Shown: positions 1-64,000 of the stretch, piece by piece
Position numbering within the stretch: position 1 is the stretch's first letter
Layout: each line of letters opens with the position of its first letter
Assembly: GCF_019968765.1 (NCBI RefSeq)
Contig: NZ_CP074149.1
Span: 3,038,001 to 3,102,000, forward strand
Source of the DNA: Enterobacter sp. JBIWA008
GTDB lineage: Bacteria > Pseudomonadota > Gammaproteobacteria > Enterobacterales > Enterobacteriaceae
Reading direction: 5' to 3'
Length of the DNA stretch: 64,000 bases
Translations under genes and position numbers: made by a program
Notes under the pieces: model-generated
The model's input: only the letters and a program-made list of their open reading frames with translations
Database searches by the model: none
What the model was told of the DNA's origin: nothing

Positions 1-274
1 GAGGCACTTCTCTGGCAAAGGCTTCGAAGGCTTTTACCTGCCGCATCAGCAGATGTGCCTGGCGCTGGAGCTGCTCCCCTTCCGCCGTGAGCCTAAGGGT
101 GCGCCCGTCGCGAATAAACAGCGCGTAGCCCAACCCGTCCTCAAGAAAATCAATCAGATCGCGAAGCGTCGTTCGGTCTTTTTTCAGCGCCACTGCCGCT
201 TTACTCAGGCTCCCGTTCTCGGCCACGGCGGTAAATGCCTCGAGCTGTGCAAAAGAATAGATCAGTCCCGCCAC
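1..274 (-). CDS. LysR-family transcriptional regulator, N-terminal part (runs off the window)
   Basis: Reading the minus strand from a GTG at 272-274, the first 91 codons are open to the window edge. They encode a LysR-type winged helix-turn-helix: an FAQLEAFTAVAENGSLSKAA helix, then a recognition region with RTTLRDLIDFLE, then a wing with LFIRDGRTLRLTAEG. A strong GGAGGG ribosome site lies about 8 bases upstream, which decides for the GTG start. The effector domain lies outside the window. The gene is divergent from the serine hydrolase at 381, with 106 bp between them that hold a G5-ATTTT-C5 palindrome at 297-311; this is the usual layout for a LysR regulator and its target, so control of that gene is a reasonable inference. 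The inducer is unknown. Confidence 0.85.
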   Translation of the reverse strand, partial: MAGLIYSFAQLEAFTAVAENGSLSKAAVALKKDRTTLRDLIDFLEDGLGYALFIRDGRTLRLTAEGEQLQRQAHLLMRQVKAFEAFAREVP

Positions 275-380
275 GCTACGCTCCCTCCGTTTTTTAGGGG
301 GATTTTCCCCCACCACGCGTTTTTTATTATAGCCCCGGGGTTTTTAAACTGAAGCCGTTCTTAACCCATACGAGACGGAT

Positions 381-1679
381 ATGAAAAACAGAAAAGTAAA
401 CCGGACCCTGCTGGCAGGCCTTGTCTTCAGCAGCCTGCTCTCCCCTGCGGCAATGGCCGCCTGTGATGGCACCGGCCTTAGCGCCTGCCCTGCCCCCTTT
501 GACGCCGCGCTGCCGGACACCCATAAGATGCTCACCTGGAGTCAGGCCGACCGCGTGGTGGGCTTTCGCAATGATTACCGTAACTACGCCGGGGATATTT
601 TCCGTCACGGCAAAGCCGTGCCGCTGCTTGTGTCGGACAAGCCGCTTGCGGACGCCCACTATCAGGTCAACGGCAGGCGCTACGGCCTACAGGAGTACCT
701 TAAGCGCCAGAACGTCAGCGGCATGCTGGTGCTGAAGGACGGCAAAATCGCCTGGAAATATCTCGCAAAGGGCAATACCGACTCCACGCTCTGGACCTCG
801 CGCTCGGTAGGCAAATCGGTGGTATCGGCGCTGGTGGGCGTTGCCCTTAAAGAGGGAAAAATTCATTCACTCGACGACCTGATTACGCAGTACGAACCCG
901 ACCTGAAAGGCACCGCCTGGGACGGCGTGACGCTCAAACAGCTTATCACCCACACCTCCGGCGTGGCGTGGAACGAGGATTACACCAACCCTAACTCCGA
1001 CTTCGCGCAGCTCACCGAGTGCGAGGCGAAACCGGGCACCTACGACTGCGTGCGCAGGCTGGTGAAGGGATTGCGCAGGGTTCACCCGGCCGGAGAGAAC
1101 TGGTCTTACTCTTCGGGCGGCGCCTGGCTGCTGGGTGACGTGCTGGAGCGCGCTACCGGCATGACGATCGCAGCGTATCTGGAGAAAAGTATCTGGCAGC
1201 CGTACGGCATGGCGAGCGACGGCGTATGGCATGCCTACAGCAAAGGCCAGCACGACGTCGGCGCGCACGGCTTTAACGCCACGCTGGAGGACTGGGGTCG
1301 CTTCGGGGAGTTTATCCGTAAAAACGGTACGCTGCCGAACGGCAAGACGATCCTTCCGGATAACTGGATCCAGCAATCGTCAGACTGGACGAAGGCCAAA
1401 GGCTCGGTATCAGACGCCCATCCAGACGGACTGTACGGCTTTCAATGGTGGAATAACGCAGTTCCCGCCAACGCCACGGGCGTTGAGCCGACGGTGCGAG
1501 ATTCGCTGAAAGATTCGCTCTGGGCGCTGGGGATTTTTGGTCAGATGATTGTGGTAAACCAGAAGGAAAAACTGGTTATCGTTCAGTGGTCTACCTGGCC
1601 GCAGGCGGAACCATCCTTTAGCGCTCAACCGCTGGAGGCCTCTCTGATGTTTAGCGCCATTGCCAGGGCGCTGCGCTAA
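381..1679 (+). CDS. Secreted serine hydrolase of the beta-lactamase/PBP4* family
   Basis: The 432-residue product begins with a Sec signal peptide (charged MKNRK, hydrophobic core, likely cleavage after AMA near residue 26), so it should act in the periplasm. The active-site signature is visible: S142-V-G-K145 supplies the nucleophile and general base, and Y243-S-S245 occupies the place of the class C YxN motif. The family (Pfam Beta-lactamase, PF00144) includes class C beta-lactamases, esterases, DD-peptidases and 6-aminohexanoate-dimer hydrolases. The YSS variant and the long N-terminal lead make an esterase or amide hydrolase more likely than a true beta-lactamase; the substrate cannot be told from sequence. 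It is divergent from the LysR gene at 1-274 and is followed by a hairpin at 1689-1714. Confidence 0.85.
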   Translation: MKNRKVNRTLLAGLVFSSLLSPAAMAACDGTGLSACPAPFDAALPDTHKMLTWSQADRVVGFRNDYRNYAGDIFRHGKAVPLLVSDKPLADAHYQVNGRRYGLQEYLKRQNVSGMLVLKDGKIAWKYLAKGNTDSTLWTSRSVGKSVVSALVGVALKEGKIHSLDDLITQYEPDLKGTAWDGVTLKQLITHTSGVAWNEDYTNPNSDFAQLTECEAKPGTYDCVRRLVKGLRRVHPAGENWSYSSGGAWLLGDVLERATGMTIAAYLEKSIWQPYGMASDGVWHAYSKGQHDVGAHGFNATLEDWGRFGEFIRKNGTLPNGKTILPDNWIQQSSDWTKAKGSVSDAHPDGLYGFQWWNNAVPANATGVEPTVRDSLKDSLWALGIFGQMIVVNQKEKLVIVQWSTWPQAEPSFSAQPLEASLMFSAIARALR

Positions 1680-1688
1680 ATTGCCCCC

Positions 1689-1714
1689 GCCGGGTAACGA
1701 AGCGCTTGCCCGGC
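1689..1714. repeat. REP-like GCCGGG/CCCGGC hairpin after the serine hydrolase gene
   Basis: GCCGGG (1689-1694) and CCCGGC (1709-1714) form a stem around a 14-base loop that can pair further. There is only CTCTTT and no clean T-run after it, so it resembles a short extragenic palindrome more than a strong intrinsic terminator. A similar hairpin is at 21427-21452. Confidence 0.5.
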
Positions 1715-1961
1715 TCTTTCAGATGCAACGCAGCCTGCGCCACGTCACAAAACCGTGATATCAGCCACTTAGCAAAAAGTGGTGAATAAAAAATCAATTA
1801 ATTGTTAAGTTATTGTTGTCATTAATTGTATTTATCCCCCTGAGGATATTCATGCAAAAAGTGCATCAGTCGATGTCGCATTTGCGCTTATCTATTTCCT
1901 CATCCTGATCCAGTTTTCAAAAACAGACGCGTAAAACGTCAATAATAAACTGGAGATAACC

Positions 1962-3275
1962 ATGTTTTCCTCAACCTCACCTGCAACCGTACGGTCTAAG
2001 GCGGGCGCGATACTTCGCGTGACGTCCGGCAACTTTCTCGAACAGTTCGATTTCTTTCTTTTCGGCTTCTATGCCACCTACATCGCCCACACGTTCTTCC
2101 CGGCGAGCAGTGAATTTGCGTCGCTGATGATGACCTTCGCCGTCTTCGGCGCAGGATTTTTGATGCGGCCCATCGGGGCCATTGTGCTTGGCGCGTATAT
2201 CGACAAGGTGGGGCGCAGAAAAGGACTGATCGTTACGCTTTCCATCATGGCGGCGGGGACGTTCCTGATCGTGCTTATCCCCTCTTATCAAAGCATTGGT
2301 CTGTGGGCACCGCTGCTGGTGCTGACGGGCCGTCTGCTGCAGGGCTTTTCCGCCGGTGCAGAGCTTGGAGGCGTCTCGGTCTATCTGGCTGAAATCGCCA
2401 CGCCGGGCCGCAAAGGGTTTTACACCAGCTGGCAGTCCGGCAGCCAGCAGGTCGCCATTATGGTCGCCGCGGCGATGGGCTTTGCCCTGAATGCCCAGAT
2501 GGAGGAGAGCGCCATTCGCGAATGGGGCTGGCGCATCCCGTTCCTGTTCGGCTGTTTAATCGTGCCGTTTATCTTCTTCCTGCGCCGCAAGCTGGAGGAG
2601 ACGGAAGAGTTCAGCGCGCGCCGCCAGCATCTGGAGATGCGTCAGGTCTTTAAAACGCTGCTTGGCAACTGGCAGGTGGTGGTCGCGGGCATGCTGATGG
2701 TGGCGATGACCACCACCGCGTTCTACCTGATCACCGTCTACGCTCCCACCTTTGGCAAAAAGGTGCTGATGCTCAGCGCCTCGGACAGCCTGCTGGTCAC
2801 GCTACTGGTGGCTATCTCTAACTTCATCTGGCTGCCGGTGGGCGGCGCGCTGTCGGATCGCTTCGGGCGCAAGCCGGTGCTGATTGCCATGGCCCTGCTG
2901 GCGCTGGCGACCAGCTACCCCGCCCTGACGCTGCTGGCGAGTGCCCCAAGCTTCTCCATGATGCTGAGCGTGCTGCTGTGGCTCTCCTTCCTCTACGGCC
3001 TTTACAACGGCGCGATGATCCCAGCCCTGACGGAGATTATGCCTGCTGAAGTGCGCGTGGCGGGGTTCTCTCTGGCTTACAGCCTGGCAACGGCGGTCTT
3101 TGGCGGCTTTACCCCGGTAATGTCCACTGCGCTGATTGAATATACCGGCGACAAAGCCTCGCCAGGCTACTGGATGAGTTTCGCTGCCGTGTGTGCCCTG
3201 CTGGCCACGCTCTACCTCTATCGTCGCCGCGCGGTATCGCTGCGAAACACCGTCAAATCACAGGGGGCAGTATGA
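1962..3275 (+). CDS. citA: Citrate/tricarballylate-type proton symporter (MFS, metabolite:H+ symporter family)
   Basis: This 437-residue, roughly 12-helix inner-membrane protein closely follows the Salmonella plasmid/chromosomal citrate transporter CitA as I recall it: the N-terminal [20 protein letters not shown], the [15 protein letters not shown] loop-5 region and the EWGWRIPF block are shared. The family couples uptake of citrate or related tricarboxylates to protons; TcuC (tricarballylate) is the nearest alternative. An SD-like GGAG lies 7-10 bases upstream of the ATG. The stop overlaps the next start by 4 bases (ATGA), so the ModA-like gene should be translationally coupled. A LysR gene converges from 4934. 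The 282 bp upstream hold no clear gene, only an 18-codon reading frame at 1852-1908. Confidence 0.85.
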
Positions 3276-4060
3276 AACGCACTTATCGCTATACCGCCAG
3301 CGCGCTGGTGCTGACGCTCCTGAGCGCCAATGCCTGTGCCCAGGAGGTGAAGGTCATGATCTCAGGCGGCTTCAAAGCCGCCCTTGAAAAGCTGGCCCCG
3401 GAATATGAACACCGGACCGGGGATAAAATTGTGATCATCCCCGGCCCCTCAATGGGCGCTACGCCGCAGGCGATCCCAAACCGACTGGCACGCGGCGAGA
3501 AAGCCGATGTGGTGATTATGGTGGGCGATGCGCTGGAGAAGCTCGAAAAAGCCGGCCAGACCCAGCCGGGTTCGCGCACTGAACTCGCGGACTCCCCCGT
3601 TGGCATGGTGGTGAAAAAAGGTGCGAATGTCCCTGATATCAGCAGCGAGGCGGCTCTGCGTAACACGCTGCTGCAGGCCAGCTCCATCGCCTACTCTGAC
3701 AGCGCCAGCGGCAGGTACGTCAGCCAGACGTTGTTCAAAAAGATGGGGATTGAAAAAGAAGTGACGGGTAAAGCGACAATGGTCGAGCGTATCCCGGTCG
3801 CCTCAGAAGTGGCGAAAGGAAAATACGCCGTCGGTTTCCAGCAGGTCAGCGAGCTGCTGCCGGTTCAGGGCGTCACCTTTATCGGGAAACTCCCTGATAA
3901 TCTTCAGTACATCACGCGCTTCGCGGGTGCGGTCACCCGTCATGCAGAACATCCCGCGGAGGGGAAAGCGCTGCTGACCTATCTCGCCTCACCGCCCTCA
4001 AGGGCCGTCATCGAGAAGACGGGGATGATCCCCGTTACGTCCGGTGATACTGCTCGGTGA
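3272..4060 (+). CDS. ModA-like periplasmic substrate-binding protein
   Basis: The start is the ATG at 3272, which shares ATGA with the citA stop; a longer in-frame opening to 3191 would run inside citA and lacks a signal peptide at its N-terminus. The 262-residue product has a Sec signal ([22 protein letters not shown], cleavage before QEV) and then the fold-type sequence of the molybdate-binding family: [20 protein letters not shown], a PGPSMGATP ligand loop and an [10 protein letters not shown] motif. No ABC permease or ATPase gene is nearby, so a standard ModABC role is unlikely. Coupling to a citrate-type MFS carrier suggests that it binds an organic acid or an oxyanion complex; this is inference. 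The last 26 bases overlap the convergent LysR gene. Confidence 0.8.
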
Positions 4061-4934
4061 TCTGTTTTTCCAGTTCAGCCGCAATGTAGGACTGGATGCG
4101 CCCCCGGCGCCGGATAAGCCCCACGGTGCGTTTCACTTCCGGTGCCACCAGCGGCAGATGCGTCAGCAGCGTGTGCTCTGACGTCGGCATCGACATGGCG
4201 GGGACGGCAGCAATGCCGATCCCCGCCGCTACCATACCGAGCATCGTGGTAACGTGGCGCGTTTCGCAGACGCTGGGGCGTTCAGGAATGATATTCCCCA
4301 GCATCCGATCGAGCAGGTTACGGTTACCTGACGTTTTATCGAGGGAGATATAATCCTGCTGATAAAATGCCTTCCACGTCAGGTGACTCTTCTGCGCCAG
4401 CGGGTGATCCTTTCGGCACACCGCAACATAGACATCCTCCACCAGCGGGAAAAATTCAATTTCAGCCGGTAAGTTTCCTGCAAAGCAGATACCAAAATCC
4501 GCCTGGCTTCGGGCCACGGCGTCAATCACATTCCCCGCGCTGCTGTCGATAAGCTTAGTGCGAACGCGTGGATAGCGAGACTGAAAACGACGGATCACAT
4601 CAGGCATAAAGTAACAGGCGGCGGAAGGTACCGCGGCAACCGTGATCAGCCCCGTTCGCTCTTCACTGATTTTATCGACATCCGCCAGCATTGACTCAAC
4701 GTTGTCGAGCAGCTGCGCGGAGCGTTCAGCAAAGTTTTGCCCGTATAACGTTAAGGCCACGCGGCGAGTGGTACGGTCAAACAGTCGGTTTCCCAGCGCG
4801 GCTTCCAGCTTTTCAATCCTGCGGCTCAGCGCCGACTGGGATAAGCAGATAGATTCAGCAGCGACACGGAAGTTACCGTATTCAACTAACGCTCTGAAAG
4901 CATAAAGATCGTTAAGGTCAAAATTCACGGGCAT
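4035..4934 (-). CDS. LysR-family transcriptional regulator, probably of the citA/ModA-like pair
   Basis: This is a full-length LysR regulator of 299 residues: an N-terminal winged HTH (DLNDLYAFRALVEYGNFRVA, LSQSALSRRIEKLE, FDRTTRRVALTLYG) and a C-terminal periplasmic-binding-like effector domain from about residue 90, with GITVAAVPSAACYFMPDVIRRF-type beginnings and a late AAGIGIAAVPAM loop. It is convergent with the ModA-like gene, overlapping its 3' end by 26 bp, an arrangement that allows mutual interference by transcription. The genomic pairing resembles tricarballylate/citrate regulators such as TcuR, but the assignment rests on neighbourhood only. Confidence 0.85.
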   Translation of the reverse strand: MPVNFDLNDLYAFRALVEYGNFRVAAESICLSQSALSRRIEKLEAALGNRLFDRTTRRVALTLYGQNFAERSAQLLDNVESMLADVDKISEERTGLITVAAVPSAACYFMPDVIRRFQSRYPRVRTKLIDSSAGNVIDAVARSQADFGICFAGNLPAEIEFFPLVEDVYVAVCRKDHPLAQKSHLTWKAFYQQDYISLDKTSGNRNLLDRMLGNIIPERPSVCETRHVTTMLGMVAAGIGIAAVPAMSMPTSEHTLLTHLPLVAPEVKRTVGLIRRRGRIQSYIAAELEKQITEQYHRT

Positions 4935-5027
4935 AGCGTCTGGATGTCCTGTCAGGGAATACGCAACAAAGTCAAAAATAATAGCCTCTTATTGACCTGC
5001 CGCAACCGCCGGGCGTTGAAATACCGA

Positions 5028-6557
5028 TCAGAGGTCGTTGAGATGCAGGCGGATGTACCCGGCGCGCTCGGCAATAGCCTGCCGCTCCTCTTCCTTCATG
5101 TCCGCAAGCTGTTTAAAAACAATGCCCAGGCGGGGATTGTTACCCAGACGCGCCTGATTGCGCGCAAAGAAATCCCAGTAAAGGGCATTGAAGGGGCACG
5201 CCAGCTCTCCGGTACGCTGGTTGTACTGATACCGGCACCCCTGACAGTAATTACTCATCTTATGAATATAAGACGCGCTCGAGACGTAGGGCTTGCTGGC
5301 CAGTAACCCGCCATCGCCAAACTGGCTCATGCCGAGGGTATTGGGCAGCTCCACCCATTCAAAGGCATCAATATAGACCCCCAGATACCATTCATGAACC
5401 GCCTGCGGCGACAGGCCGCTGAGCAGGCTAAAGTTCCCGATGACCATCAGGCGCTGGATATGGTGGGCGTAAGCCTCGGTGAGTGACTGCTCAACGGCAT
5501 GCGCCAGGCAGCGCATCTGCGTCTTGCCAGTCCAGAACCAGTCCGGCAGAGGGGCGTGGTGGTCTAAGGCATTCAGCTCCCGATACCCCGGCATCTGCGA
5601 CCAATAGATACCACGCACGTACTCCCGCCAGCCGAGAATTTGTCGGATAAACCCTTCGACGGCGGGCAGCGGCGCATGGCCCGTACGCCAGGCCTGCTCA
5701 GCAGCGGCTACCACTTCTCGCGGATTTAGCATTTTGGTGTTTAGCGCGAATGAAATTAACGAGTGGAAAAGGAAGGGTTCCTCCGCGTGCATCGCATCCT
5801 GCCAGGCACCGAACTGCGGCAGCACGTGCGTGATAAAATCATCCAGCCGTGCTTTGGCTTCAGCGCGGTCGACTGGCCAGCGAAAATTGTCGGCCTGCGG
5901 TTCGCCGAAGGTGCTTACGCCACAGCGTTGGATCTCTTCCCATAGTGCGGTGCGATCGTGGCGGAGGCGAGTGTCCTCCGGTGCAGGCGGTTCACCGGAC
6001 CAGCGCTTGCGGTTTTCTGCATCGAAATTCCATTTTCCCCCTTCGGGCTCGCCTTCCGGGGTCAACAGTATGCCGTGCTGACGGCGCATTTCCCGGTAAA
6101 AGTACTCCATGCGCCAGCTTTTGCGCGACGCAAAGAACGCACTCACCTGTTCACGGGTGGTGAAGAAATGCTCGCTGCTGACGCAGGCGGTTTCAACGGA
6201 TACGTTTCTCGCCCACGCCTGCAGCTGCATATCAAGACGCCATTCATCGGGCTCCTGCCACACTACCCTGTCGGCGCCGTAATGTGCGACAAGCGCGTTG
6301 AGATTGTCCTCCAGCGCGCCGCGGTTTGAGCCGTCAGAGAGCCGGACATACCTCACCCGATGCCCCTTTTCCTTTAACGCAGAGGAAAACGCGCGCATGG
6401 CCGCGAAGATGGCGATAACTTTCTGGGCGTGATGAAGCACGTACGCGGTTTCGGCCCGTAGCTCCAGCATCACGTAAATGACATTCGGATTGCAGGCATC
6501 AAACCAGCTGTGGTGCGGATTAAGCTGATCGCCCAGGATCAGGCGCAGCTCGGTCAA
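5028..6557 (-). CDS. Iron-sulfur cryptochrome/photolyase (FeS-BCP, (6-4) photolyase type)
   Basis: The 509-residue protein has an N-terminal Rossmann-like antenna domain (LRLILGDQLNPHHSWF) and a C-terminal FAD domain. Four cysteines sit at residues 350, 438, 441 and 454 (MRCLAHA, YCQGC, LACPFN), matching the [4Fe-4S] ligands known for Agrobacterium PhrB. That group repairs (6-4) photoproducts using FAD, a lumazine antenna and the cluster; it is not the classical CPD photolyase of E. coli. The start is TTG at 6555-6557: it gives the family N-terminus MTELRLILGDQ and overlaps the DUF2256 stop as TTGA, so the two genes should be translated in a coupled way. The LysR gene lies 93 bp downstream on the same strand. 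Confidence 0.9.
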   Translation of the reverse strand: MTELRLILGDQLNPHHSWFDACNPNVIYVMLELRAETAYVLHHAQKVIAIFAAMRAFSSALKEKGHRVRYVRLSDGSNRGALEDNLNALVAHYGADRVVWQEPDEWRLDMQLQAWARNVSVETACVSSEHFFTTREQVSAFFASRKSWRMEYFYREMRRQHGILLTPEGEPEGGKWNFDAENRKRWSGEPPAPEDTRLRHDRTALWEEIQRCGVSTFGEPQADNFRWPVDRAEAKARLDDFITHVLPQFGAWQDAMHAEEPFLFHSLISFALNTKMLNPREVVAAAEQAWRTGHAPLPAVEGFIRQILGWREYVRGIYWSQMPGYRELNALDHHAPLPDWFWTGKTQMRCLAHAVEQSLTEAYAHHIQRLMVIGNFSLLSGLSPQAVHEWYLGVYIDAFEWVELPNTLGMSQFGDGGLLASKPYVSSASYIHKMSNYCQGCRYQYNQRTGELACPFNALYWDFFARNQARLGNNPRLGIVFKQLADMKEEERQAIAERAGYIRLHLNDL

Positions 6558-6700
6558 CGGTGGCTCCTGCGACAGCGCTCAGAACAGTATTTGACCTCAT
6601 CCCAGCATTTCGCCCACTTCTTGCGCCACGTCATGGGCCGCTGGCAGTGCATACATACCCGACTGGGCAGGCTCTGTTTGTTACCTTTAAAATCGCTCAT
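6554..6700 (-). CDS. DUF2256 zinc-ribbon-like small protein, photolyase partner
   Basis: A 48-codon gene is read from the ATG at 6698-6700. Two cysteine pairs (C16-x2-C19 and C39-x3-C43) frame a basic, tryptophan-rich centre (TWRKKWAKCWDEVKYC), the hallmark of DUF2256. These proteins are commonly encoded next to FeS-type photolyases, as here. The two pairs suggest a zinc-binding knuckle that could touch nucleic acid or help load the partner's cluster; neither role is proven to my knowledge. The stop overlaps the photolyase TTG start by 4 bases. The ribosome site is weak (GAAAAG). Confidence 0.85.
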   Translation of the reverse strand: MSDFKGNKQSLPSRVCMHCQRPMTWRKKWAKCWDEVKYCSERCRRSHR

Positions 6701-6915
6701 CTTTTCAATACCGTACTGATGACTTCACTGAACCTGTGGCTTAAGGCAACGACCGACTTCACAAAATGAAGGTGATGCCCGCAAAGCGCTACCCACCGCT
6801 ACGTACGAATGATAGTTTATTCAGGCTGGAATTGTCGCCGTGAGCGATTTTCTGGCATCTTAACCAAACCTGACTTTCCCATTTTTGTTCAAGTGACGAG
6901 TTTGCGAGCAAAGCG

Positions 6916-7713
6916 ATGATAAAGTGGCCCTGGAAAACGAATGAAGCTGGCCGGGATATGGCGCTGCCATGGGATGACGCGCTGACGATCCCTGTTCTGG
7001 CTAATCTTAACCCGGATGAACAAGCGAAACTGGTTCAGATGGCGGATCGTTTTTTACAGCATAAACGCCTGGTTCCACTGCAGGGTTTCGAACTCGATCC
7101 CCTGAAAAACGCGCGCATCGCCCTGCTATTCTGTCTGCCGGTTCTTGAGCTCGGCATTGAGTGGCTGGACGGTTTCCACGAGGTGCTTATCTATCCCGCA
7201 CCGTTCGTGGTGGATGACGAATGGCAGGACGATATCGGGCTGGTGCACAACCAGCGCGTGGTGCAGTCCGGGCAAAGCTGGCAACAAGGGCCGATTATCC
7301 TCAACTGGCTCGACATTCAGGACTCGTTCGATGCGTCCGGTTTTAATCTGGTTATCCATGAGGTGGCGCACAAGCTGGATACCCGCAACGGCGATCGCGC
7401 CAGCGGCGTTCCATTGATTCCGCTTCGTGAAGTCGCAGGATGGGAGCACGACCTGCACGCGGCGATGGATAACATCCAGGATGAAATAGACCTGGTGGGC
7501 GAAAGCGCGGCCAGCATTGACGCCTATGCGGCAACCGACCCGGCCGAGTGCTTTGCGGTTCTCTCGGAGTATTTCTTCAGCGCGCCCGAACTCTTCGCGC
7601 CCCGTTTCCCGGCGCTATGGCAGCGTTTCTGCCAGTTTTATCAGCAGGATCCCCTACAGCGTCTGCGGCAAAATGAGGAGTCTGGCGGTCATTCCTCCCA
7701 CCAGATCCATTAA
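6916..7713 (+). CDS. mtfA: Mlc titration factor A, zinc metallopeptidase
   Basis: The 265-residue product is nearly collinear with E. coli MtfA (YeeI), including the MIKWPWK start. The zinc site H148-E-V-A-H152 is intact and a downstream acidic ligand region ([14 protein letters not shown]) is present. MtfA is a cytosolic aminopeptidase-like protein that binds the repressor Mlc, freeing the glucose PTS gene ptsG from repression; Mlc also stimulates its peptidase activity. As in E. coli, the gene lies before the first tRNA-Asn gene, but here the aerobactin locus is inserted between them. Its stop overlaps that of the convergent ShiF-like gene by 4 bp. Confidence 0.95.
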
Positions 7714-8921
7714 GGCTTTTCAGCAGGGGGACGTTCGGTTGACCGTACCCCTATGCTCAACGCTAAAAACAGCAATGCCATTCCCCATGCGGCCACCGTT
7801 AAAGACTGCTCGCCGTAAAAGCGCGTCACCACAGGTACCAGCAGCGCGCTGACGCCGTAGCCTAACGTGTGGCTGGTGGCGATGACGCCCGCCCCTTTCC
7901 CGGTGGTAAGCCTGTCGTTCAGCAGCAGCTGGTAGCCCGGCGTAGCCATCGCCGCCCCGAGTGAAGTGATAACAATCCCCACGTAGAACAGCGTTAAACC
8001 CGCGACGGTCATCACCCCAAGCCCGACCACCATCAACACCGCCGCGATACAGAGCAACGTCATCGGGGTGAAATGCTGCGGGCGAACCACCAGAAACTGC
8101 GCCGCGAGCGTAGCCAGCGCGGCCAGGCTCAGCAGAAGCGCAACATGATGGCTGATCTCCCGGGCGTTGCCGTCCAGCAACGGGCCAAGATGTGGAGACA
8201 GGCCAAGCTGCATCAGGCTTACCAGCGCTGCCAGCAGGAGCGCCAGCAGCAGGAACGGCAGCATCGAGGCCTGCAGGCGGGTCGCCTGGTGCGCCACCGG
8301 CGGCAGCGGCGGGTCTGCGGCTTCGCGAAGCACCAGCAGCAGGGCGATTAACGGCGCGATCGCCATCAGCCAGAGCGGCGCCACCGGGCTGACGCTAAGC
8401 ATCAGCGCCGCCAGCGGCGGGCCGAGCAAACGTCCGCAGCTGAGGCCGGAGCTTATCGTCGCCAGCGCCGCCATTCTTTTCTCCAGCCCCGCACGCTGAA
8501 TAGCCCACGTCTGGGCCGCAGGCACCAGCCCCGAGACCGTCAGTCCGTAGAGCAGACGTGAAAGAATCAGTCCCGCCAGTCCCCAGACGGTATCCAGCCT
8601 TCCGGCCGCCATCGCCCAGACCACCAGCGCCATGACCACGAAACTGGCCAGATAGCCGCTCAGCGAGGCCACCATCACGGCCTTACATCCCCGCCGCTCG
8701 CTCTGGCGTCCCCACCAGGGCGAGGCCGGTAAAAAGAGCATGGACCCGAACATGAGCAGTCCAGCCCAGACCGAAAGCGACAGTCCGGTCAGGGTTACGA
8801 GCTGCGGGAGCATCACCAGCAGGCCGTTTTGCCCGATACCTAATAACCCCGCACATAATGCCAGGGGCCAGTTGGCTTTTGAGGTGACGTTTTCGGTCAA
8901 TATTTCAGAGTCAGTGCGCAT
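7710..8921 (-). CDS. shiF: MFS exporter next to the aerobactin operon (ShiF-like)
   Basis: This is a 403-residue, about 12-helix major facilitator. Characteristic segments are the N-terminal [16 protein letters not shown], the [10 protein letters not shown] loop between helices 2 and 3, and a late [12 protein letters not shown] segment. It is divergent from iucA across 138 bp containing a Fur-box promoter. In aerobactin loci of ColV plasmids, Shigella SHI-2 and Klebsiella, an MFS gene named shiF sits at this end and has been implicated in aerobactin export. The name is given from family and position, not from an alignment. Shared iron control from the intergenic Fur site is likely. Confidence 0.75.
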
Positions 8922-8993
8922 GAGAATGTGAACATAGTGTCAATAAATGTGTGGAAATCATGAATTTTATGAAAACAAATATTGCAAAAATGG

Positions 8994-9021
8994 TTGCGAC
9001 TGTAAACAGAATGAATATCAT
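8994..9021 (+). promoter_or_regulatory. Putative sigma-70 promoter of the aerobactin operon
   Basis: TTGCGA at 8994-8999 and TATCAT at 9016-9021 are separated by 16 bp, with the iucA ATG 38 bp further on. The -10 overlaps the Fur box, which is the arrangement expected for iron repression. Confidence 0.55.
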
Positions 9022-9037
9022 AACGAGAATTATTATC
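9019..9037 (+). promoter_or_regulatory. Fur box upstream of iucA
   Basis: The 19 bases from 9019 agree with the classical GATAATGATAATCATTATC consensus at 15 positions by direct count. The site overlaps the -10 hexamer and the probable start of transcription and lies 22 bp before the iucA ATG. It should shut off aerobactin synthesis, and perhaps the divergent exporter, when iron is plentiful. Confidence 0.8.
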
Positions 9038-9059
9038 AATCATGGAATGAGGTACATCT

Positions 9060-10802
9060 ATGCGTGCTCTGCCCCGCTCTGCCGGTACAGACGTTGCAGC
9101 CCAGTGTTTTTTGAACGCCCTGTTGCGCGAAACGAAGGACTGGCGCTATCTCCCCGCTACCGCTGCGGATGCGCTACCGAACATTCATATCCCGCTGTCC
9201 CAAACTCAGGCGCTTCGGGTTCCGGTACGCTATTTCTCTCCTACCCAGCATCATCAGTACCGCTTCCCGGCAACGCTTATTCAGAGCAACAGCGATGACG
9301 GTGACACCGTCACATTTTATCAACTGGTTGATTTAATTATTGAAAACCCGTCAGTAAAAGGCTCACTGGATGCCGATACGCTGGCGCGTTTTAAGCAGCG
9401 CGTTCTCGAAAGCCATGCGCACACCTGGCAGGCGATCGATCTGCGTCACGGCTGGGCCACCCTGCGCGATAAGCCGCTGACGTTTGCCGACGCGGAACAG
9501 GCGCTGCTGGTCGGCCACGCGTTTCACCCGGCACCGAAGTCGCACGAGCCGTTCAACGAAACCGAAGCGCGTCGCTATCTGCCCGATTTCGCCTCCCGCT
9601 TCCCGCTGCGCTGGTTTGCCGTTGAGAGCACGCTCGTTGCCGGCGACAGCCTGAACGTCTCCCTGCGCGAGCGTCTGCTGCGCTTCGCGGCCCAGAGCGC
9701 GCCCGAGCTGCTCGGCCACTTCACCGATACCCGCTGGCTGCTGCCGATGCATCCGTGGCAGGCCGACTATCTGCTGGAGCAGGACTGGTGCCAGCGTCTG
9801 GCGGAAAACGGCTCATTGCAGGACCTGGGCGAAGCGGGCGCGCAGTGGTTACCTACCAGCTCGTCGCGTTCGCTGTACAGCGAAACCAACAGCGACATGA
9901 TTAAGTTCTCCCTCAGCGTGCGTCTGACCAACTCCGTGCGCACGCTGTCGGTCAAAGAAGTTAAGCGCGGAATGCGCCTGGCGCGCCTGGCGAAAACGGA
10001 ACGCTGGCAAGATTTACAGGCGCGCTACCCGACCATGCGCGTGATGCAGGAGGACGGCTGGGCGGGGCTGCGTGATGACCGCGGCGTCATTCAGGAAGAG
10101 AGCCTGATGGCCCTGCGCGTCAACCTGCTGTTCGATACGCCTGACACCCAGACCAACGTGCTGGTGAGCCTGACCCAGGCCGCGCCGGACGGCGGCGACA
10201 GCCTGCTGGCCGCGGCGGTCCGCCGTCTGAGCCAGCGTCTCGATTTACCGCTCGCCCAGGCCGCCCGCTGCTGGCTGGACGCCTACTGCGACCGCGTATT
10301 GCTTCCGCTGTTCAGCGCCGAGGCGGACTACGGTCTGGTCCTGCTGGCGCACCAGCAGAATATCCTCGTTGAAATGCAGCAGGATTTCCCCGTCGGGCTT
10401 ATCTACCGCGACTGCCAGGGCAGCGCGTGGACCGAAAGCGCCGACGCGTGGCTTAAAGAGGCGGGGGAAACGGAGGTGGAAAACCGCTTCGGTGAGAGCC
10501 AGCTGCTGCGCTACTTCCCTTACTACCTGCTGCTGAACTCTACCCTTGCCGTCACCGCCGCCCTCGCCGCCGCCGGTTTTGACAGCGAGGAGAGCCTGAT
10601 GTCCCGGGTTCGCGACGCGCTGGCGGAACTGCGCCGCACGGCGAAGCAGACCCGCTGCCTCGACTACGTGCTCGACAGCCCGACCTGGAACTGCAAAGGC
10701 AACTTCTTCTGCTACCTGCACGATCGTAATGAAAACACCATCGCCGATCCGGCGGTGATCTATTTCGACTTTAGCAACCCGTTTTACAAGGAGAAGGCGT
10801 AA
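9060..10802 (+). CDS. iucA: Aerobactin synthesis: N2-citryl-N6-acetyl-N6-hydroxylysine synthase
   Basis: IucA is a cytosolic NRPS-independent siderophore (NIS) synthetase that uses ATP to join the first N6-acetyl-N6-hydroxylysine to citrate. The 580-residue length fits the family, and the NIS motifs are present: GHAFHPAPKSHEPF near residue 160, PMHPWQADY near 230, an SSSRSLYSETNSDMIKFSLS adenylate-site block near 270 and LLAHQQNILVEM near 430. GAGG lies 8 bases before the ATG. The stop TAA shares its last base with the iucB ATG (TAATG), the first of a chain of overlaps that couples the operon. Confidence 0.95.
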   Translation: MRALPRSAGTDVAAQCFLNALLRETKDWRYLPATAADALPNIHIPLSQTQALRVPVRYFSPTQHHQYRFPATLIQSNSDDGDTVTFYQLVDLIIENPSVKGSLDADTLARFKQRVLESHAHTWQAIDLRHGWATLRDKPLTFADAEQALLVGHAFHPAPKSHEPFNETEARRYLPDFASRFPLRWFAVESTLVAGDSLNVSLRERLLRFAAQSAPELLGHFTDTRWLLPMHPWQADYLLEQDWCQRLAENGSLQDLGEAGAQWLPTSSSRSLYSETNSDMIKFSLSVRLTNSVRTLSVKEVKRGMRLARLAKTERWQDLQARYPTMRVMQEDGWAGLRDDRGVIQEESLMALRVNLLFDTPDTQTNVLVSLTQAAPDGGDSLLAAAVRRLSQRLDLPLAQAARCWLDAYCDRVLLPLFSAEADYGLVLLAHQQNILVEMQQDFPVGLIYRDCQGSAWTESADAWLKEAGETEVENRFGESQLLRYFPYYLLLNSTLAVTAALAAAGFDSEESLMSRVRDALAELRRTAKQTRCLDYVLDSPTWNCKGNFFCYLHDRNENTIADPAVIYFDFSNPFYKEKA

Positions 10803-11749
10803 TGGCCATCGCGAATATCGTCCATTCCGGCTACGGCTTTCGCTGCACCGCAACGGATCGCGCGCTGCCGCTGACGTTGGGTCTCGACGGCAGCGTGGTG
10901 CTGGAGCGTCTGAATGAGATCCCGAACGGCTGGCTGGTGGAAGCCCTGGATCAGCTGTTTGTTGCCGCGCCCGCGCTGAACGGCGTTACCCTGCCCTGGG
11001 CGACCTGGCAGGATGAACCCCAGGCGCAGGCGCTGTTTAGCCTGGCCCACGGGGACTATCTGGCACGCGAAACCTTCTGGCAGCTGCCGCTGTGGCTGAA
11101 AGGCGAACGGCCGCAGGCCAGCGGCGGGATGCAGTTTGATGAGAGCCGTCAGCTGTACTTCCCGCTGCGTCCTCACCGTCCGCAGGGCGAAGTGTACCGC
11201 CGTTACGATCCGCAAATTAAGCGCACCCTCAGCTTCCGCGTGGCCGACGTGGCGCTGGACGGCGAGCGCTTTACCCAATGGATGAATAACCCGCGCGTCA
11301 ACGCCTTCTGGGAGATGGCAGGTCCGCAGGCCGAGCAGGAAAGCTACCTGCGCCGACAGCTTGACTCGACCTACTGCTACCCGGTTATCGGCTGCTTCGA
11401 CGACCAGCCGTTCGGCTATTTTGAGCTCTACTGGGCGGCGGAAGACCGCATTGGCCGCCACTACCGCTGGCAGCCGTTTGACCGCGGCCTGCACATGCTG
11501 GTGGGCGAAGAGAACTGGCGCGGCGCGCAGTTCATCCGCAGCTGGCTGCGCGGCCTGAGCCACTATCTGTATCTCGATGAACCGCGCACCGCGCGCATTG
11601 TCGCCGAGCCGCGCTTCGACAACCAGCGCCTGTTCCGCCACCTGGCCTCCGCCGGTTTTGACACGGTGAAAGAGTTCGACTTCCCGCACAAGCGCTCGCG
11701 CCTCATCATGAGCCAGCGTCACCGCTTCTTCAGCGAGGTGGAACTGTGA
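10802..11749 (+). CDS. iucB: Aerobactin synthesis: N6-hydroxylysine O/N-acetyltransferase
   Basis: IucB transfers acetyl from acetyl-CoA to N6-hydroxylysine, making the hydroxamate that binds iron. The 315-residue protein has the IucB layout: an N-terminal half, then a GNAT-type domain from about residue 135 (LSFRVADVALDGERFTQWM, FGYFELYWAAEDRIGRHY, HMLVGEENWRGAQF, ARIVAEPRFDNQRLF). It overlaps iucA by 1 base and iucC by 4 bases (GTGA). Confidence 0.95.
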   Translation: MAIANIVHSGYGFRCTATDRALPLTLGLDGSVVLERLNEIPNGWLVEALDQLFVAAPALNGVTLPWATWQDEPQAQALFSLAHGDYLARETFWQLPLWLKGERPQASGGMQFDESRQLYFPLRPHRPQGEVYRRYDPQIKRTLSFRVADVALDGERFTQWMNNPRVNAFWEMAGPQAEQESYLRRQLDSTYCYPVIGCFDDQPFGYFELYWAAEDRIGRHYRWQPFDRGLHMLVGEENWRGAQFIRSWLRGLSHYLYLDEPRTARIVAEPRFDNQRLFRHLASAGFDTVKEFDFPHKRSRLIMSQRHRFFSEVEL

Positions 11750-13488
11750 ACGCGCTCTGGCAGAAAGTGAACCGCGAGATGGTGGCGAAGATCCTCGCCG
11801 AGCTGGAATATGAACGCACCCTGCGCGCCGAGCCGGTTTCGTCGGACGGCTGGCGCATCACCATGGGCGACGAGTCCTGGCTGTTTCGCGCCGCGCGCGG
11901 GATCTGGGGCTGGCTGCATATCGACCCGAATAGCCTGATCGCCGCCAGCGGCGACGCCGTCGAAGCGGAAAGCGCGGTGCTGCAGCTGGCGGCGGTGCTG
12001 GAGATGAGCGACGCGCAAACGGCAGAGCACATGGAAGATCTCTACGCCACGCTGCGCGGCGACATGCAGCTGCTGCAGGCGCGTGAAGCGCTGGACGCGG
12101 ACGCGCTGATCCACCTCGACCCGGACGAATTACAGTGTCTGATGAGCGGTCACCCGAAGTTTATTTTCAACAAAGGCCGCCGCGGCTGGGGGCTGGACGC
12201 GCTGCGTCAGTACGCGCCTGAGTATCGCGGACGTTTTCGCCTGCACTGGGTTGCCGTTCAGCGGGAGCATCTGGTCTGGAGCAGCGACGCCGAGTGCGAC
12301 ATTCATACTCTGCTGGCCAGCGCCATGGACAACACCGAGCGCGCCCGCTTTGACGCCCGCTGGCAGGGGCTGGGCCTCGACGACGGCTGGCTGCCGGTGC
12401 CTCTGCACCCGTGGCAGTGGCAGCAGAAGATCGCCATTCATTTCCTGGCGCAGCTGGCGCGCGGAGAGATGGTTGAGCTGGGCGAATTTGGCGACGAGTA
12501 TCTGGCGCAGCAGTCCCTGCGCACGCTCACCAACGTCAGCCGTCGCGCTCCGTACGACATCAAGCTTCCGCTGACCATCTACAACACCTCCTGCTATCGC
12601 GGCATTCCGGGCAAGTACATTGCCGCCGGGCCGCTGGCCTCGCGCTGGCTGCAGCAGCAGTTTGCCACCGACGCCACGCTGATCCGCTCCGGTGCGCAGG
12701 TATTGGGCGAACCCGCCGCCGGCTATCTGTCGCATCCGGGCTACGCCGCGTTGCCGAAAGCACCCTATCGCTATCAGGAGATGCTGGGGGTGATCTGGCG
12801 CGAGAACCCGTCCTGTTATTTAGAAAACGGTGAACAGGCGGTGCTGATGGCGGCGCTGATGGAAACCGACAACGCCGGGCGTCCGCTTATCGACGCGTGG
12901 ATTAAACGCTCGGGGTTAAGCGCCGACGCGTGGCTGGAAAAGCTGTTTGAAGCAACGGTGATCCCGTTCTATCACCTGCTCTGCCGCTACGGCGTGGCGC
13001 TGATCGCCCACGGCCAGAACGTGACGCTGGTGATGAAGGATTACGTCCCGCAGCGCATCCTGCTGAAGGATTTCCAGGGCGATATGCGCCTGGTGGATGA
13101 GGATTTCCCGCAGGCGCAAAGCCTGCCGGAGCAGGTGAAGGCCGTCACTGCGCGCCTGAGCGCGGATTACATTATTCACGACCTGCAAACCGGCAACTTT
13201 GTGACGGTGCTGCGCTTTATCTCGCGCCTCACTCTGCAATGCGGCGTGAGCGAAACCCGTTTCTATCAGATCCTGGCGCAGGTTTTACACCGCTATATGG
13301 TCGCGCACCCGGATCTTGCGGAGCGCTTCGCGACGTTCGACCTGTTCAAGCCGCAGATTATTCGCGTGATCCTCAACCCGGTCAAACTGACCTTCTCCGA
13401 ACACGACGGCGGCAGCCGCATGCTGCCGAACTACGTCACCGACCTTGATAACCCTCTTTTTCTCGCCTCCCGGGAGTCAGCGCAATGA
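11746..13488 (+). CDS. iucC: Aerobactin synthase
   Basis: IucC is the second NIS synthetase and adds the second acetyl-hydroxylysine to the IucA product to finish aerobactin. The start is a GTG inside the iucB stop (GTGA), giving 580 residues. Family motifs are GHPKFIFNKGRRGW near residue 134, VPLHPWQWQQKI near 221, the TNVSRRAPYDIKLPLTIYNT adenylate-site block near 265, and LIAHGQNVTLVMKDYVPQRI near 420. It overlaps iucD by ATGA. Like IucA it belongs to the IucA/IucC family; the two are diverged paralogues. Confidence 0.95.
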   Translation: MNALWQKVNREMVAKILAELEYERTLRAEPVSSDGWRITMGDESWLFRAARGIWGWLHIDPNSLIAASGDAVEAESAVLQLAAVLEMSDAQTAEHMEDLYATLRGDMQLLQAREALDADALIHLDPDELQCLMSGHPKFIFNKGRRGWGLDALRQYAPEYRGRFRLHWVAVQREHLVWSSDAECDIHTLLASAMDNTERARFDARWQGLGLDDGWLPVPLHPWQWQQKIAIHFLAQLARGEMVELGEFGDEYLAQQSLRTLTNVSRRAPYDIKLPLTIYNTSCYRGIPGKYIAAGPLASRWLQQQFATDATLIRSGAQVLGEPAAGYLSHPGYAALPKAPYRYQEMLGVIWRENPSCYLENGEQAVLMAALMETDNAGRPLIDAWIKRSGLSADAWLEKLFEATVIPFYHLLCRYGVALIAHGQNVTLVMKDYVPQRILLKDFQGDMRLVDEDFPQAQSLPEQVKAVTARLSADYIIHDLQTGNFVTVLRFISRLTLQCGVSETRFYQILAQVLHRYMVAHPDLAERFATFDLFKPQIIRVILNPVKLTFSEHDGGSRMLPNYVTDLDNPLFLASRESAQ

Positions 13489-14810
13489 AAACCTATGATT
13501 TCATCGGCATTGGTATTGGCCCGTTTAACCTCAGCATCGCCGCTTTGGCCGAAGGGCTGGACGGCTTTAGCTCGCTGTTCCTTGAGCGTAAACCGCACTT
13601 CTCCTGGCACCCGGGGATGATGGTGCCGGACTGCCACATGCAGACCAGCTTCCTGAAGGATCTGGTCAGCGCCGTGGAGCCAACCAACCGCCACAGCTTC
13701 CTGAACTACCTGGTGCAGCGCAAAAAGTTCTACCGCTTCCTGACCACCGAGCAGCGCACCGTCTCCCGCGAGGAGTTTGCGGACTACCTGTGCTGGGCGG
13801 CGGAAAACCTCACCAACCTCGCCTTCAGCCAGCAGGTGCAGCAGGCGAGCTTTGATGAGAAAAGCGGCCTGTTTGAGGTGGTGACCCAGCGCGATCGCTT
13901 CCTGGCGCGCCACGTCTGCGTGGGGATTGGCAAACAGATCAACCTGCCTGACTGCGTCACGACGCAGGACGATACCTGCTTCCACGCCAGCGAGATGATG
14001 CTGCGCACGCCGGATCTCACCGGCAAGCGCGTCACCGTCGTCGGCGGCGGCCAGAGCGGGGCCGACCTGTTTTTGAATATCTTCCGCGGCGAATGGGGCC
14101 AGCCGCTGAGCCTGAACTGGATCTCGCGCCGCAATAACTATAACGCGCTGGATGAAGCCGCCTTTGCCAACGAGTATTTCACGCCGGAGTACGTGGACAG
14201 CTTCTCCACCCTCGGTGAAGAGGCCCGTCGTCAGATGCTGCACGAGCAGAAGATGACCTCCGACGGGATTACTACCGATTCCCTGCTGGCGATTTACCGC
14301 GCCATGTACCACCGCTTCGAAGTGCTGCGTGAAAAACCCTGGGCGCACCTCCTGCCGTCCCGCTCGTTGACGGCCCTGACGCGCCAGGAAAACGGACATC
14401 GTCTGAGCATTCAGCATCACCTCGACGGCGGCCGCGAGCAGCTGGAGAGCGACGTGGTGATTTTCGCCACCGGCTACCGCGCCGTTCAGCCCGCGTTCCT
14501 CGCGCCGCTGTCTCATCGCCTGCATCTGGATACGGACGAAGCCTTCTGCATCAACAACGATTTCACCCTCGAATGGGACGGCCCGCAAAGCAACCGCCTG
14601 TTCGCCGTGAATGCCGGGATGCACCGTCTCGGCATTGCCGAACCCCAGCTCAGCCTGATGGCCTGGCGCGCGGCGCGGATCTTGAATCGCGCGCACGCTG
14701 ACGAGCCGTTTGAGCTGGCCACCACACCCGGCGTTATCCACTGGCGCACCACCGCCAGCCCGGACAGCAGCCCGGTTTTTAAATCGTTAGCAAAAACCAC
14801 CGAGTACTGA
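13485..14810 (+). CDS. iucD: L-lysine N6-monooxygenase (aerobactin pathway, first step)
   Basis: IucD hydroxylates the side-chain nitrogen of lysine using FAD, NADPH and oxygen. In the 441-residue product the FAD-binding motif GIGIGPFNL is at residues 5-13, the NADPH-binding GGGQSGAD follows the middle of the chain, and the late ATGYR motif of this monooxygenase class is present. Its ATG lies in the iucC stop. The iutA gene follows after 26 bp with its own good ribosome site (AGGA). Confidence 0.95.
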   Translation: MKTYDFIGIGIGPFNLSIAALAEGLDGFSSLFLERKPHFSWHPGMMVPDCHMQTSFLKDLVSAVEPTNRHSFLNYLVQRKKFYRFLTTEQRTVSREEFADYLCWAAENLTNLAFSQQVQQASFDEKSGLFEVVTQRDRFLARHVCVGIGKQINLPDCVTTQDDTCFHASEMMLRTPDLTGKRVTVVGGGQSGADLFLNIFRGEWGQPLSLNWISRRNNYNALDEAAFANEYFTPEYVDSFSTLGEEARRQMLHEQKMTSDGITTDSLLAIYRAMYHRFEVLREKPWAHLLPSRSLTALTRQENGHRLSIQHHLDGGREQLESDVVIFATGYRAVQPAFLAPLSHRLHLDTDEAFCINNDFTLEWDGPQSNRLFAVNAGMHRLGIAEPQLSLMAWRAARILNRAHADEPFELATTPGVIHWRTTASPDSSPVFKSLAKTTEY

Positions 14811-14836
14811 CACACACAATCAGGATCAACATAACA

Positions 14837-17026
14837 ATGAAACGTTCTCATCTTTGGGTTTTAAATCCTTGCTTGCTTGCAATGCTTTCTACCTCTGCGT
14901 GGGCGGAAGAACAAAAGGAAGAAAATATCGTTGTCTCCGCCAGCCGCGCGCACCGCAGCGTGGCGGAGATGGCGCAGACCACCTGGGTTATTGAGCGGGC
15001 TGAAATTGAGCAGCAGGTTCAGGGCGGGAAAGAGATTAAAGAAGTGCTGGCGCAGCTGATCCCGGGCATGGACGTCAGCAGCCAGGGGCGTACCAACTAC
15101 GGCATGAACCTGCGCGGCCGCTCCATGATGGTGATGGTGGACGGCGTTCGCCTGAACTCGTCCCGCAGCGACAGCCGCCAGCTGGACTCTATCGATCCGT
15201 TCAACATTGACCGTATCGAAGTGATCTCCGGCGCCACGTCACTCTACGGCGGCGGCAGCACCGGCGGCCTGGTGAACATCGTCACCAAAAAAGGCCAGCC
15301 GGAGACCGAAGTGGAGTTTCAGACTGGGACAAAAAGCGGATTTAACAGCCACAACGACCACGATGAGAACGTGTCGGCAGCCGTAAGCGGCGGCAACGAC
15401 AACGCCTCCGGTCGTCTGTCGGTGTCGTATCAGCGCTACGGCGGCTGGTATGACGGCAAAGGCAACGAGGTGATTATTGATAACACCCAGACCGGCCTCC
15501 AGTATTCCGACCGTATTGATGTGATGGGCACAGGCACCATTAACATCGACGATCGTCAGCAGCTGCAGCTGACTACCCAGTACTACAAGAGCGAGTCCGA
15601 CGGCAAGCATGGTCTGTATCTCGGGAAGAACTTCTCGGCGGTAACGGGCGATGCGACCGCGTACAACAAAGGTAACCTCGACTCTGACCGCGTACCGGGT
15701 ACCGAGCGCCATCTGATTAACCTGCAGTACTCCAATACCGACTTCTGGGGCCAGGATCTGGTCGCGCAGATTTACTATCGCGACGAGAGCCTGACCTACT
15801 ATCCGTTCCCGACCCTGACCAAAGGCGTGGTGAGCAGCATCGGTGCGTCCCAGCAGAAAACCGATTTCTACGGCGGAAAGCTGACGCTGAACAGCAAGCC
15901 GATGGACGATTTAACGCTGACCTGGGGTGTGGATGCCGACCACGAAACCTTCGACGCCAACCAGCAGTTCTTTAACCTGAGCAAAGCGGCCGCGAGCGGC
16001 GGCATGGAGCTGGACAACGCCTACAACGTGGGCCGTTACCCAGGCTACAGCATTACTAACCTCGCCCCGTTCCTGCAGGCCAGCTATGACGTTGACGCCA
16101 TCACCCTGAGCGGCGGCGTGCGTTATCAGTACACCGAGAACAAGGTGGATGACTTTGTCGGTTACACCCAGCAGCAGGCCATCGCCACCGGGAAAGCCAC
16201 CTCGGCAGACGCTGTGCCGGGCGGGAAAACCGATTACAACAACTTCCTGTTTAACGCCGGGATCCTCGGTCGCCTGACCGAACAGCAGCAGGTGTGGTTT
16301 AACTTCTCCCAGGGCTTCGAAATTCCGGACCTGGCGAAGTACTACGGCTCCGGCACCTATCAGCTCAGCAACGGTCACTATCGCCTGCTGAACAGCGTCA
16401 ACGTGAACGACTCGACGCTGGACGGTATCAAAGTCAACGCTTATGAGCTTGGCTGGCGCTACACCGGGGATAACCTGCGCACGCAGGTAGCGGCGTATTA
16501 CTCGCTCTCGGATAAAACCATCACCATTAACAAGACGGATATGACCATCAACCTGGAAGACGACAAGCGTCGTATCTACGGGGTGGAAGGTCAGGTGGAC
16601 TATTTCTTCACCGACAGCGACTGGAGCACCGGCGCGAACTTTAACGCCATCAAGTCTGAAACCCGCGAAAACGGCAAATGGGAGAAGCTGACGGTTGACA
16701 GCGCCAGCCCGTCGAAAGCCAGCGCATGGGTCAACTGGGCGCCGGGCGACTGGACCCTGCGCGTGCAGAGCACGCAGACCTTTGACGTGTCAGACTCCGA
16801 CGGCAAGAAGATCGATGGCTATAACACGGTCGACTTCCTGGGCAGCTACGCCCTGCCGGTGGGTAAGGTCAGCTTCAGCGTGGAAAACCTGCTGGACAAA
16901 GACTACACCACCGCCTGGGGCCAGCGCGCGCCGGGGCTGTATAGCCCAACCTACGGTGCACCGGGCCTGTATACCTATAAAGGCCGCGGACGTACCTTTG
17001 GTCTGAACTACTCCGTACTGTTCTGA
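14837..17026 (+). CDS. iutA: Ferric aerobactin outer-membrane receptor
   Basis: IutA is a TonB-dependent beta-barrel that imports ferric aerobactin. The 729-residue precursor begins with a signal peptide ending SAWA (about residue 23), then a TonB box ENIVVSASR, a plug domain (YGMNLRGRSMMVMVDGVRLN, GGGSTGGLVNIVTKK) and a barrel ending with the C-terminal pattern GRTFGLNYSVLF, whose last residue is phenylalanine as required for barrel assembly. It closes the operon and is followed by a strong terminator at 17033-17057. Confidence 0.95.
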   Translation: MKRSHLWVLNPCLLAMLSTSAWAEEQKEENIVVSASRAHRSVAEMAQTTWVIERAEIEQQVQGGKEIKEVLAQLIPGMDVSSQGRTNYGMNLRGRSMMVMVDGVRLNSSRSDSRQLDSIDPFNIDRIEVISGATSLYGGGSTGGLVNIVTKKGQPETEVEFQTGTKSGFNSHNDHDENVSAAVSGGNDNASGRLSVSYQRYGGWYDGKGNEVIIDNTQTGLQYSDRIDVMGTGTINIDDRQQLQLTTQYYKSESDGKHGLYLGKNFSAVTGDATAYNKGNLDSDRVPGTERHLINLQYSNTDFWGQDLVAQIYYRDESLTYYPFPTLTKGVVSSIGASQQKTDFYGGKLTLNSKPMDDLTLTWGVDADHETFDANQQFFNLSKAAASGGMELDNAYNVGRYPGYSITNLAPFLQASYDVDAITLSGGVRYQYTENKVDDFVGYTQQQAIATGKATSADAVPGGKTDYNNFLFNAGILGRLTEQQQVWFNFSQGFEIPDLAKYYGSGTYQLSNGHYRLLNSVNVNDSTLDGIKVNAYELGWRYTGDNLRTQVAAYYSLSDKTITINKTDMTINLEDDKRRIYGVEGQVDYFFTDSDWSTGANFNAIKSETRENGKWEKLTVDSASPSKASAWVNWAPGDWTLRVQSTQTFDVSDSDGKKIDGYNTVDFLGSYALPVGKVSFSVENLLDKDYTTAWGQRAPGLYSPTYGAPGLYTYKGRGRTFGLNYSVLF

Positions 17027-17032
17027 TCCTGC

Positions 17033-17057
17033 GCGCCGCCTGCGGGCGGCGCTTTTT
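17033..17057 (+). terminator. Intrinsic terminator of the aerobactin operon
   Basis: GCGCCGCC (17033-17040) pairs with GGCGGCGC (17045-17052) around a TGCG loop and is followed by five T's. It lies 6 bp after the iutA stop. Confidence 0.9.
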
Positions 17058-17143
17058 GCTGTGTAATTTCAATGCAAATTTGCCATAAAATCAGCGATTT
17101 GCTGAAATTGTCGGCAAACGAACGAAAAGCGCGTTTTCACCCT

Positions 17144-17172
17144 TTGACAAGGCGCACTGAGGTCGTTACTAT
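17144..17172 (+). promoter_or_regulatory. Promoter of tRNA-Asn copy 1
   Basis: TTGACA at 17144-17149 and TACTAT at 17167-17172 are 17 bp apart, 18 bp upstream of the tRNA. Nearly the same element stands before the copies at 23748 and 41188. Confidence 0.8.
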
Positions 17173-17190
17173 GCGCCTCGTTCACACGAT

Positions 17191-17266
17191 TCCTCTGTAG
17201 TTCAGTCGGTAGAACGGCGGACTGTTAATCCGTATGTCACTGGTTCGAGTCCAGTCAGAGGAGCCA
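17191..17266 (+). tRNA. asnT: tRNA-Asn (GTT), copy 1, asnT position
   Basis: This is a 76-base cloverleaf: acceptor stem TCCTCTG with CAGAGGA, D-arm TAGTTCAGTCGGTAGAA, anticodon loop CTGTTAA with GTT, T-arm GGTTCGAGTCC, encoded CCA. It is identical to the copies at 23748, 41113 (minus) and 42908. The position after mtfA matches asnT of E. coli. Its usual downstream terminator (AAGCCTGCTTT type, seen at the other copies) is replaced by island DNA, so its 3' end serves as the left attachment site of the element that follows. Confidence 0.97.
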
Positions 17267-17327
17267 AATTCTAGTCTCAGGACATCTCAATGAGTCCGGA
17301 GGCGTTTCAAAAACAAGCAGTTAGATT

Positions 17328-17363
17328 GACCCGGCTATCCTGATTAGGAAACCGGGTCTTTTT
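17328..17363 (+). terminator. Terminator carried in the left arm of element A
   Basis: GACCCGG (17328-17334) pairs with CCGGGTC (17352-17358), with an inner TCCT/AGGA pairing, followed by TTTTT. It replaces the native tRNA-Asn terminator. The same structure is found in element B at 41015-41051. Confidence 0.8.
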
Positions 17364-17452
17364 ATACCTGTAGTATTATAGTTTGGTCTTGGTTAATAAA
17401 CAGGGCATTAAAATCACTGAGTATTCATAAGTTTCTGCTTCCTGCTATATTG

Positions 17453-18838
17453 CTATAAATAATAAGAAACATTACCCTGAATATCCGCTGGGATTTGTGA
17501 CATATCCCCCCCTTCGACGATATTACCCCAGACCACGATTGTTTTATCGTCCTTTAGGGCAATAAAGCTCGTACAACCAGCATAAACAGCACGAACTCCA
17601 TGCAAAAGATCTTCTACTGGTGTCTGATCAATATTAAGCCCCCATGAGATTACCGACCCATCCTTTTTCAGACCACAGCATGTACCGTAACCACAGCTTA
17701 CTGAAATAACATCAGTAGTAGCCGGAACATTCACAATTTGTTCAAGTCCTCCCCATGCGCACAATGAGCCATCAGCACAAATTGCAACGTATGCAGAAAC
17801 CATTGGCTGTGGTGCCGGGTCATAGCCATAGCAAAAAGAAACATCAACAATGTCACTTCGTTCAAGAATATTTGCTGGAATAGAACCTCCATCGCTGGCC
17901 GCACCCCAGGCTACAACGGAACCATTTTTACGTAATGCTACAAAAGAGCTTCTGCCGTTAATCACTCTATCAATGTCTGTTAAAGACTGAATATCGAGTG
18001 GAATTATACCACCCCATTCTGGAAGGCCCCAGCCTACAATTTGGCCATTGCCGCGAAGCGCAACACACGCGCCATCATTTACATAGATTTGTGTAATATC
18101 ACTCAGCTCAGAGATATACGCAGGAACGTTGTTTTCTCCAGCGAGATCTGACCAGGAATACACTTTCCCGGCAGTAGAAAGGATATAACCACCATTACCA
18201 TTAATGAATGCATTTTTGATATCAGACATGCTGACAATTGCTTCTGGAGGAGGGTTCTGGCGCGCCCAGGTTTCTATATAGGGGTAATTATCGCCAAGAA
18301 CCATTGCCCCCCCATAAGTATGAGCAGCATTAATATCACTGCGCTGGGAAATATCCGGTGGAATAACCCCTCCAGATTCGGACCAACCCCAGCCAAATAT
18401 TGAACCATCTTCGCGTAGTGCTAAAAACGATTCGGTTCCACTAATGATTTGTTTTACTCCATGATTATCGACAGCAGGAATTTCTGGATACATACCAGAT
18501 GTGTATTTATTTCCCCATGGTGATAAAGTCATGTCATCTTTAAGTGCTACTAGTATGCTATAATCTAAAATTCCGCCCTCTCCCGGTGAATTAAAGTTTG
18601 CTCTATTGATTCTTTGTACGTTACCCTGCTGGTCGGTTACAAGAAGATATTTAGATGGCTCAGTGTCAATGAAATAATCAGCGTCAAAAAATACCGTATC
18701 GCCTTCATAGCTCCATCGTACCGTTGCAGGCTCAAACGTTGTGCTATCAAAAGCGACAATTCTTTTGTAGCCACCATTCGGCATTGCATTGTCAACACAT
18801 TGGGTTCGGCTACCCATTACAATTACATTCGAGAACAT
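17453..18838 (-). CDS. RCC1-like repeat protein of unknown function (island cargo)
   Basis: The 461-residue product has no signal peptide or membrane helix. After about 90 residues it consists of around nine units of 35-50 residues, each ending in a strand pair of the form VALR-x-DGS-hh-x-WG: seen near residues 96, 138, 179, 218, 258, 299, 350, 388 and 425. This is the RCC1/BNR-type blade signature, so a beta-propeller is expected; several units also carry a following GG-x-IP-x-DI segment. A good ribosome site (AAGGTGG) precedes the ATG. Base composition is clearly AT-richer than the flanks, a sign of transfer. The RCC1 family is known in eukaryotes for Ran exchange and in bacteria from effectors and other secreted or binding proteins, but no function can be inferred here. 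It is alone in element A. Confidence 0.8.
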   Translation of the reverse strand: MFSNVIVMGSRTQCVDNAMPNGGYKRIVAFDSTTFEPATVRWSYEGDTVFFDADYFIDTEPSKYLLVTDQQGNVQRINRANFNSPGEGGILDYSILVALKDDMTLSPWGNKYTSGMYPEIPAVDNHGVKQIISGTESFLALREDGSIFGWGWSESGGVIPPDISQRSDINAAHTYGGAMVLGDNYPYIETWARQNPPPEAIVSMSDIKNAFINGNGGYILSTAGKVYSWSDLAGENNVPAYISELSDITQIYVNDGACVALRGNGQIVGWGLPEWGGIIPLDIQSLTDIDRVINGRSSFVALRKNGSVVAWGAASDGGSIPANILERSDIVDVSFCYGYDPAPQPMVSAYVAICADGSLCAWGGLEQIVNVPATTDVISVSCGYGTCCGLKKDGSVISWGLNIDQTPVEDLLHGVRAVYAGCTSFIALKDDKTIVVWGNIVEGGDMSQIPADIQGNVSYYL

Positions 18839-19250
18839 AAATCCACCTTTTCTTTTGGAAATTAATAAGTATGTTGCGCATTATTTATAGCATTGATAAT
18901 TTATTCCAGACGACTGATTTTTGCTCTTCGTTAAGCAAAAATTGCTTTATTTATAGAGGGATATACTCGGGTGTCTGTACAGTCCTCATTTTTCAGTGGT
19001 GAAGTGCTGTCGCGGTTATTTGCATTATGCAAAAATTGACACGGATTTTTCTATTAATAATAGCTGGAATAGTTCATTCTGAGCTAAACATGATGGGTTT
19101 GGGATGACTACAAAATATAAGTGACAACCGCAGAGACATGGTTTAAATCACATTTAAAGACAATAATATCACCTGGGGCTTTTTTGAGGGCCTCATTTTT
19201 TAATGCCGATAAAAAATGTTATAATGCAAAACAATAAAGTAATAATCGCA
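18839..19250. other. AT-rich stretch without a recognisable gene, right part of element A
   Basis: These 412 bases contain the promoter region of the RCC1-like gene and no convincing reading frame on either strand. A short minus-strand run near 19120-19195 reads like a decayed beta-rich coding piece (PGDIIVFKCD), but it has no start and is too short to assign. Confidence 0.5.
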
Positions 19251-19297
19251 TCCAGCCAGAGGATCCAAATTCTTGTCTCTATGCGTCTCAGTAAGTC
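19251..19297 (+). repeat. Degenerate copy of the tRNA-Asn 3' end and element left arm (att-like)
   Basis: The 17-base tRNA tail is present with two changes (TCCAGCCAGAGGATCCA), followed by AAATTCT and about 24 more bases related to the left arm at 17267-17296. Identity with 17250-17296 is 37 of 47 by direct count. It marks the right edge of element A or the left edge of a second, tandem element. Confidence 0.75.
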
Positions 19298-19396
19298 TCA
19301 AGAATTTTTTGATTCAGTGAGGCCGTGGAGAAACTTGTCTCAGCGGATATTGATTTATCTCTCCGCATCAGGGCAAATTAGTGGTCTGATTTGGAT

Positions 19397-19727
19397 TCAT
19401 TTCACTTCGATAATACCGTTACGGAAGGATTTTTCTCTTAGTTTATCAGCAACCTGTGCTGGTACAGGTGCCCCCAGACCCGAGCTTGCTGCTTCAAGCC
19501 ATTTCTCAGAATCTGATAGCGTCTCGCACCTCCCTTTGCCACACATGGCTCATCCCTCGCGGTTTTGATACAGGCATAAATCGGCTTAATCCCGGAGTCC
19601 GCAGGGAACACCAGTCTGTAATGCGTTCTTCCAGTACCGGGAATGGCGGTGTCGTGTATTCATTTTTGCCGTCAGGAATGGGCGTGGCGAGTATTGTAGC
19701 CTGGTCTATTGGCCTGATGTCGCTGAA
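19397..19727 (-). pseudogene. Fragment of an S-type pyocin/colicin DNase-type bacteriocin gene
   Basis: Three minus-strand frames in succession give pieces of one protein: IDQATILATPIPDGKNEY then PPFPV, next VFPADSGIKPIYACIKTARD then EPC, and last GAPVPAQVADKLREKSFRN, ending at a stop at 19397-19399. These match, in order, the end of the Pyocin_S domain (FPADSG-KP-Y... block) and the first part of the colicin E/pyocin HNH DNase domain (..GAPIP..IADKLR-K-F..). Frameshifts separate the pieces. The catalytic HNH part is missing and no immunity gene follows, so the gene is dead. It lies between the att-like site at 19251 and the truncated gene at 19906. Confidence 0.75.
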
Positions 19728-19906
19728 TTATTCGGGAGTGGGCTGAATGCCGTTATCCATCGAAGGGCAGCGCAGGTGGGAGCGAAGCTGTCCCCGCGGC
19801 CACTTAGCCAACGATCCATTAAGGAAAGGGTGGCGGAGTTGAGCGGCGGTTGATCAAATTCCCCCATGCCGGGAGCACCTTCCGCGTCATAAACCACGGC
19901 TTTCAT
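19706..19906 (-). pseudogene. Truncated gene start behind ridA-like gene
   Basis: The ATG at 19904-19906 shares ATGA with the stop of the RidA-family gene and opens with MKAVVYDAEGAPG, like the first strand of a zinc-type alcohol dehydrogenase/quinone oxidoreductase. The likeness is lost after about 15 residues, and the frame then runs into the bacteriocin remnant and stops at 19706. I read this as an operon partner cut off by the island junction. The family is a guess. Confidence 0.4.
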
Positions 19907-20322
19907 CCATTTTCCCCTACCTCATCAAGACCCGTGGGCAGCCTGGCAATCACCTTAATCTCAAACTGGAATCCGTACAGCCACGTCACGCCGATCCCGG
20001 TCAACGTAGGGTAAGGCGCTTCCCCCCAATATTCTGGCAGGATACTCCAGATAGCATCGAGGTTTGTCTCGGGATCGACGACAAAGAGGGTAACGTCAAC
20101 CACGTCATCGAACGTGCAGCCCGCCGCCGCGAGAACAGCAATCAGGTTATCGAATGCCAGCCGGATCTGCGCGTTGAGATCCTCTTCAGGCGAACCATCC
20201 TCCCGGCTACCAACCTGCCCCGAAACAAACAGGAAGCCGTTAGATTTGATGGCCGGTGAATACCGATTGCGCTCATACAGCGCCTGTCGACCAAAGGGAA
20301 AAACTGCTTCGCGTGCTGTCAT
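19903..20322 (-). CDS. RidA/YjgF/UK114-family protein
   Basis: The 139-residue product shows the RidA-family core: YSPAIKSNGFLFVSGQVG, a middle AFDNLIAVLAAAGCTFDDVV and TLFVVDP, and a final FQFEIKVIARLP strand. Family members are small trimeric cytosolic proteins that hydrolyse reactive enamine/imine intermediates or related compounds in specific catabolic routes. The canonical arginine contact of RidA is not obvious at the last strand, so it may belong to another subfamily. It is divergent from the LysR gene at 20464 (141 bp between them) and overlapped its lost downstream partner by ATGA. Confidence 0.85.
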   Translation of the reverse strand: MTAREAVFPFGRQALYERNRYSPAIKSNGFLFVSGQVGSREDGSPEEDLNAQIRLAFDNLIAVLAAAGCTFDDVVDVTLFVVDPETNLDAIWSILPEYWGEAPYPTLTGIGVTWLYGFQFEIKVIARLPTGLDEVGENG

Positions 20323-20463
20323 GTTTGTACCTCTGTAATGGGGCGAAATGAGCCAGGTGAATATAAAGACACTTTACAGGTGCCAGTTCGGGCGGATAAA
20401 CAAGCGACTTTGTCCATCATTGTTTGTAATATCCAAACAATCGGTGAAAAGAGAGGACAAGGG

Positions 20464-21390
20464 ATGGATCGTTTCGATGCGATGCGCGCCTTTGCTCGCG
20501 TGGTGGAGGCAGGCAGTTTCACAAAGGCTGCCCAAACGCTCCATATGAGCAAAACCACGGTGACGCAGCTTATTCAGCAGCTGGAAGCACGCCTGCGCGT
20601 CAGGCTGCTCCATCGCACCACCCGCAGGCTCGGCGTCAGTCCCGATGGCGCGGTCTACTACGAGCGCGTCATTCGCCTGCTGGCGGACATGGAAGATGCT
20701 GAAAACAGCCTGTCCAGTGCGGCGATAACCCCCAGGGGACGGCTACGGGTAGATGTGCCCACTCCTCTCGCCCGCTTTGTGCTGGTGCCCGCGCTACCGG
20801 CTTTTCACGCGCGCTTCCCTGAGATCCAGTTCGACATGGGCGTGAGTGACCGGGTGGTGGATCTGATCGGCGATAACGTGGATTGCGTCCTGCGGGGCGG
20901 CGAAATTAATGACCAGTCCCAGATCGCACGCCATGTCGGCGATTTGCAAATCGGTGTTTACGTCGCACCGAGTTATGTGCAACGCCTCGGCGCCCCTGCG
21001 CATCCGCGAGAGCTGGAAAACACGGACCATCGCATAGTGGGATTCTTGTCCTCACGCACCGGTAAGGTTGATCCTCTGGTACTGCGCGGTGAGAGTGAAC
21101 ATATTGAAATCACGGGAAACTATGTGCTTGCAGTGGATGATGGTAATGCTTACCTCGAAGCAGGGCTCGCGGGATTAGGCGTGATTGCGCTGCCGGTCTA
21201 TATGGCGGCAGCGCATCAGACTGCTGGCTCTTTAATTCCGCTATTTGAACAATGGCGTATTAAGCCAATGCCCCTGTACCTGGCATTTCCGCCGAACCGC
21301 CACGTCAACGCCAAACTGCGCGTTTTTATTGATTGGATCGTTGAACTGATGCAGCAGCATGTCCCCACTGCCATCGATAAGTTGCCGTAA
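20464..21390 (+). CDS. LysR-family transcriptional regulator divergent from the RidA-family gene
   Basis: I start the gene at ATG 20464, preceded by GAGAGGACAAGGG. That gives the standard LysR opening MDRFDAMRAFARVVEAGSFT and 308 residues; upstream in-frame codons back to 20338 would add a segment not typical of the family. The N-terminal HTH (MSKTTVTQLIQQLEARL, LLHRTTRRLGVSPDG) is followed by an effector domain from about residue 90. The divergent layout with a RidA-family gene suggests it controls that locus; a small catabolic operator in the 141-bp gap is likely but I could not pick it out. Confidence 0.9.
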   Translation: MDRFDAMRAFARVVEAGSFTKAAQTLHMSKTTVTQLIQQLEARLRVRLLHRTTRRLGVSPDGAVYYERVIRLLADMEDAENSLSSAAITPRGRLRVDVPTPLARFVLVPALPAFHARFPEIQFDMGVSDRVVDLIGDNVDCVLRGGEINDQSQIARHVGDLQIGVYVAPSYVQRLGAPAHPRELENTDHRIVGFLSSRTGKVDPLVLRGESEHIEITGNYVLAVDDGNAYLEAGLAGLGVIALPVYMAAAHQTAGSLIPLFEQWRIKPMPLYLAFPPNRHVNAKLRVFIDWIVELMQQHVPTAIDKLP

Positions 21391-21426
21391 CGAGCACGGC
21401 TGTCTGGACGTTTATTCAGTCGAGGA

Positions 21427-21452
21427 GCCCGGTAAGCGCCGCGCTACCGGGC
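21427..21452. repeat. REP-like hairpin between convergent LysR and cbl genes
   Basis: GCCCGGTA (21427-21434) and TACCGGGC (21445-21452) enclose GCGCCGCGC. It lies between two convergent stops and could slow transcription from both sides. There is no T-run. Confidence 0.6.
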
Positions 21453-21462
21453 AAATCAGCAC

Positions 21463-22413
21463 CTAAATCTGATAATCAATCGCCACTTCTTCCGGCTCCA
21501 TCACCTGGCGTTTAATCTCGTCCACCGACAGCCCTGCGTTGCAGAGCTCGATAAAGCGCCACACATAGTTGCGCTGCAGCTGCCCGCGCTTCAGGCCAAG
21601 CCATACGGTGTTTGCGTCAAACAGGTGACGCGTATCAAGACGCACCAGGTTTCCGTCCTCGCGTTCTCCGCTGGACTGTTCCGCCACCAGACCAATGCCC
21701 AGACCCAGCTCGACGTAGGTTTTGATCACATCAGAATCCTGCGCGCTCAGCACCACGTCAGGCGTTAGCCCTTTGCGGTTGAAGGCTTCATCAATGCGCG
21801 AGCGTCCGGTTATGCCCTGGCGGTATGTGATCAGCGGCCATTTCGCAATGTCTTCCAGCGTCAGGGGAGAGACCTGATTCAGCGGATGATCGACCGGGAG
21901 TAGTAAACTGTGGTACCAGCGGAACCAGGGGAAAGCCACCAGCAGCGGGTCGTTGCTCAGACGTTCGCTGGCAATACCGATATCTGCCCCACCGTTTTGC
22001 AGCAGCACTTCAATTTCCTGCGGCGTGCCCTGGATAAGCTCCAGACGGACGTCAGGGAAAAGTTCGCGGAAAGCTTTAATCACCGGCGGAAGGCTGTAGC
22101 GCGCCTGGGTGTGGGTGGTGGCGATGGTGAGTACGCCGGAGGCATCATTGGTGAAGAGATCCGCCAGACGACGCACGTTGCTTGCCTCGTTGAGGATCCG
22201 CTCAGCGATGGTGAGCAGAGCCTTACCCGGCTCCGTCATGCCGAGCAGCCGCTTGCCGCGACGGATAAAGATTTCGATGCCCAGCTCCTCTTCCAGCTCG
22301 CGGATATGGCGGCTGACGCCGGACTGAGAGGTATAAAGCATATTGGCGACCTCGGTCAGGTTATAGTCCCGCCTGGCCGCCTCACGGATAATTTTAAGTT
22401 GCTGGAAATTCAC
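21463..22413 (-). CDS. cbl: Cbl, LysR-type regulator of sulfate-starvation genes
   Basis: The 316-residue protein matches E. coli Cbl almost throughout: MNFQQLKIIREAARRDYNLT, the TSQSGVSRHIRELEEELGIE recognition helix, and the C-terminal IDYQI. Cbl is the CysB-like activator of genes for sulfonate and taurine use (ssu, tau) and responds to adenosine 5'-phosphosulfate. It lies 97 bp downstream of nac on the same strand; in E. coli Nac can act on cbl, linking nitrogen and sulfur control. The neighbour order cbl-nac-tRNA-Asn-ldtA is as in E. coli. Confidence 0.95.
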   Translation of the reverse strand: MNFQQLKIIREAARRDYNLTEVANMLYTSQSGVSRHIRELEEELGIEIFIRRGKRLLGMTEPGKALLTIAERILNEASNVRRLADLFTNDASGVLTIATTHTQARYSLPPVIKAFRELFPDVRLELIQGTPQEIEVLLQNGGADIGIASERLSNDPLLVAFPWFRWYHSLLLPVDHPLNQVSPLTLEDIAKWPLITYRQGITGRSRIDEAFNRKGLTPDVVLSAQDSDVIKTYVELGLGIGLVAEQSSGEREDGNLVRLDTRHLFDANTVWLGLKRGQLQRNYVWRFIELCNAGLSVDEIKRQVMEPEEVAIDYQI

Positions 22414-22509
22414 GATTCACTCCGGCGCATCTGACATAGCTCTATTGTTAGAGTCAGCCGCGCTGCAGAACAAATAATAAAAACCAGCATCTTATGCTTT
22501 TATGGAATA

Positions 22510-23427
22510 TCAGCTCACAAGCTGGAGTTCACGGTTCTCAAGCGATGGCTTGCTGACCAGCGACATCAAAATCTCTTTTACCGCCTGCGCCTGCGGCGAC
22601 AGCGAACCGCGTGCGGACATGTTCAGCGACAGCGGCAGGCTCATGGAAGGCGTGGTGATGCGCGCCATCCAGCCGTTCGCCGCGCTGCACAGCGAGCGGG
22701 CTGCGGATTCTGGCAGAACGGTCACACCCATGCCGCTGGCAATGGCTGCGGTGAGCGTGGAGATTGAGTCAATTTCGCCGATGATTTTGGCCGTCAGGCG
22801 GCGCAGGGAGAACGCTTCGTCCACGCGCACGCGCACGGCGCTGTAGTCGCGCGGCAGATAGAGATTCATTTCTGCCACGGCGGCAAGGTCGACGCTCTGG
22901 CCCGGACAGTCGCGGGTGCCCACGAGATAGAGATCTTCTTTCAGCAGCGGCTGGCTGGTAATCCCGGCAACCGGAGAACGATCGTAAAGGACCGCCATGT
23001 CCAGCTGACCACTGAGCAGTTTATCATTCAGGACAGAACCGCTGTTTTCGTGCAGATAGACCAGCACTTCAGGCAGCTCAGCGCGGACGGCCTGCAGCAG
23101 CGGCATGGTAATTGAGGACGCGGCCGTTCCCGGCGCCAGGCCGATAGAAACGTGCCCGCTCAGGGTCTGGCCCACGTTATTCACCGCAAGCTGCGCCTGT
23201 TCACACTGGCGAAGAATAGTGCGCGCGTGGGTATACAGAATCTTACCGGCTTCCGTTGGCGTGACGCCGCGCTTGGTGCGAATCAACAGCTGCTGATCCA
23301 TCTCGCCTTCCAGAGTAGCCACCTGCTGGCTCAGCGCAGGCTGCGCGATATGCAGCACTTCTGCCGCTTGAGTCAGGCTGCCGATATCGACGATTTTTAC
23401 GAAGTATTTCAGTCGTCTTAAGTTCAT
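22510..23427 (-). CDS. nac: Nac, nitrogen assimilation control LysR-type regulator
   Basis: The 305-residue protein opens with MNLRRLKYFVKIVDIGSLTQ and continues with the HIAQPALSQQVATLEGEM recognition helix, as in Nac of Klebsiella and E. coli. Nac couples sigma-70 operons to nitrogen limitation: it activates hut, put and ure type genes and represses gdhA, without a small-molecule effector. Its own promoter is visible: a -24/-12 element at 23484-23499 and an NtrC site at 23617-23633. It is followed by cbl. Confidence 0.95.
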   Translation of the reverse strand: MNLRRLKYFVKIVDIGSLTQAAEVLHIAQPALSQQVATLEGEMDQQLLIRTKRGVTPTEAGKILYTHARTILRQCEQAQLAVNNVGQTLSGHVSIGLAPGTAASSITMPLLQAVRAELPEVLVYLHENSGSVLNDKLLSGQLDMAVLYDRSPVAGITSQPLLKEDLYLVGTRDCPGQSVDLAAVAEMNLYLPRDYSAVRVRVDEAFSLRRLTAKIIGEIDSISTLTAAIASGMGVTVLPESAARSLCSAANGWMARITTPSMSLPLSLNMSARGSLSPQAQAVKEILMSLVSKPSLENRELQLVS

Positions 23428-23483
23428 TTTGCCCCCTGTTCGAAATGCTGTGCCGTAACCGGCTGTCGTTGTTGAACAGGTTT

Positions 23484-23499
23484 TGCAAGATGAATGCCA
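23484..23499 (-). promoter_or_regulatory. Sigma-54 promoter of nac
   Basis: On the minus strand the sequence TGGCATTCATCTTGCA has the GG and GC dinucleotides with exactly 10 bases between them, matching the TGGCAC-N5-TTGCW consensus except for one base. It lies 57 bp upstream of the nac ATG. Confidence 0.85.
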
Positions 23500-23616
23500 C
23501 TTTTACCAGGCGGTCCAAATTGTTCGCTAAGCGCCTGAAAATAAGGAAACCTAATCATGGAGGGGGGTTTTATTACCGAAACAGCAGTTTATGATCTGCC
23601 CCATTAGAGGTATACG

Positions 23617-23633
23617 TGCACCAAAGCGGTGCA
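23617..23633. promoter_or_regulatory. NtrC-binding enhancer site for nac
   Basis: TGCACC-AAAGC-GGTGCA is a perfect dyad matching the NtrC consensus (TGCACC-N5-GGTGCA). It lies about 120 bp upstream of the sigma-54 promoter, the usual enhancer distance. Confidence 0.85.
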
Positions 23634-23700
23634 CTCCGCTGTCAAAAACAGCAGTTTGCCGATTTTGTCAGCAAACGATCAAAAGGCGTTGATCCACCCT

Positions 23701-23729
23701 TTGACAAGGCGAACGCAGGTCGATAATAT
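23701..23729 (+). promoter_or_regulatory. Promoter of tRNA-Asn copy 2
   Basis: TTGACA (23701-23706) and TAATAT (23724-23729) with a 17-bp spacer lie 18 bp before the tRNA. Confidence 0.85.
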
Positions 23730-23747
23730 GCGCCCCGTTCACACGAT

Positions 23748-23823
23748 TCCTCTGTAGTTCAGTCGGTAGAACGGCGGACTGTTAATCCGTATGTCACTGG
23801 TTCGAGTCCAGTCAGAGGAGCCA
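23748..23823 (+). tRNA. asnV: tRNA-Asn (GTT), copy 2, asnV position
   Basis: The 76 bases are identical to copy 1 with anticodon GTT and encoded CCA. It sits between nac and ldtA as asnV does in E. coli. Its native downstream arm, AAATTTGAAAGCCTGC followed by the terminator, is intact, so this locus is empty of islands. Confidence 0.97.
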
Positions 23824-23830
23824 AATTTGA

Positions 23831-23856
23831 AAGCCTGCTTTTAAAGCAGGCTTTTT
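23831..23856 (+). terminator. Native tRNA-Asn terminator, copy 2
   Basis: AAGCCTGC pairs with GCAGGCTT around TTTTAAA, followed by T's. The same module is at 42989-43017 and, in reverse, at 39108-39136. Confidence 0.85.
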
Positions 23857-23898
23857 GCTTTTCTGCATCTGGTAAATTGTCGGGCGGCGAAAATCAAC

Positions 23899-24795
23899 TC
23901 ACATGCCAATTTTAACCGGCATCCCTGACCGCCGTTCCAGTTCAGCTCCCGCCCCCGCATTTATCAACTGCGTTCGCTGCGCGGCTGAAATGGGCAGAGG
24001 CACTTTCCGGGTTGATTCAAACTCCGCGCGGTTACGTGATAATGGCTCGTGAACCTCCATCCAGCGGCTGCCATCAGGCTCGATGGTAACCTTAACGGGC
24101 CTGTCGATAAGCTGCACGCGGGTTCCTACGGGAACGTTATCGAAAAGGTATTTGATGTCGTTATTGCGCAGACGAATACAGCCCTGACTCACCCGCAGCC
24201 CGATGCCGAAATTCGAGTTTGTGCCGTGAATGGCATACAGCCTGCCAATATAAATCGCATACAGCCCCATCGGGTTATCCGGCCCGGCGGGCACGAATGC
24301 CGGAAGCGTTTTCCCTTCAGCCGCATAGGCACGCCGCGTATTGGGCGTCGGAGACCAGGTTGGTCCCTCCTGCTTACGCTCAACGGCCGTCACCCAGTTA
24401 CGCGGGGTTTCGCGCCCGGCCTGACCGATGCCGATGGGCAATACTTCAACGGTGTTTCCGCCTGGCGGGTAGTAGTAAAGGCGCATTTCTGCCGCGTTAA
24501 CGATAATGCCCTCGCGGACGGTGTCAGGCAGAATCAGCTGCTGAGGTATTACCAGCCGGGTGCCGGATTTGGGCAAAAAAGGATCCACGCCCGGGTTTGC
24601 TTCCAGCATATTGCTTAGCCCCTGCCCATACCGCGCGGCAAAGGCCTCAAGCGGTAACGTATTGCGCTCGGGAACGGTGATGTTAATCGGGGTTCCCACC
24701 AGACGACTGCCTTCCGGCGGTAGGGTATAGGTTACGGCAAACGCGCCGGGAACAGCGGCACACAGCGTAAGGACGAACCAGGTAAATCGCATCAT
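23899..24795 (-). CDS. ldtA: L,D-transpeptidase (ErfK/YbiS/YcfS/YnhG family), LdtA
   Basis: The 298-residue precursor has a signal peptide ending AFA (residue 20), a LysM-like region (residues 38-85) and a YkuD catalytic domain with H190-G in [11 protein letters not shown] and the nucleophile in SQGCIRL (C206). LdtA works in the periplasm and anchors Braun lipoprotein to diaminopimelate of peptidoglycan. It follows E. coli ErfK closely and has the same position after the tRNA gene. Two adjacent ATGs are possible; the AGGA ribosome site fits either. Confidence 0.95.
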
Positions 24796-24809
24796 AATTT
24801 CCTGTGCTC

Positions 24810-24845
24810 AAAAAAGAGAAAGCCTGGGCTCAGGCAGGCTTTCTC
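24810..24845 (-). terminator. Terminator after the P-type ATPase gene
   Basis: On the minus strand GAGAAAGCCTG and CAGGCTTTCTC form an 11-bp stem followed by six T's. Confidence 0.9.
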
Positions 24846-24855
24846 AGTTTACGCT

Positions 24856-27549
24856 TTACGCCTCGGTTTTGCGCCATCTGCGCGTCAGCACTTTCTCCGC
24901 CTCGACAATAAGGAACATCACAAACCCAATCAGGAAGGTGATGACCCAGTAGCGGAACGGCAGCGCTTCGGTGCCAAACAGCATCTGCATGAAGGGTGCG
25001 TAAATGATAAGAAGTTGCAACGCCAGCAGTACGCCGCTCACGATCCAAATCCCTTTATTCGCCAGCAGGCCTTTGCTCAGCGAGAAGCCGTCATTAACGC
25101 GGCAGTTGAGCATGTAGAACCACTGCGCCGTGACCAGGGTTTGCAGCAGCACGGTGCGGATAAATTCCGCCGAGTAGCCGCGCGGCTGTAGCCAGGCTTC
25201 CAGCACGAAGGCGCTGATGGCAATCATCAGACCGACGAACACCACGCGCCAGATGGCGTAGCCGTCCATCACGTGGAGATTCGCCTTGCGCGGTGGCCGG
25301 TTCATGATGTCCTTCTCACCCGCCTCAAACGCCAGGCCAAACGACAGGGTTGCCGACGTGGCCATGTTCATCCACAGGATCAGGACCGGCGTCAGCGGGA
25401 TCAGGTTCCCCGCCAGCAGCGCGATGATAATCAGCAGAGCCTGGGCAATGTTGCTGGGAATTACGAACAGAATGGTCTTTTTCAGGTTATCGTAAACCCG
25501 ACGCCCTTCGTGCACCGCACTGGCAATGGTGGCAAAGTTGTCATCCGTTAACACCATATCGGCGGCTTCCTTGGTAACTTCCGTCCCCTTAATCCCCATG
25601 GCGATACCCACATCCGCCCGCTTGAGCGCCGGGGCATCATTTACGCCATCCCCGGTCATGCCCACGACTTCCTGTTTACTTTGCAGGGCCTGCACGAGGC
25701 GGAATTTATCCTCCGGGCTGGTTCGGGCGAAAATATCGTACTGCTGCGCGGCGTCGCTCAGCTGACGATCGTCCATCGCCTCCAGCTCACGCCCGGTAAT
25801 AGCGCTTGCAGCGTTACCAATCCCCAGCATTTGCCCAATGCTCATCGCCGTTTGCGGGTGGTCGCCGGTGATCATTTTCACGCGAATCCCGGCCTGCAGA
25901 CAGTCGGCAATCGCGGTAATAGCCTCAGGACGCGGCGGATCCATCATTCCTGCAATACCCAGCAGGATCACCCCATCCTGCAGGTCCGGATGATCGAGCT
26001 CGCGTTGTCCCTCGCGGGCAGGTTTCCAGGCCGCAGCCACCATGCGCAACCCTTCCCGGGCATACTCTTCAATTTTACCTTCCCAGTAAGGCTGATCGAA
26101 CGGCTGCAGTCCGTTATTCGTCTGCTGGTACTGGCAGAGGCGGAACAGGACGTCCGGCGCGCCGGTGATTAAAATCACCTCTTCATCGCCCAGCCGATAA
26201 AGCGTGGACATGTATTTATACTGCGAATCAAACGGGATTTTGCTTCGCATTTCCGTATCGAGCGGCGGGAGCGGGATTTTCGCCGCCAGCACCTTCAGCG
26301 CGCCCTCGGTCGGGCCCCCGGTGATTTTCCACAGCCCCAGCTCGTCTTTGATCAGCTGGCTGTCATTGCAGAGGTCGATGGTGCGCAGATAACGTTCCAG
26401 CAGGGAACCCTGCGTCACGCTGACGGGCGTCGGGTCATCTACGGGGTGAATATTCCCCACCGGTTCGTAGCTGTCGCCCTCCACGCGATAGGTCGTGTCA
26501 GCGGTAATCACCGCTTTGACCGTCATTTCATTCATCGTCAGGGTGCCGGTTTTATCCGAGCAGATGACCGTCATTGCGCCCAGGGTTTCCACCGTAGGCA
26601 GCTTGCGAATGATGGCCTTGCGGCGCGCCATGGCCTGTACGCCAAGCGAAAGGATGATGGAAATGATGGCCGGCAGGCCTTCCGGCACCGCGGCAACGGC
26701 GAGGCTGATAAGCGACAGCACCAGCTCGGAAACCGGCATATCGCGGAACAGGAGGCTAAAGACAAACAGCGCCACCATCATCACCAGGATAGTGATGAAG
26801 ATGGTCTTACCGAGCTTATCCATCTGCACCATCAGCGGCGTGCGGTGCTTTTCAATGTCGGACATCATCTGATTGATGTGGCCCAGCTCGGTCTCGCCCC
26901 CGGTTGCCACCACCACGCCTTTACCGCCGCCGGAGCTGACGGTGGTGCCTGAGTAGAGCAGATTATACCGGTCACCTAACGGCAGTTCCCCGCTTAACGC
27001 ATCGCTGTTTTTCTCAACAACGGTGGATTCGCCGGTCAGGATGGCCTCCTCCACGCGAAGGTTATGCGCTTCAATCACGCGCAGATCGGCAGGGATACGA
27101 TCCCCGGCACGGATCACCACGATATCTCCCGGGACCAGCGCCGTGGTGGGGATCGTTTCATGATTCCCCTGTCGTAACACCACGGCTTCGCTGGAGAGCA
27201 TATTGCGAATACTCTGCAACGATTTTTCAGCATTGCTCTCCTGGATATGGCCAATCAGCGCGTTAATGATGGCCACCCCAAGGATCACAAACATGTCTAC
27301 CCAGTGGCCCATAAAGAGCTTAAGCAACGCGGCCACCAGCAGAACGTAAATCAATACGTCGTTAAAATGCGCCAGGAAGCGCAGCCAGGCGGGTTTACCC
27401 TTTTTTTGCGGTAACGCATTCTCACCATGCTGCTGCAGTCGGGCTGATGCCTCAGTGCCGCTAAGGCCTTCCAGGGTGGATTGGATATTCGACAGGGTTT
27501 CGTCAACGGTTTGTTGATAATACGGACGTTCAGGTTTTCCTGTTTTCAT
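24856..27549 (-). CDS. Cation-transporting P-type ATPase (P2A/PMR1-like)
   Basis: The 897-residue inner-membrane pump contains all catalytic parts of P-type ATPases: a TGES actuator motif (LTGESTVVEK near residue 172), phosphorylation site D332 in SDKTGTLTMNE, the hinge TGDGVNDAPALKRADVGIAMG-type motif, and about ten helices. The helix-4 motif PEGLPA (289-294) is that of Ca2+ and Na+/K+ pumps. Helix 6, however, reads NMATSATLSFGLAFE, without the aspartate found in calcium pumps (..N-x-x-T-D..), so the ion is uncertain. The universal stress protein gene lies 47 bp upstream on the same strand, so the two may form an operon. Confidence 0.85.
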   Translation of the reverse strand: MKTGKPERPYYQQTVDETLSNIQSTLEGLSGTEASARLQQHGENALPQKKGKPAWLRFLAHFNDVLIYVLLVAALLKLFMGHWVDMFVILGVAIINALIGHIQESNAEKSLQSIRNMLSSEAVVLRQGNHETIPTTALVPGDIVVIRAGDRIPADLRVIEAHNLRVEEAILTGESTVVEKNSDALSGELPLGDRYNLLYSGTTVSSGGGKGVVVATGGETELGHINQMMSDIEKHRTPLMVQMDKLGKTIFITILVMMVALFVFSLLFRDMPVSELVLSLISLAVAAVPEGLPAIISIILSLGVQAMARRKAIIRKLPTVETLGAMTVICSDKTGTLTMNEMTVKAVITADTTYRVEGDSYEPVGNIHPVDDPTPVSVTQGSLLERYLRTIDLCNDSQLIKDELGLWKITGGPTEGALKVLAAKIPLPPLDTEMRSKIPFDSQYKYMSTLYRLGDEEVILITGAPDVLFRLCQYQQTNNGLQPFDQPYWEGKIEEYAREGLRMVAAAWKPAREGQRELDHPDLQDGVILLGIAGMMDPPRPEAITAIADCLQAGIRVKMITGDHPQTAMSIGQMLGIGNAASAITGRELEAMDDRQLSDAAQQYDIFARTSPEDKFRLVQALQSKQEVVGMTGDGVNDAPALKRADVGIAMGIKGTEVTKEAADMVLTDDNFATIASAVHEGRRVYDNLKKTILFVIPSNIAQALLIIIALLAGNLIPLTPVLILWMNMATSATLSFGLAFEAGEKDIMNRPPRKANLHVMDGYAIWRVVFVGLMIAISAFVLEAWLQPRGYSAEFIRTVLLQTLVTAQWFYMLNCRVNDGFSLSKGLLANKGIWIVSGVLLALQLLIIYAPFMQMLFGTEALPFRYWVITFLIGFVMFLIVEAEKVLTRRWRKTEA

Positions 27550-27596
27550 CGTTCCTTCCTCAGGTTCTATTCAGAAATCACCTTGCTTTCATGTAA

Positions 27597-28028
27597 TTAA
27601 CGAATAACGAAAACAGGAACATGGGCGTAACGAACAATACTTGCCGCCTCCGACCCTAATAAATGGGTTTGAATATTTGGATTTCGAGAGCCGACAATAA
27701 TCGCGCCGACAGCAAGTTCATCCGCCAGCTTAATAACCTCATCACGAACATTCCCGCTACGGACATGGAGATGAACACGCTCATCTGACAGATTCAATTT
27801 TTTGACCAGGTCAGACAGCTTTTCCTTCGAATTATTAATCATATATTCATCCATCTTGCGCGCATCTGAAATAAAACCACGCGTCAGCTCGGCTGAAAAC
27901 TTGGGCATGACGTGCAGCAAATGAATGTCACCCGATGCGCTTTGCGCCAGAAACTGTGCATGCTGCAACGCTTTATCGGCCAGGCTTGTCTCGTAGACAT
28001 CCACCGGAACGAGAATGTTTTTATACAT
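27597..28028 (-). CDS. Universal stress protein (UspA family, UspF/UspG-like)
   Basis: The 143-residue product has the Usp fold pattern: MYKNILVPVDV at the start, HLLHVMP in the second strand, and the nucleotide loop VGSRNPNIQTHLLGSEA near the end, which fits G-x9-G(S) of ATP-binding members. I place the start at ATG 28028 because AAGGA lies 8 bases upstream; the next ATG, 28037, overlaps that ribosome site, and the open frame to 28082 adds a non-family tail. The P-type ATPase gene follows on the same strand. Confidence 0.85.
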   Translation of the reverse strand: MYKNILVPVDVYETSLADKALQHAQFLAQSASGDIHLLHVMPKFSAELTRGFISDARKMDEYMINNSKEKLSDLVKKLNLSDERVHLHVRSGNVRDEVIKLADELAVGAIIVGSRNPNIQTHLLGSEAASIVRYAHVPVFVIR

Positions 28029-28263
28029 ATCGAGCATCCTTTTTATAACCAACACGAGAGTGAATGAAGCAAAAAAACGCATTAAATGCAGGGGGTTGCC
28101 CTTAATGGCAGTTACGGTACAAAAAGATGGATAATATTAAACGTAGCACAGGAATATCAGGTTTAGCGCTTCCCCACTGATAATGGTTATTTAACATTTA
28201 TCTTTTCCCCGACTATGCTCATAGTCAGTAGTCAGCTACAGCTTCCGGCTCATGGAGGAATGT

Positions 28264-28374
28264 ATGTATGGTTTAAGCCTGATCCGACTGGGTATGTTTA
28301 TTGCGCTTGCCATTATTGCCAGCACGGCGATTGGTTTATTTACCTATATGGTCGTCACTGTTCTGGCAGAATAG
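28264..28374 (+). CDS. Small single-pass membrane protein, 36 residues
   Basis: ATG 28264 with GGAGG five bases upstream opens 36 codons ending TAG. After MYGLSLIRLG comes an unbroken hydrophobic segment (MFIALAIIASTAIGLFTYMV), so one membrane helix with a short cytoplasmic lead is predicted. It lies 57 bp upstream of the RND adaptor gene on the same strand and could be its leader or a regulatory small protein. I do not recognise it. The strong ribosome site and composition argue for a real gene. Confidence 0.6.
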   Translation: MYGLSLIRLGMFIALAIIASTAIGLFTYMVVTVLAE

Positions 28375-28431
28375 TGTCACCCCTGTCCAGGTTATGGAAT
28401 AAATAAAACAGTTATTTATTAGGGGAATACA

Positions 28432-29517
28432 GTGAACCGCTACCTCTCTCTTCTACCGTTCGTTTTGTTAACGCTCACGGCGTGCGACCCGAAACCCAAG
28501 CAAGCCTCCCCCCTGCCCAGGATGGTAAAAGTGGCGGAGGTGACGGTTCCCGGTCACGCCCAGCAGCGCGTTTTTCCCGCCCGCATAGAATCGGGCGATG
28601 CCACTGACCTTTCCTTCAAGCGCGCAGGCCAAATTGAAGCGCTCGATGTACGCCAGGGCGCAGCCATCAAACAGGGGCAACAGCTTGCCAGACTGAACGC
28701 CCGTGAAGCCCAGCAGCGGGTTAACGACAGACAAACGGCGGCGACGCTGGCCCAGAGGCAATTCGATCGCTTCCAGACGCTGGCGGGCCGCCAGGCGATT
28801 TCGAAAGCAGAAATGGACGTGCAGCGCGCGAACCGCGATTCGGCGAATGCGGCGCTGCAGATTGCCCGAGAAGAGTTGAATCAGATGACGCTCGTTGCCC
28901 CCTTCAGCGGAACGGCGGCCAGCGTACATGTACGAAACCATCAGGTGGTATCTGCCGGTCAGCCCATTGCAACGTTAACCCGCACCGATCTGCTTGACGT
29001 TGTGTTCAGCATCCCTGAAAACCTGTTTAAGACCTTTGATATCCGCAACGCGCAGTATCGCCCGGTGGTGAGAATTAACGCCATTCCGGATCGGGAATTT
29101 ACCGCCGTCTACAAAGAGCACTCGGGCAGCAGCGACAGCAATACCCTGACCTGGCAGGTGATACTGACCATGCCGCGGCCAGATGATTTTCCCGCCGTCG
29201 GTGGCGTAAGCGGTACGGTGACCATCAATTTAAGCAACCTTCCGGCGGGCGCGGACGCTCAGGCGCTGGTCGTACCGGTTGAGGCAGTCTTTAACCCGAA
29301 CAACAGCCCGCGCAACGAGCCGCACGTCTGGGTCGTAACGGGCGAAGGTGACGCGCTCCATCTCGAAGACCGCAAGGTCAGCGTGGGGCAAGTGAGTACC
29401 GAAGGCGTGGTTATTACCAGCGGGCTTAAGGCGGGCGAGCGCGTGGTGGCCGCAGGCGTTGGGGAACTCCATGCTAACCAGCCGGTGCGTATCTGGACGC
29501 GTGAACGGGGACTGTAA
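28432..29517 (+). CDS. RND efflux periplasmic adaptor (membrane fusion protein)
   Basis: The 361-residue precursor is a lipoprotein: the lipobox LTAC places the modified cysteine at residue 18. It continues with a barrel-sandwich lead (FPARIESGDATDLSFKRAGQ), a coiled-coil hairpin rich in Q, R and A (about residues 95-145), the return strand GTAASVHVRNHQVVSAGQPI, and a beta-barrel domain. It joins the inner-membrane pump to an outer-membrane channel, probably TolC, since no channel gene is present. Its stop shares one base with the pump start (TAATG). Confidence 0.9.
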   Translation: MNRYLSLLPFVLLTLTACDPKPKQASPLPRMVKVAEVTVPGHAQQRVFPARIESGDATDLSFKRAGQIEALDVRQGAAIKQGQQLARLNAREAQQRVNDRQTAATLAQRQFDRFQTLAGRQAISKAEMDVQRANRDSANAALQIAREELNQMTLVAPFSGTAASVHVRNHQVVSAGQPIATLTRTDLLDVVFSIPENLFKTFDIRNAQYRPVVRINAIPDREFTAVYKEHSGSSDSNTLTWQVILTMPRPDDFPAVGGVSGTVTINLSNLPAGADAQALVVPVEAVFNPNNSPRNEPHVWVVTGEGDALHLEDRKVSVGQVSTEGVVITSGLKAGERVVAAGVGELHANQPVRIWTRERGL

Positions 29518-32500
29518 TGGATATCTCTCGTCAATTTATTAATAACCCTGTTCGCGTCTGGCTAACGATCCTGCTGCTGGGCATCGGGGGTATTTTCGCC
29601 CTGTTAAATATCGGCAGGCTGGAAGATCCCGCCTTTACCATCAAAACCGCAGTGGTGGTCACCCACTACCCCGGCGCATCCGCTCAGCAGGTGGAAGAAG
29701 AGGTGACGCTTCCGCTGGAGAATGCCCTTCAGCAGTTGCCTTATCTGGACAACGTCAGCTCCATCTCTTCAAACGGCCTGTCGCAAATCACCGTTAACAT
29801 CGCTTCACGCTATCACTCTAACGAACTGCCGCAGATTTGGGATGAACTGCGCCGTCGCGTGGGCGATGCCTCGCGCCAGTTCCCGCCCGGCGTCGTCACG
29901 CCCTTTGTGAATGACGATTTCGGCGACGTGTTCGGCTTCTTCTTCGCCATTTCCGGGGATGAATTCAGTAATCCTGAACTGGTGAGATATGCGGAGCAGC
30001 TGCGCCGCGAGTTAATTCTGGTCCCCGGGGTCGCGAAGGTCGCCATCGGCGGGGCCATTAGCCAGCAGGTCAACATCGATATCTCCCTGACAAAAATGGC
30101 CGCGCGCGGCATTACGCTTAACCAGCTTTCCGCCCTGCTCAGCAGACTTAACGTCGTTTCCAGCGCCGGAGAAATCACCTCGGGCACCGAATCCATTCGC
30201 CTGCACCCGACCGGTGAGTTCGAGAATCTTGATGAACTGGCCGATCTCATCATCACGCCTTCCGGCACCGGGGCGGCGACGCGTCTGCGGGATATCGCCA
30301 CGCTGTCGCGCGGGCTGAACGAATCGCCAGCCAGTATCTACCACGCCAACGGCAAAAAAGCCGTCACCATGGGCGTCTCGTTTATTCCCGGCGTGAACGT
30401 GATTGACGTGGGCCACGCGCTGGAGGCAAAGCTAAACCAGATGTCGGCGGAAAAACCGGCAGGCATACAGATAGACCTGTTTTACGATCAGGCAGCCGAA
30501 GTGGGCCACTCCGTAAACGGTTTTATTATTAACTTCCTGATGGCGCTGGCGATTGTCATCGGCGTGCTGCTGATCTTTATGGGGGTACGCAGCGGGATCA
30601 TCATCGCGGTTTCTCTCGCCCTTAACGTGCTGGGCACGCTGCTGATTATGTATCTGTGTGGCATTGAGCTGCAGCGGATCTCGCTCGGGGCGCTGATTAT
30701 CGCCCTCAGCATGCTGGTGGATAACGCTATCGTGATTGTCGAAGGGGTGCTGATTGCCCGACAGCAGGGCTCCCCGCTGTTAACCGCCGTTAACAATATT
30801 ATCCGCCGCTCCGCCCTGCCGCTGCTGGGGGCGACGGTGATCGCCATCCTTGCGTTTGCGCCAATCGGGCTGTCGCAGGATTCCACCGGGGAATACTGTA
30901 AATCCCTGTTCCAGGTGCTGCTGATTTCCCTGATGCTGAGCTGGTTCTCGGCGCTCACCCTCACCCCGGTGCTGATTAAGTGGTGGTTGTTTAAAAACGA
31001 CAGCGCGCCGGACACAACTGACGACGAGTCAGATCCTTACGACAAACGTCTCTACCGCCTCTACCAGCGCCTGCTTAACACGCTGTTGCACCATAAGGCA
31101 CCGACGCTGGTAGTGATGGCCGCCCTGCTGGCCGCGTCTGTCTGGGGGTTTGGCGCGGTGCGGCAAAACTTTTTCCCGTCGTCCAATACGCCGATTTTCT
31201 TTGTCGATCTCTGGTTACCCTACGGGACCGATATCAAATGGACCGAGAAAATGACCGGTGATATTGAGAAAACCATCAAGGGCCAGCCCGGCGTGGAAAC
31301 CACCGTCTCAACCATCGGTCAGGGAAGTATGCGGTTTATTCTGACCTACAGCGGACAGCGCCAGTACAGCAACTATGCCCAGATCATGGTGCGCATGGAT
31401 GACCAGCGCAACATCTCCGCATTGACGCGCCACGTCGATGAGTACATCGCGCGAAACTACCCGCAGGTCAACGCCAGCACGAAACGGGTGATGTTTGGTC
31501 CCTCCGGCGACAGCGCCATTGAGGTGCGTATTAAAGGCCCTGACCCTGACAGGCTGCGTCTGATTGCCAGCCAGGTGGACGATATTCTGGCGCGCGACCC
31601 GGCCACAGGGAGCGTCCGAAACGACTGGCAAAACCGCAGCAAGGTGATCCGCCCGCAGTACGTCGCCGCCCTGGGACGCGAGCTTGGCGTAGATAAGCAG
31701 GACGTAGACAACGCGCTGGAGATGAATTTCTCCGGCAGCCGGGCGGGGTTGTATCGGGAAGGCAGTGACCTGCTGCCCGTGGTGGTGAGGCCCCCGGAAA
31801 GCGAAAGGCTGGATGCCAGTCACCTGAACAACGTGCTGGTGTGGAGCCAGACGCGGCGGCAGTATATCCCGCTGAGTAACGTCGTCAGCCGCTTCTCGCT
31901 GGAGTGGGAAGATCCGCTAATTCTACGCCGCGACCGCTCGCGGGTGCTGACGGTGCAGACCGATCCCGATCCGCTGAGCCAGCAAACCTCCGGCGATATT
32001 CTCGCCCGCGTGAAGCCGCAAGTGGATGCCCTTCCCCTGCCACACGGCTATAGCATCGAGTGGGGAGGCGACGCGGAAAACTCCAGTGAAGCGCAGCAGG
32101 GGCTATTCACTACGCTACCCCTCGGGTATCTGGTGATGTTTGTTATTACGGTGCTGATGTTCAGCTCGGTAAAAAATGCGGTCGCCATCTGGCTGACCGT
32201 ACCGCTGGCGCTGATTGGCGTGACGCCGGGATTTTTACTTACGGGCATTCCCTTTGGCTTTATGGCGCTGATTGGTCTGCTGAGCCTGAGCGGAATGCTC
32301 ATCCGCAACGGCATCGTGCTGGTGGAAGAGATCGAACAGCAGAAATCGCAAAAGGATCGGCACAGCGCGATCGTTTATGCCGCCACCTCGCGCCTGCGCC
32401 CCATCCTGCTCACCGCGTTCACTACCGTACTTGGCCTGGCTCCTCTACTGCTGGATGTTTTCTTCCAGAGCATGGCCGTTGTGATTATGTTTGGACTGGG

Positions 32501-32582
32501 GTTTGCTACAATCCTGACGCTGCTGGTACTCCCCGTGATCTATGCGTGTTTCCATCGTAAGGACGAAGCCAAACAACAATGA
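29517..32582 (+). CDS. RND efflux pump, inner-membrane transporter (HAE-1-like)
   Basis: The 1021-residue protein shows the RND duplication: one helix, a large periplasmic loop, six helices, a second loop and five more helices. Helix 4 carries ALSMLVDNAIVIVEGV, with a single proton-relay aspartate (AcrB has two in a row), and the second half ends with a FGLGFATILTLLVLPVIYA segment. Such pumps expel amphiphilic drugs, dyes or bile acids by proton exchange in a tripartite complex. The substrate cannot be predicted. Overlap with the adaptor (1 bp) and with the acyltransferase gene (ATGA) makes one coupled three-gene operon. Confidence 0.9.
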   Translation: MDISRQFINNPVRVWLTILLLGIGGIFALLNIGRLEDPAFTIKTAVVVTHYPGASAQQVEEEVTLPLENALQQLPYLDNVSSISSNGLSQITVNIASRYHSNELPQIWDELRRRVGDASRQFPPGVVTPFVNDDFGDVFGFFFAISGDEFSNPELVRYAEQLRRELILVPGVAKVAIGGAISQQVNIDISLTKMAARGITLNQLSALLSRLNVVSSAGEITSGTESIRLHPTGEFENLDELADLIITPSGTGAATRLRDIATLSRGLNESPASIYHANGKKAVTMGVSFIPGVNVIDVGHALEAKLNQMSAEKPAGIQIDLFYDQAAEVGHSVNGFIINFLMALAIVIGVLLIFMGVRSGIIIAVSLALNVLGTLLIMYLCGIELQRISLGALIIALSMLVDNAIVIVEGVLIARQQGSPLLTAVNNIIRRSALPLLGATVIAILAFAPIGLSQDSTGEYCKSLFQVLLISLMLSWFSALTLTPVLIKWWLFKNDSAPDTTDDESDPYDKRLYRLYQRLLNTLLHHKAPTLVVMAALLAASVWGFGAVRQNFFPSSNTPIFFVDLWLPYGTDIKWTEKMTGDIEKTIKGQPGVETTVSTIGQGSMRFILTYSGQRQYSNYAQIMVRMDDQRNISALTRHVDEYIARNYPQVNASTKRVMFGPSGDSAIEVRIKGPDPDRLRLIASQVDDILARDPATGSVRNDWQNRSKVIRPQYVAALGRELGVDKQDVDNALEMNFSGSRAGLYREGSDLLPVVVRPPESERLDASHLNNVLVWSQTRRQYIPLSNVVSRFSLEWEDPLILRRDRSRVLTVQTDPDPLSQQTSGDILARVKPQVDALPLPHGYSIEWGGDAENSSEAQQGLFTTLPLGYLVMFVITVLMFSSVKNAVAIWLTVPLALIGVTPGFLLTGIPFGFMALIGLLSLSGMLIRNGIVLVEEIEQQKSQKDRHSAIVYAATSRLRPILLTAFTTVLGLAPLLLDVFFQSMAVVIMFGLGFATILTLLVLPVIYACFHRKDEAKQQ

Positions 32583-33544
32583 ACGCGACAGGGCTGAACA
32601 TTATCAAGACGCTGGGCTGTATGACGGCGGTCACCTTCTTCACCATCTACAATACCTGGGATCATTATGATTATGACTATCACTGGATCCTGGGGTTTTT
32701 AACCTTTATCTCGACGATTGCCACACCGCTGTTTTTTGTCGTTGCGGGCTATCTCGACGGCCAGTCCCGGCACGGCACCCGCTGGCAGCTGGGTAAAATT
32801 AAAAGCCTGGTGATTGTTTTTCTGTTCTGGATAACGATCTACTACCTGTGGGAGCCTTATCAGCGTGGGTATTTAATCCAGCCATGGTTCGTGTTCGCCT
32901 TTGTCGTGATTTACACCTTCCACCCGGCGGTGGAGTGGCTTAGCCAGCGGCGAACGCTGTTTTGCGGCACGATTGCTGTCCTGCTGCTCTTTTCCTACGG
33001 ATACGACCTGTTATCGGCGCTTTATCCTGAAACGCACGTCCTTTCTCTTTCACCGCAGTATCGGCTGTGGACATGGCTGCTGTTTTACCTGACGGGGCAA
33101 CTCTTTTGCGACCCGAAAATTGCCGAGTGGATCAGCCGCAAAAATGTGGTCAGGGCGGCGGTTGTCGCCATCCCGTTTATTTACCTCTTCACCTGGTTTT
33201 ACGAGCGCCACTTCTTCTTCGCGCTGTTCAAGGCGGACAGAAACGCCTTTATTCTCACCGGCTCTCAAATTTACGTTTTGATCATCGCGCTGGTGATTGC
33301 GGCGAACGGCGTGCGCTTTCGCCGCAATGCTGAATTTAAGGAGTCCATTCTGGCCGCCATCAGCAAAACGATGACCGGCGTGTACATTGTGCACTACTCG
33401 GTGTTTCATCTGCTGACGGCGCTGATACCGGTGACCTCTCTCGGTATGAAGCTGGCGCTGATTGTGCTCACGTTCGTCACCTCTGTTCTCTTCTCCATGC
33501 TGGTATTGTCTAACGCCGTGGCAAAAAAGGTGATAACCCTTTAA
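32579..33544 (+). CDS. Acyltransferase-3 family membrane protein, last gene of the RND operon
   Basis: The 321-residue product is hydrophobic with about ten predicted helices. Its lead [15 protein letters not shown] and a final [13 protein letters not shown] block are reminiscent of acyltransferase 3 (OafA/WecH-type) proteins, although the usual early histidine-rich motif is replaced by [10 protein letters not shown]. Members move acetyl or other acyl groups across the membrane on to sugars or peptidoglycan. The ATG overlaps the pump stop (ATGA). Its 3' end overlaps the convergent pagP stop by 4 bp. Confidence 0.7.
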
Positions 33545-34116
33545 AAGCCCAAGCGCAGCCAGGCAAAGAGCACGTTGCCGTTATTATACGTCCCGGGAAT
33601 ATAGGTGAACTGGACGGTAACGCGCTTATACCCGGCCGAAAACAGCGGGAAAATGAACGGTAGCGGGACATAGTTTGCAAAATCATCTCGCGCCGTGATG
33701 CCCGCTGCGGCACCGAGCCCAAGGCGGAAATCTTTGGCATTATCCAGATACCAGCCCTTCTCCCAGCCATAGCCCATCGCGGGCTGCCATTCGTTGTGCG
33801 AGTCCTTGAACATCATCGCGAACAGCGCGCTCCAGTTGCCCTCTTCGTTATAGCGGGAAACGCCCAGCCCGCCCCCCCAGGGCATTTCATTGTAATTGTC
33901 CGTTTTTTCTTTGTCGTACATAAAGCGAGCGTGCCAGCTCAGAAACGGCAGGTACAGATCGTAACGTTGCGGCTCCTCCCATGTCCGGGAGATATCATCC
34001 GTCAGCGCATTCCACCAGCCGCTGATGCGCTGTTCACCATAGACGTTGGGCTCCGCGTGAAGCGGTGCGACGAATAAAAACAGAACCATCCAGAATGCCG
34101 AAAAGGTGCGTTGCAT
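33541..34116 (-). CDS. pagP: PagP, lipid A palmitoyltransferase
   Basis: PagP is an eight-strand outer-membrane barrel that moves palmitate from phospholipid to lipid A and so lowers sensitivity to cationic peptides. The 191-residue precursor has a signal peptide ending LHA (residue 21), the amphipathic N-terminal helix and the catalytic set H62 (LSWHARF), D105 and S106 (KDSHNEW), which correspond to H33, D76 and S77 of mature E. coli PagP with a constant offset. The C-terminal WLRLGF ends with phenylalanine. PhoP control is usual in this family, but I see no convincing PhoP box upstream. Confidence 0.95.
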
Positions 34117-34372
34117 CGTTATTCCCTCAGCTTAACTCACGCAGCGGTCACTATTACTGTAAACCATTAAGCACTTACCGGAGACGAGCAGACATAATTA
34201 TATCGGCGCAGGTGTAGATGAAATTTATTTATTCAGCGCCTTCCGGAAAGATAAAAACGTTTTCTCAGGCGTTTTGTCGCGGTAGTCTCATAGGTTCCGT
34301 TTATATGACGGACGCAATGTGAGTGACCTTTTCTTATACCAATAATTAAAAATCAGTACGGACAGGACTACT

Positions 34373-35686
34373 ATGGACTCCACCCTCATCTCCGATCGTC
34401 CCAACGAGGAGACACCTTCGCTCAATCGTGCCCGCCGCGCAGCACTCGGCAGCTTCGCGGGTGCCGTCGTCGACTGGTATGATTTTCTGCTTTACGGCAT
34501 CACTGCCGCCCTGGTGTTTAACCGCGAGTTTTTCCCCCAGGTCAGCCCCGCGATGGGCACGCTCGCCGCGTTTGCCACCTTCGGCGTCGGCTTTCTGTTT
34601 CGCCCGCTGGGCGGTGTGATCTTCGGCCACTTCGGCGACCGCCTCGGCCGCAAGCGCATGCTGATGCTCACCGTCTGGATGATGGGGATCGCCACTGCGC
34701 TTATCGGTATTCTCCCCTCGTTTGCCTCTATCGGCTGGTGGGCACCGGTACTGCTGGTCACCCTGCGCGCCATCCAGGGCTTCGCCGTAGGCGGCGAATG
34801 GGGCGGTGCGGCACTGCTGTCCGTTGAGAGCGCGCCAAAAAATAAGAAAGCGTTTTACAGCAGCGGCGTGCAGGTGGGGTACGGCGTCGGCCTGCTGCTA
34901 TCCACCGGGCTGGTATCGCTAATCAGCCAGCTCACCACCGACGAGCAGTTCCTGAGCTGGGGCTGGCGTATTCCGTTCATCTTCAGCATCGTGCTGGTCA
35001 TTGCCGCGCTGTGGATCCGTAACGGAATGGAGGAGTCGGCAGAGTTCGAAAAGCAGCAGGAAAAACCGGCCGCTAACAAAAGACTTCCGGTCATGGAAGC
35101 CCTCGTCCGGCACCCTGGCGCTTTTCTGAAAATTATTGCCCTGCGCCTGTGCGAACTGCTGACGATGTATATCGTCACCGCGTTTGCCCTGAACTACTCG
35201 ACGCAGAATCTCGGCCTGCCGCGCGAACTGTTCCTGAATATCGGCCTGCTGGTCGGCGGGATCAGCTGCCTGACAATCCCCTGCTTCGCCTGGCTGGCGG
35301 ACCGGTTTGGCCGCCGTCGCGTTTACATCACCGGGGCGCTGATTGGTACCCTCAGCGCCTGGCCATTCTTTATGGCGCTGGAGGCGCAGTCGATCTTCTG
35401 GATTGTCTTCTTCGCCATCATGCTCGCGAATATCGCTCACGATATGGTGGTCTGTGTGCAACAGCCGATGTTTACCGAGCTGTTCGGCGCCAGCTACCGC
35501 TACAGCGGCGCGGGCGTGGGCTACCAGGTCGCAAGCGTGGTCGGCGGCGGGTTTACGCCGTTTATTGCCGCCGCGCTGGTGACCTTCTCCGGCGGCAACT
35601 GGCACAGCGTGGCGATTTATCTGCTGGCCGGTTGCCTGCTGTCGGCGGCGACGGCGCTGCTGATGAAAGAGACGAGCCACGGCTGA
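34373..35686 (+). CDS. shiA: Shikimate/proton symporter
   Basis: The 437-residue metabolite:H+ symporter follows E. coli ShiA closely, including MDSTLIS at the start, SFAGAVVDWYDFLLYGITAA, the GGEWGGAALLSVE loop and a C-terminal ALLMK. It brings shikimate and dehydroshikimate into the cell. shiA followed by amn is the E. coli order. The amn gene has its own upstream region 73 bp on. Confidence 0.95.
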   Translation: MDSTLISDRPNEETPSLNRARRAALGSFAGAVVDWYDFLLYGITAALVFNREFFPQVSPAMGTLAAFATFGVGFLFRPLGGVIFGHFGDRLGRKRMLMLTVWMMGIATALIGILPSFASIGWWAPVLLVTLRAIQGFAVGGEWGGAALLSVESAPKNKKAFYSSGVQVGYGVGLLLSTGLVSLISQLTTDEQFLSWGWRIPFIFSIVLVIAALWIRNGMEESAEFEKQQEKPAANKRLPVMEALVRHPGAFLKIIALRLCELLTMYIVTAFALNYSTQNLGLPRELFLNIGLLVGGISCLTIPCFAWLADRFGRRRVYITGALIGTLSAWPFFMALEAQSIFWIVFFAIMLANIAHDMVVCVQQPMFTELFGASYRYSGAGVGYQVASVVGGGFTPFIAAALVTFSGGNWHSVAIYLLAGCLLSAATALLMKETSHG

Positions 35687-35699
35687 TCTCCCTTTTGTT

Positions 35700-35715
35700 T
35701 CACAGGCGTGTGACA
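35700..35715 (-). promoter_or_regulatory. Possible Pho box upstream of amn
   Basis: On the minus strand TGTCA and TGTGA begin 11 bp apart, the spacing of PhoB half-sites (CTGTCAT-N4-CTGTCAC). amn belongs to the Pho regulon in E. coli. The same bases also form a TCACA/TGTGA dyad, so the call is weak. Confidence 0.35.
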
Positions 35716-35759
35716 TACTATCGGGTAGAGTCGCACACCTGTGGAACAAGGAGACAGAG

Positions 35760-37214
35760 ATGAATAATAAGGGCTCCAGCCTGACCCCGGCTCAGGCGCT
35801 GGAAAAACTCGACGCGCTGTATGAACAGTCCGTCAACGCGCTGCGCGGCGCCATCAGCGAATATATCGAAACAGGGAAACTTCCCGACCAAAAGGCCAGA
35901 ACCGAGGGCCTTTTTGTTTATCCATCGCTCTCTGTAACCTGGGACGGCAGCGCCAGCACGACGCCGAAAACCCGCGCCTACGCCCGTTTTACCCACTCCG
36001 GCTGCTACAGCACCACCGTCACCCGCCCTGCGCTGTTCCGACCGTATCTTGAAGAACAACTCACGCTGTTGTACCAGGATTACGGCGCGCACATTGCCGT
36101 TGAGCCCTCGCAGCATGAGATCCCGTATCCGTACGTGATTGACGGTTCGGCGCTAACCCTTGACCGCTCCATGAGCGCGGGGCTGACCCGCCACTTCCCG
36201 ACGACGGAGCTTTCACAGATTGGCGATGAGACGGCCGACGGGATTTATCACCCGGCAGAATTTTCTCCCCTGTCGCATTTTGATGCCCGCCGGGTCGATT
36301 TCTCCCTGGCGCGCCTGCGCCACTACACCGGTACGCCAGTCGAACATTTCCAGCCGTTCGTGCTTTTTACCAACTATACCCGCTACGTTGACGAGTTTGT
36401 CCGCTGGGGCTGCAGCCAGATCCTCGATCCGGAAAGCCCGTACATCGCGCTGTCCTGCGCGGGCGGGATCTGGATCACCGCGGAGACCGAAGCGCCCGAG
36501 CAGGCCATTTCCGACCTGGCGTGGAAAAAGCACCAGATGCCCGCCTGGCACCTGATCACCGCCGACGGTCAGGGCATCACCCTGATCAACATCGGCGTTG
36601 GCCCGTCAAATGCCAAGACCATCTGCGACCATCTGGCGGTACTGCGCCCGGACGTGTGGCTGATGATTGGCCACTGCGGTGGCCTGCGTGAAAGCCAGCT
36701 GATTGGCGACTACGTGCTGGCCCACGCCTATCTGCGCGATGACCACGTGCTTGATGCGGTCCTGCCGCCGGACATCCCAATCCCGAGCATCGCCGAAGTA
36801 CAGCGCGCGCTGTATGACGCCACTAAAGAGGTGAGCGGCATGCCGGGTGAAGAGGTTAAACAGCGCCTGCGCACCGGTACGGTCGTCACAACGGATGACC
36901 GCAACTGGGAGCTGCGCTACTCCGCCTCCGCGCTGCGGTTCAACCTGAGCCGCGCGGTGGCAATCGATATGGAAAGCGCCACCATTGCCGCGCAGGGGTA
37001 TCGCTTCCGCGTTCCCTACGGCACGCTGCTTTGCGTCTCCGATAAGCCGCTGCACGGTGAAATTAAGCTGCCGGGCCAGGCCAACCGTTTCTACGAAGGG
37101 GCTATCTCTGAGCATCTGCAGATTGGTATACGCGCCATTGATTTGCTGCGGGCAGAAGGTGACAGGCTCCATTCCCGCAAGCTGCGCACCTTCAACGAGC
37201 CGCCGTTCCGCTAA
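35760..37214 (+). CDS. amn: AMP nucleosidase
   Basis: Amn splits AMP to adenine and ribose 5-phosphate in the cytosol, lowering adenylate pools. The 484 residues match the enterobacterial enzyme: an N-terminal regulatory domain (about 1-175) and a C-terminal nucleoside-phosphorylase-like domain with NIGVGPSNAKTICDHLAVLR, the GHCGGLRESQ loop and a DMESATIAAQGYRFRVPYG-type substrate segment. AAGGAG precedes the ATG. The peptidase gene follows after 18 bp and is probably cotranscribed. Confidence 0.95.
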   Translation: MNNKGSSLTPAQALEKLDALYEQSVNALRGAISEYIETGKLPDQKARTEGLFVYPSLSVTWDGSASTTPKTRAYARFTHSGCYSTTVTRPALFRPYLEEQLTLLYQDYGAHIAVEPSQHEIPYPYVIDGSALTLDRSMSAGLTRHFPTTELSQIGDETADGIYHPAEFSPLSHFDARRVDFSLARLRHYTGTPVEHFQPFVLFTNYTRYVDEFVRWGCSQILDPESPYIALSCAGGIWITAETEAPEQAISDLAWKKHQMPAWHLITADGQGITLINIGVGPSNAKTICDHLAVLRPDVWLMIGHCGGLRESQLIGDYVLAHAYLRDDHVLDAVLPPDIPIPSIAEVQRALYDATKEVSGMPGEEVKQRLRTGTVVTTDDRNWELRYSASALRFNLSRAVAIDMESATIAAQGYRFRVPYGTLLCVSDKPLHGEIKLPGQANRFYEGAISEHLQIGIRAIDLLRAEGDRLHSRKLRTFNEPPFR

Positions 37215-37232
37215 TAACGATAAGGAAAAACA

Positions 37233-38999
37233 ATGTCCAGCACATCTCCGCTCTCTGCACTGCGCCACTGGCTTGAGGCCAGCCATCTCGACGGGATGAT
37301 CGTCCCGCGCGCGGATGCCTGGCAGAGCGAATACTGCGCGCCTTACGACGAAAAGCTGGCCTGGCTGACGGGCTTTGACGGTTCGGCCGGCGTGGCGCTG
37401 GTGTTGAAAAACAAAGCGCTGCTGTTCGTCGACGGGCGCTATCAGGTTCAGGCGCGCGTTCAGGTCAATACGGATGAGGTTGAGATCCACCACCTGCACA
37501 ACGAGCCGCTGGCAGAATGGCTTGCAGAAAACGTTGAGGCCGGAACGCGCATCGGTTTTGACGCGCTGCTGATGACCAATTCGGAGTTTGAGCAACTGTC
37601 TGCCACGCCGTGCGAGCTGGTACCTCTGAAGGCCTCGCCGTTTGACACCCTGTGGACTGACCGTCCTGCCGCACCGGCGGGTCTTATCCGTGAAATGCCG
37701 GTTGAACACAGCGGCGAACGCAGCGCGGACAAACGTCAGCGCGTCGCCGCCGTGCTGGCTGCAAACAATGCCGATTATCTCGCCGTCACCCTGCCGGATA
37801 ACATCGCCTGGCTGTTAAACGTGCGTGGCTCCGATATTCCCTACAGCCCAGTACCGCTCTCCTTTGCCCTTCTTGGTCGTGACGGTCACGTTGAGTGGTT
37901 TGTTAACGACAATAAGCTCAGCGCCCTGCCTGACGATGTGCGCAATGCGTTCACCATTGCGCCGCAGGATACCTTTATTGAACGCTGCCAGCAGATTGCT
38001 GAAGGCAAACGGGTGATGGTTGATGCCGATTCCGCGCCGGTTGCCCTGCGCTTCGCCATTGAGCCACGGGGAGAAATTGTCTGGCGGACTGACCCCATCA
38101 CCCTGATGAAATCGACTAAAAACCCGGTCGAGCTGGCAGGTTATCGCGAGTGCCATCACCAGGACGGGGCCGCGTGGGTCAACTTCCTCGCCTGGCTCAG
38201 CCGTGAAGTGCCGCTGCGCGAGGCGGCAGGGCAACCGCTCACCGAGCTGGACGCGCAGGCGCAGCAGCTTGCGTTCCGTCAACAGCAGCCCGGGTTCATC
38301 GAGCAGAGTTTTGCCACCATCTCCGCCTCTTCGAGCAATGCGGCGATGTGCCACTATCATTCGAGCGAGGCCAGCAATAAGCCTATCGGCCATGACCATT
38401 TTTACCTGAACGATTCCGGCGGCCAGTACGTAAACGGCACCACCGACGCCACGCGCACGCTGGCGTGGGGTAAAGTCGATCCGCAGCAGCGCCTGCACTA
38501 CACTGCCGTGCTGAGAGGCTTTCTGTCGCTCATTACCCTGCAGTTCCCTTCCGGGACTCAGGGGCATCAGCTGGATGCGTTTGCGCGTCGCCCGCTGTGG
38601 GAGATGGGTCTGGATTACGATCACGGCACGGGACACGGGGTGGGACACCAGCTGCTGATCCATGAGAACCCGCATCGCATCGCCAAAAAGGTCAACCCGT
38701 GGCCGCTGGTGGCGGGCAATATCATGACTATCGAGCCGGGCTACTATCTGGGCGACAGCCACGGTATTCGTATTGAAAACCAGGTGGAGATTGTGGAGAG
38801 TCGTCCGGGGTTCTGCAGATTTGCCTCGCTGACGCTGATCCCGATTGATTTAAGCCAGGTGGAATTGCATCTGTTGAGCGAGCAGGAAAAGCAGTGGCTG
38901 GATGCGTATCACCGGCAGGTACGCGAGGCGCTCTCACCTCTGGTGAATAGCGATGCGCGTCCGTGGCTGTTTGAGGCGACGGCACCGATTGGCGTGTAA
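37233..38999 (+). CDS. Xaa-Pro aminopeptidase-like M24 peptidase
   Basis: The 588-residue protein has the three-part layout of the long aminopeptidase P family: two creatinase-like N-terminal domains (LSALRHWLEASHLDGMIVPR, FDGSAGVAL, then RQRVAAVLAANNADYLAV) and a C-terminal pita-bread M24 domain. The two-metal ligands are visible as D in YLNDSGGQY, D in GTTDATRT, H in GTGHGVGH, E in TIEPGYY and E in GIRIENQVE. It removes N-terminal residues before proline in the cytosol. This place is occupied by yeeN in E. coli K-12, so the gene is a local difference. A hairpin and terminator follow at 39029-39084. Confidence 0.9.
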   Translation: MSSTSPLSALRHWLEASHLDGMIVPRADAWQSEYCAPYDEKLAWLTGFDGSAGVALVLKNKALLFVDGRYQVQARVQVNTDEVEIHHLHNEPLAEWLAENVEAGTRIGFDALLMTNSEFEQLSATPCELVPLKASPFDTLWTDRPAAPAGLIREMPVEHSGERSADKRQRVAAVLAANNADYLAVTLPDNIAWLLNVRGSDIPYSPVPLSFALLGRDGHVEWFVNDNKLSALPDDVRNAFTIAPQDTFIERCQQIAEGKRVMVDADSAPVALRFAIEPRGEIVWRTDPITLMKSTKNPVELAGYRECHHQDGAAWVNFLAWLSREVPLREAAGQPLTELDAQAQQLAFRQQQPGFIEQSFATISASSSNAAMCHYHSSEASNKPIGHDHFYLNDSGGQYVNGTTDATRTLAWGKVDPQQRLHYTAVLRGFLSLITLQFPSGTQGHQLDAFARRPLWEMGLDYDHGTGHGVGHQLLIHENPHRIAKKVNPWPLVAGNIMTIEPGYYLGDSHGIRIENQVEIVESRPGFCRFASLTLIPIDLSQVELHLLSEQEKQWLDAYHRQVREALSPLVNSDARPWLFEATAPIGV

Positions 39000-39028
39000 T
39001 TTCGTGCGGTCTGGTGCCCTCACCCCAT

Positions 39029-39048
39029 CCCTCTCCCGTGGGAGAGGG
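39029..39048. repeat. CCCTCTCCC/GGGAGAGGG intergenic hairpin
   Basis: A 9-bp perfect stem with GT at its centre, set in CCCTCACCCCATCCCTCTCC. This text is common as a dispersed palindromic element between enterobacterial genes. Confidence 0.6.
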
Positions 39049-39060
39049 AGCAAATACTAA

Positions 39061-39084
39061 AAACGGCAACCTGGTTGCCGTTTT
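39061..39084 (+). terminator. Terminator after the M24 peptidase gene
   Basis: AAACGGCAA and TTGCCGTTT form a stem around CCTGG and are followed by T's. It serves the amn-peptidase unit. Confidence 0.8.
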
Positions 39085-39107
39085 GCGTTTACCTTGCGCA
39101 GAAAAGC

Positions 39108-39136
39108 AAAAAGCCTGCTTTAAAAGCAGGCTTTTT
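39108..39136 (-). terminator. Displaced native terminator of the asnW tRNA
   Basis: AAAAAGCCTGC/GCAGGCTTTTT is the module that directly follows the tRNA-Asn copies at 23748 and 42908. Here it is 1.97 kb away from its tRNA (41113-41188), on the far side of element B, which shows that the element was inserted between them. Confidence 0.8.
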
Positions 39137-39158
39137 AAATTTGGCTCCTCTGACTGGA
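39137..39158 (-). repeat. Right attachment site of element B (22-bp direct repeat)
   Basis: AAATTTGGCTCCTCTGACTGGA is identical to 41108-41129. It contains the last 17 bases of tRNA-Asn plus the five bases after it. Confidence 0.9.
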
Positions 39159-39424
39159 TGCGCTTTCTAATTTATCAGATTGAATTATATAGCATTTTTA
39201 AGGTTAACATGAGGCTCTTATTAAGGTCCCAAATGGTGCAACCGTCCATAAATGTTATTTATATCACTATTTTAAAGCGATCTTTTTACTTACTGATAGC
39301 GAAGCATACTTTCCTGTATTCATGTTTAGTAAGGCTACCACTAAATTAAGTGATGCAGAGCAATGAATGCATCGGGAGTATGCTGTTTATGCACAATGGA
39401 GCTTTATTGTATATTTCTTGATGG
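39159..39424. other. AT-rich non-coding right part of element B
   Basis: No reading frame with a credible start or family likeness on either strand. This is probably decayed element DNA. Confidence 0.5.
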
Positions 39425-39447
39425 AAAACGGAGCTGCCAGCAGCCCC
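39425..39447 (-). terminator. Possible terminator of the element B cargo gene
   Basis: On the minus strand GGGGCTGC and GCAGCTCC form a stem (one G-T pair) followed by GTTTTCC, 22 bp after the stop codon. Confidence 0.45.
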
Positions 39448-39469
39448 GCCTATTTATCTGAATGAAAAT

Positions 39470-40462
39470 TCATACCTCCTGAAAATAGAAATTAAACTTA
39501 CCGGTAACTTCTACCAGAGGGGAGGTGTTGTTAACTAATGTATATGTACTTTGCTGTCCAAACTCTGTCAGTAAAAAATTGTCAGGGTACCACCGCTCAC
39601 CAGAAACTGTGAAGGTATGCTGAATACTCTGATTCCCATTATTAATTTCGAGAGTTACAGGCACTGCAGTGCTCTCTTCGATAGAAGCGACACTCATATA
39701 TTCACGGGTTGGCGAAGTTCGGGTGTATATAACATGTGATGATGCATCGGCGGGAAGAACAAATCCGATAGTATCGCTCTGGATTTCCCATAGCTGGAGA
39801 TAAAAACTCACCTGAACAGGGTTTCCGGAAATGGTGCTGTTGATTGCATAAAAATTATAGGACTCTCCGGGCTCCATTGTAAGATCAAGACTACGACCTT
39901 CCCACTTACAATTCTCAGCTAAATATTGATAGTTCGCCGATTCAAATTTGAATTGCCCGATGATGTTACCCTTGGTATTTTCAAGTTCCACAGTTACAGG
40001 GTATTCTGATGACTTCAGCATGGATAATGTAAAAGATTCGTACGTTTCAGCGGTTAATGTAGTCAGTAAGCTACGCTCTCCCGAACCGGCCGGGAGGGAG
40101 ATATCCGTAGATTTTTCCGTTGCCGGATAAAAGTTGAGAGAAAAGTCTCCACTGGTGGAGGTATCGGTCATAACGTAAAAATTCAGCGTCTGACCTGCGG
40201 GGATCAGAAAATCTGAATCATAGGCGGTATAGTCAAATCCGAGAAAGGTACTCTTAAGAATTTCTGATTCACTCCAGCCAACACCAAGACTGAAATAATT
40301 AACCTCCACTGAAGAGGAGAGTCGTTCTACTGAAAACATTTCATCTTCCGCAGGCGTGCGCTGGTAAAATTGGGAGTATTGAAACACCCCACTGGAATCT
40401 GGACCTTCTGAAAAATATGGCACAATTTCACTTTCGCTAATTTTATCGTTCATATAAGACAT
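39470..40462 (-). CDS. Tandem-repeat protein of unknown function (island cargo)
   Basis: The 330-residue acidic product has no signal peptide and no membrane helix. I do not recognise its family. It is built from an internal repeat of about 105-110 residues: LIPAGQTLNFYVMTDTSTSG (from 86) equals LTMEPGESYNFYAINSTISG (from 194) and the partial LTEFGQQSTYTLVNNTS (from 298); the second half of the unit, with SLPAGSGER.. and SSEYPVTVELEN (122-162), equals VLPADASSH.. and STAVPVTLEINN (235-275). The strand-rich, aromatic pattern suggests two and a half beta-sandwich domains, as in adhesin- or ligand-binding proteins. AGAAGG precedes the ATG and a TATAAT hexamer lies at 40479-40484 on the minus strand. 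Confidence 0.75.
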   Translation of the reverse strand: MSYMNDKISESEIVPYFSEGPDSSGVFQYSQFYQRTPAEDEMFSVERLSSSVEVNYFSLGVGWSESEILKSTFLGFDYTAYDSDFLIPAGQTLNFYVMTDTSTSGDFSLNFYPATEKSTDISLPAGSGERSLLTTLTAETYESFTLSMLKSSEYPVTVELENTKGNIIGQFKFESANYQYLAENCKWEGRSLDLTMEPGESYNFYAINSTISGNPVQVSFYLQLWEIQSDTIGFVLPADASSHVIYTRTSPTREYMSVASIEESTAVPVTLEINNGNQSIQHTFTVSGERWYPDNFLLTEFGQQSTYTLVNNTSPLVEVTGKFNFYFQEV

Positions 40463-40834
40463 GACCTTCTTAGTGGCAATTATAATGAAAGGGCTGAGTA
40501 AACACTACATGAACATAAAAGCATATTATTCGATGAGTCACGGAGCTATATTTGAATCCGAACAGAGCAAAAAAGAGAGATTTGCCCACTGGCAGCAGCA
40601 TGACTGACTGGTATTATTCCGTGAGTACGGAATCCTCTTGCGAGTAGGAGTAAAGCGTCGGGGACAACGAAACTGCAGGTATTTGCAGGTACGATCCGCA
40701 AAACTACTAACCGCAGGCGCTGAAGGCGCCAGGGATGAGAGTCAGGACATCAAATGTGTATTTCAGCAAGCATCGTAACAATTGAGGAGCTAAAGCGGCT
40801 ATCAGGCTCCAGGCAAAATGGGAAGCGAGAAGTT
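40463..40834. other. Promoter region of the cargo gene and decayed DNA of element B
   Basis: Apart from the TATAAT element there is only a 24-codon plus-strand frame at about 40532-40606 (..SKKERFAHWQQHD), slightly like the start of IS66-type accessory proteins but too short to call. The rest shows no structure I can name. Confidence 0.4.
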
Positions 40835-40948
40835 TTACCTTCTCACAATTAAAGGTTTGATCTGCAGATACAGCCCTGAGCTGTCGCCGAGTTTGAAGGG
40901 TTTGTTTGCGGGCTTGAGCTTGCGGATAGCGGTATCTGTTAATGCCAT
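40835..40948 (-). pseudogene. int: Truncated tyrosine integrase (P4/DUF4102 type), first 37 codons
   Basis: From ATG 40948 the minus strand reads MALTDTAIRKLKPANKPFKL, then GDSSGLYLQIKP, before leaving the family and stopping. This is the arm-binding N-terminus of P4-like island integrases (MALTDTAIR-AKP..KPYKL-DG-GLYL-V-P). The core and catalytic domains with the R-H-R-Y residues are gone. It starts 160 bp from the tRNA 3' end and is transcribed away from the tRNA, the usual place of such genes. Confidence 0.85.
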
Positions 40949-41014
40949 AACAGGGGGCTTCATTTGCTCACTGAACCGTGAGGTCCCCGATCAATCCCCA
41001 AAAACCACAGATGT

Positions 41015-41051
41015 CAAAAAACCCGGCAATCCTTTCCAGGACAGCCGGGTC
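41015..41051 (-). terminator. Terminator carried in the left arm of element B
   Basis: On the minus strand GACCCGGC.TCCT pairs with AGGA..GCCGGGT and is followed by six T's. It corresponds to 17328-17363 in element A. Confidence 0.8.
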
Positions 41052-41112
41052 AATATAACTGCTTTTTTTAAAAACGTCTTAAGACTCTCTGAGATGTCTT
41101 GAGACTAAAATT

Positions 41113-41188
41113 TGGCTCCTCTGACTGGACTCGAACCAGTGACATACGGATTAACAGTCCGCCGTTCTACCGACTGAACTACAGAGGA
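41113..41188 (-). tRNA. asnW: tRNA-Asn (GTT), copy 3, asnW position
   Basis: This is the same 76-base sequence as the other three copies, on the minus strand, before yeeO as asnW is in E. coli. Its 3' part belongs to the left attachment site of element B, so the island restored a complete tRNA on insertion. Confidence 0.97.
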
Positions 41189-41206
41189 ATCGTGTGAACG
41201 GGGCGA

Positions 41207-41235
41207 ATATTATCGATGCTCCCCCGGGATGTCAA
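41207..41235 (-). promoter_or_regulatory. Promoter of tRNA-Asn copy 3
   Basis: On the minus strand TTGACA (41230-41235) and TAATAT (41207-41212) are separated by 17 bp, 18 bp upstream of the tRNA. Confidence 0.85.
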
Positions 41236-41291
41236 AGGCAGAATGCACATTTTCGATCGTTTGCCGAATTATTCTCCACTTCGCGCAATTG

Positions 41292-42746
41292 TCAGGCATT
41301 TTTCCGCGGATATTTCCACAGCCAGCGCCCGCTGACCATCCGCCAGTAGAACAGCGCACCCCGTACGGCCCAGTCGAGGAACATCCCCAGCCAGACGCCG
41401 ACCACGCCCCATCCGAGCATCACCCCGAGCGTATACCCCGCGACAACACGACATCCCCACATGCCGAGCATCGATACCCACATCGCAAAGCGGGCATCGC
41501 GCGCCCCTTTCAGCCCGGCGGGCAATACCCATGAGGCCGCCCAGATGGGCATAAAGGCCGCGTTGAGCCAGATGAGGATCTTAACGACCTCTTTAACGTC
41601 GTCTTCGTGGGTATAGAACGAGGCCATCAGCCCGGCAAACGGCGCGGTTCCCCAGGCGATCAGGGTCAGCCCAATGGTCGACAGCCAGAACACGTGACGC
41701 AGCTGCCGCTCCGCCTGGCCTATCTGCCCTTTCCCGAGCCGCTTACCCGTAATAATGGTCGATGCCGAACCCAGCGCGTTACCCGGCAGGTTAATCAGCG
41801 AGGCAATCGAAAAGGCGATAAAGTTACCGGCGATAACGTCGGTTCCCATCCCGGCGACAAACATTTGCGTGAGTAGCTTCCCGCCGTTGAACAATACCGA
41901 TTCAATGCTCGCGGGAATGCCGATACCCATCACTTCCCAGATAATGGCGAAATTAAAGGGGCGAAAATAGCTTTTTAGCGTCAGACGCAGCGAGGGGGTG
42001 ATCCCCGCCATCAGCACCCCGATGATGGCTGCCGCACCGATATAGCGTGAAATGGTTAACCCCAGTCCGGCACCGACGAACCCCAGTCCATCCCACGAGA
42101 ACACGCCGTAGATCAGCACGCTGCTGATAATGATATTCAGGATATTCATCCCGCCGTTGATCAGCAGCGGAATTTTTGTGTTGCCCGCCCCGCGCAGCGC
42201 ACCGCTGCCAATCAGCGCAATGGCCGCCGCCGGATAGCTTAAGACGGTCATTTCCAGGTAGGTCAGCGCCAGGTCTTTAACCTCGTTCGTGGCCTCGCCG
42301 GCGACAAAGTCGATAATCTCTTTACCGAAATAGTGGATCACCGCCGCCATAACGATCGAAAAAATGGTCATGATCATTAGCGACTGGCGGGCCGCCTCGC
42401 GCGCGCGTTTGGGGTCAAGCTTGCCGAGGCTAAAAGCCACCACCACCGTCGTCCCGAGATCTATGGCGGCAAAAAACGAGATCACCACCATGTTAAAGCT
42501 GTCCGCCAGCCCAACCCCAGCCATCGCCTCTTTGCCGAGCCAGCTCACCAGGAAGGTGCTAAGAACCCCCATCAGCAGAACGCAGGTATTTTCCAGGAAG
42601 ATAGGCACGGCAAGAGGGGTGATTTCACGCCAGAACAGAACACGATAGCTTTTACGTTTTGCATACCATGGCGTGCGCGTTATCGCCTGGCGTAAGGAGG
42701 CAGTGACGTTCAAAATGGACCTTAGAGAGAAAAGTTGAAACTCCAT
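41292..42746 (-). CDS. yeeO: MATE-family exporter YeeO
   Basis: The protein, up to 484 residues, has about twelve helices in two similar halves, with the MATE pattern PLAVPIFLENTCVLLMGVLS in the first and GIGIPASIESVLFNGGKLLT in the second. In E. coli YeeO exports flavins (FMN, FAD) and a dipeptide. Position between two opposed tRNA-Asn genes is as in E. coli (asnW-yeeO-asnU). The start is uncertain: ATG 42746 has a poor ribosome site, while a TTG at 42713 (..NVTASLRQAITRTP) has AAGG seven bases upstream. Confidence 0.85.
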   Translation of the reverse strand: MEFQLFSLRSILNVTASLRQAITRTPWYAKRKSYRVLFWREITPLAVPIFLENTCVLLMGVLSTFLVSWLGKEAMAGVGLADSFNMVVISFFAAIDLGTTVVVAFSLGKLDPKRAREAARQSLMIMTIFSIVMAAVIHYFGKEIIDFVAGEATNEVKDLALTYLEMTVLSYPAAAIALIGSGALRGAGNTKIPLLINGGMNILNIIISSVLIYGVFSWDGLGFVGAGLGLTISRYIGAAAIIGVLMAGITPSLRLTLKSYFRPFNFAIIWEVMGIGIPASIESVLFNGGKLLTQMFVAGMGTDVIAGNFIAFSIASLINLPGNALGSASTIITGKRLGKGQIGQAERQLRHVFWLSTIGLTLIAWGTAPFAGLMASFYTHEDDVKEVVKILIWLNAAFMPIWAASWVLPAGLKGARDARFAMWVSMLGMWGCRVVAGYTLGVMLGWGVVGVWLGMFLDWAVRGALFYWRMVSGRWLWKYPRKNA

Positions 42747-42863
42747 TTCAAATGATGGGGGACAAATGCTAATCCTGCAAAGTATTTCCCAGAAAAAGAT
42801 GTGTGGATTTACAACAAACTGACGACAGAATCGGCAATCGGTCGATTTTTCCTAAGATCAGGT

Positions 42864-42891
42864 TTGACAAAACTTTTTTCGCCGCTAAGAT
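42864..42891 (+). promoter_or_regulatory. Promoter of tRNA-Asn copy 4
   Basis: TTGACA (42864-42869) and TAAGAT (42886-42891) with a 16-bp spacer. The sequence differs from that at the other three copies. Confidence 0.75.
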
Positions 42892-42907
42892 AAGCCTCCA
42901 CAACGAT

Positions 42908-42983
42908 TCCTCTGTAGTTCAGTCGGTAGAACGGCGGACTGTTAATCCGTATGTCACTGGTTCGAGTCCAGTCAGAGGAGCCA
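42908..42983 (+). tRNA. asnU: tRNA-Asn (GTT), copy 4, asnU position
   Basis: This is the same 76-base gene with encoded CCA, following yeeO as asnU does in E. coli. Its native arm and terminator are intact, so no island is present. In E. coli cbl-nac follows; here a GGCT-family gene follows instead. Confidence 0.97.
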
Positions 42984-42988
42984 AATTT

Positions 42989-43017
42989 AAAAAGCCTGCT
43001 TTTAAAGCAGGCTTTTT
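42989..43017 (+). terminator. Native tRNA-Asn terminator, copy 4
   Basis: AAAAAGCCTGC and GCAGGCTTTTT around TTTTAAA. It is the same module as at 23831 and 39108. Confidence 0.85.
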
Positions 43018-43036
43018 GCTTTGCGGATGAGGGAAA

Positions 43037-43372
43037 ATGAACGCTCTGTTTGTCTACGGCACGCTGCGCCCGGGCCACTCTAATGCGCATATTCTTGAAA
43101 ACATCGGCGGCGAATGGCTGGCGGGTTCCGTATCAGGTACGTTTTACGAACGCGGATGGGGAGCTGCGGCGGAATTCCCGGGGATTGTGCTCCACCCCGA
43201 TGCCCCCCGCGTCGAAGGCTATCTGTTTATCTCTGATAACCTTGCCGCACACTGGCCAATGCTGGATGAGTTTGAAGACGGCTACGATCGGGTTGAGGTC
43301 ACGGTGACCACCCTTGAAGGCAAGCTGGTTAAGGCCTGGATTTATCAGCTACAGCCGCGTTCTGCGTCATAA
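43037..43372 (+). CDS. Gamma-glutamylcyclotransferase-family protein (GGCT/AIG2-like, YtfP type)
   Basis: The 111-residue protein opens with MNALFVYGTLRPGHSNAHIL, in which YGTLR is the substrate-binding loop of the family, and carries the catalytic glutamate in MLDEFEDGYDRVEV. Members act on gamma-glutamyl amines or peptides and release 5-oxoproline; several bacterial ones have no proven substrate. It is a single gene between tRNA-Asn copy 4 and a bidirectional terminator. Confidence 0.9.
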   Translation: MNALFVYGTLRPGHSNAHILENIGGEWLAGSVSGTFYERGWGAAAEFPGIVLHPDAPRVEGYLFISDNLAAHWPMLDEFEDGYDRVEVTVTTLEGKLVKAWIYQLQPRSAS

Positions 43373-43404
43373 AAAAAGGCTCTCTGTCACCAGAGAGCCT
43401 TTTT
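43373..43404. terminator. Bidirectional terminator between the GGCT-family gene and yeeX
   Basis: AAAAAGGCTCTCTG and CAGAGAGCCTTTTT enclose TCAC. A/T tails on both sides serve the convergent genes. Confidence 0.9.
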
Positions 43405-43419
43405 CACTATTCGCTGCGA

Positions 43420-43755
43420 TTACTCGCTTTTTGCTTCGCCGTTTTTAATTTCGCCCATCACTTTCAGCTTCTTGGAGATGTCGCGACGCTCTTTGGACAG
43501 CTCAGCGTTTTTGATGATGTAGTCATCAACACGGTCTTCATAGTCGCTCTTCATGCTGGCGATGATGCCCTGAATAGCCTCAACGCTCATACCTGGCTTG
43601 ATGTAGTCGCTCAGGTTGTCGAGCAGCAGAACACGTTTCTGGTTGTCACGGATCTTCTTCTCAACGTCCTGGATTTCACGCTGCAGTTTGTTTTTGCGGC
43701 GGAACAGGCGGACGAATTCCAGAACATCCTGGAACGAAGGCTTGGTAGTTTCCAT
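43420..43755 (-). CDS. yeeX: YeeX, DUF496 coiled-coil protein
   Basis: The 111-residue product begins [20 protein letters not shown], as does E. coli YeeX, and is nearly identical over its length. It is highly charged and helical ([19 protein letters not shown]), so a coiled coil is expected. Function is unknown. The start is ATG 43755, with AGGGG upstream; the open frame to 43923 would add a non-conserved tail. Confidence 0.9.
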
Positions 43756-43901
43756 TTTTACACCCCTGATAATGTGAGATTCGGATTCGTAAGGCAACCG
43801 TTGTAACAGACACCGGCTGCGAATGACAATGAGTATATCGTTTAAAGCTATCATAACCCCAATTGCTGCTGAATCGAAGCAGCAGCCGTCACATACGCCT
43901 T

Positions 43902-44960
43902 TTATTTGCGCAGCGCCCGGCAAATAAGGTGCGATAGCAGCTCAAGCTGCCGCGCCAGTTCCATACTCAGCCAGACGTAGCCATGAATAGGCGTTTCCGC
44001 CACGTTATCGCTCTGGCGTTCATTGATTAACTGCTTCAGCTCCGCAACGATCTCATTCAGTCGCTCGCTGTTGGCCAGTATCGGCTGCGGGTTGCCTTCA
44101 TAGAGCGCATGGGCGATGGTCAGCAACGTTTGCTGCGTCATCTGCTGGGTTTCTTTCAAAGTCTGCGCGTTAAGCATCAAGAGATGGCTGGGACGCGAGG
44201 CCCAGTGGGCGTTGATTTGCAGTTCAAGCATGCAGACCAGATTGCGGCTTACCGTCTGGATGGCTTCGAAAATCGATTTCTGTATATGGGTTTCTTTGCT
44301 GGCGGGCGTGATCAGGCCGCGCATTTTGACCACGTCGTTGAGGATCGTTTGCAGATGCTTTTCCAGCCGGGGACGCTCGACCAGATTCGGGGAAAAACCG
44401 GCCTGATAGACGCGGTTAAAGGTGGTAACGTAGTTCGCCATCTGAATACGCCAGTGCAGAAAAGCCCGCTGCGGCCAGATACCGGTGAAGAGCATGGCCA
44501 GCAGTGACCCCAGGATAACATCCCCGCTTCGCCACAGCGCCGTGGTCATATCCCCGGCGGGCGCACCGACCACCACCGCGAGAGTAATCCCAATCAGCAA
44601 GGCCTGATACGGTCTTTTGCCCAACGCCAGCCAGCCGCACAGGAACATGGCACCACCGCACCATGCCAGCATCACGGGAAACGAGATAAGCTCCAGCTTC
44701 AGGGCGATAAGCCCAAGGGCCGAGCCTAAAACCGTCCCGCCAATTCGCTCGAAGGCGCGCGGAACAACGTTCCCCCAAAACGAGATGGGCCCCATCACCA
44801 CCACCAGCGTGATCAGCGGCCATGTTCCTTCCGGAACATCCAGCAAACGAACCAGTACAAACGTCAATACGAACGCCAGCGCGATGCGGCACCCGTGCAC
44901 CACGCGGTAATGTTTGTACAACCGAATTTCAAAAGGGGTTAATGATTTGTCGGGACGCAC
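43902..44960 (-). CDS. yeeA: YeeA, FUSC-like inner-membrane protein
   Basis: The 352-residue product has about six helices in its first half ([49 protein letters not shown]) and a soluble helical second half ending [12 protein letters not shown], matching E. coli YeeA. The family (FUSC/aromatic-acid exporter-like) is linked to export of small aromatic compounds. I choose GTG 44960, giving [13 protein letters not shown] aligned with E. coli MRADKSLSPFEIR and with GGAG upstream, rather than the longer frame to 44984. Confidence 0.9.
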
Positions 44961-45001
44961 ACCCGCTCTCCAGCTACACGGCAAATCACAATTGTACTGT
45001 G

Positions 45002-45035
45002 TTTTCAGCCGGGCGGATCGCTCCCGGCTGAAAAA
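45002..45035. repeat. 12-bp stem hairpin between sbmC and yeeA
   Basis: TTTTCAGCCGGG and CCCGGCTGAAAA enclose nine to ten bases. It is placed after the sbmC stop, but the T-tract is inside the stem, so terminator activity is uncertain. Confidence 0.5.
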
Positions 45036-45052
45036 CCCTTCATTTAGCAGGA

Positions 45053-45526
45053 TTAAGCCGTTTTATGCTCTACCGCGATATACATTTCGATATCCCAGTA
45101 GCCGTCTGCATTGCCGTCATTGAGATAGCGCTCGAAGCAGGGTTTAAGCGCCATCTGGTATTTATTATCCTGCAGCAGGGAGTTGAAGAACTGATACCAC
45201 GGCGTGGCGAAGTCGTAGTTTTCCACGCGCGCCGTGGCCACGGCATAATCCCCGGCCGCGATTTCGGTCATCATGACGCCTTCGCTGTTTTCCGGGATAA
45301 CGAAATCGTCCGGTACCGTAACGGCTGTATCACAACGCAGTTTTTCTGCCGGGACCTCGTCGGGGTTATCGTAGTAGACCGCAACCCACTCAAGTGGCTC
45401 AATGTGGCGCCCGTCCACCCACATGACCAGCTGTTCAAAGCCCTGTTTTACCGTTTGTTCCCACGGTCCGACCAAATGAAAACCGGCAATCTTACGTTTC
45501 TGTTGCTGCTTGATGCTGTAGTCCAT
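45053..45526 (-). CDS. sbmC: SbmC (GyrI), DNA gyrase inhibitor
   Basis: The 157-residue protein follows E. coli SbmC, with [40 protein letters not shown] and a closing [12 protein letters not shown] of the GyrI-like fold. It binds gyrase and protects against microcin B17, CcdB and quinolone damage as part of the SOS response. The start is ATG 45526 with GGAGG upstream. A near-perfect LexA box stands 16 bp before it. Confidence 0.95.
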
Positions 45527-45541
45527 GCTGCCTCCATTTAT

Positions 45542-45561
45542 TACTGTATATATATACACTA
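45542..45561. promoter_or_regulatory. LexA box of sbmC
   Basis: The 20 bases from 45542 equal the consensus TACTGTATATATATACAGTA except for one base (C for G at 45559). SOS induction of sbmC is known in E. coli. Confidence 0.9.
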
Positions 45562-45645
45562 TAAAGCGGATTCTGAGGGTTCAGCAAACGTGAAGTGTTT
45601 ATTATGTGAGCAGACTCGCAACCCTGCCAGTCTGCTCGTCAACCG

Positions 45646-46812
45646 CTAGAGCGTGTGATGCAGATAATCGCTCATGCGTGAGAACAGTCCACCTTTATCA
45701 ACGGCTTCCAGCGTCACCAGCGGCCAGTGCGCTACCACCTTGTCGCGGTCATAGAGCTGGATTTCTCCGACCCGCTGATGCGCGGCAATCGGTGCTTCCA
45801 GCTCTTTTTTATCCAGCACGTATTTGGCTTTGATGTTCGGCACTTCCGCTTTCGGTAAGGCCAGCCAGAAGTCCTGGTCAGTGCCCAGTTTCACCTGCTC
45901 CTTATCGCCGTACCAGATACGCTCTGTCCCTACTTTTTTACCGTTATGCAGGATCTGCACCGTATCGAAATTCTGCTGCCCCCAGTGCAGCAGTTTTCGG
46001 GCCTGGTCCTCACGCCCTTTCGGGCTGTCCGCCCCCATGACTACTGCGATTAAACGGCGCTGGCCGTCAACGGCAGAAGCAATCAGGTTAAAGCCCGCGC
46101 CAGACGTGTGACCGGTTTTAAGCCCGTCAACGTTCATGGTCTTATCCCACAACAGGCCGTTACGGTTCTGCTGGGTGATCCCGTTCCAGGTCAGGCTCTT
46201 TTCGCTGTACATATGATAAAACTCAGGCTCGCCGTGGATGATGGCCCGGGAGAGTACGGCCAGATCATAGGCAGAGCTGTGTTGGCCCGGCGCGTCCAGC
46301 CCGTGGACGGTTTCAAAATGCGTATCGCGCAGGTTCAGCTTTTGCACATAGTCGTTCATCATCTTCACAAACTGCGGCTGCCCGCCCGCCACGTGATCGG
46401 CCAGCGCCACGCAGGCATCGTTGCCAGAATCAACGATCAGGCCGCGGCTTAAGTCACGCACGCTGACGCGTTCGCCCTCTTTCAGGAACATCAGCGACGA
46501 GCCGTCAAACACCGGGTTACCTTTTGCCCAGGCATCGCGTCCTACGGTGACAATGTCGTCCGGCGTAATACGATGGCTATCAATGGCCCGATCAACCACA
46601 TACCCCGTCATCAGCTTGGTCAGGCTCGCCGGATTACGTTGCTGATGTTCGTTGCCCGCCGTTAAGATCTGACCAGTCGTGTAGTCCATCAGCACCCATG
46701 AGCCAGCCTGAATGGCCGGCGGCTGCGGCGAAAAATCCAGTGGTTCGGCCGCAAAAGCAGATGAGACACTCGAAGCGAGTAAAGAAACAGCAATAAACAG
46801 ACGGCGTTTCAA
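45646..46812 (-). CDS. dacD: D-alanyl-D-alanine carboxypeptidase DacD (PBP6b)
   Basis: The 388-residue precursor has a signal peptide ending AFA (residues 20-22) and the three penicillin-binding motifs S63-L-T-K66, S129-G-N131 and K232-T-G. The C-terminal domain ends in the amphipathic FSRMSDYLHHTL, which attaches it to the outer face of the inner membrane. The enzyme trims the terminal D-alanine of peptidoglycan pentapeptides. It is divergent from sbcB across 210 bp. Confidence 0.95.
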   Translation of the reverse strand: MKRRLFIAVSLLASSVSSAFAAEPLDFSPQPPAIQAGSWVLMDYTTGQILTAGNEHQQRNPASLTKLMTGYVVDRAIDSHRITPDDIVTVGRDAWAKGNPVFDGSSLMFLKEGERVSVRDLSRGLIVDSGNDACVALADHVAGGQPQFVKMMNDYVQKLNLRDTHFETVHGLDAPGQHSSAYDLAVLSRAIIHGEPEFYHMYSEKSLTWNGITQQNRNGLLWDKTMNVDGLKTGHTSGAGFNLIASAVDGQRRLIAVVMGADSPKGREDQARKLLHWGQQNFDTVQILHNGKKVGTERIWYGDKEQVKLGTDQDFWLALPKAEVPNIKAKYVLDKKELEAPIAAHQRVGEIQLYDRDKVVAHWPLVTLEAVDKGGLFSRMSDYLHHTL

Positions 46813-47022
46813 CGGTATATCCTCAGGTCATTAAAAATCGATGATCTTTTTACGGGAGTTCTGATGTCGTTACCTGGCTTAATTGCAAAAAAATGTGACA
46901 GAACGCAGATTTTTCTCGGAAGCTGGCGCGCAAATTTGCGCCACGACGGTGCTTTTTATTCGGCCTGACCCGCACGATCGTTTACCATAGTGACGTCATT
47001 TTTTAACAGGATGGTATTACTG

Positions 47023-48447
47023 GTGTCTGACTCTGCCGCTCGCCCGACTTTTTTGTTCCACGACTACGAAACCTTTGGCACTCACCCGGCGCTGGACCGA
47101 CCGGCGCAGTTTGCCGCCATCCGTACCGACGACGAATTCAACATCATTGGCGAGCCTGAGGTCTTTTACTGCAAACCGGCTGATGACTACCTGCCGCAGC
47201 CCGGGGCGGTCATGGTTACCGGCATTACGCCTCAGGAAGCGCGGGAAAAAGGCGTTAACGAGGCTGAATTCGCCCGACGCATCCACGATCTGTTTACCGT
47301 TCCCAATACCTGCGTGGTTGGTTACAACAACATTCGCTTCGATGACGAAGTAACGCGCAACATCTTCTATCGCAACTTCTACGATCCCTATGCCTGGAGC
47401 TGGCAAAACCGTAATTCGCGCTGGGACTTGCTCGACATCATGCGCGCCTGTTATGCCCTGCGTCCTGAGGGCATTAACTGGCCGGAAAATGAGGAAGGAC
47501 TGACGAGCTTCCGGCTGGAACACCTGACGCGCGCCAACGGCATCGAGCACAGCAATGCTCACGACGCGATGGCGGACGTCTATGCCACCATTGCCATGGC
47601 GAAGCTGGTGAAAACCGCCCAGCCCCGACTGTTTGAGTATCTGCTGAGCCACCGCAGTAAACAAAAATTGACCACGCTGATTGACGTTCCACAAATGAAG
47701 CCGCTGGTGCATATTTCCGGCATGTTTGGCGCCTGGCGCGGCAATACCAGCTGGGTCGCTCCGCTGGCGTGGCATCCGGACAACCGTAATGCGGTCATCA
47801 TGGTGGATTTAGCCGGCGATATTTCGCCGCTGCTTGAGCTCGACAGCGATACCCTGCGTGAACGGCTTTATACCCCGAAAAATGAACTCGGCGATCTGCC
47901 TGCGGTACCGATCAAACTGGTGCATATCAATAAATGTCCGGTACTGGCGCAGGCGAATACGCTGCGTCCGGAAGATGCGGACAGGCTGGGCATCAACCGT
48001 CAGCACTGCCTCGATAATCTGAAAGTGCTGCGCGATAATCCGCAGGTGCGCGAAAAAGTGGTTGCTATCTTTGCCGAGGCGGAGCCGTTCGTGCCGTCCG
48101 AAAACGTGGATGCCCAGCTCTACAACGGCTTCTTCAGCGATGCCGATCGCGCGGCGATGAATATCGTTCTGCAAACCGAGCCGCGCAACTTACCGGCGCT
48201 GGATATCACCTTCGCCGATAAACGCATCGAAAAGCTGATGTTTAATTACCGCGCGCGTAACTACCCCGGCACGCTGGACGAGGCAGAGCAGGATCGCTGG
48301 CTGCAGCATCGTCGCAATGTCTTTACCCAGGAGTTTCTTAACAGCTATGCCCAGGAGCTGGAAATGCTTTATGGCCAGTATGAAGGGAATGCTGAGAAAC
48401 AGGCACTGTTGAAATCCCTGTTCCAGTACGCTCAAGAGATTGTCTGA
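47023..48447 (+). CDS. sbcB: Exodeoxyribonuclease I
   Basis: SbcB degrades single-stranded DNA 3' to 5' and works in mismatch repair and recombination. The DEDD exonuclease motif HDYETFGTHP opens the protein, with NNIRFDDEVTRN and SNAHDAMADVYA following; SH3-like and helical C-terminal parts complete 474 residues. I take the GTG at 47023 (VSDSAARPTFLF) because it lines up with the E. coli start MNDGKQQSTFLF. In-frame ATG 47011 and GTG 46990 are alternatives. Confidence 0.93.
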   Translation: MSDSAARPTFLFHDYETFGTHPALDRPAQFAAIRTDDEFNIIGEPEVFYCKPADDYLPQPGAVMVTGITPQEAREKGVNEAEFARRIHDLFTVPNTCVVGYNNIRFDDEVTRNIFYRNFYDPYAWSWQNRNSRWDLLDIMRACYALRPEGINWPENEEGLTSFRLEHLTRANGIEHSNAHDAMADVYATIAMAKLVKTAQPRLFEYLLSHRSKQKLTTLIDVPQMKPLVHISGMFGAWRGNTSWVAPLAWHPDNRNAVIMVDLAGDISPLLELDSDTLRERLYTPKNELGDLPAVPIKLVHINKCPVLAQANTLRPEDADRLGINRQHCLDNLKVLRDNPQVREKVVAIFAEAEPFVPSENVDAQLYNGFFSDADRAAMNIVLQTEPRNLPALDITFADKRIEKLMFNYRARNYPGTLDEAEQDRWLQHRRNVFTQEFLNSYAQELEMLYGQYEGNAEKQALLKSLFQYAQEIV

Positions 48448-48458
48448 GTGAGGGGTAT

Positions 48459-48494
48459 AAAAAAAGCCGGAGGCGATGTCTCCGGCTTTTTTTT
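48459..48494. terminator. Bidirectional terminator between sbcB and plaP
   Basis: AAAAGCCGGAG and CTCCGGCTTTT enclose GCGATGT, with A's and T's on both sides. Confidence 0.9.
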
Positions 48495-48511
48495 GCCCGA
48501 TGGCGCTGCGC

Positions 48512-49870
48512 TTACGCGACGTCTTCGTACTGAGGAACCGGGTTACGGAAGCTCTTCGTGACGCAGGCCAGGTAAATCAGGCCGATACCCGCCCAAATCA
48601 GGCCTAGCACCATAGAGCTCTCTTCCAGGTTAACCCACAGCGCACCCACGGTCAGGGCACCGCACATCGGCAGGAACAGATACTGGAAGTGATCTTTCAG
48701 CGTCTTGTTACGCTTTTCACGGATCCAGAACTGCGAGATAACCGACAGGTTAACAAAGGTGAACGCCACCAGCGCACCGAAGTTGATCAGCGCCGTTGCC
48801 ATTACCAGGTCAAAGTTAATCGCCAGAAGCGCGATCGCACCGACCAGGATGATGTTCATCGCCGGGGTACGCCAGGTTGGATGAACGTAGCCGAAGAAGC
48901 TTTTCGGGAATACGCCATCGCGGCCCATAACGTACATCAGACGCGCAACGCCTGCATGCGCGGCCATACCGGACGCCAGTACGGTGATGGTGGAGAAGAT
49001 CAGCGCGCCGACCTGGAACGCTTTACCCGCCACATAGAGCATAATTTCCGGCTGAGACGCATCCGGATCCTTAAAGCGAGAGATATCCGGGAAGTACAGC
49101 TGCAGGAAATAGGTCGAGAAAATAAAGATCAGACCGCCAATCAGCGCCGTCAGGAAAATTGCGCGAGGAATTACGCGCTCTGCATCTTTCGTTTCTTCGG
49201 ACAGGTTGCTGATGCCGTCAAATCCGGTAAAGGAGAAGCACAGAATTGTTGCCCCGGTAATCATCGGGATCACATGTGCATCACCAGACCAGAATGGCTT
49301 GCTGCTCGCCAACGTGCCAGCACCTTCACCGTGGAACACGCCATAGATCACCATGCCAAGAATAACGGCAATCAGGACGACCTGAAGGACGACGATAACG
49401 GAGTTAAAGTTGGCAACGGACTTGATGCTGCGCAGGTTAAAGGCCGTCATAAAGGCCACCAGCGCCACGACAAACATCCAGGATGGAATCGACGGCACCA
49501 GGGCTTCAAAATAAATTTTTGCCAGCAGAATATTGATCATCGGCGCGAACAGATAGTCGAGCAGCGAAGACCAGCCCACCATAAAGCCAACTGTCGGGCT
49601 GATGGATTTCTGGGCATAGGTGTAGGCAGAACCGGCAGACGGATAGCGACGCACCAGCTTACCGTAGCTGAGCGCGGTAAAGAGGATCGCAATCAGCGCG
49701 AAGCCGTAAGCCGTCGGCACATGACCGTCTGTGAGGCCTGATACGATACCGAATGTATCGAACAGCGTCATCGGTTGCATATAGGCAAGGCCCATCATAA
49801 CAACCGGAATCAACGTAAGCGTTTTACGTAATTCCACGCGAGAGGTGTTTGGAGTTGCGTTATGCGACAT
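48512..49870 (-). CDS. plaP: Putrescine importer PlaP (APC family)
   Basis: The 452-residue, about twelve-helix amino acid/polyamine/organocation transporter matches E. coli PlaP (YeeF). Notable segments are [20 protein letters not shown] at the start, the [20 protein letters not shown] loop after helix 6 and a C-terminal PQYEDVA. PlaP is a low-affinity proton-driven putrescine importer, linked to surface motility in E. coli. The LysR gene yeeY is upstream on the same strand with 271 bp between them. The yeeD-yeeE genes found here in E. coli are absent. Confidence 0.92.
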
Positions 49871-50141
49871 AGTTATTCTCCTTTACGGTGATAACCGCCA
49901 CGTAAGCGAAAAATTGCCCCATTTCTTTATTCCTCAGCGACAACAACTGTCGGATTTTAGTAAATATCTATCCGGTACGAAGCCCGGCCTCTTGGTTTTT
50001 AGTTTCGTTTCGTACATGCAAAAAAAAATAACCGACGCCTTTTATATCGTCGATTATTCATTTGGTTGCAGCGGCGGCATTTTGCCCCACATCGGATACA
50101 AAAGGCAATACTTTACAAAGCACGGGACAATTTTCTTTTTG

Positions 50142-51071
50142 CTAACTGGCTGATTTCTGGACGCCGGGCTGAGAGTAAACGGCGGCGATAGCACTATTTG
50201 CTAAAATCTCGTCTCGCCACCAGGCGCAGGCTAGCCCTGCTGTTTGTTCATTCCAGCCTACCCACACCGATTCATTACTGTTTTGAGCAAGTACCTGTTT
50301 TTCAACAAGCGCACCGCTATCAATAAAGCGCTGCGCCAGATAACGCGGCAAATAGCCGCAGCCCAGACCGCTAATTTGCAGTTCCAGCTTGGTTTTATAG
50401 TCGAAAACGGTAATGGCCTCCTGCTCATCAAGCAGCTGCGAGGAGACCGAAGATTCCGGACGAGAGCTGTCCCCGACCACGATGGCGCGGTAGCCTTTAA
50501 TCACGCGACGGTTGATAGGCTCGGGTTCCTGAGCCAGGGGATGATGGGGCGCCACGGCAAATACTTGCTCCAGCACGCCCAGCCGGGCGAAACCAAAATC
50601 ACTCAGTTGGGGAGGCTCATGCAGCGCACCAACGAAAATATCCGCCCTGCCCTGCGTTAAGGCATCCCAGGAGCCCCCCAGCACGCCGTTGATAAAAATA
50701 AGCCGGGTCACGCTGTGGTGTTGATAGAAGGCTTCAATCAGCGGCGTCAGCAGAGAAAACGGAAAGGTATCATCCACGCCAATAACCAGCTCGTTTTCCC
50801 ATCCCTGATGGAGTTTTACGGCCTGTTTTTCCAGTTCACGAACGGTATGGAGGACTTCGCGGCCTTTTTCCAGCAGCATCTGTCCGGTACGGGTGAAACG
50901 GGCACGATGCCCGGAGCGATCGAGGATCTGGATATTGAGATCGCTTTCCAGTTTTTGAACGGTATAGCTCAACGCAGATGGGGTTTTGTAGAGCTTTGCT
51001 GACGCAGCGGCAAAGCTCCCCTCTTTTTCCAGAGCATCCAGAATAATAAGAACATCCAGCAGCGGTTTCAT
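50142..51071 (-). CDS. yeeY: YeeY, LysR-family regulator upstream of plaP
   Basis: The 309-residue protein is close to E. coli YeeY: LDVLIILDALEKEGSFAAAS, YKTPSALSYTVQKLESDLNI (recognition helix) and LSGLGCGYLPRYLAQRF in the effector domain. Its place directly upstream of plaP suggests it controls putrescine uptake; this is inference. yeeZ lies on the same strand 42 bp further up. Confidence 0.9.
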   Translation of the reverse strand: MKPLLDVLIILDALEKEGSFAAASAKLYKTPSALSYTVQKLESDLNIQILDRSGHRARFTRTGQMLLEKGREVLHTVRELEKQAVKLHQGWENELVIGVDDTFPFSLLTPLIEAFYQHHSVTRLIFINGVLGGSWDALTQGRADIFVGALHEPPQLSDFGFARLGVLEQVFAVAPHHPLAQEPEPINRRVIKGYRAIVVGDSSRPESSVSSQLLDEQEAITVFDYKTKLELQISGLGCGYLPRYLAQRFIDSGALVEKQVLAQNSNESVWVGWNEQTAGLACAWWRDEILANSAIAAVYSQPGVQKSAS

Positions 51072-51113
51072 GCTCGCCCCCCTTCTGGTGCGCGATTGTC
51101 TCCGCTGCGGGAC

Positions 51114-51938
51114 TTATTCCATGGGCATCACCAGCGGATCGGGATACTGATACTCAAACCCCAGTTCATGACAAATGCGATTGCCATCAACAATTTTGCC
51201 TTTACCGTCATCCTTTGCCTCACCAAAAACCGGCGGCGCCAGGCCCAGCTGACGTGCCATCAGCGGGTAAAATGTGCTGCGTGCCGGATGAGAAGGTGCA
51301 CATATATTATAGATGTGTCCACCTTTGGGAGCCTGCAAGAGTAGCTCAATCGCGCCTACAACATCGTCAAGATGCACAAGATTGACGACATGCTGGCCGT
51401 CTGGCGCAGACTTTCCGGCAAAAAAGCGTCCCGGATGGCGGCCAGGGCCCACCAGCCCCGCCAGACGTACGATATCGACCTGCGTGCCGGGAAGATTATG
51501 CAGCCAGTCTTCCAGCTCTTTCAGAACCTGACCGCTCGCCGTAACGGGACGGCGCTCGGAACTCTCTTTTACCACGCCCTCAACCTCGCCATAGACCGAC
51601 GTCGAGCTGGTAAAAATAATGCGCGGAACATGGTGCGCCAGCGCGCTGTCGACGATCTCCTGCATCGCCTGCAGATAAAACGACTCGCCCGGGCCACTGC
51701 GCCGCGCGGGGAGCGTGATAACCAGCGCATCGACGTTCATCAGCGTGTCCAGATCGTCAGCATCACACACCAGCTCCGGTTCAAGGCGCAGCTCAACGCC
51801 ATCAATACCGCACATGCGCGCCGCCTCTACCCCATCCGCCGTGGTTTTGCTCCCGGTCACCTGCCAGCCTTTCGCGGCTAATGACATCGCCAGCGGCATT
51901 CCCAGCCATCCTAAACCGACAATCGCGACCTTTTTCAT
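51114..51938 (-). CDS. yeeZ: YeeZ, SDR/epimerase-like NAD(P)-binding protein
   Basis: The 274-residue product starts with a Rossmann motif (MKKVAIVGLGWLGMPLA, GxGxxG) and contains IIFTSSTSVYG and RLAGLVGPGRHPGRFFAGK of the extended short-chain dehydrogenase class. The catalytic lysine of the YxxxK motif is not obvious, so activity is uncertain. ATG 51938 has AGGAG nine bases upstream and agrees with the E. coli start; the frame extends to 51959 without support. Confidence 0.9.
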   Translation of the reverse strand: MKKVAIVGLGWLGMPLAMSLAAKGWQVTGSKTTADGVEAARMCGIDGVELRLEPELVCDADDLDTLMNVDALVITLPARRSGPGESFYLQAMQEIVDSALAHHVPRIIFTSSTSVYGEVEGVVKESSERRPVTASGQVLKELEDWLHNLPGTQVDIVRLAGLVGPGRHPGRFFAGKSAPDGQHVVNLVHLDDVVGAIELLLQAPKGGHIYNICAPSHPARSTFYPLMARQLGLAPPVFGEAKDDGKGKIVDGNRICHELGFEYQYPDPLVMPME

Positions 51939-52044
51939 GCGAATTCTCCTGACTCTCACTCGTCTTTTATAAGGCTACGCCAGCCCGGCAGAACACACAA
52001 TTCATTGCATCAATATGAAATGAATTAATGATCAAAAAAAGCCC

Positions 52045-52074
52045 TTGCAATATGTTGTACAACTGGTTTAGGTT
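52045..52074 (+). promoter_or_regulatory. Promoter of the his operon
   Basis: TTGCAA (52045-52050) and TAGGTT (52069-52074) with an 18-bp spacer lie in the context ACAACTGGTTTAGGTTAAAAG, which is as in the E. coli his promoter. Confidence 0.8.
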
Positions 52075-52113
52075 AAAAGACATCAAATGAATAAGCATTC
52101 ATCGAGAATTTAT

Positions 52114-52164
52114 ATGACACGCGTTCAATTTAAACACCACCATCATCACCATCATCCTGACTAG
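52114..52164 (+). CDS. hisL: his operon leader peptide
   Basis: The 16-codon frame MTRVQFKHHHHHHHPD has seven consecutive histidine codons. Stalling of the ribosome here when charged tRNA-His is scarce favours the antiterminator and lets transcription continue into hisG. The peptide is identical in design to that of E. coli. Confidence 0.97.
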   Translation: MTRVQFKHHHHHHHPD

Positions 52165-52227
52165 TCTTTCAGGCGATGTGTGCTGGAAGACGTTTGGATC
52201 TTCCAGTGGTGCATGAACGCATGAGAA

Positions 52228-52263
52228 AGCCCCCGGAAGATCTTCTTCCGGGGGCTTTTTTTT
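52228..52263 (+). terminator. his attenuator
   Basis: AGCCCCCGGAAGA pairs with TCTTCCGGGGGCT around TCT, followed by eight T's, 46 bp before hisG. The stretch 52165-52227 contains the alternative pairing partners (TTCCAGTGG/CTGGAAG type). Confidence 0.95.
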
Positions 52264-52308
52264 GGACCGAATTCAGACAGGTTAAAACAGGTTAACGAGG
52301 AATAAAGA

Positions 52309-53208
52309 ATGTTAGATAACTCACGCTTACGCATAGCTATTCAAAAATCAGGCCGCTTGAGTGACGATTCACGCGAACTGCTGGCCCGCTGCGGGATTAA
52401 AATTAACCTGCACACCCAGCGCCTGATTGCTCTGGCTGAAAACATGCCCATCGACATTCTGCGCGTGCGTGATGACGATATTCCCGGCCTGGTCATGGAT
52501 GGCGTCGTTGACCTCGGCATCATCGGGGAAAACGTGCTGGAAGAAGAGCTGCTGACCCGCCGCGCGCAGGGCGAAGATCCGCGTTACTTCACCCTGCGTC
52601 GTCTGGACTTCGGCGGCTGCCGCCTGTCGCTGGCAACGCCGGTTGACGAAGCGTGGGACGGCCCGGCCGCGCTGAACGGCAAACGTATCGCCACCTCTTA
52701 CCCTCACCTGTTAAAGCGTTATCTCGACCAGAAAGGCGTGCAGTTTAAGTCCTGCCTGCTGAACGGCTCTGTTGAAGTGGCGCCGCGTGCGGGTCTGGCG
52801 GACGCCATCTGTGACCTCGTCTCTACCGGCGCGACGCTGGAAGCCAACGGTCTGCGCGAAGTAGAAGTGATTTACCGCTCTAAAGCGTGCCTGATTCAGC
52901 GCGACGGCGAGATGGCAGACGCCAAGCAGCAGCTGATTGACAAGCTGCTGACCCGCATTCAGGGCGTGATTCAGGCGCGTGAGTCCAAATACATCATGAT
53001 GCACGCCCCAACCGAGCGTCTGGATGAAGTGATTGCCCTGCTGCCGGGCGCTGAGCGCCCAACCATCCTGCCGCTGGCGGGCGATCAGCAGCGCGTGGCG
53101 ATGCACATGGTGAGCAGCGAAACCCTGTTCTGGGAAACCATGGAAAAACTGAAGGCGCTGGGCGCAAGCTCCATCCTGGTGCTGCCTATTGAGAAGATGA
53201 TGGAGTAA
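52309..53208 (+). CDS. hisG: ATP phosphoribosyltransferase
   Basis: HisG starts histidine synthesis by joining ATP and PRPP, and histidine inhibits it. The 299-residue protein is the long, self-contained form: catalytic domains with [19 protein letters not shown] and [15 protein letters not shown], a PRPP loop near [15 protein letters not shown], and a C-terminal ACT-like regulatory domain. AACGAGGAATAAAG precedes the ATG. hisD follows with its start 6 bp after the stop. Confidence 0.97.
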
Positions 53209-53213
53209 TGGCC

Positions 53214-58718
<5,505 letters not shown>

Positions 58719-58725
<7 letters not shown>

Positions 58726-59330
58726 CAGAGCAACAACAGGCGCAGCTGGACTGGGAAAAAACTGACGGATTACTGCCGGTAGTTGTCCAGCATGCCGTCT
58801 CAGGCGAAGTGCTGATGCTGGGATATATGAACCAGGACGCGCTGGCGACAACGATCGACAGTGGCAAAGTGACCTTCTACTCCCGCACGAAACAGCGCCT
58901 GTGGACCAAAGGGGAGACCTCGGGTCATTTCCTCAATGTGGTCAGCATGACGCCCGACTGCGATAACGACACCCTGCTGGTACTGGCAAACCCGATCGGC
59001 CCAACCTGCCATAAAGGTACCAGCAGCTGCTTCGGCGAGACGAGCCACCAGTGGTTGTTCCTGTATCAACTGGAACAGCTGCTGGCAGAGCGTAAAACGG
59101 CGGATCCCGAGAGTTCTTATACTGCGAAACTGTACGCCAGCGGCACCAAGCGCATCGCACAGAAGGTGGGGGAAGAAGGCGTTGAGACCGCGCTGGCCGC
59201 GACCGTGCATGACCGCGAGGAGCTGACGAATGAAGCGTCTGATTTGATGTATCACCTGCTGGTGCTGCTGCAGGATCAGGAGCTGGATTTGACGGCGGTG
59301 ATTGAAACTCTTCGCAAACGTCACAAATAA
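58719..59330 (+). CDS. hisI: Bifunctional phosphoribosyl-AMP cyclohydrolase / phosphoribosyl-ATP pyrophosphatase
   Basis: The 203-residue fusion performs steps 2 and 3. The N-terminal cyclohydrolase has [10 protein letters not shown], the [20 protein letters not shown] zinc region and [12 protein letters not shown]. The C-terminal MazG-like pyrophosphatase has [13 protein letters not shown] and [13 protein letters not shown]. It is the last gene of the operon, followed at once by a terminator. Confidence 0.97.
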
Positions 59331-59359
59331 AAAAACCGGGGAAAATCCCCGGTTTTTTT
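59331..59359. terminator. Terminator between hisI and wzzB
   Basis: AAAAACCGGGG and CCCCGGTTTTTTT enclose AAAAT. It serves both convergent genes. Confidence 0.92.
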
Positions 59360-59368
59360 AGCTGCAAA

Positions 59369-60349
59369 TCAGGCTTTTGGTTTATAGCTGCGCAATGCGT
59401 TGCGCATCAGAACCACACCGGAACCAAGCACCCCGCCCAGCAGTACGGCAAGAATCAGAACAAGCGCTTTTTTCGGACTGTCACGACGCACAGGGAGTTC
59501 CGGCTTCATGACATAACGGTATACGTGGATCGTTTCCGGGTTTACGTTCAGATTCTGGATGTCCAGCAGATTTCGCTTGGTCTGGTAATAAGCCGTTGAG
59601 AAGACCAGCGGACGAGAAGCCTCATTGTCAATCATCGATTTCAGCCCCTCGCTTCCCAGCAGGAACAACGTTTCCTGCGTGACATCCTGGGTTTGCTGGA
59701 GCTGTGGCGAGGTTATTTTCGCTGCCTCAGCGTTCTTCAGTGCCTCAGCAATCTGTTTGATTCGCAGATCTTTCTGCTCCTGAGCGACCTTCTCCTGACT
59801 TACCAAAGAATCGTTCAGGGTTTTAATCTGCTCCTTGATATTGTCCTTAAGGTCAACGGCAAGTTCTTTTGCCGTTTGCTCGTCAACCTGCTGAATATAC
59901 TGCGCCAGCTGTTTCTGAGCAGCTTCTGCTGATGTACTGGTATAGGAAACGCTCAGCGGGAGTGGTTGTCCTGCCACAGTCGGCGCTATAGTCAGTTTTT
60001 CAGGTTCCTTCTGGTTCTCAAGCGCCTGAGATAATGCCGAGAACGAGGAGTTAAAACGGCCAATCACGCGAGTTTGAATGTCAAGCATTGAAGGTGCTGC
60101 ATTACCATAAAGGATATTCAATGCATTCGAATAGGTTGCTATCTGAGCAGCATCAGGTTGCGCAATAATCGCACTTGAGGTCCATTTTTCCTTTGCGACG
60201 GAGAGATATCCAATTGCCAGGACGATAAAAGCAACAACAAAAGTTGCTATCATCCACTTCCCACGCCACAGCTGCAGCACTAAATCAAGTAAATCGATTT
60301 GCTCAGGGTCATTGCTTCGGCTGACCTGACTATTGTTGTTTTGCGTCAT
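59369..60349 (-). CDS. wzzB: WzzB, O-antigen chain length determinant
   Basis: The 326-residue inner-membrane co-polymerase sets the modal length of Wzy-made O-antigen. It has one helix near residues 32-52 (MIATFVVAFIVLAIGYLSV), a long periplasmic coiled-coil part (KEQIKTLNDSLVSQEKVAQE) and a second helix near 300 (ALVLILAVLLGGVLGSGVVL), preceded by the proline-rich KPELPVRRDSP. ATG 60349 with AGGG gives the standard length; the open frame to 60616 is not supported. It is convergent with hisI. Confidence 0.93.
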   Translation of the reverse strand: MTQNNNSQVSRSNDPEQIDLLDLVLQLWRGKWMIATFVVAFIVLAIGYLSVAKEKWTSSAIIAQPDAAQIATYSNALNILYGNAAPSMLDIQTRVIGRFNSSFSALSQALENQKEPEKLTIAPTVAGQPLPLSVSYTSTSAEAAQKQLAQYIQQVDEQTAKELAVDLKDNIKEQIKTLNDSLVSQEKVAQEQKDLRIKQIAEALKNAEAAKITSPQLQQTQDVTQETLFLLGSEGLKSMIDNEASRPLVFSTAYYQTKRNLLDIQNLNVNPETIHVYRYVMKPELPVRRDSPKKALVLILAVLLGGVLGSGVVLMRNALRSYKPKA

Positions 60350-60541
60350 ACAATCCCTAACAGATGAAAAAGGGCAAACATAATTTTGTTCGTATAGTTT
60401 ATCTATTACTGGCGATTTTTCTATAAGAATCCGATGAGTAATATCGGAAAGATGGGTTATGTAACTTACCCCCTTCGCGCTATCATAGACGTCATCTGAT
60501 GCGCTATGGCATCTGTAAGAATAAGGTTTATGAGGGAAGCT

Positions 60542-61546
60542 ATGAAATTTTTGGTCACGGGTGCTGCAGGTTTTATCGGTGCGAATGTCAGTAAACGCCT
60601 CCTTGAGGCCGGCCATCAGGTTGTTGGTATCGATAACCTCAATGGATACTATGATGTCAACCTGAAGCTGGCACGCCTGGAACTGTTAAAATCTGAGCGT
60701 TTCACCTTCCACAAACTGGAATTAGCCGACCGGGAGGGTATGGCCGCGCTTTTCGCTGGTGAGAAGTTTGATCGGGTGATTCATCTGGCCGCGCAGGCGG
60801 GCGTACGCTACTCCCTGGAAAACCCACACGCGTATGCTGATGCCAACCTTATCGGCCATCTCAACGTGCTGGAAGGCTGCCGCCATAATAACGTTCAGCA
60901 TCTTCTGTACGCTTCGTCGAGCTCCGTATACGGTCTCAACCGCAAGAAGCCCTTCTCCACTGACGATTCAGTGGATCACCCGGTCTCACTCTATGCTGCG
61001 ACCAAAAAAGCAAATGAGCTCATGGCGCACACCTATTCGCATCTTTACAACTTGCCGACCACCGGACTGCGCTTCTTTACCGTGTATGGTCCATGGGGCC
61101 GTCCGGATATGGCCCTGTTTAAATTCACCAAAGCGATGATTGAAGGCAAAAGCATCGACGTTTACAACTACGGCAAGATGAAGCGCGACTTCACATACAT
61201 CGACGACATCGCCGAGGCCATTATTCGTCTGCAGGATGTCATTCCTCAGGCCGATGCAGACTGGACGGTTGAGACCGGCTCCCCGGCGACCAGCTCAGCA
61301 CCTTACCGGGTTTACAACATCGGTAACAGTTCGCCAGTAGAACTGATGGATTACATCACCGCGCTGGAAGAGGCCCTGGGTAAAAAAGCAGAGAAAAACA
61401 TGCTGCCTCTCCAGCCCGGGGATGTTCTGGAAACCAGCGCCGATACCCAGCCACTTTATGACGCGATCGGATTTAAACCGCAAACCTCGGTTAAAGATGG
61501 GGTGAAGAACTTTGTAGACTGGTACAAACGTTTCTACAAAATTTGA
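60542..61546 (+). CDS. UDP-glucuronate/galacturonate 4-epimerase-type nucleotide-sugar epimerase
   Basis: The 334-residue extended SDR has an NAD loop [11 protein letters not shown] at residues 6-16, SSSSVYG and a catalytic tyrosine/lysine pair in [11 protein letters not shown], plus a late [16 protein letters not shown] substrate loop. The family includes Gla/Uge, which interconvert UDP-glucuronate and UDP-galacturonate. With ugd nearby making UDP-glucuronate, a UDP-GalA supply for lipopolysaccharide core or O-antigen/capsule is likely. GAGGGAAG precedes ATG 60542. Divergent from wzzB. Confidence 0.88.
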
Positions 61547-61581
61547 ATGCATTAATTATGTCTACGCCAAAAGGAACTGCT

Positions 61582-62136
61582 ATGTCTATTCCAGTAATTC
61601 ACCAGACAGATCTTATCGTGGGTCGCTCTGTTAAACTTCGAAATGTAAAAACCGATGATGCAGCTTTCATTGTTGCGCTGAGAACGAATGAGAAAAAGGG
61701 GCGATTTATAAGCACCACCTCTGATGATATTAAAGCTCAAGAAAGATGGATCGAAGGTTATCTTAAAAGCGAGGGCCAAGCCTACTTCATCATTACCGAC
61801 CTTGAAGATATACCTTTTGGAACGGTAAGAATTTATGATCAGCAGCAGGATTCTTTCTGCTGGGGATCATGGGTCATTCATGAGGATGCACCTTCACACT
61901 TTGCAATTGAGTCGGCACTTCTAGTTTATTACTACGCTTTGAAATTAGGGTTTACCAGTGCCCACTTCGACGTACGTAAAGGTAATCTTTCTGTCATCAG
62001 ATTCCATGAGCGTTTCGGTGCTGTTCGTCAAAAAGAAACTGAGGATGATGTTCTTTTCACCATTTCGAAAGATAGCATTCAGCACTCAATGAATAAATTC
62101 AAAAAATATCTTCCTGAGCGCATTTTAATCAAATAA
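61582..62136 (+). CDS. GNAT-family acetyltransferase at the polysaccharide locus
   Basis: I start at ATG 61582 because AAAAGGA lies seven bases upstream; the frame opens at 61543 within the epimerase stop, so an ATG at 61558 is also possible. The 184-residue product has the RimJ-like GNAT pattern: VKLRNVKTDDAAFIVALRTN, GTVRIYDQQQDSF, then IESALLVYYYALKLGFTSAH and GNLSVIRFHERFGAVRQ for acetyl-CoA binding. Codon use is AT-richer than in all neighbours except the islands, as common in O-antigen DNA. Acetylation of an amino sugar or a sugar nucleotide is likely, but the substrate is unknown. Confidence 0.8.
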   Translation: MSIPVIHQTDLIVGRSVKLRNVKTDDAAFIVALRTNEKKGRFISTTSDDIKAQERWIEGYLKSEGQAYFIITDLEDIPFGTVRIYDQQQDSFCWGSWVIHEDAPSHFAIESALLVYYYALKLGFTSAHFDVRKGNLSVIRFHERFGAVRQKETEDDVLFTISKDSIQHSMNKFKKYLPERILIK

Positions 62137-62168
62137 GAAACGTTTAACTGCTCTAAGATTATAGATTA

Positions 62169-62199
62169 AAAAGGACAGCCCATAACAGGCTGTCCTTTT
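62169..62199. terminator. Bidirectional terminator between the GNAT gene and ugd
   Basis: AAAAGGACAGCC and GGCTGTCCTTTT enclose CATAACA. Confidence 0.9.
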
Positions 62200-62215
62200 A
62201 AGCTAAATTTTTATC

Positions 62216-63382
62216 TTAATCACTACCAAACAGATCGCGGGTATAAACCTTATCCGCTACATCAGCCAGCTCTTCCGCCATGCGATTCGAGATGATCACG
62301 TCCGCTTCTTGCTTGAACGCATCCAGATCGCGAATCACTCGGGAGTGGAAGAACTCATCTTCCTTCATTGCAGGTTCATAAATGATGACCTGCACGCCTT
62401 TCGCCTTGATGCGCTTCATGATCCCCTGAATGGAAGAGGCGCGGAAGTTATCGGAGCCACTCTTCATGATCAGACGGTACACACCAACAACTTTCGGTTG
62501 ACGCGCAAGGATGGAGTCGGAGATGAAATCTTTACGAGTACGGTTAGCGTCAACAATCGCCGAAATGAGGTTATTCGGTACAGCCTGATAGTTTGCCAGC
62601 AGTTGCTTAGTGTCTTTTGGCAGGCAATAGCCGCCGTAGCCGAATGACGGGTTGTTGTAGTGGTTGCCAATGCGCGGGTCGAGACACACCCCTTCAATAA
62701 TCTGGCGGGTATTCAGCCCAAGACTCTCTGCATAGCTGTCGAGCTCATTGAAATAAGCCACTCGCATTGCCAGATAGGTATTAGCGAAGAGCTTAATCGC
62801 CTCAGCTTCGGTGGAGTCGGTGAACAGCACCTGAATATCTTTCTTCACTGCGCCTTCCTGAAGCAGCGCAGCAAAGCGTTCAGCGCGCTCTGAACGTTCG
62901 CCAATGACGATACGCGAAGGATGCAAGTTATCGTAAAGCGCTCTCCCCTCACGCAGGAATTCAGGCGAGAAGAAGATATTATCAATACCGAACTTTTCTT
63001 TAATAGATTTGGTAAACCCAACAGGAATGGTCGATTTAATAACCATCACCGCATCAGGGTTGATCGCGATAACGTCTTTGATCACAGCTTCTACAGTTGA
63101 GGTGTTGAAGTAGTTAGTTTTAGGATCGTAGTCAGTAGGCGTCGCAATGATGACGTAATCCGCATTGCGGTATGCATCTTCTTTATCTGTCGTGGCGCGG
63201 AAATTCAGCGGTTTATTGCTGAGGTAGTCCTGGATTTCTTTATCCACAATCGGCGATTTTTTCTGATTGAGCATATCCACTTTGGCCTGCACGATATCCA
63301 GCGCAACCACTTCATGATTCTGAGCAATCAGAATGCCGTTAGAAAGACCGACATACCCTGTTCCGGAGATTGTTATTTTCAT
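62216..63382 (-). CDS. ugd: UDP-glucose 6-dehydrogenase
   Basis: Ugd makes UDP-glucuronate with two NAD-dependent oxidations. The 388-residue form typical of enterobacteria starts [16 protein letters not shown] (GxGxxG), has the central [15 protein letters not shown] and [19 protein letters not shown], and the catalytic cysteine in [14 protein letters not shown]. The product feeds colanic acid, capsule and aminoarabinose for lipid A. It is preceded by 226 bp that end at the gnd terminator, so it has its own promoter. Confidence 0.95.
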
Positions 63383-63557
63383 TCGCTAATGACTTCTGTG
63401 AGTTAACTGTACTGATGGCCGCCTGACCATCGCGATAAACATAACTGTTGGGCTTTGTACCTCCTGGCAAACTGAACTGTCAAGGCAAACCAGGAGTAAT
63501 CACTACGAGCGGGGCGAGATTCAGACTACTTCGAATAACAGGCGACATTTTTTGCAT

Positions 63558-63587
63558 AAAAAAACCCGGAGCCAGGCTCCGGGTTTT
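63558..63587 (-). terminator. Terminator of gnd
   Basis: On the minus strand AACCCGGAGCC and GGCTCCGGGTT form a stem with a one-base centre, followed by seven T's. Confidence 0.9.
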
Positions 63588-63608
63588 GATTACAGCGAGT
63601 AAGTTAAC

Positions 63609-64000
63609 TCATTCCATCCATTCGGTATGGAATACGCCTTCTTTATCGGTGCGCTTGTAGGTATGCGCGCCGAAGTAGTCACGCTGGGCCTGAATCAGGT
63701 TAGCAGGCAGAACGGCCGCACGGTAGCTGTCGTAGTAGGCTACTGCAGCAGAGAAGGTTGGAACCGGAATACCGTTCTGAACAGCGTAGGCAACCACGTC
63801 ACGCAGCGCCTGCTGGTATTCGTCCGCAATCTTCTTGAAGTACGGTGCCAGCAGCAGGTTAGCGATACCGGCGTTTTCAGCATAGGCATCAGTGATTTTC
63901 TGCAGGAACTGCGCACGAATGATGCAACCCGCGCGGAAGATCTTCGCGATTTCACCGTAGTTAAGATCCCAGTTGTTCTCTTCTGACGCAGCACGCAGCT
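63609..64000 (-). CDS. gnd: 6-phosphogluconate dehydrogenase, C-terminal part (runs off the window)
   Basis: The last 130 codons of gnd are present in one frame: [58 protein letters not shown], and the ending HTEWME. The enzyme converts 6-phosphogluconate to ribulose 5-phosphate in the pentose phosphate pathway. gnd borders the O-antigen cluster in enterobacteria, so the rest of that cluster is expected beyond 64000. Confidence 0.97.

Follow-up and report, generated by a model that had tools for sequence, protein, structure and literature searches.

CIMEs, as outlined in PMC5704250, derive from ICEs and IMEs with transfer genes; their integration and transfer genes have been lost, attL and attR are kept, and they can lie in tandem. 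E. coli islands that encode an integrase and no other known mobility gene are described as carrying Gabija and CBASS, with 18 of their hotspots in tRNA loci (PMC10121019), and ICEKp and the Yersinia HPI use four tRNA-Asn targets with the 17-base repeat CCAGTCAGAGGAGCCAA (PMC6202445). Here we report two inserts, A and B, at tRNA-Asn genes in a 64-kb stretch of Enterobacter sp. JBIWA008 DNA (the window, meaning the whole stretch analysed). We find it probable, at roughly 0.8, that A and B belong to a family of tRNA-Asn islands, as internally deleted, CIME-like members without an integrase. As CIMEs do in the account cited, A and B keep attL and attR, and their arms share homology with the ends of integrase-bearing islands; the integration and transfer genes have been lost, no other long intact gene stands beside the cargo, and A sits in tandem with a fossil arm. 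They differ from CIMEs in that their relatives are integrase islands, for which no conjugation genes are annotated at any of the 11 E. coli loci opened, and in that they are 2-kb, single-gene pieces. With ICEKp and the HPI, as described in PMC6202445, the family shares the tRNA-Asn target, the same 17-base repeat and a left end that encodes a P4-like integrase; ICEKp, compared by description only, is in contrast large and carries excision and conjugation genes. The integrase-only defence islands of PMC10121019 resemble the E. coli loci analysed here, where integrase genes are combined mostly with cargo that matches defence genes. The words 'Asn' and 'yeeO' are absent from the main text of that paper, and the parts of it used here describe no arms, no int/int2 cargo slot and no integrase-less derivatives. 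Within the literature searches made, no integrase-less Asn cassettes were described.

The four tRNA-Asn genes of the window are identical at 76/76 bases. The native terminator AAAGCCTGCTTTTAAAGCAGGCTTTTT follows the genes at 23748 and 42908, and is swapped for a common arm after those at 17191 and 41113. The preliminary description had proposed two inserts of about 2 kb at tRNA-Asn genes, with a common left arm replacing the native terminator at each; both points are confirmed, with two of the four identical copies occupied and the arms 80.6% identical across 129 bp, core included. Measured from core to core, A spans 2001 bp and B 1971 bp, and their G+C contents (40.9% and 42.4%) lie well below that of the window (55.6%). 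Open reading frames bear out one long intact gene per element, read towards the tRNA in A and away from it in B, and no second one. The proposal that the elements lack an integrase holds for A, which has none; for B it holds for the full gene, but 32 integrase codons remain. At the far end, the repeat is a perfect copy in B (22/22 bases), where the native terminator comes next, but in A it has 2 mismatches in 17. Within the fossil element beside A, about 19418–19718 matches an S-type pyocin-domain gene from one E. coli.

Table 1 Features of the two inserts in the 64-kb window
Feature	Position	Strand	Description
tRNA-Asn genes	17191, 23748, 41113, 42908	+, +, -, +	four copies in the window
Element A	17267-19250		insert of ~2 kb, AT-rich, one gene; core copy from 19251
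tRNA-Asn, target of A	17191..17266	+	
Left arm of A	17267..17379	+	trailer hairpin and terminator in place of the native one
Cargo gene of A	17453..18838	-	RCC1-like, 461 aa; towards the tRNA
Right arm of A	19131..19250	+	from arm comparison and HMM
attR core of A	19251..19267	+	2 mismatches in 17 against the tRNA end
Fossil second tandem element beside A	19268..19900	+	arm-like start
Element B	39159-41112		insert of ~2 kb, AT-rich, one gene; core copy 39137-39158
tRNA-Asn, target of B	41113..41188	-	
Left arm of B	41000..41112	-	
P4-type integrase start in B	40853..40948	-	codons 1-32; remainder lost
Cargo gene of B	39470..40462	-	330-aa repeat protein; away from the tRNA
Right arm of B	39159..39293	-	HMM match 39159-39267
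attR of B	39137..39158	-	exact 22-base copy of tRNA 3' end and trailer start

Both ends of each insert can be recognized in other islands. A left-arm model, which contains the A and B arms as members, matches the window at those two arms only (E 1.6e-23 and 6.4e-19). Pairwise comparison also revealed about 135 bp of conserved sequence just inside the far core, common to A, B, a Franconibacter element and three integrase-bearing islands. A control right-arm HMM was built from six islands whose integrase is complete or nearly so (that of L107 is frameshifted), with the integrase-less copies excluded; in the window it finds only 19131–19250 (E 4.5e-12) and 39267–39159 (E 3.8e-10), and its best E on 20 shuffled windows is 4.3. 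Chance is excluded as the source of both ends of A and B. Thus the two elements have the features of the Asn-island family at both boundaries, a left arm at the tRNA-Asn 3' end and a right arm adjoining the attR core; of the int plus int2 chassis, A has nothing and B the 32 int codons. The right-arm homology, these codons and the fossil arm abutting A had been missed in the preliminary description. B and the Franconibacter element have an exact 17-base attR core; in A the core matches at 15/17 positions, and a further copy, L123, has lost it. Right-arm scores are 52.9 bits for A, 41.4 for B, 44.6 for Franconibacter, 31.1 for L123 and 87.2 for L114. For 13 integrase-bearing islands, two with frameshifted integrases, leave-one-out scores range from 41.1 to 90.7 bits, with 12 of the 13 at 63.1 or above, values raised by the many related E. 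coli in the set. The low scores of A, B and Franconibacter may reflect either wear of their right arms or plain divergence.

Flanks of A and B were searched for in 16 genomes of the genus, own counted, of which G001 and G007 gave no match. At 11 of the 13 congener loci matching the B flank, an intact tRNA-Asn with a native-type terminator lies beside the aminopeptidase gene, and L173 and L182 have no core in the fetched stretch; the idea that the arm is native chromosomal sequence at this site was rejected on this ground. Five congeners match the A flank strongly: G013, G012 and G003 have a whole tRNA-Asn and a native-type terminator nearby, L167 has imperfect core-like copies only, and L168 has none. 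The comparison with empty loci that the preliminary description had proposed includes the close congener G013, which is empty at both sites. It has the native terminator at the A site. At the B site, with its tRNA intact, the ~70 bases that end with the core are the same as in the window, and divergence starts at the right arm. Judged from these alignments, insertion is precise.

Integrase-bearing relatives place the left arm in its complete setting. In G007 and G035, both congeners, this arm separates tRNA-Asn from a full-length integrase of the P4 type (int; 420 aa; domains PF13356, PF22022 and PF00589). The 9.1-kb island of G035 is at B's own site, adjoining the same aminopeptidase gene, and that of G007 uses the tRNA on the opposite side of the yeeO-like gene. 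G007 and E. whittamii also have, in tandem, a second integrase type with different arms, which we take to be HPI-like in look. The preliminary description had seen in A and B a family of elements with a fixed end and exchangeable cargo, and the arm does recur at tRNA-Asn genes across Enterobacteriaceae genomes with differing cargo. The left-arm model R1 matches 7/61 genomes of the genus (E 1e-3) and 38/392 of the family (E 1e-8), the latter in 26 of 154 genera, own genome counted in each case. We followed 53 arms, comprising 51 of 65 distinct places (14 were left out) and two Citrobacter loci. The bases before the arm are a tRNA-Asn-type 3' end in 44, a tRNA-Phe-type 3' end in eight and a contig end in one; ARAGORN finds no whole tRNA at L110, L121, L123, L126, L132 and L138. 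Phe-side integrases with long matches share about 60% identity with the Asn type.

A single tblastn alignment covers at least 410 of the 420 integrase residues at 12/53 arms, and a right arm is present at 13/53. Among these 13 two-armed loci, int is in one piece in five (G007, G035, E. whittamii, L115 and L127), broken and mostly present in three (S. diarizonae L064, L107 and L119), and absent or no longer than about 78 codons in five (A, 0; B, 32; Franconibacter, 43; L114, 19; L123, ~67–78). The last group covers four genera, represented by A with B, by Franconibacter (2096 bp), by L114 in G386 (~4.56 kb) and by L123 in G481. The arms are thus not confined to the ends of large islands with full-length integrases, as integrase-less two-ended copies recur elsewhere; the structure is real and recurrent. 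The fixed-end reading stands for the family, and more strongly than first thought because both ends are shared and not the left only; for A and B themselves, decay fits better.

Complete islands could be inspected in E. coli, where a query with the right arm gave matches in 24 of 5426 genomes, 11 of which were opened. Ten of the 11 have the order int, HTH genes, int2, cargo, right arm, with cargo in the slot between int2 and the right arm. The stretch edge cuts int in L158 and L160, both among the ten; in L153 int lies outside the fetched stretch, and in L155 int and int2 are both annotated as frameshifted. The one int2 tested has the domains PF12834 and PF12835. Seven cargo sets were distinguished: GajA/GajB; LmuA/LmuB/LmuC-like; a YobI-ATPase with a Tmn match; a cyclase with Cap15 and a TPR protein; a reverse transcriptase matching Drt4/Drt6; LmuA/LmuB, in islands that also have PAAR and DUF2169 genes placed between int and the HTH genes (LmuA is frameshifted in L160); and a DUF4747 protein paired with a 185-aa protein. 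PADLOC matches, which as single-gene matches do not prove whole systems, occur in 6/7 sets (Gabija, Lamassu, CBASS cyclase, DRT and others), the cargo of L160, L163 and L164 being assigned by shared protein accessions and not by a PADLOC scan. Within the E. coli loci opened, complete members of the family thus appear mostly to carry matches to defence genes. The ten loci use all four tRNA-Asn copies. Strain FEX669 has its island inserted between the tRNA and an older fossil arm, a layout that explains tandem structures like the right side of A.

The left arm contains two hairpins, one in the trailer and one in the terminator, and both show compensatory changes, which affect the two sides of 10 of the 22 pairs. 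Across the alignment, 96.6% of cells are paired, compared with 90.0% in shuffles, and 0/500 shuffles reach this value, counts that are not probabilities because the arm sequences are related; sliding destroys the pairing. Queried with the A arm, 4326 of 5426 E. coli genomes match at least partly and 1943 over at least 80% of its length, and arms without an integrase occur, for example, after the yeeO/yeeN-side tRNA-Asn. The arm probably persists as the terminator of the tRNA: being the only one that the inserted tRNA has, its loss should cost more than loss of int, and this would explain arms that persist without an integrase. Such persistence in many genomes, together with the predicted terminator function, would also suit a reading in which the arms are tRNA terminators and nothing else, the cargo being ordinary accessory genes brought in by homologous recombination with no link to mobile islands. 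That reading is already contradicted by the attR copies, the right arms, the low G+C, the integrase fragment in B and the empty congener sites, and we regard it as highly improbable.

In the reading that we prefer, A and B descend from complete islands, whose order in the E. coli loci examined is tRNA-Asn, left arm, int (P4-type, 420 aa) and small HTH genes, followed by int2, one to three cargo genes, the right arm and a copy of the tRNA 3' end. As judged by comparison, site-specific insertion restores the tRNA and swaps its terminator for the arm hairpin and terminator. A deletion of the chassis from int to int2 would then leave the left arm, cargo, right arm and attR. Apart from its attR core, L123 is just such a product. 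It aligns to the complete island L157 of E. coli PSUO2 in two pieces, each at 88% identity: positions 2–364 correspond to the int side, and 353–2754 run from inside int2 to the right arm. The join links int codon ~68 to int2 codon ~167 over an overlap of ~12 bases, with ~3.5 kb lost, and both loci carry the DUF4747 and 185-aa pair (proteins 96–97% identical). L123 has no whole tRNA beside it and has lost the attR core; by this alignment, it is a plain deletion product of the complete island type.

We infer the same int-to-int2 route for A and B, since no complete island carrying the cargo of either was found in the genomes searched. No int fragment was seen in A and no int2 remains in either element, so that the deletion events themselves are not seen in A and B. 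The view that A and B are decayed P4-type islands, raised in the preliminary description as the alternative to exchangeable cassettes, is thereby supported in part, in that the arm equals the interval from tRNA to integrase, B keeps the start of int, and L123 exemplifies the deletion. The left arm would have been kept as the present transcription end of the tRNA, and the cargo for its own function.

The same remnants could be self-perpetuating non-autonomous cassettes, moved in trans by Asn-type integrases much as MITEs are. Two-armed integrase-less copies in four genera, the exact 17-base core in B and Franconibacter, an L114 right arm that scores as integrase-bearing islands do, and the relatives of both rare cargo genes named Citrobacter amalonaticus would all accord with this. 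Set against it are L123, a simple deletion without its attR core, the 2 mismatches in the A core and the low right-arm scores of A and B, and the finding that, at the DNA level, a mini with the same cargo was not seen at two sites or in two genomes. A resident helper was also sought and rejected: the host has five long P4-type matches, the best 51% identical and none of the Asn type. We consider movement in trans unlikely as an account of A and B, and prefer internal deletion. As deleted islands, A and B might still be excised or re-inserted if a cognate Asn-type integrase entered the cell, most plausibly B because its core is exact; the junction of the excised B segment would fall within TCCAGTCAGAGGAGCCA.

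The cargo of the two elements is unlike, as first described. The A protein is RCC1-like (PF13540, E 2.9e-19), with structure-profile matches to BLIP-II, UVR8 and RCC1. It has eight matches beyond its own in 295 family genomes (E 1e-15), the best at 38% identity, and its close family, with a floor of 53% identity, numbers five clusters, own counted. A search of 5.8 billion proteins gave five clusters, own included, for the B protein, which in 392 family genomes was found in its own genome only and in sets of 7 and 17 Citrobacter-group genomes had no match. B matches nothing in Pfam at the cut-off (best PKD, E 0.025) and nothing in PADLOC, NCBIfam or PHROG at E 0.01; weak PDB profile matches to guanylate kinase (E 0.0075 and worse) were taken as chance. 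The label of tandem-repeat protein is fair for B because its internal repeat, the best among 12 split points, has a local score of 79, above the maximum of 58 in 200 shuffles. Proteins named Citrobacter amalonaticus include relatives of the B cargo (87%) and the A cargo (54%).

A phage origin of the cargo was rejected, no relative of A or B occurring among viral contigs, as was a plasmid origin, for which A had distant matches only (20 records, all below 60% identity) and B none. In 5426 E. coli genomes, the B interior has no match, the A interior matches one genome in the right arm only, and the L114 and Franconibacter cargo give short partial matches only. The Franconibacter mini carries a single gene, Vgb-like (PF24684, E 1.9e-16). 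RCC1 and Vgb are beta-propeller folds, so propellers occur in two of the three 2-kb minis. A literature search for bacterial RCC1 effectors returned no paper.

PADLOC has no match at E 0.01 in the A, B or Franconibacter cargo. A defence role for these genes is suggested by slot position, as they occupy the location of anti-phage genes. We think it doubtful that the minis are lasting hitch-hiking cassettes moved in trans whose RCC1, Vgb-like, B and DUF4747-pair proteins are undescribed anti-phage or competition factors. In such a reading, the same cargo slot also holds Gabija, Lamassu, CBASS and DRT.

One family with recognizable ends unites tRNA-Asn 'scar' terminators, integrase-only defence islands and single-gene inserts, and its two arms provide a search handle for cargo slots. 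Because the slot in the E. coli loci opened mostly holds anti-phage matches, the DUF4747 pair and the RCC1-like, Vgb-like and B proteins become candidates for testing. The structure also raises the question of whether a resident integrase-less piece may be rescued by an incoming island.

The arm architecture seen at tRNA-Asn, that is, the conserved interval between the tRNA and a P4-type integrase, also occurs on the 3′ side of tRNA-Phe at five loci (L130, L135, L136, L141 and L145), where the integrases, over the stretch that could be matched, share about 60% identity with those of the Asn type. At two loci a tRNA-Asn site hosts a second island in tandem with the first; its arms are different, and it carries a different integrase type with about 55% identity over the matched part. 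Beyond element A, the integrase-less insert with an RCC1-like cargo gene, part of the fossil second element matches a gene with an S-type pyocin domain. The match (80.8%, covering 47% of the query) comes from a single E. coli genome among 5,426.

A DUF4747 protein and a 185-aa protein form the cargo pair of complete E. coli islands and of an integrase-less copy from another genus, and the pair has no match in the PADLOC defence set. An Asn island (L158, L164) combines LmuA/LmuB (Lamassu-type) matches with type VI secretion genes, PAAR-like and DUF2169. In S. enterica subsp. diarizonae, an arm precedes an integrase gene that breaks off near codon 19; the 896-aa open reading frame that follows adjoins an amn-like gene and matches nothing in Pfam or PADLOC. 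Locus L014 (genome G146) holds a 471-aa RCC1-like gene, its product 38% identical to the cargo protein of A, between tRNA-Gly and a gene that, from its sequence, we take to be lysS-like.

Coordinates of features at the loci discussed
Feature	Locus	Position
DUF4747 + 185-aa cargo pair, complete E. coli PSUO2 island	L157	12387-13837
DUF4747 + 185-aa cargo pair, integrase-less copy	L123	15847-17297
S. enterica subsp. diarizonae locus with the 896-aa frame	L063	15142-17832
Pyocin-domain match beyond A	window	19418-19718
Tandem second island	L059	14415
Tandem second island	L066	3140
Site equivalent to yeeO-adjoining tRNA-Asn, E. whittamii	L066	14185

At the tRNA-Asn adjoining yeeO in E. coli (L007, L008), a fossil arm is followed by yeeN and then amn; no right arm was found at either yeeN locus. 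At the equivalent site in E. whittamii, the terminator is of native type and amn lies nearby. In E. coli, yeeN may have arrived with an arm-bearing tRNA-Asn island.
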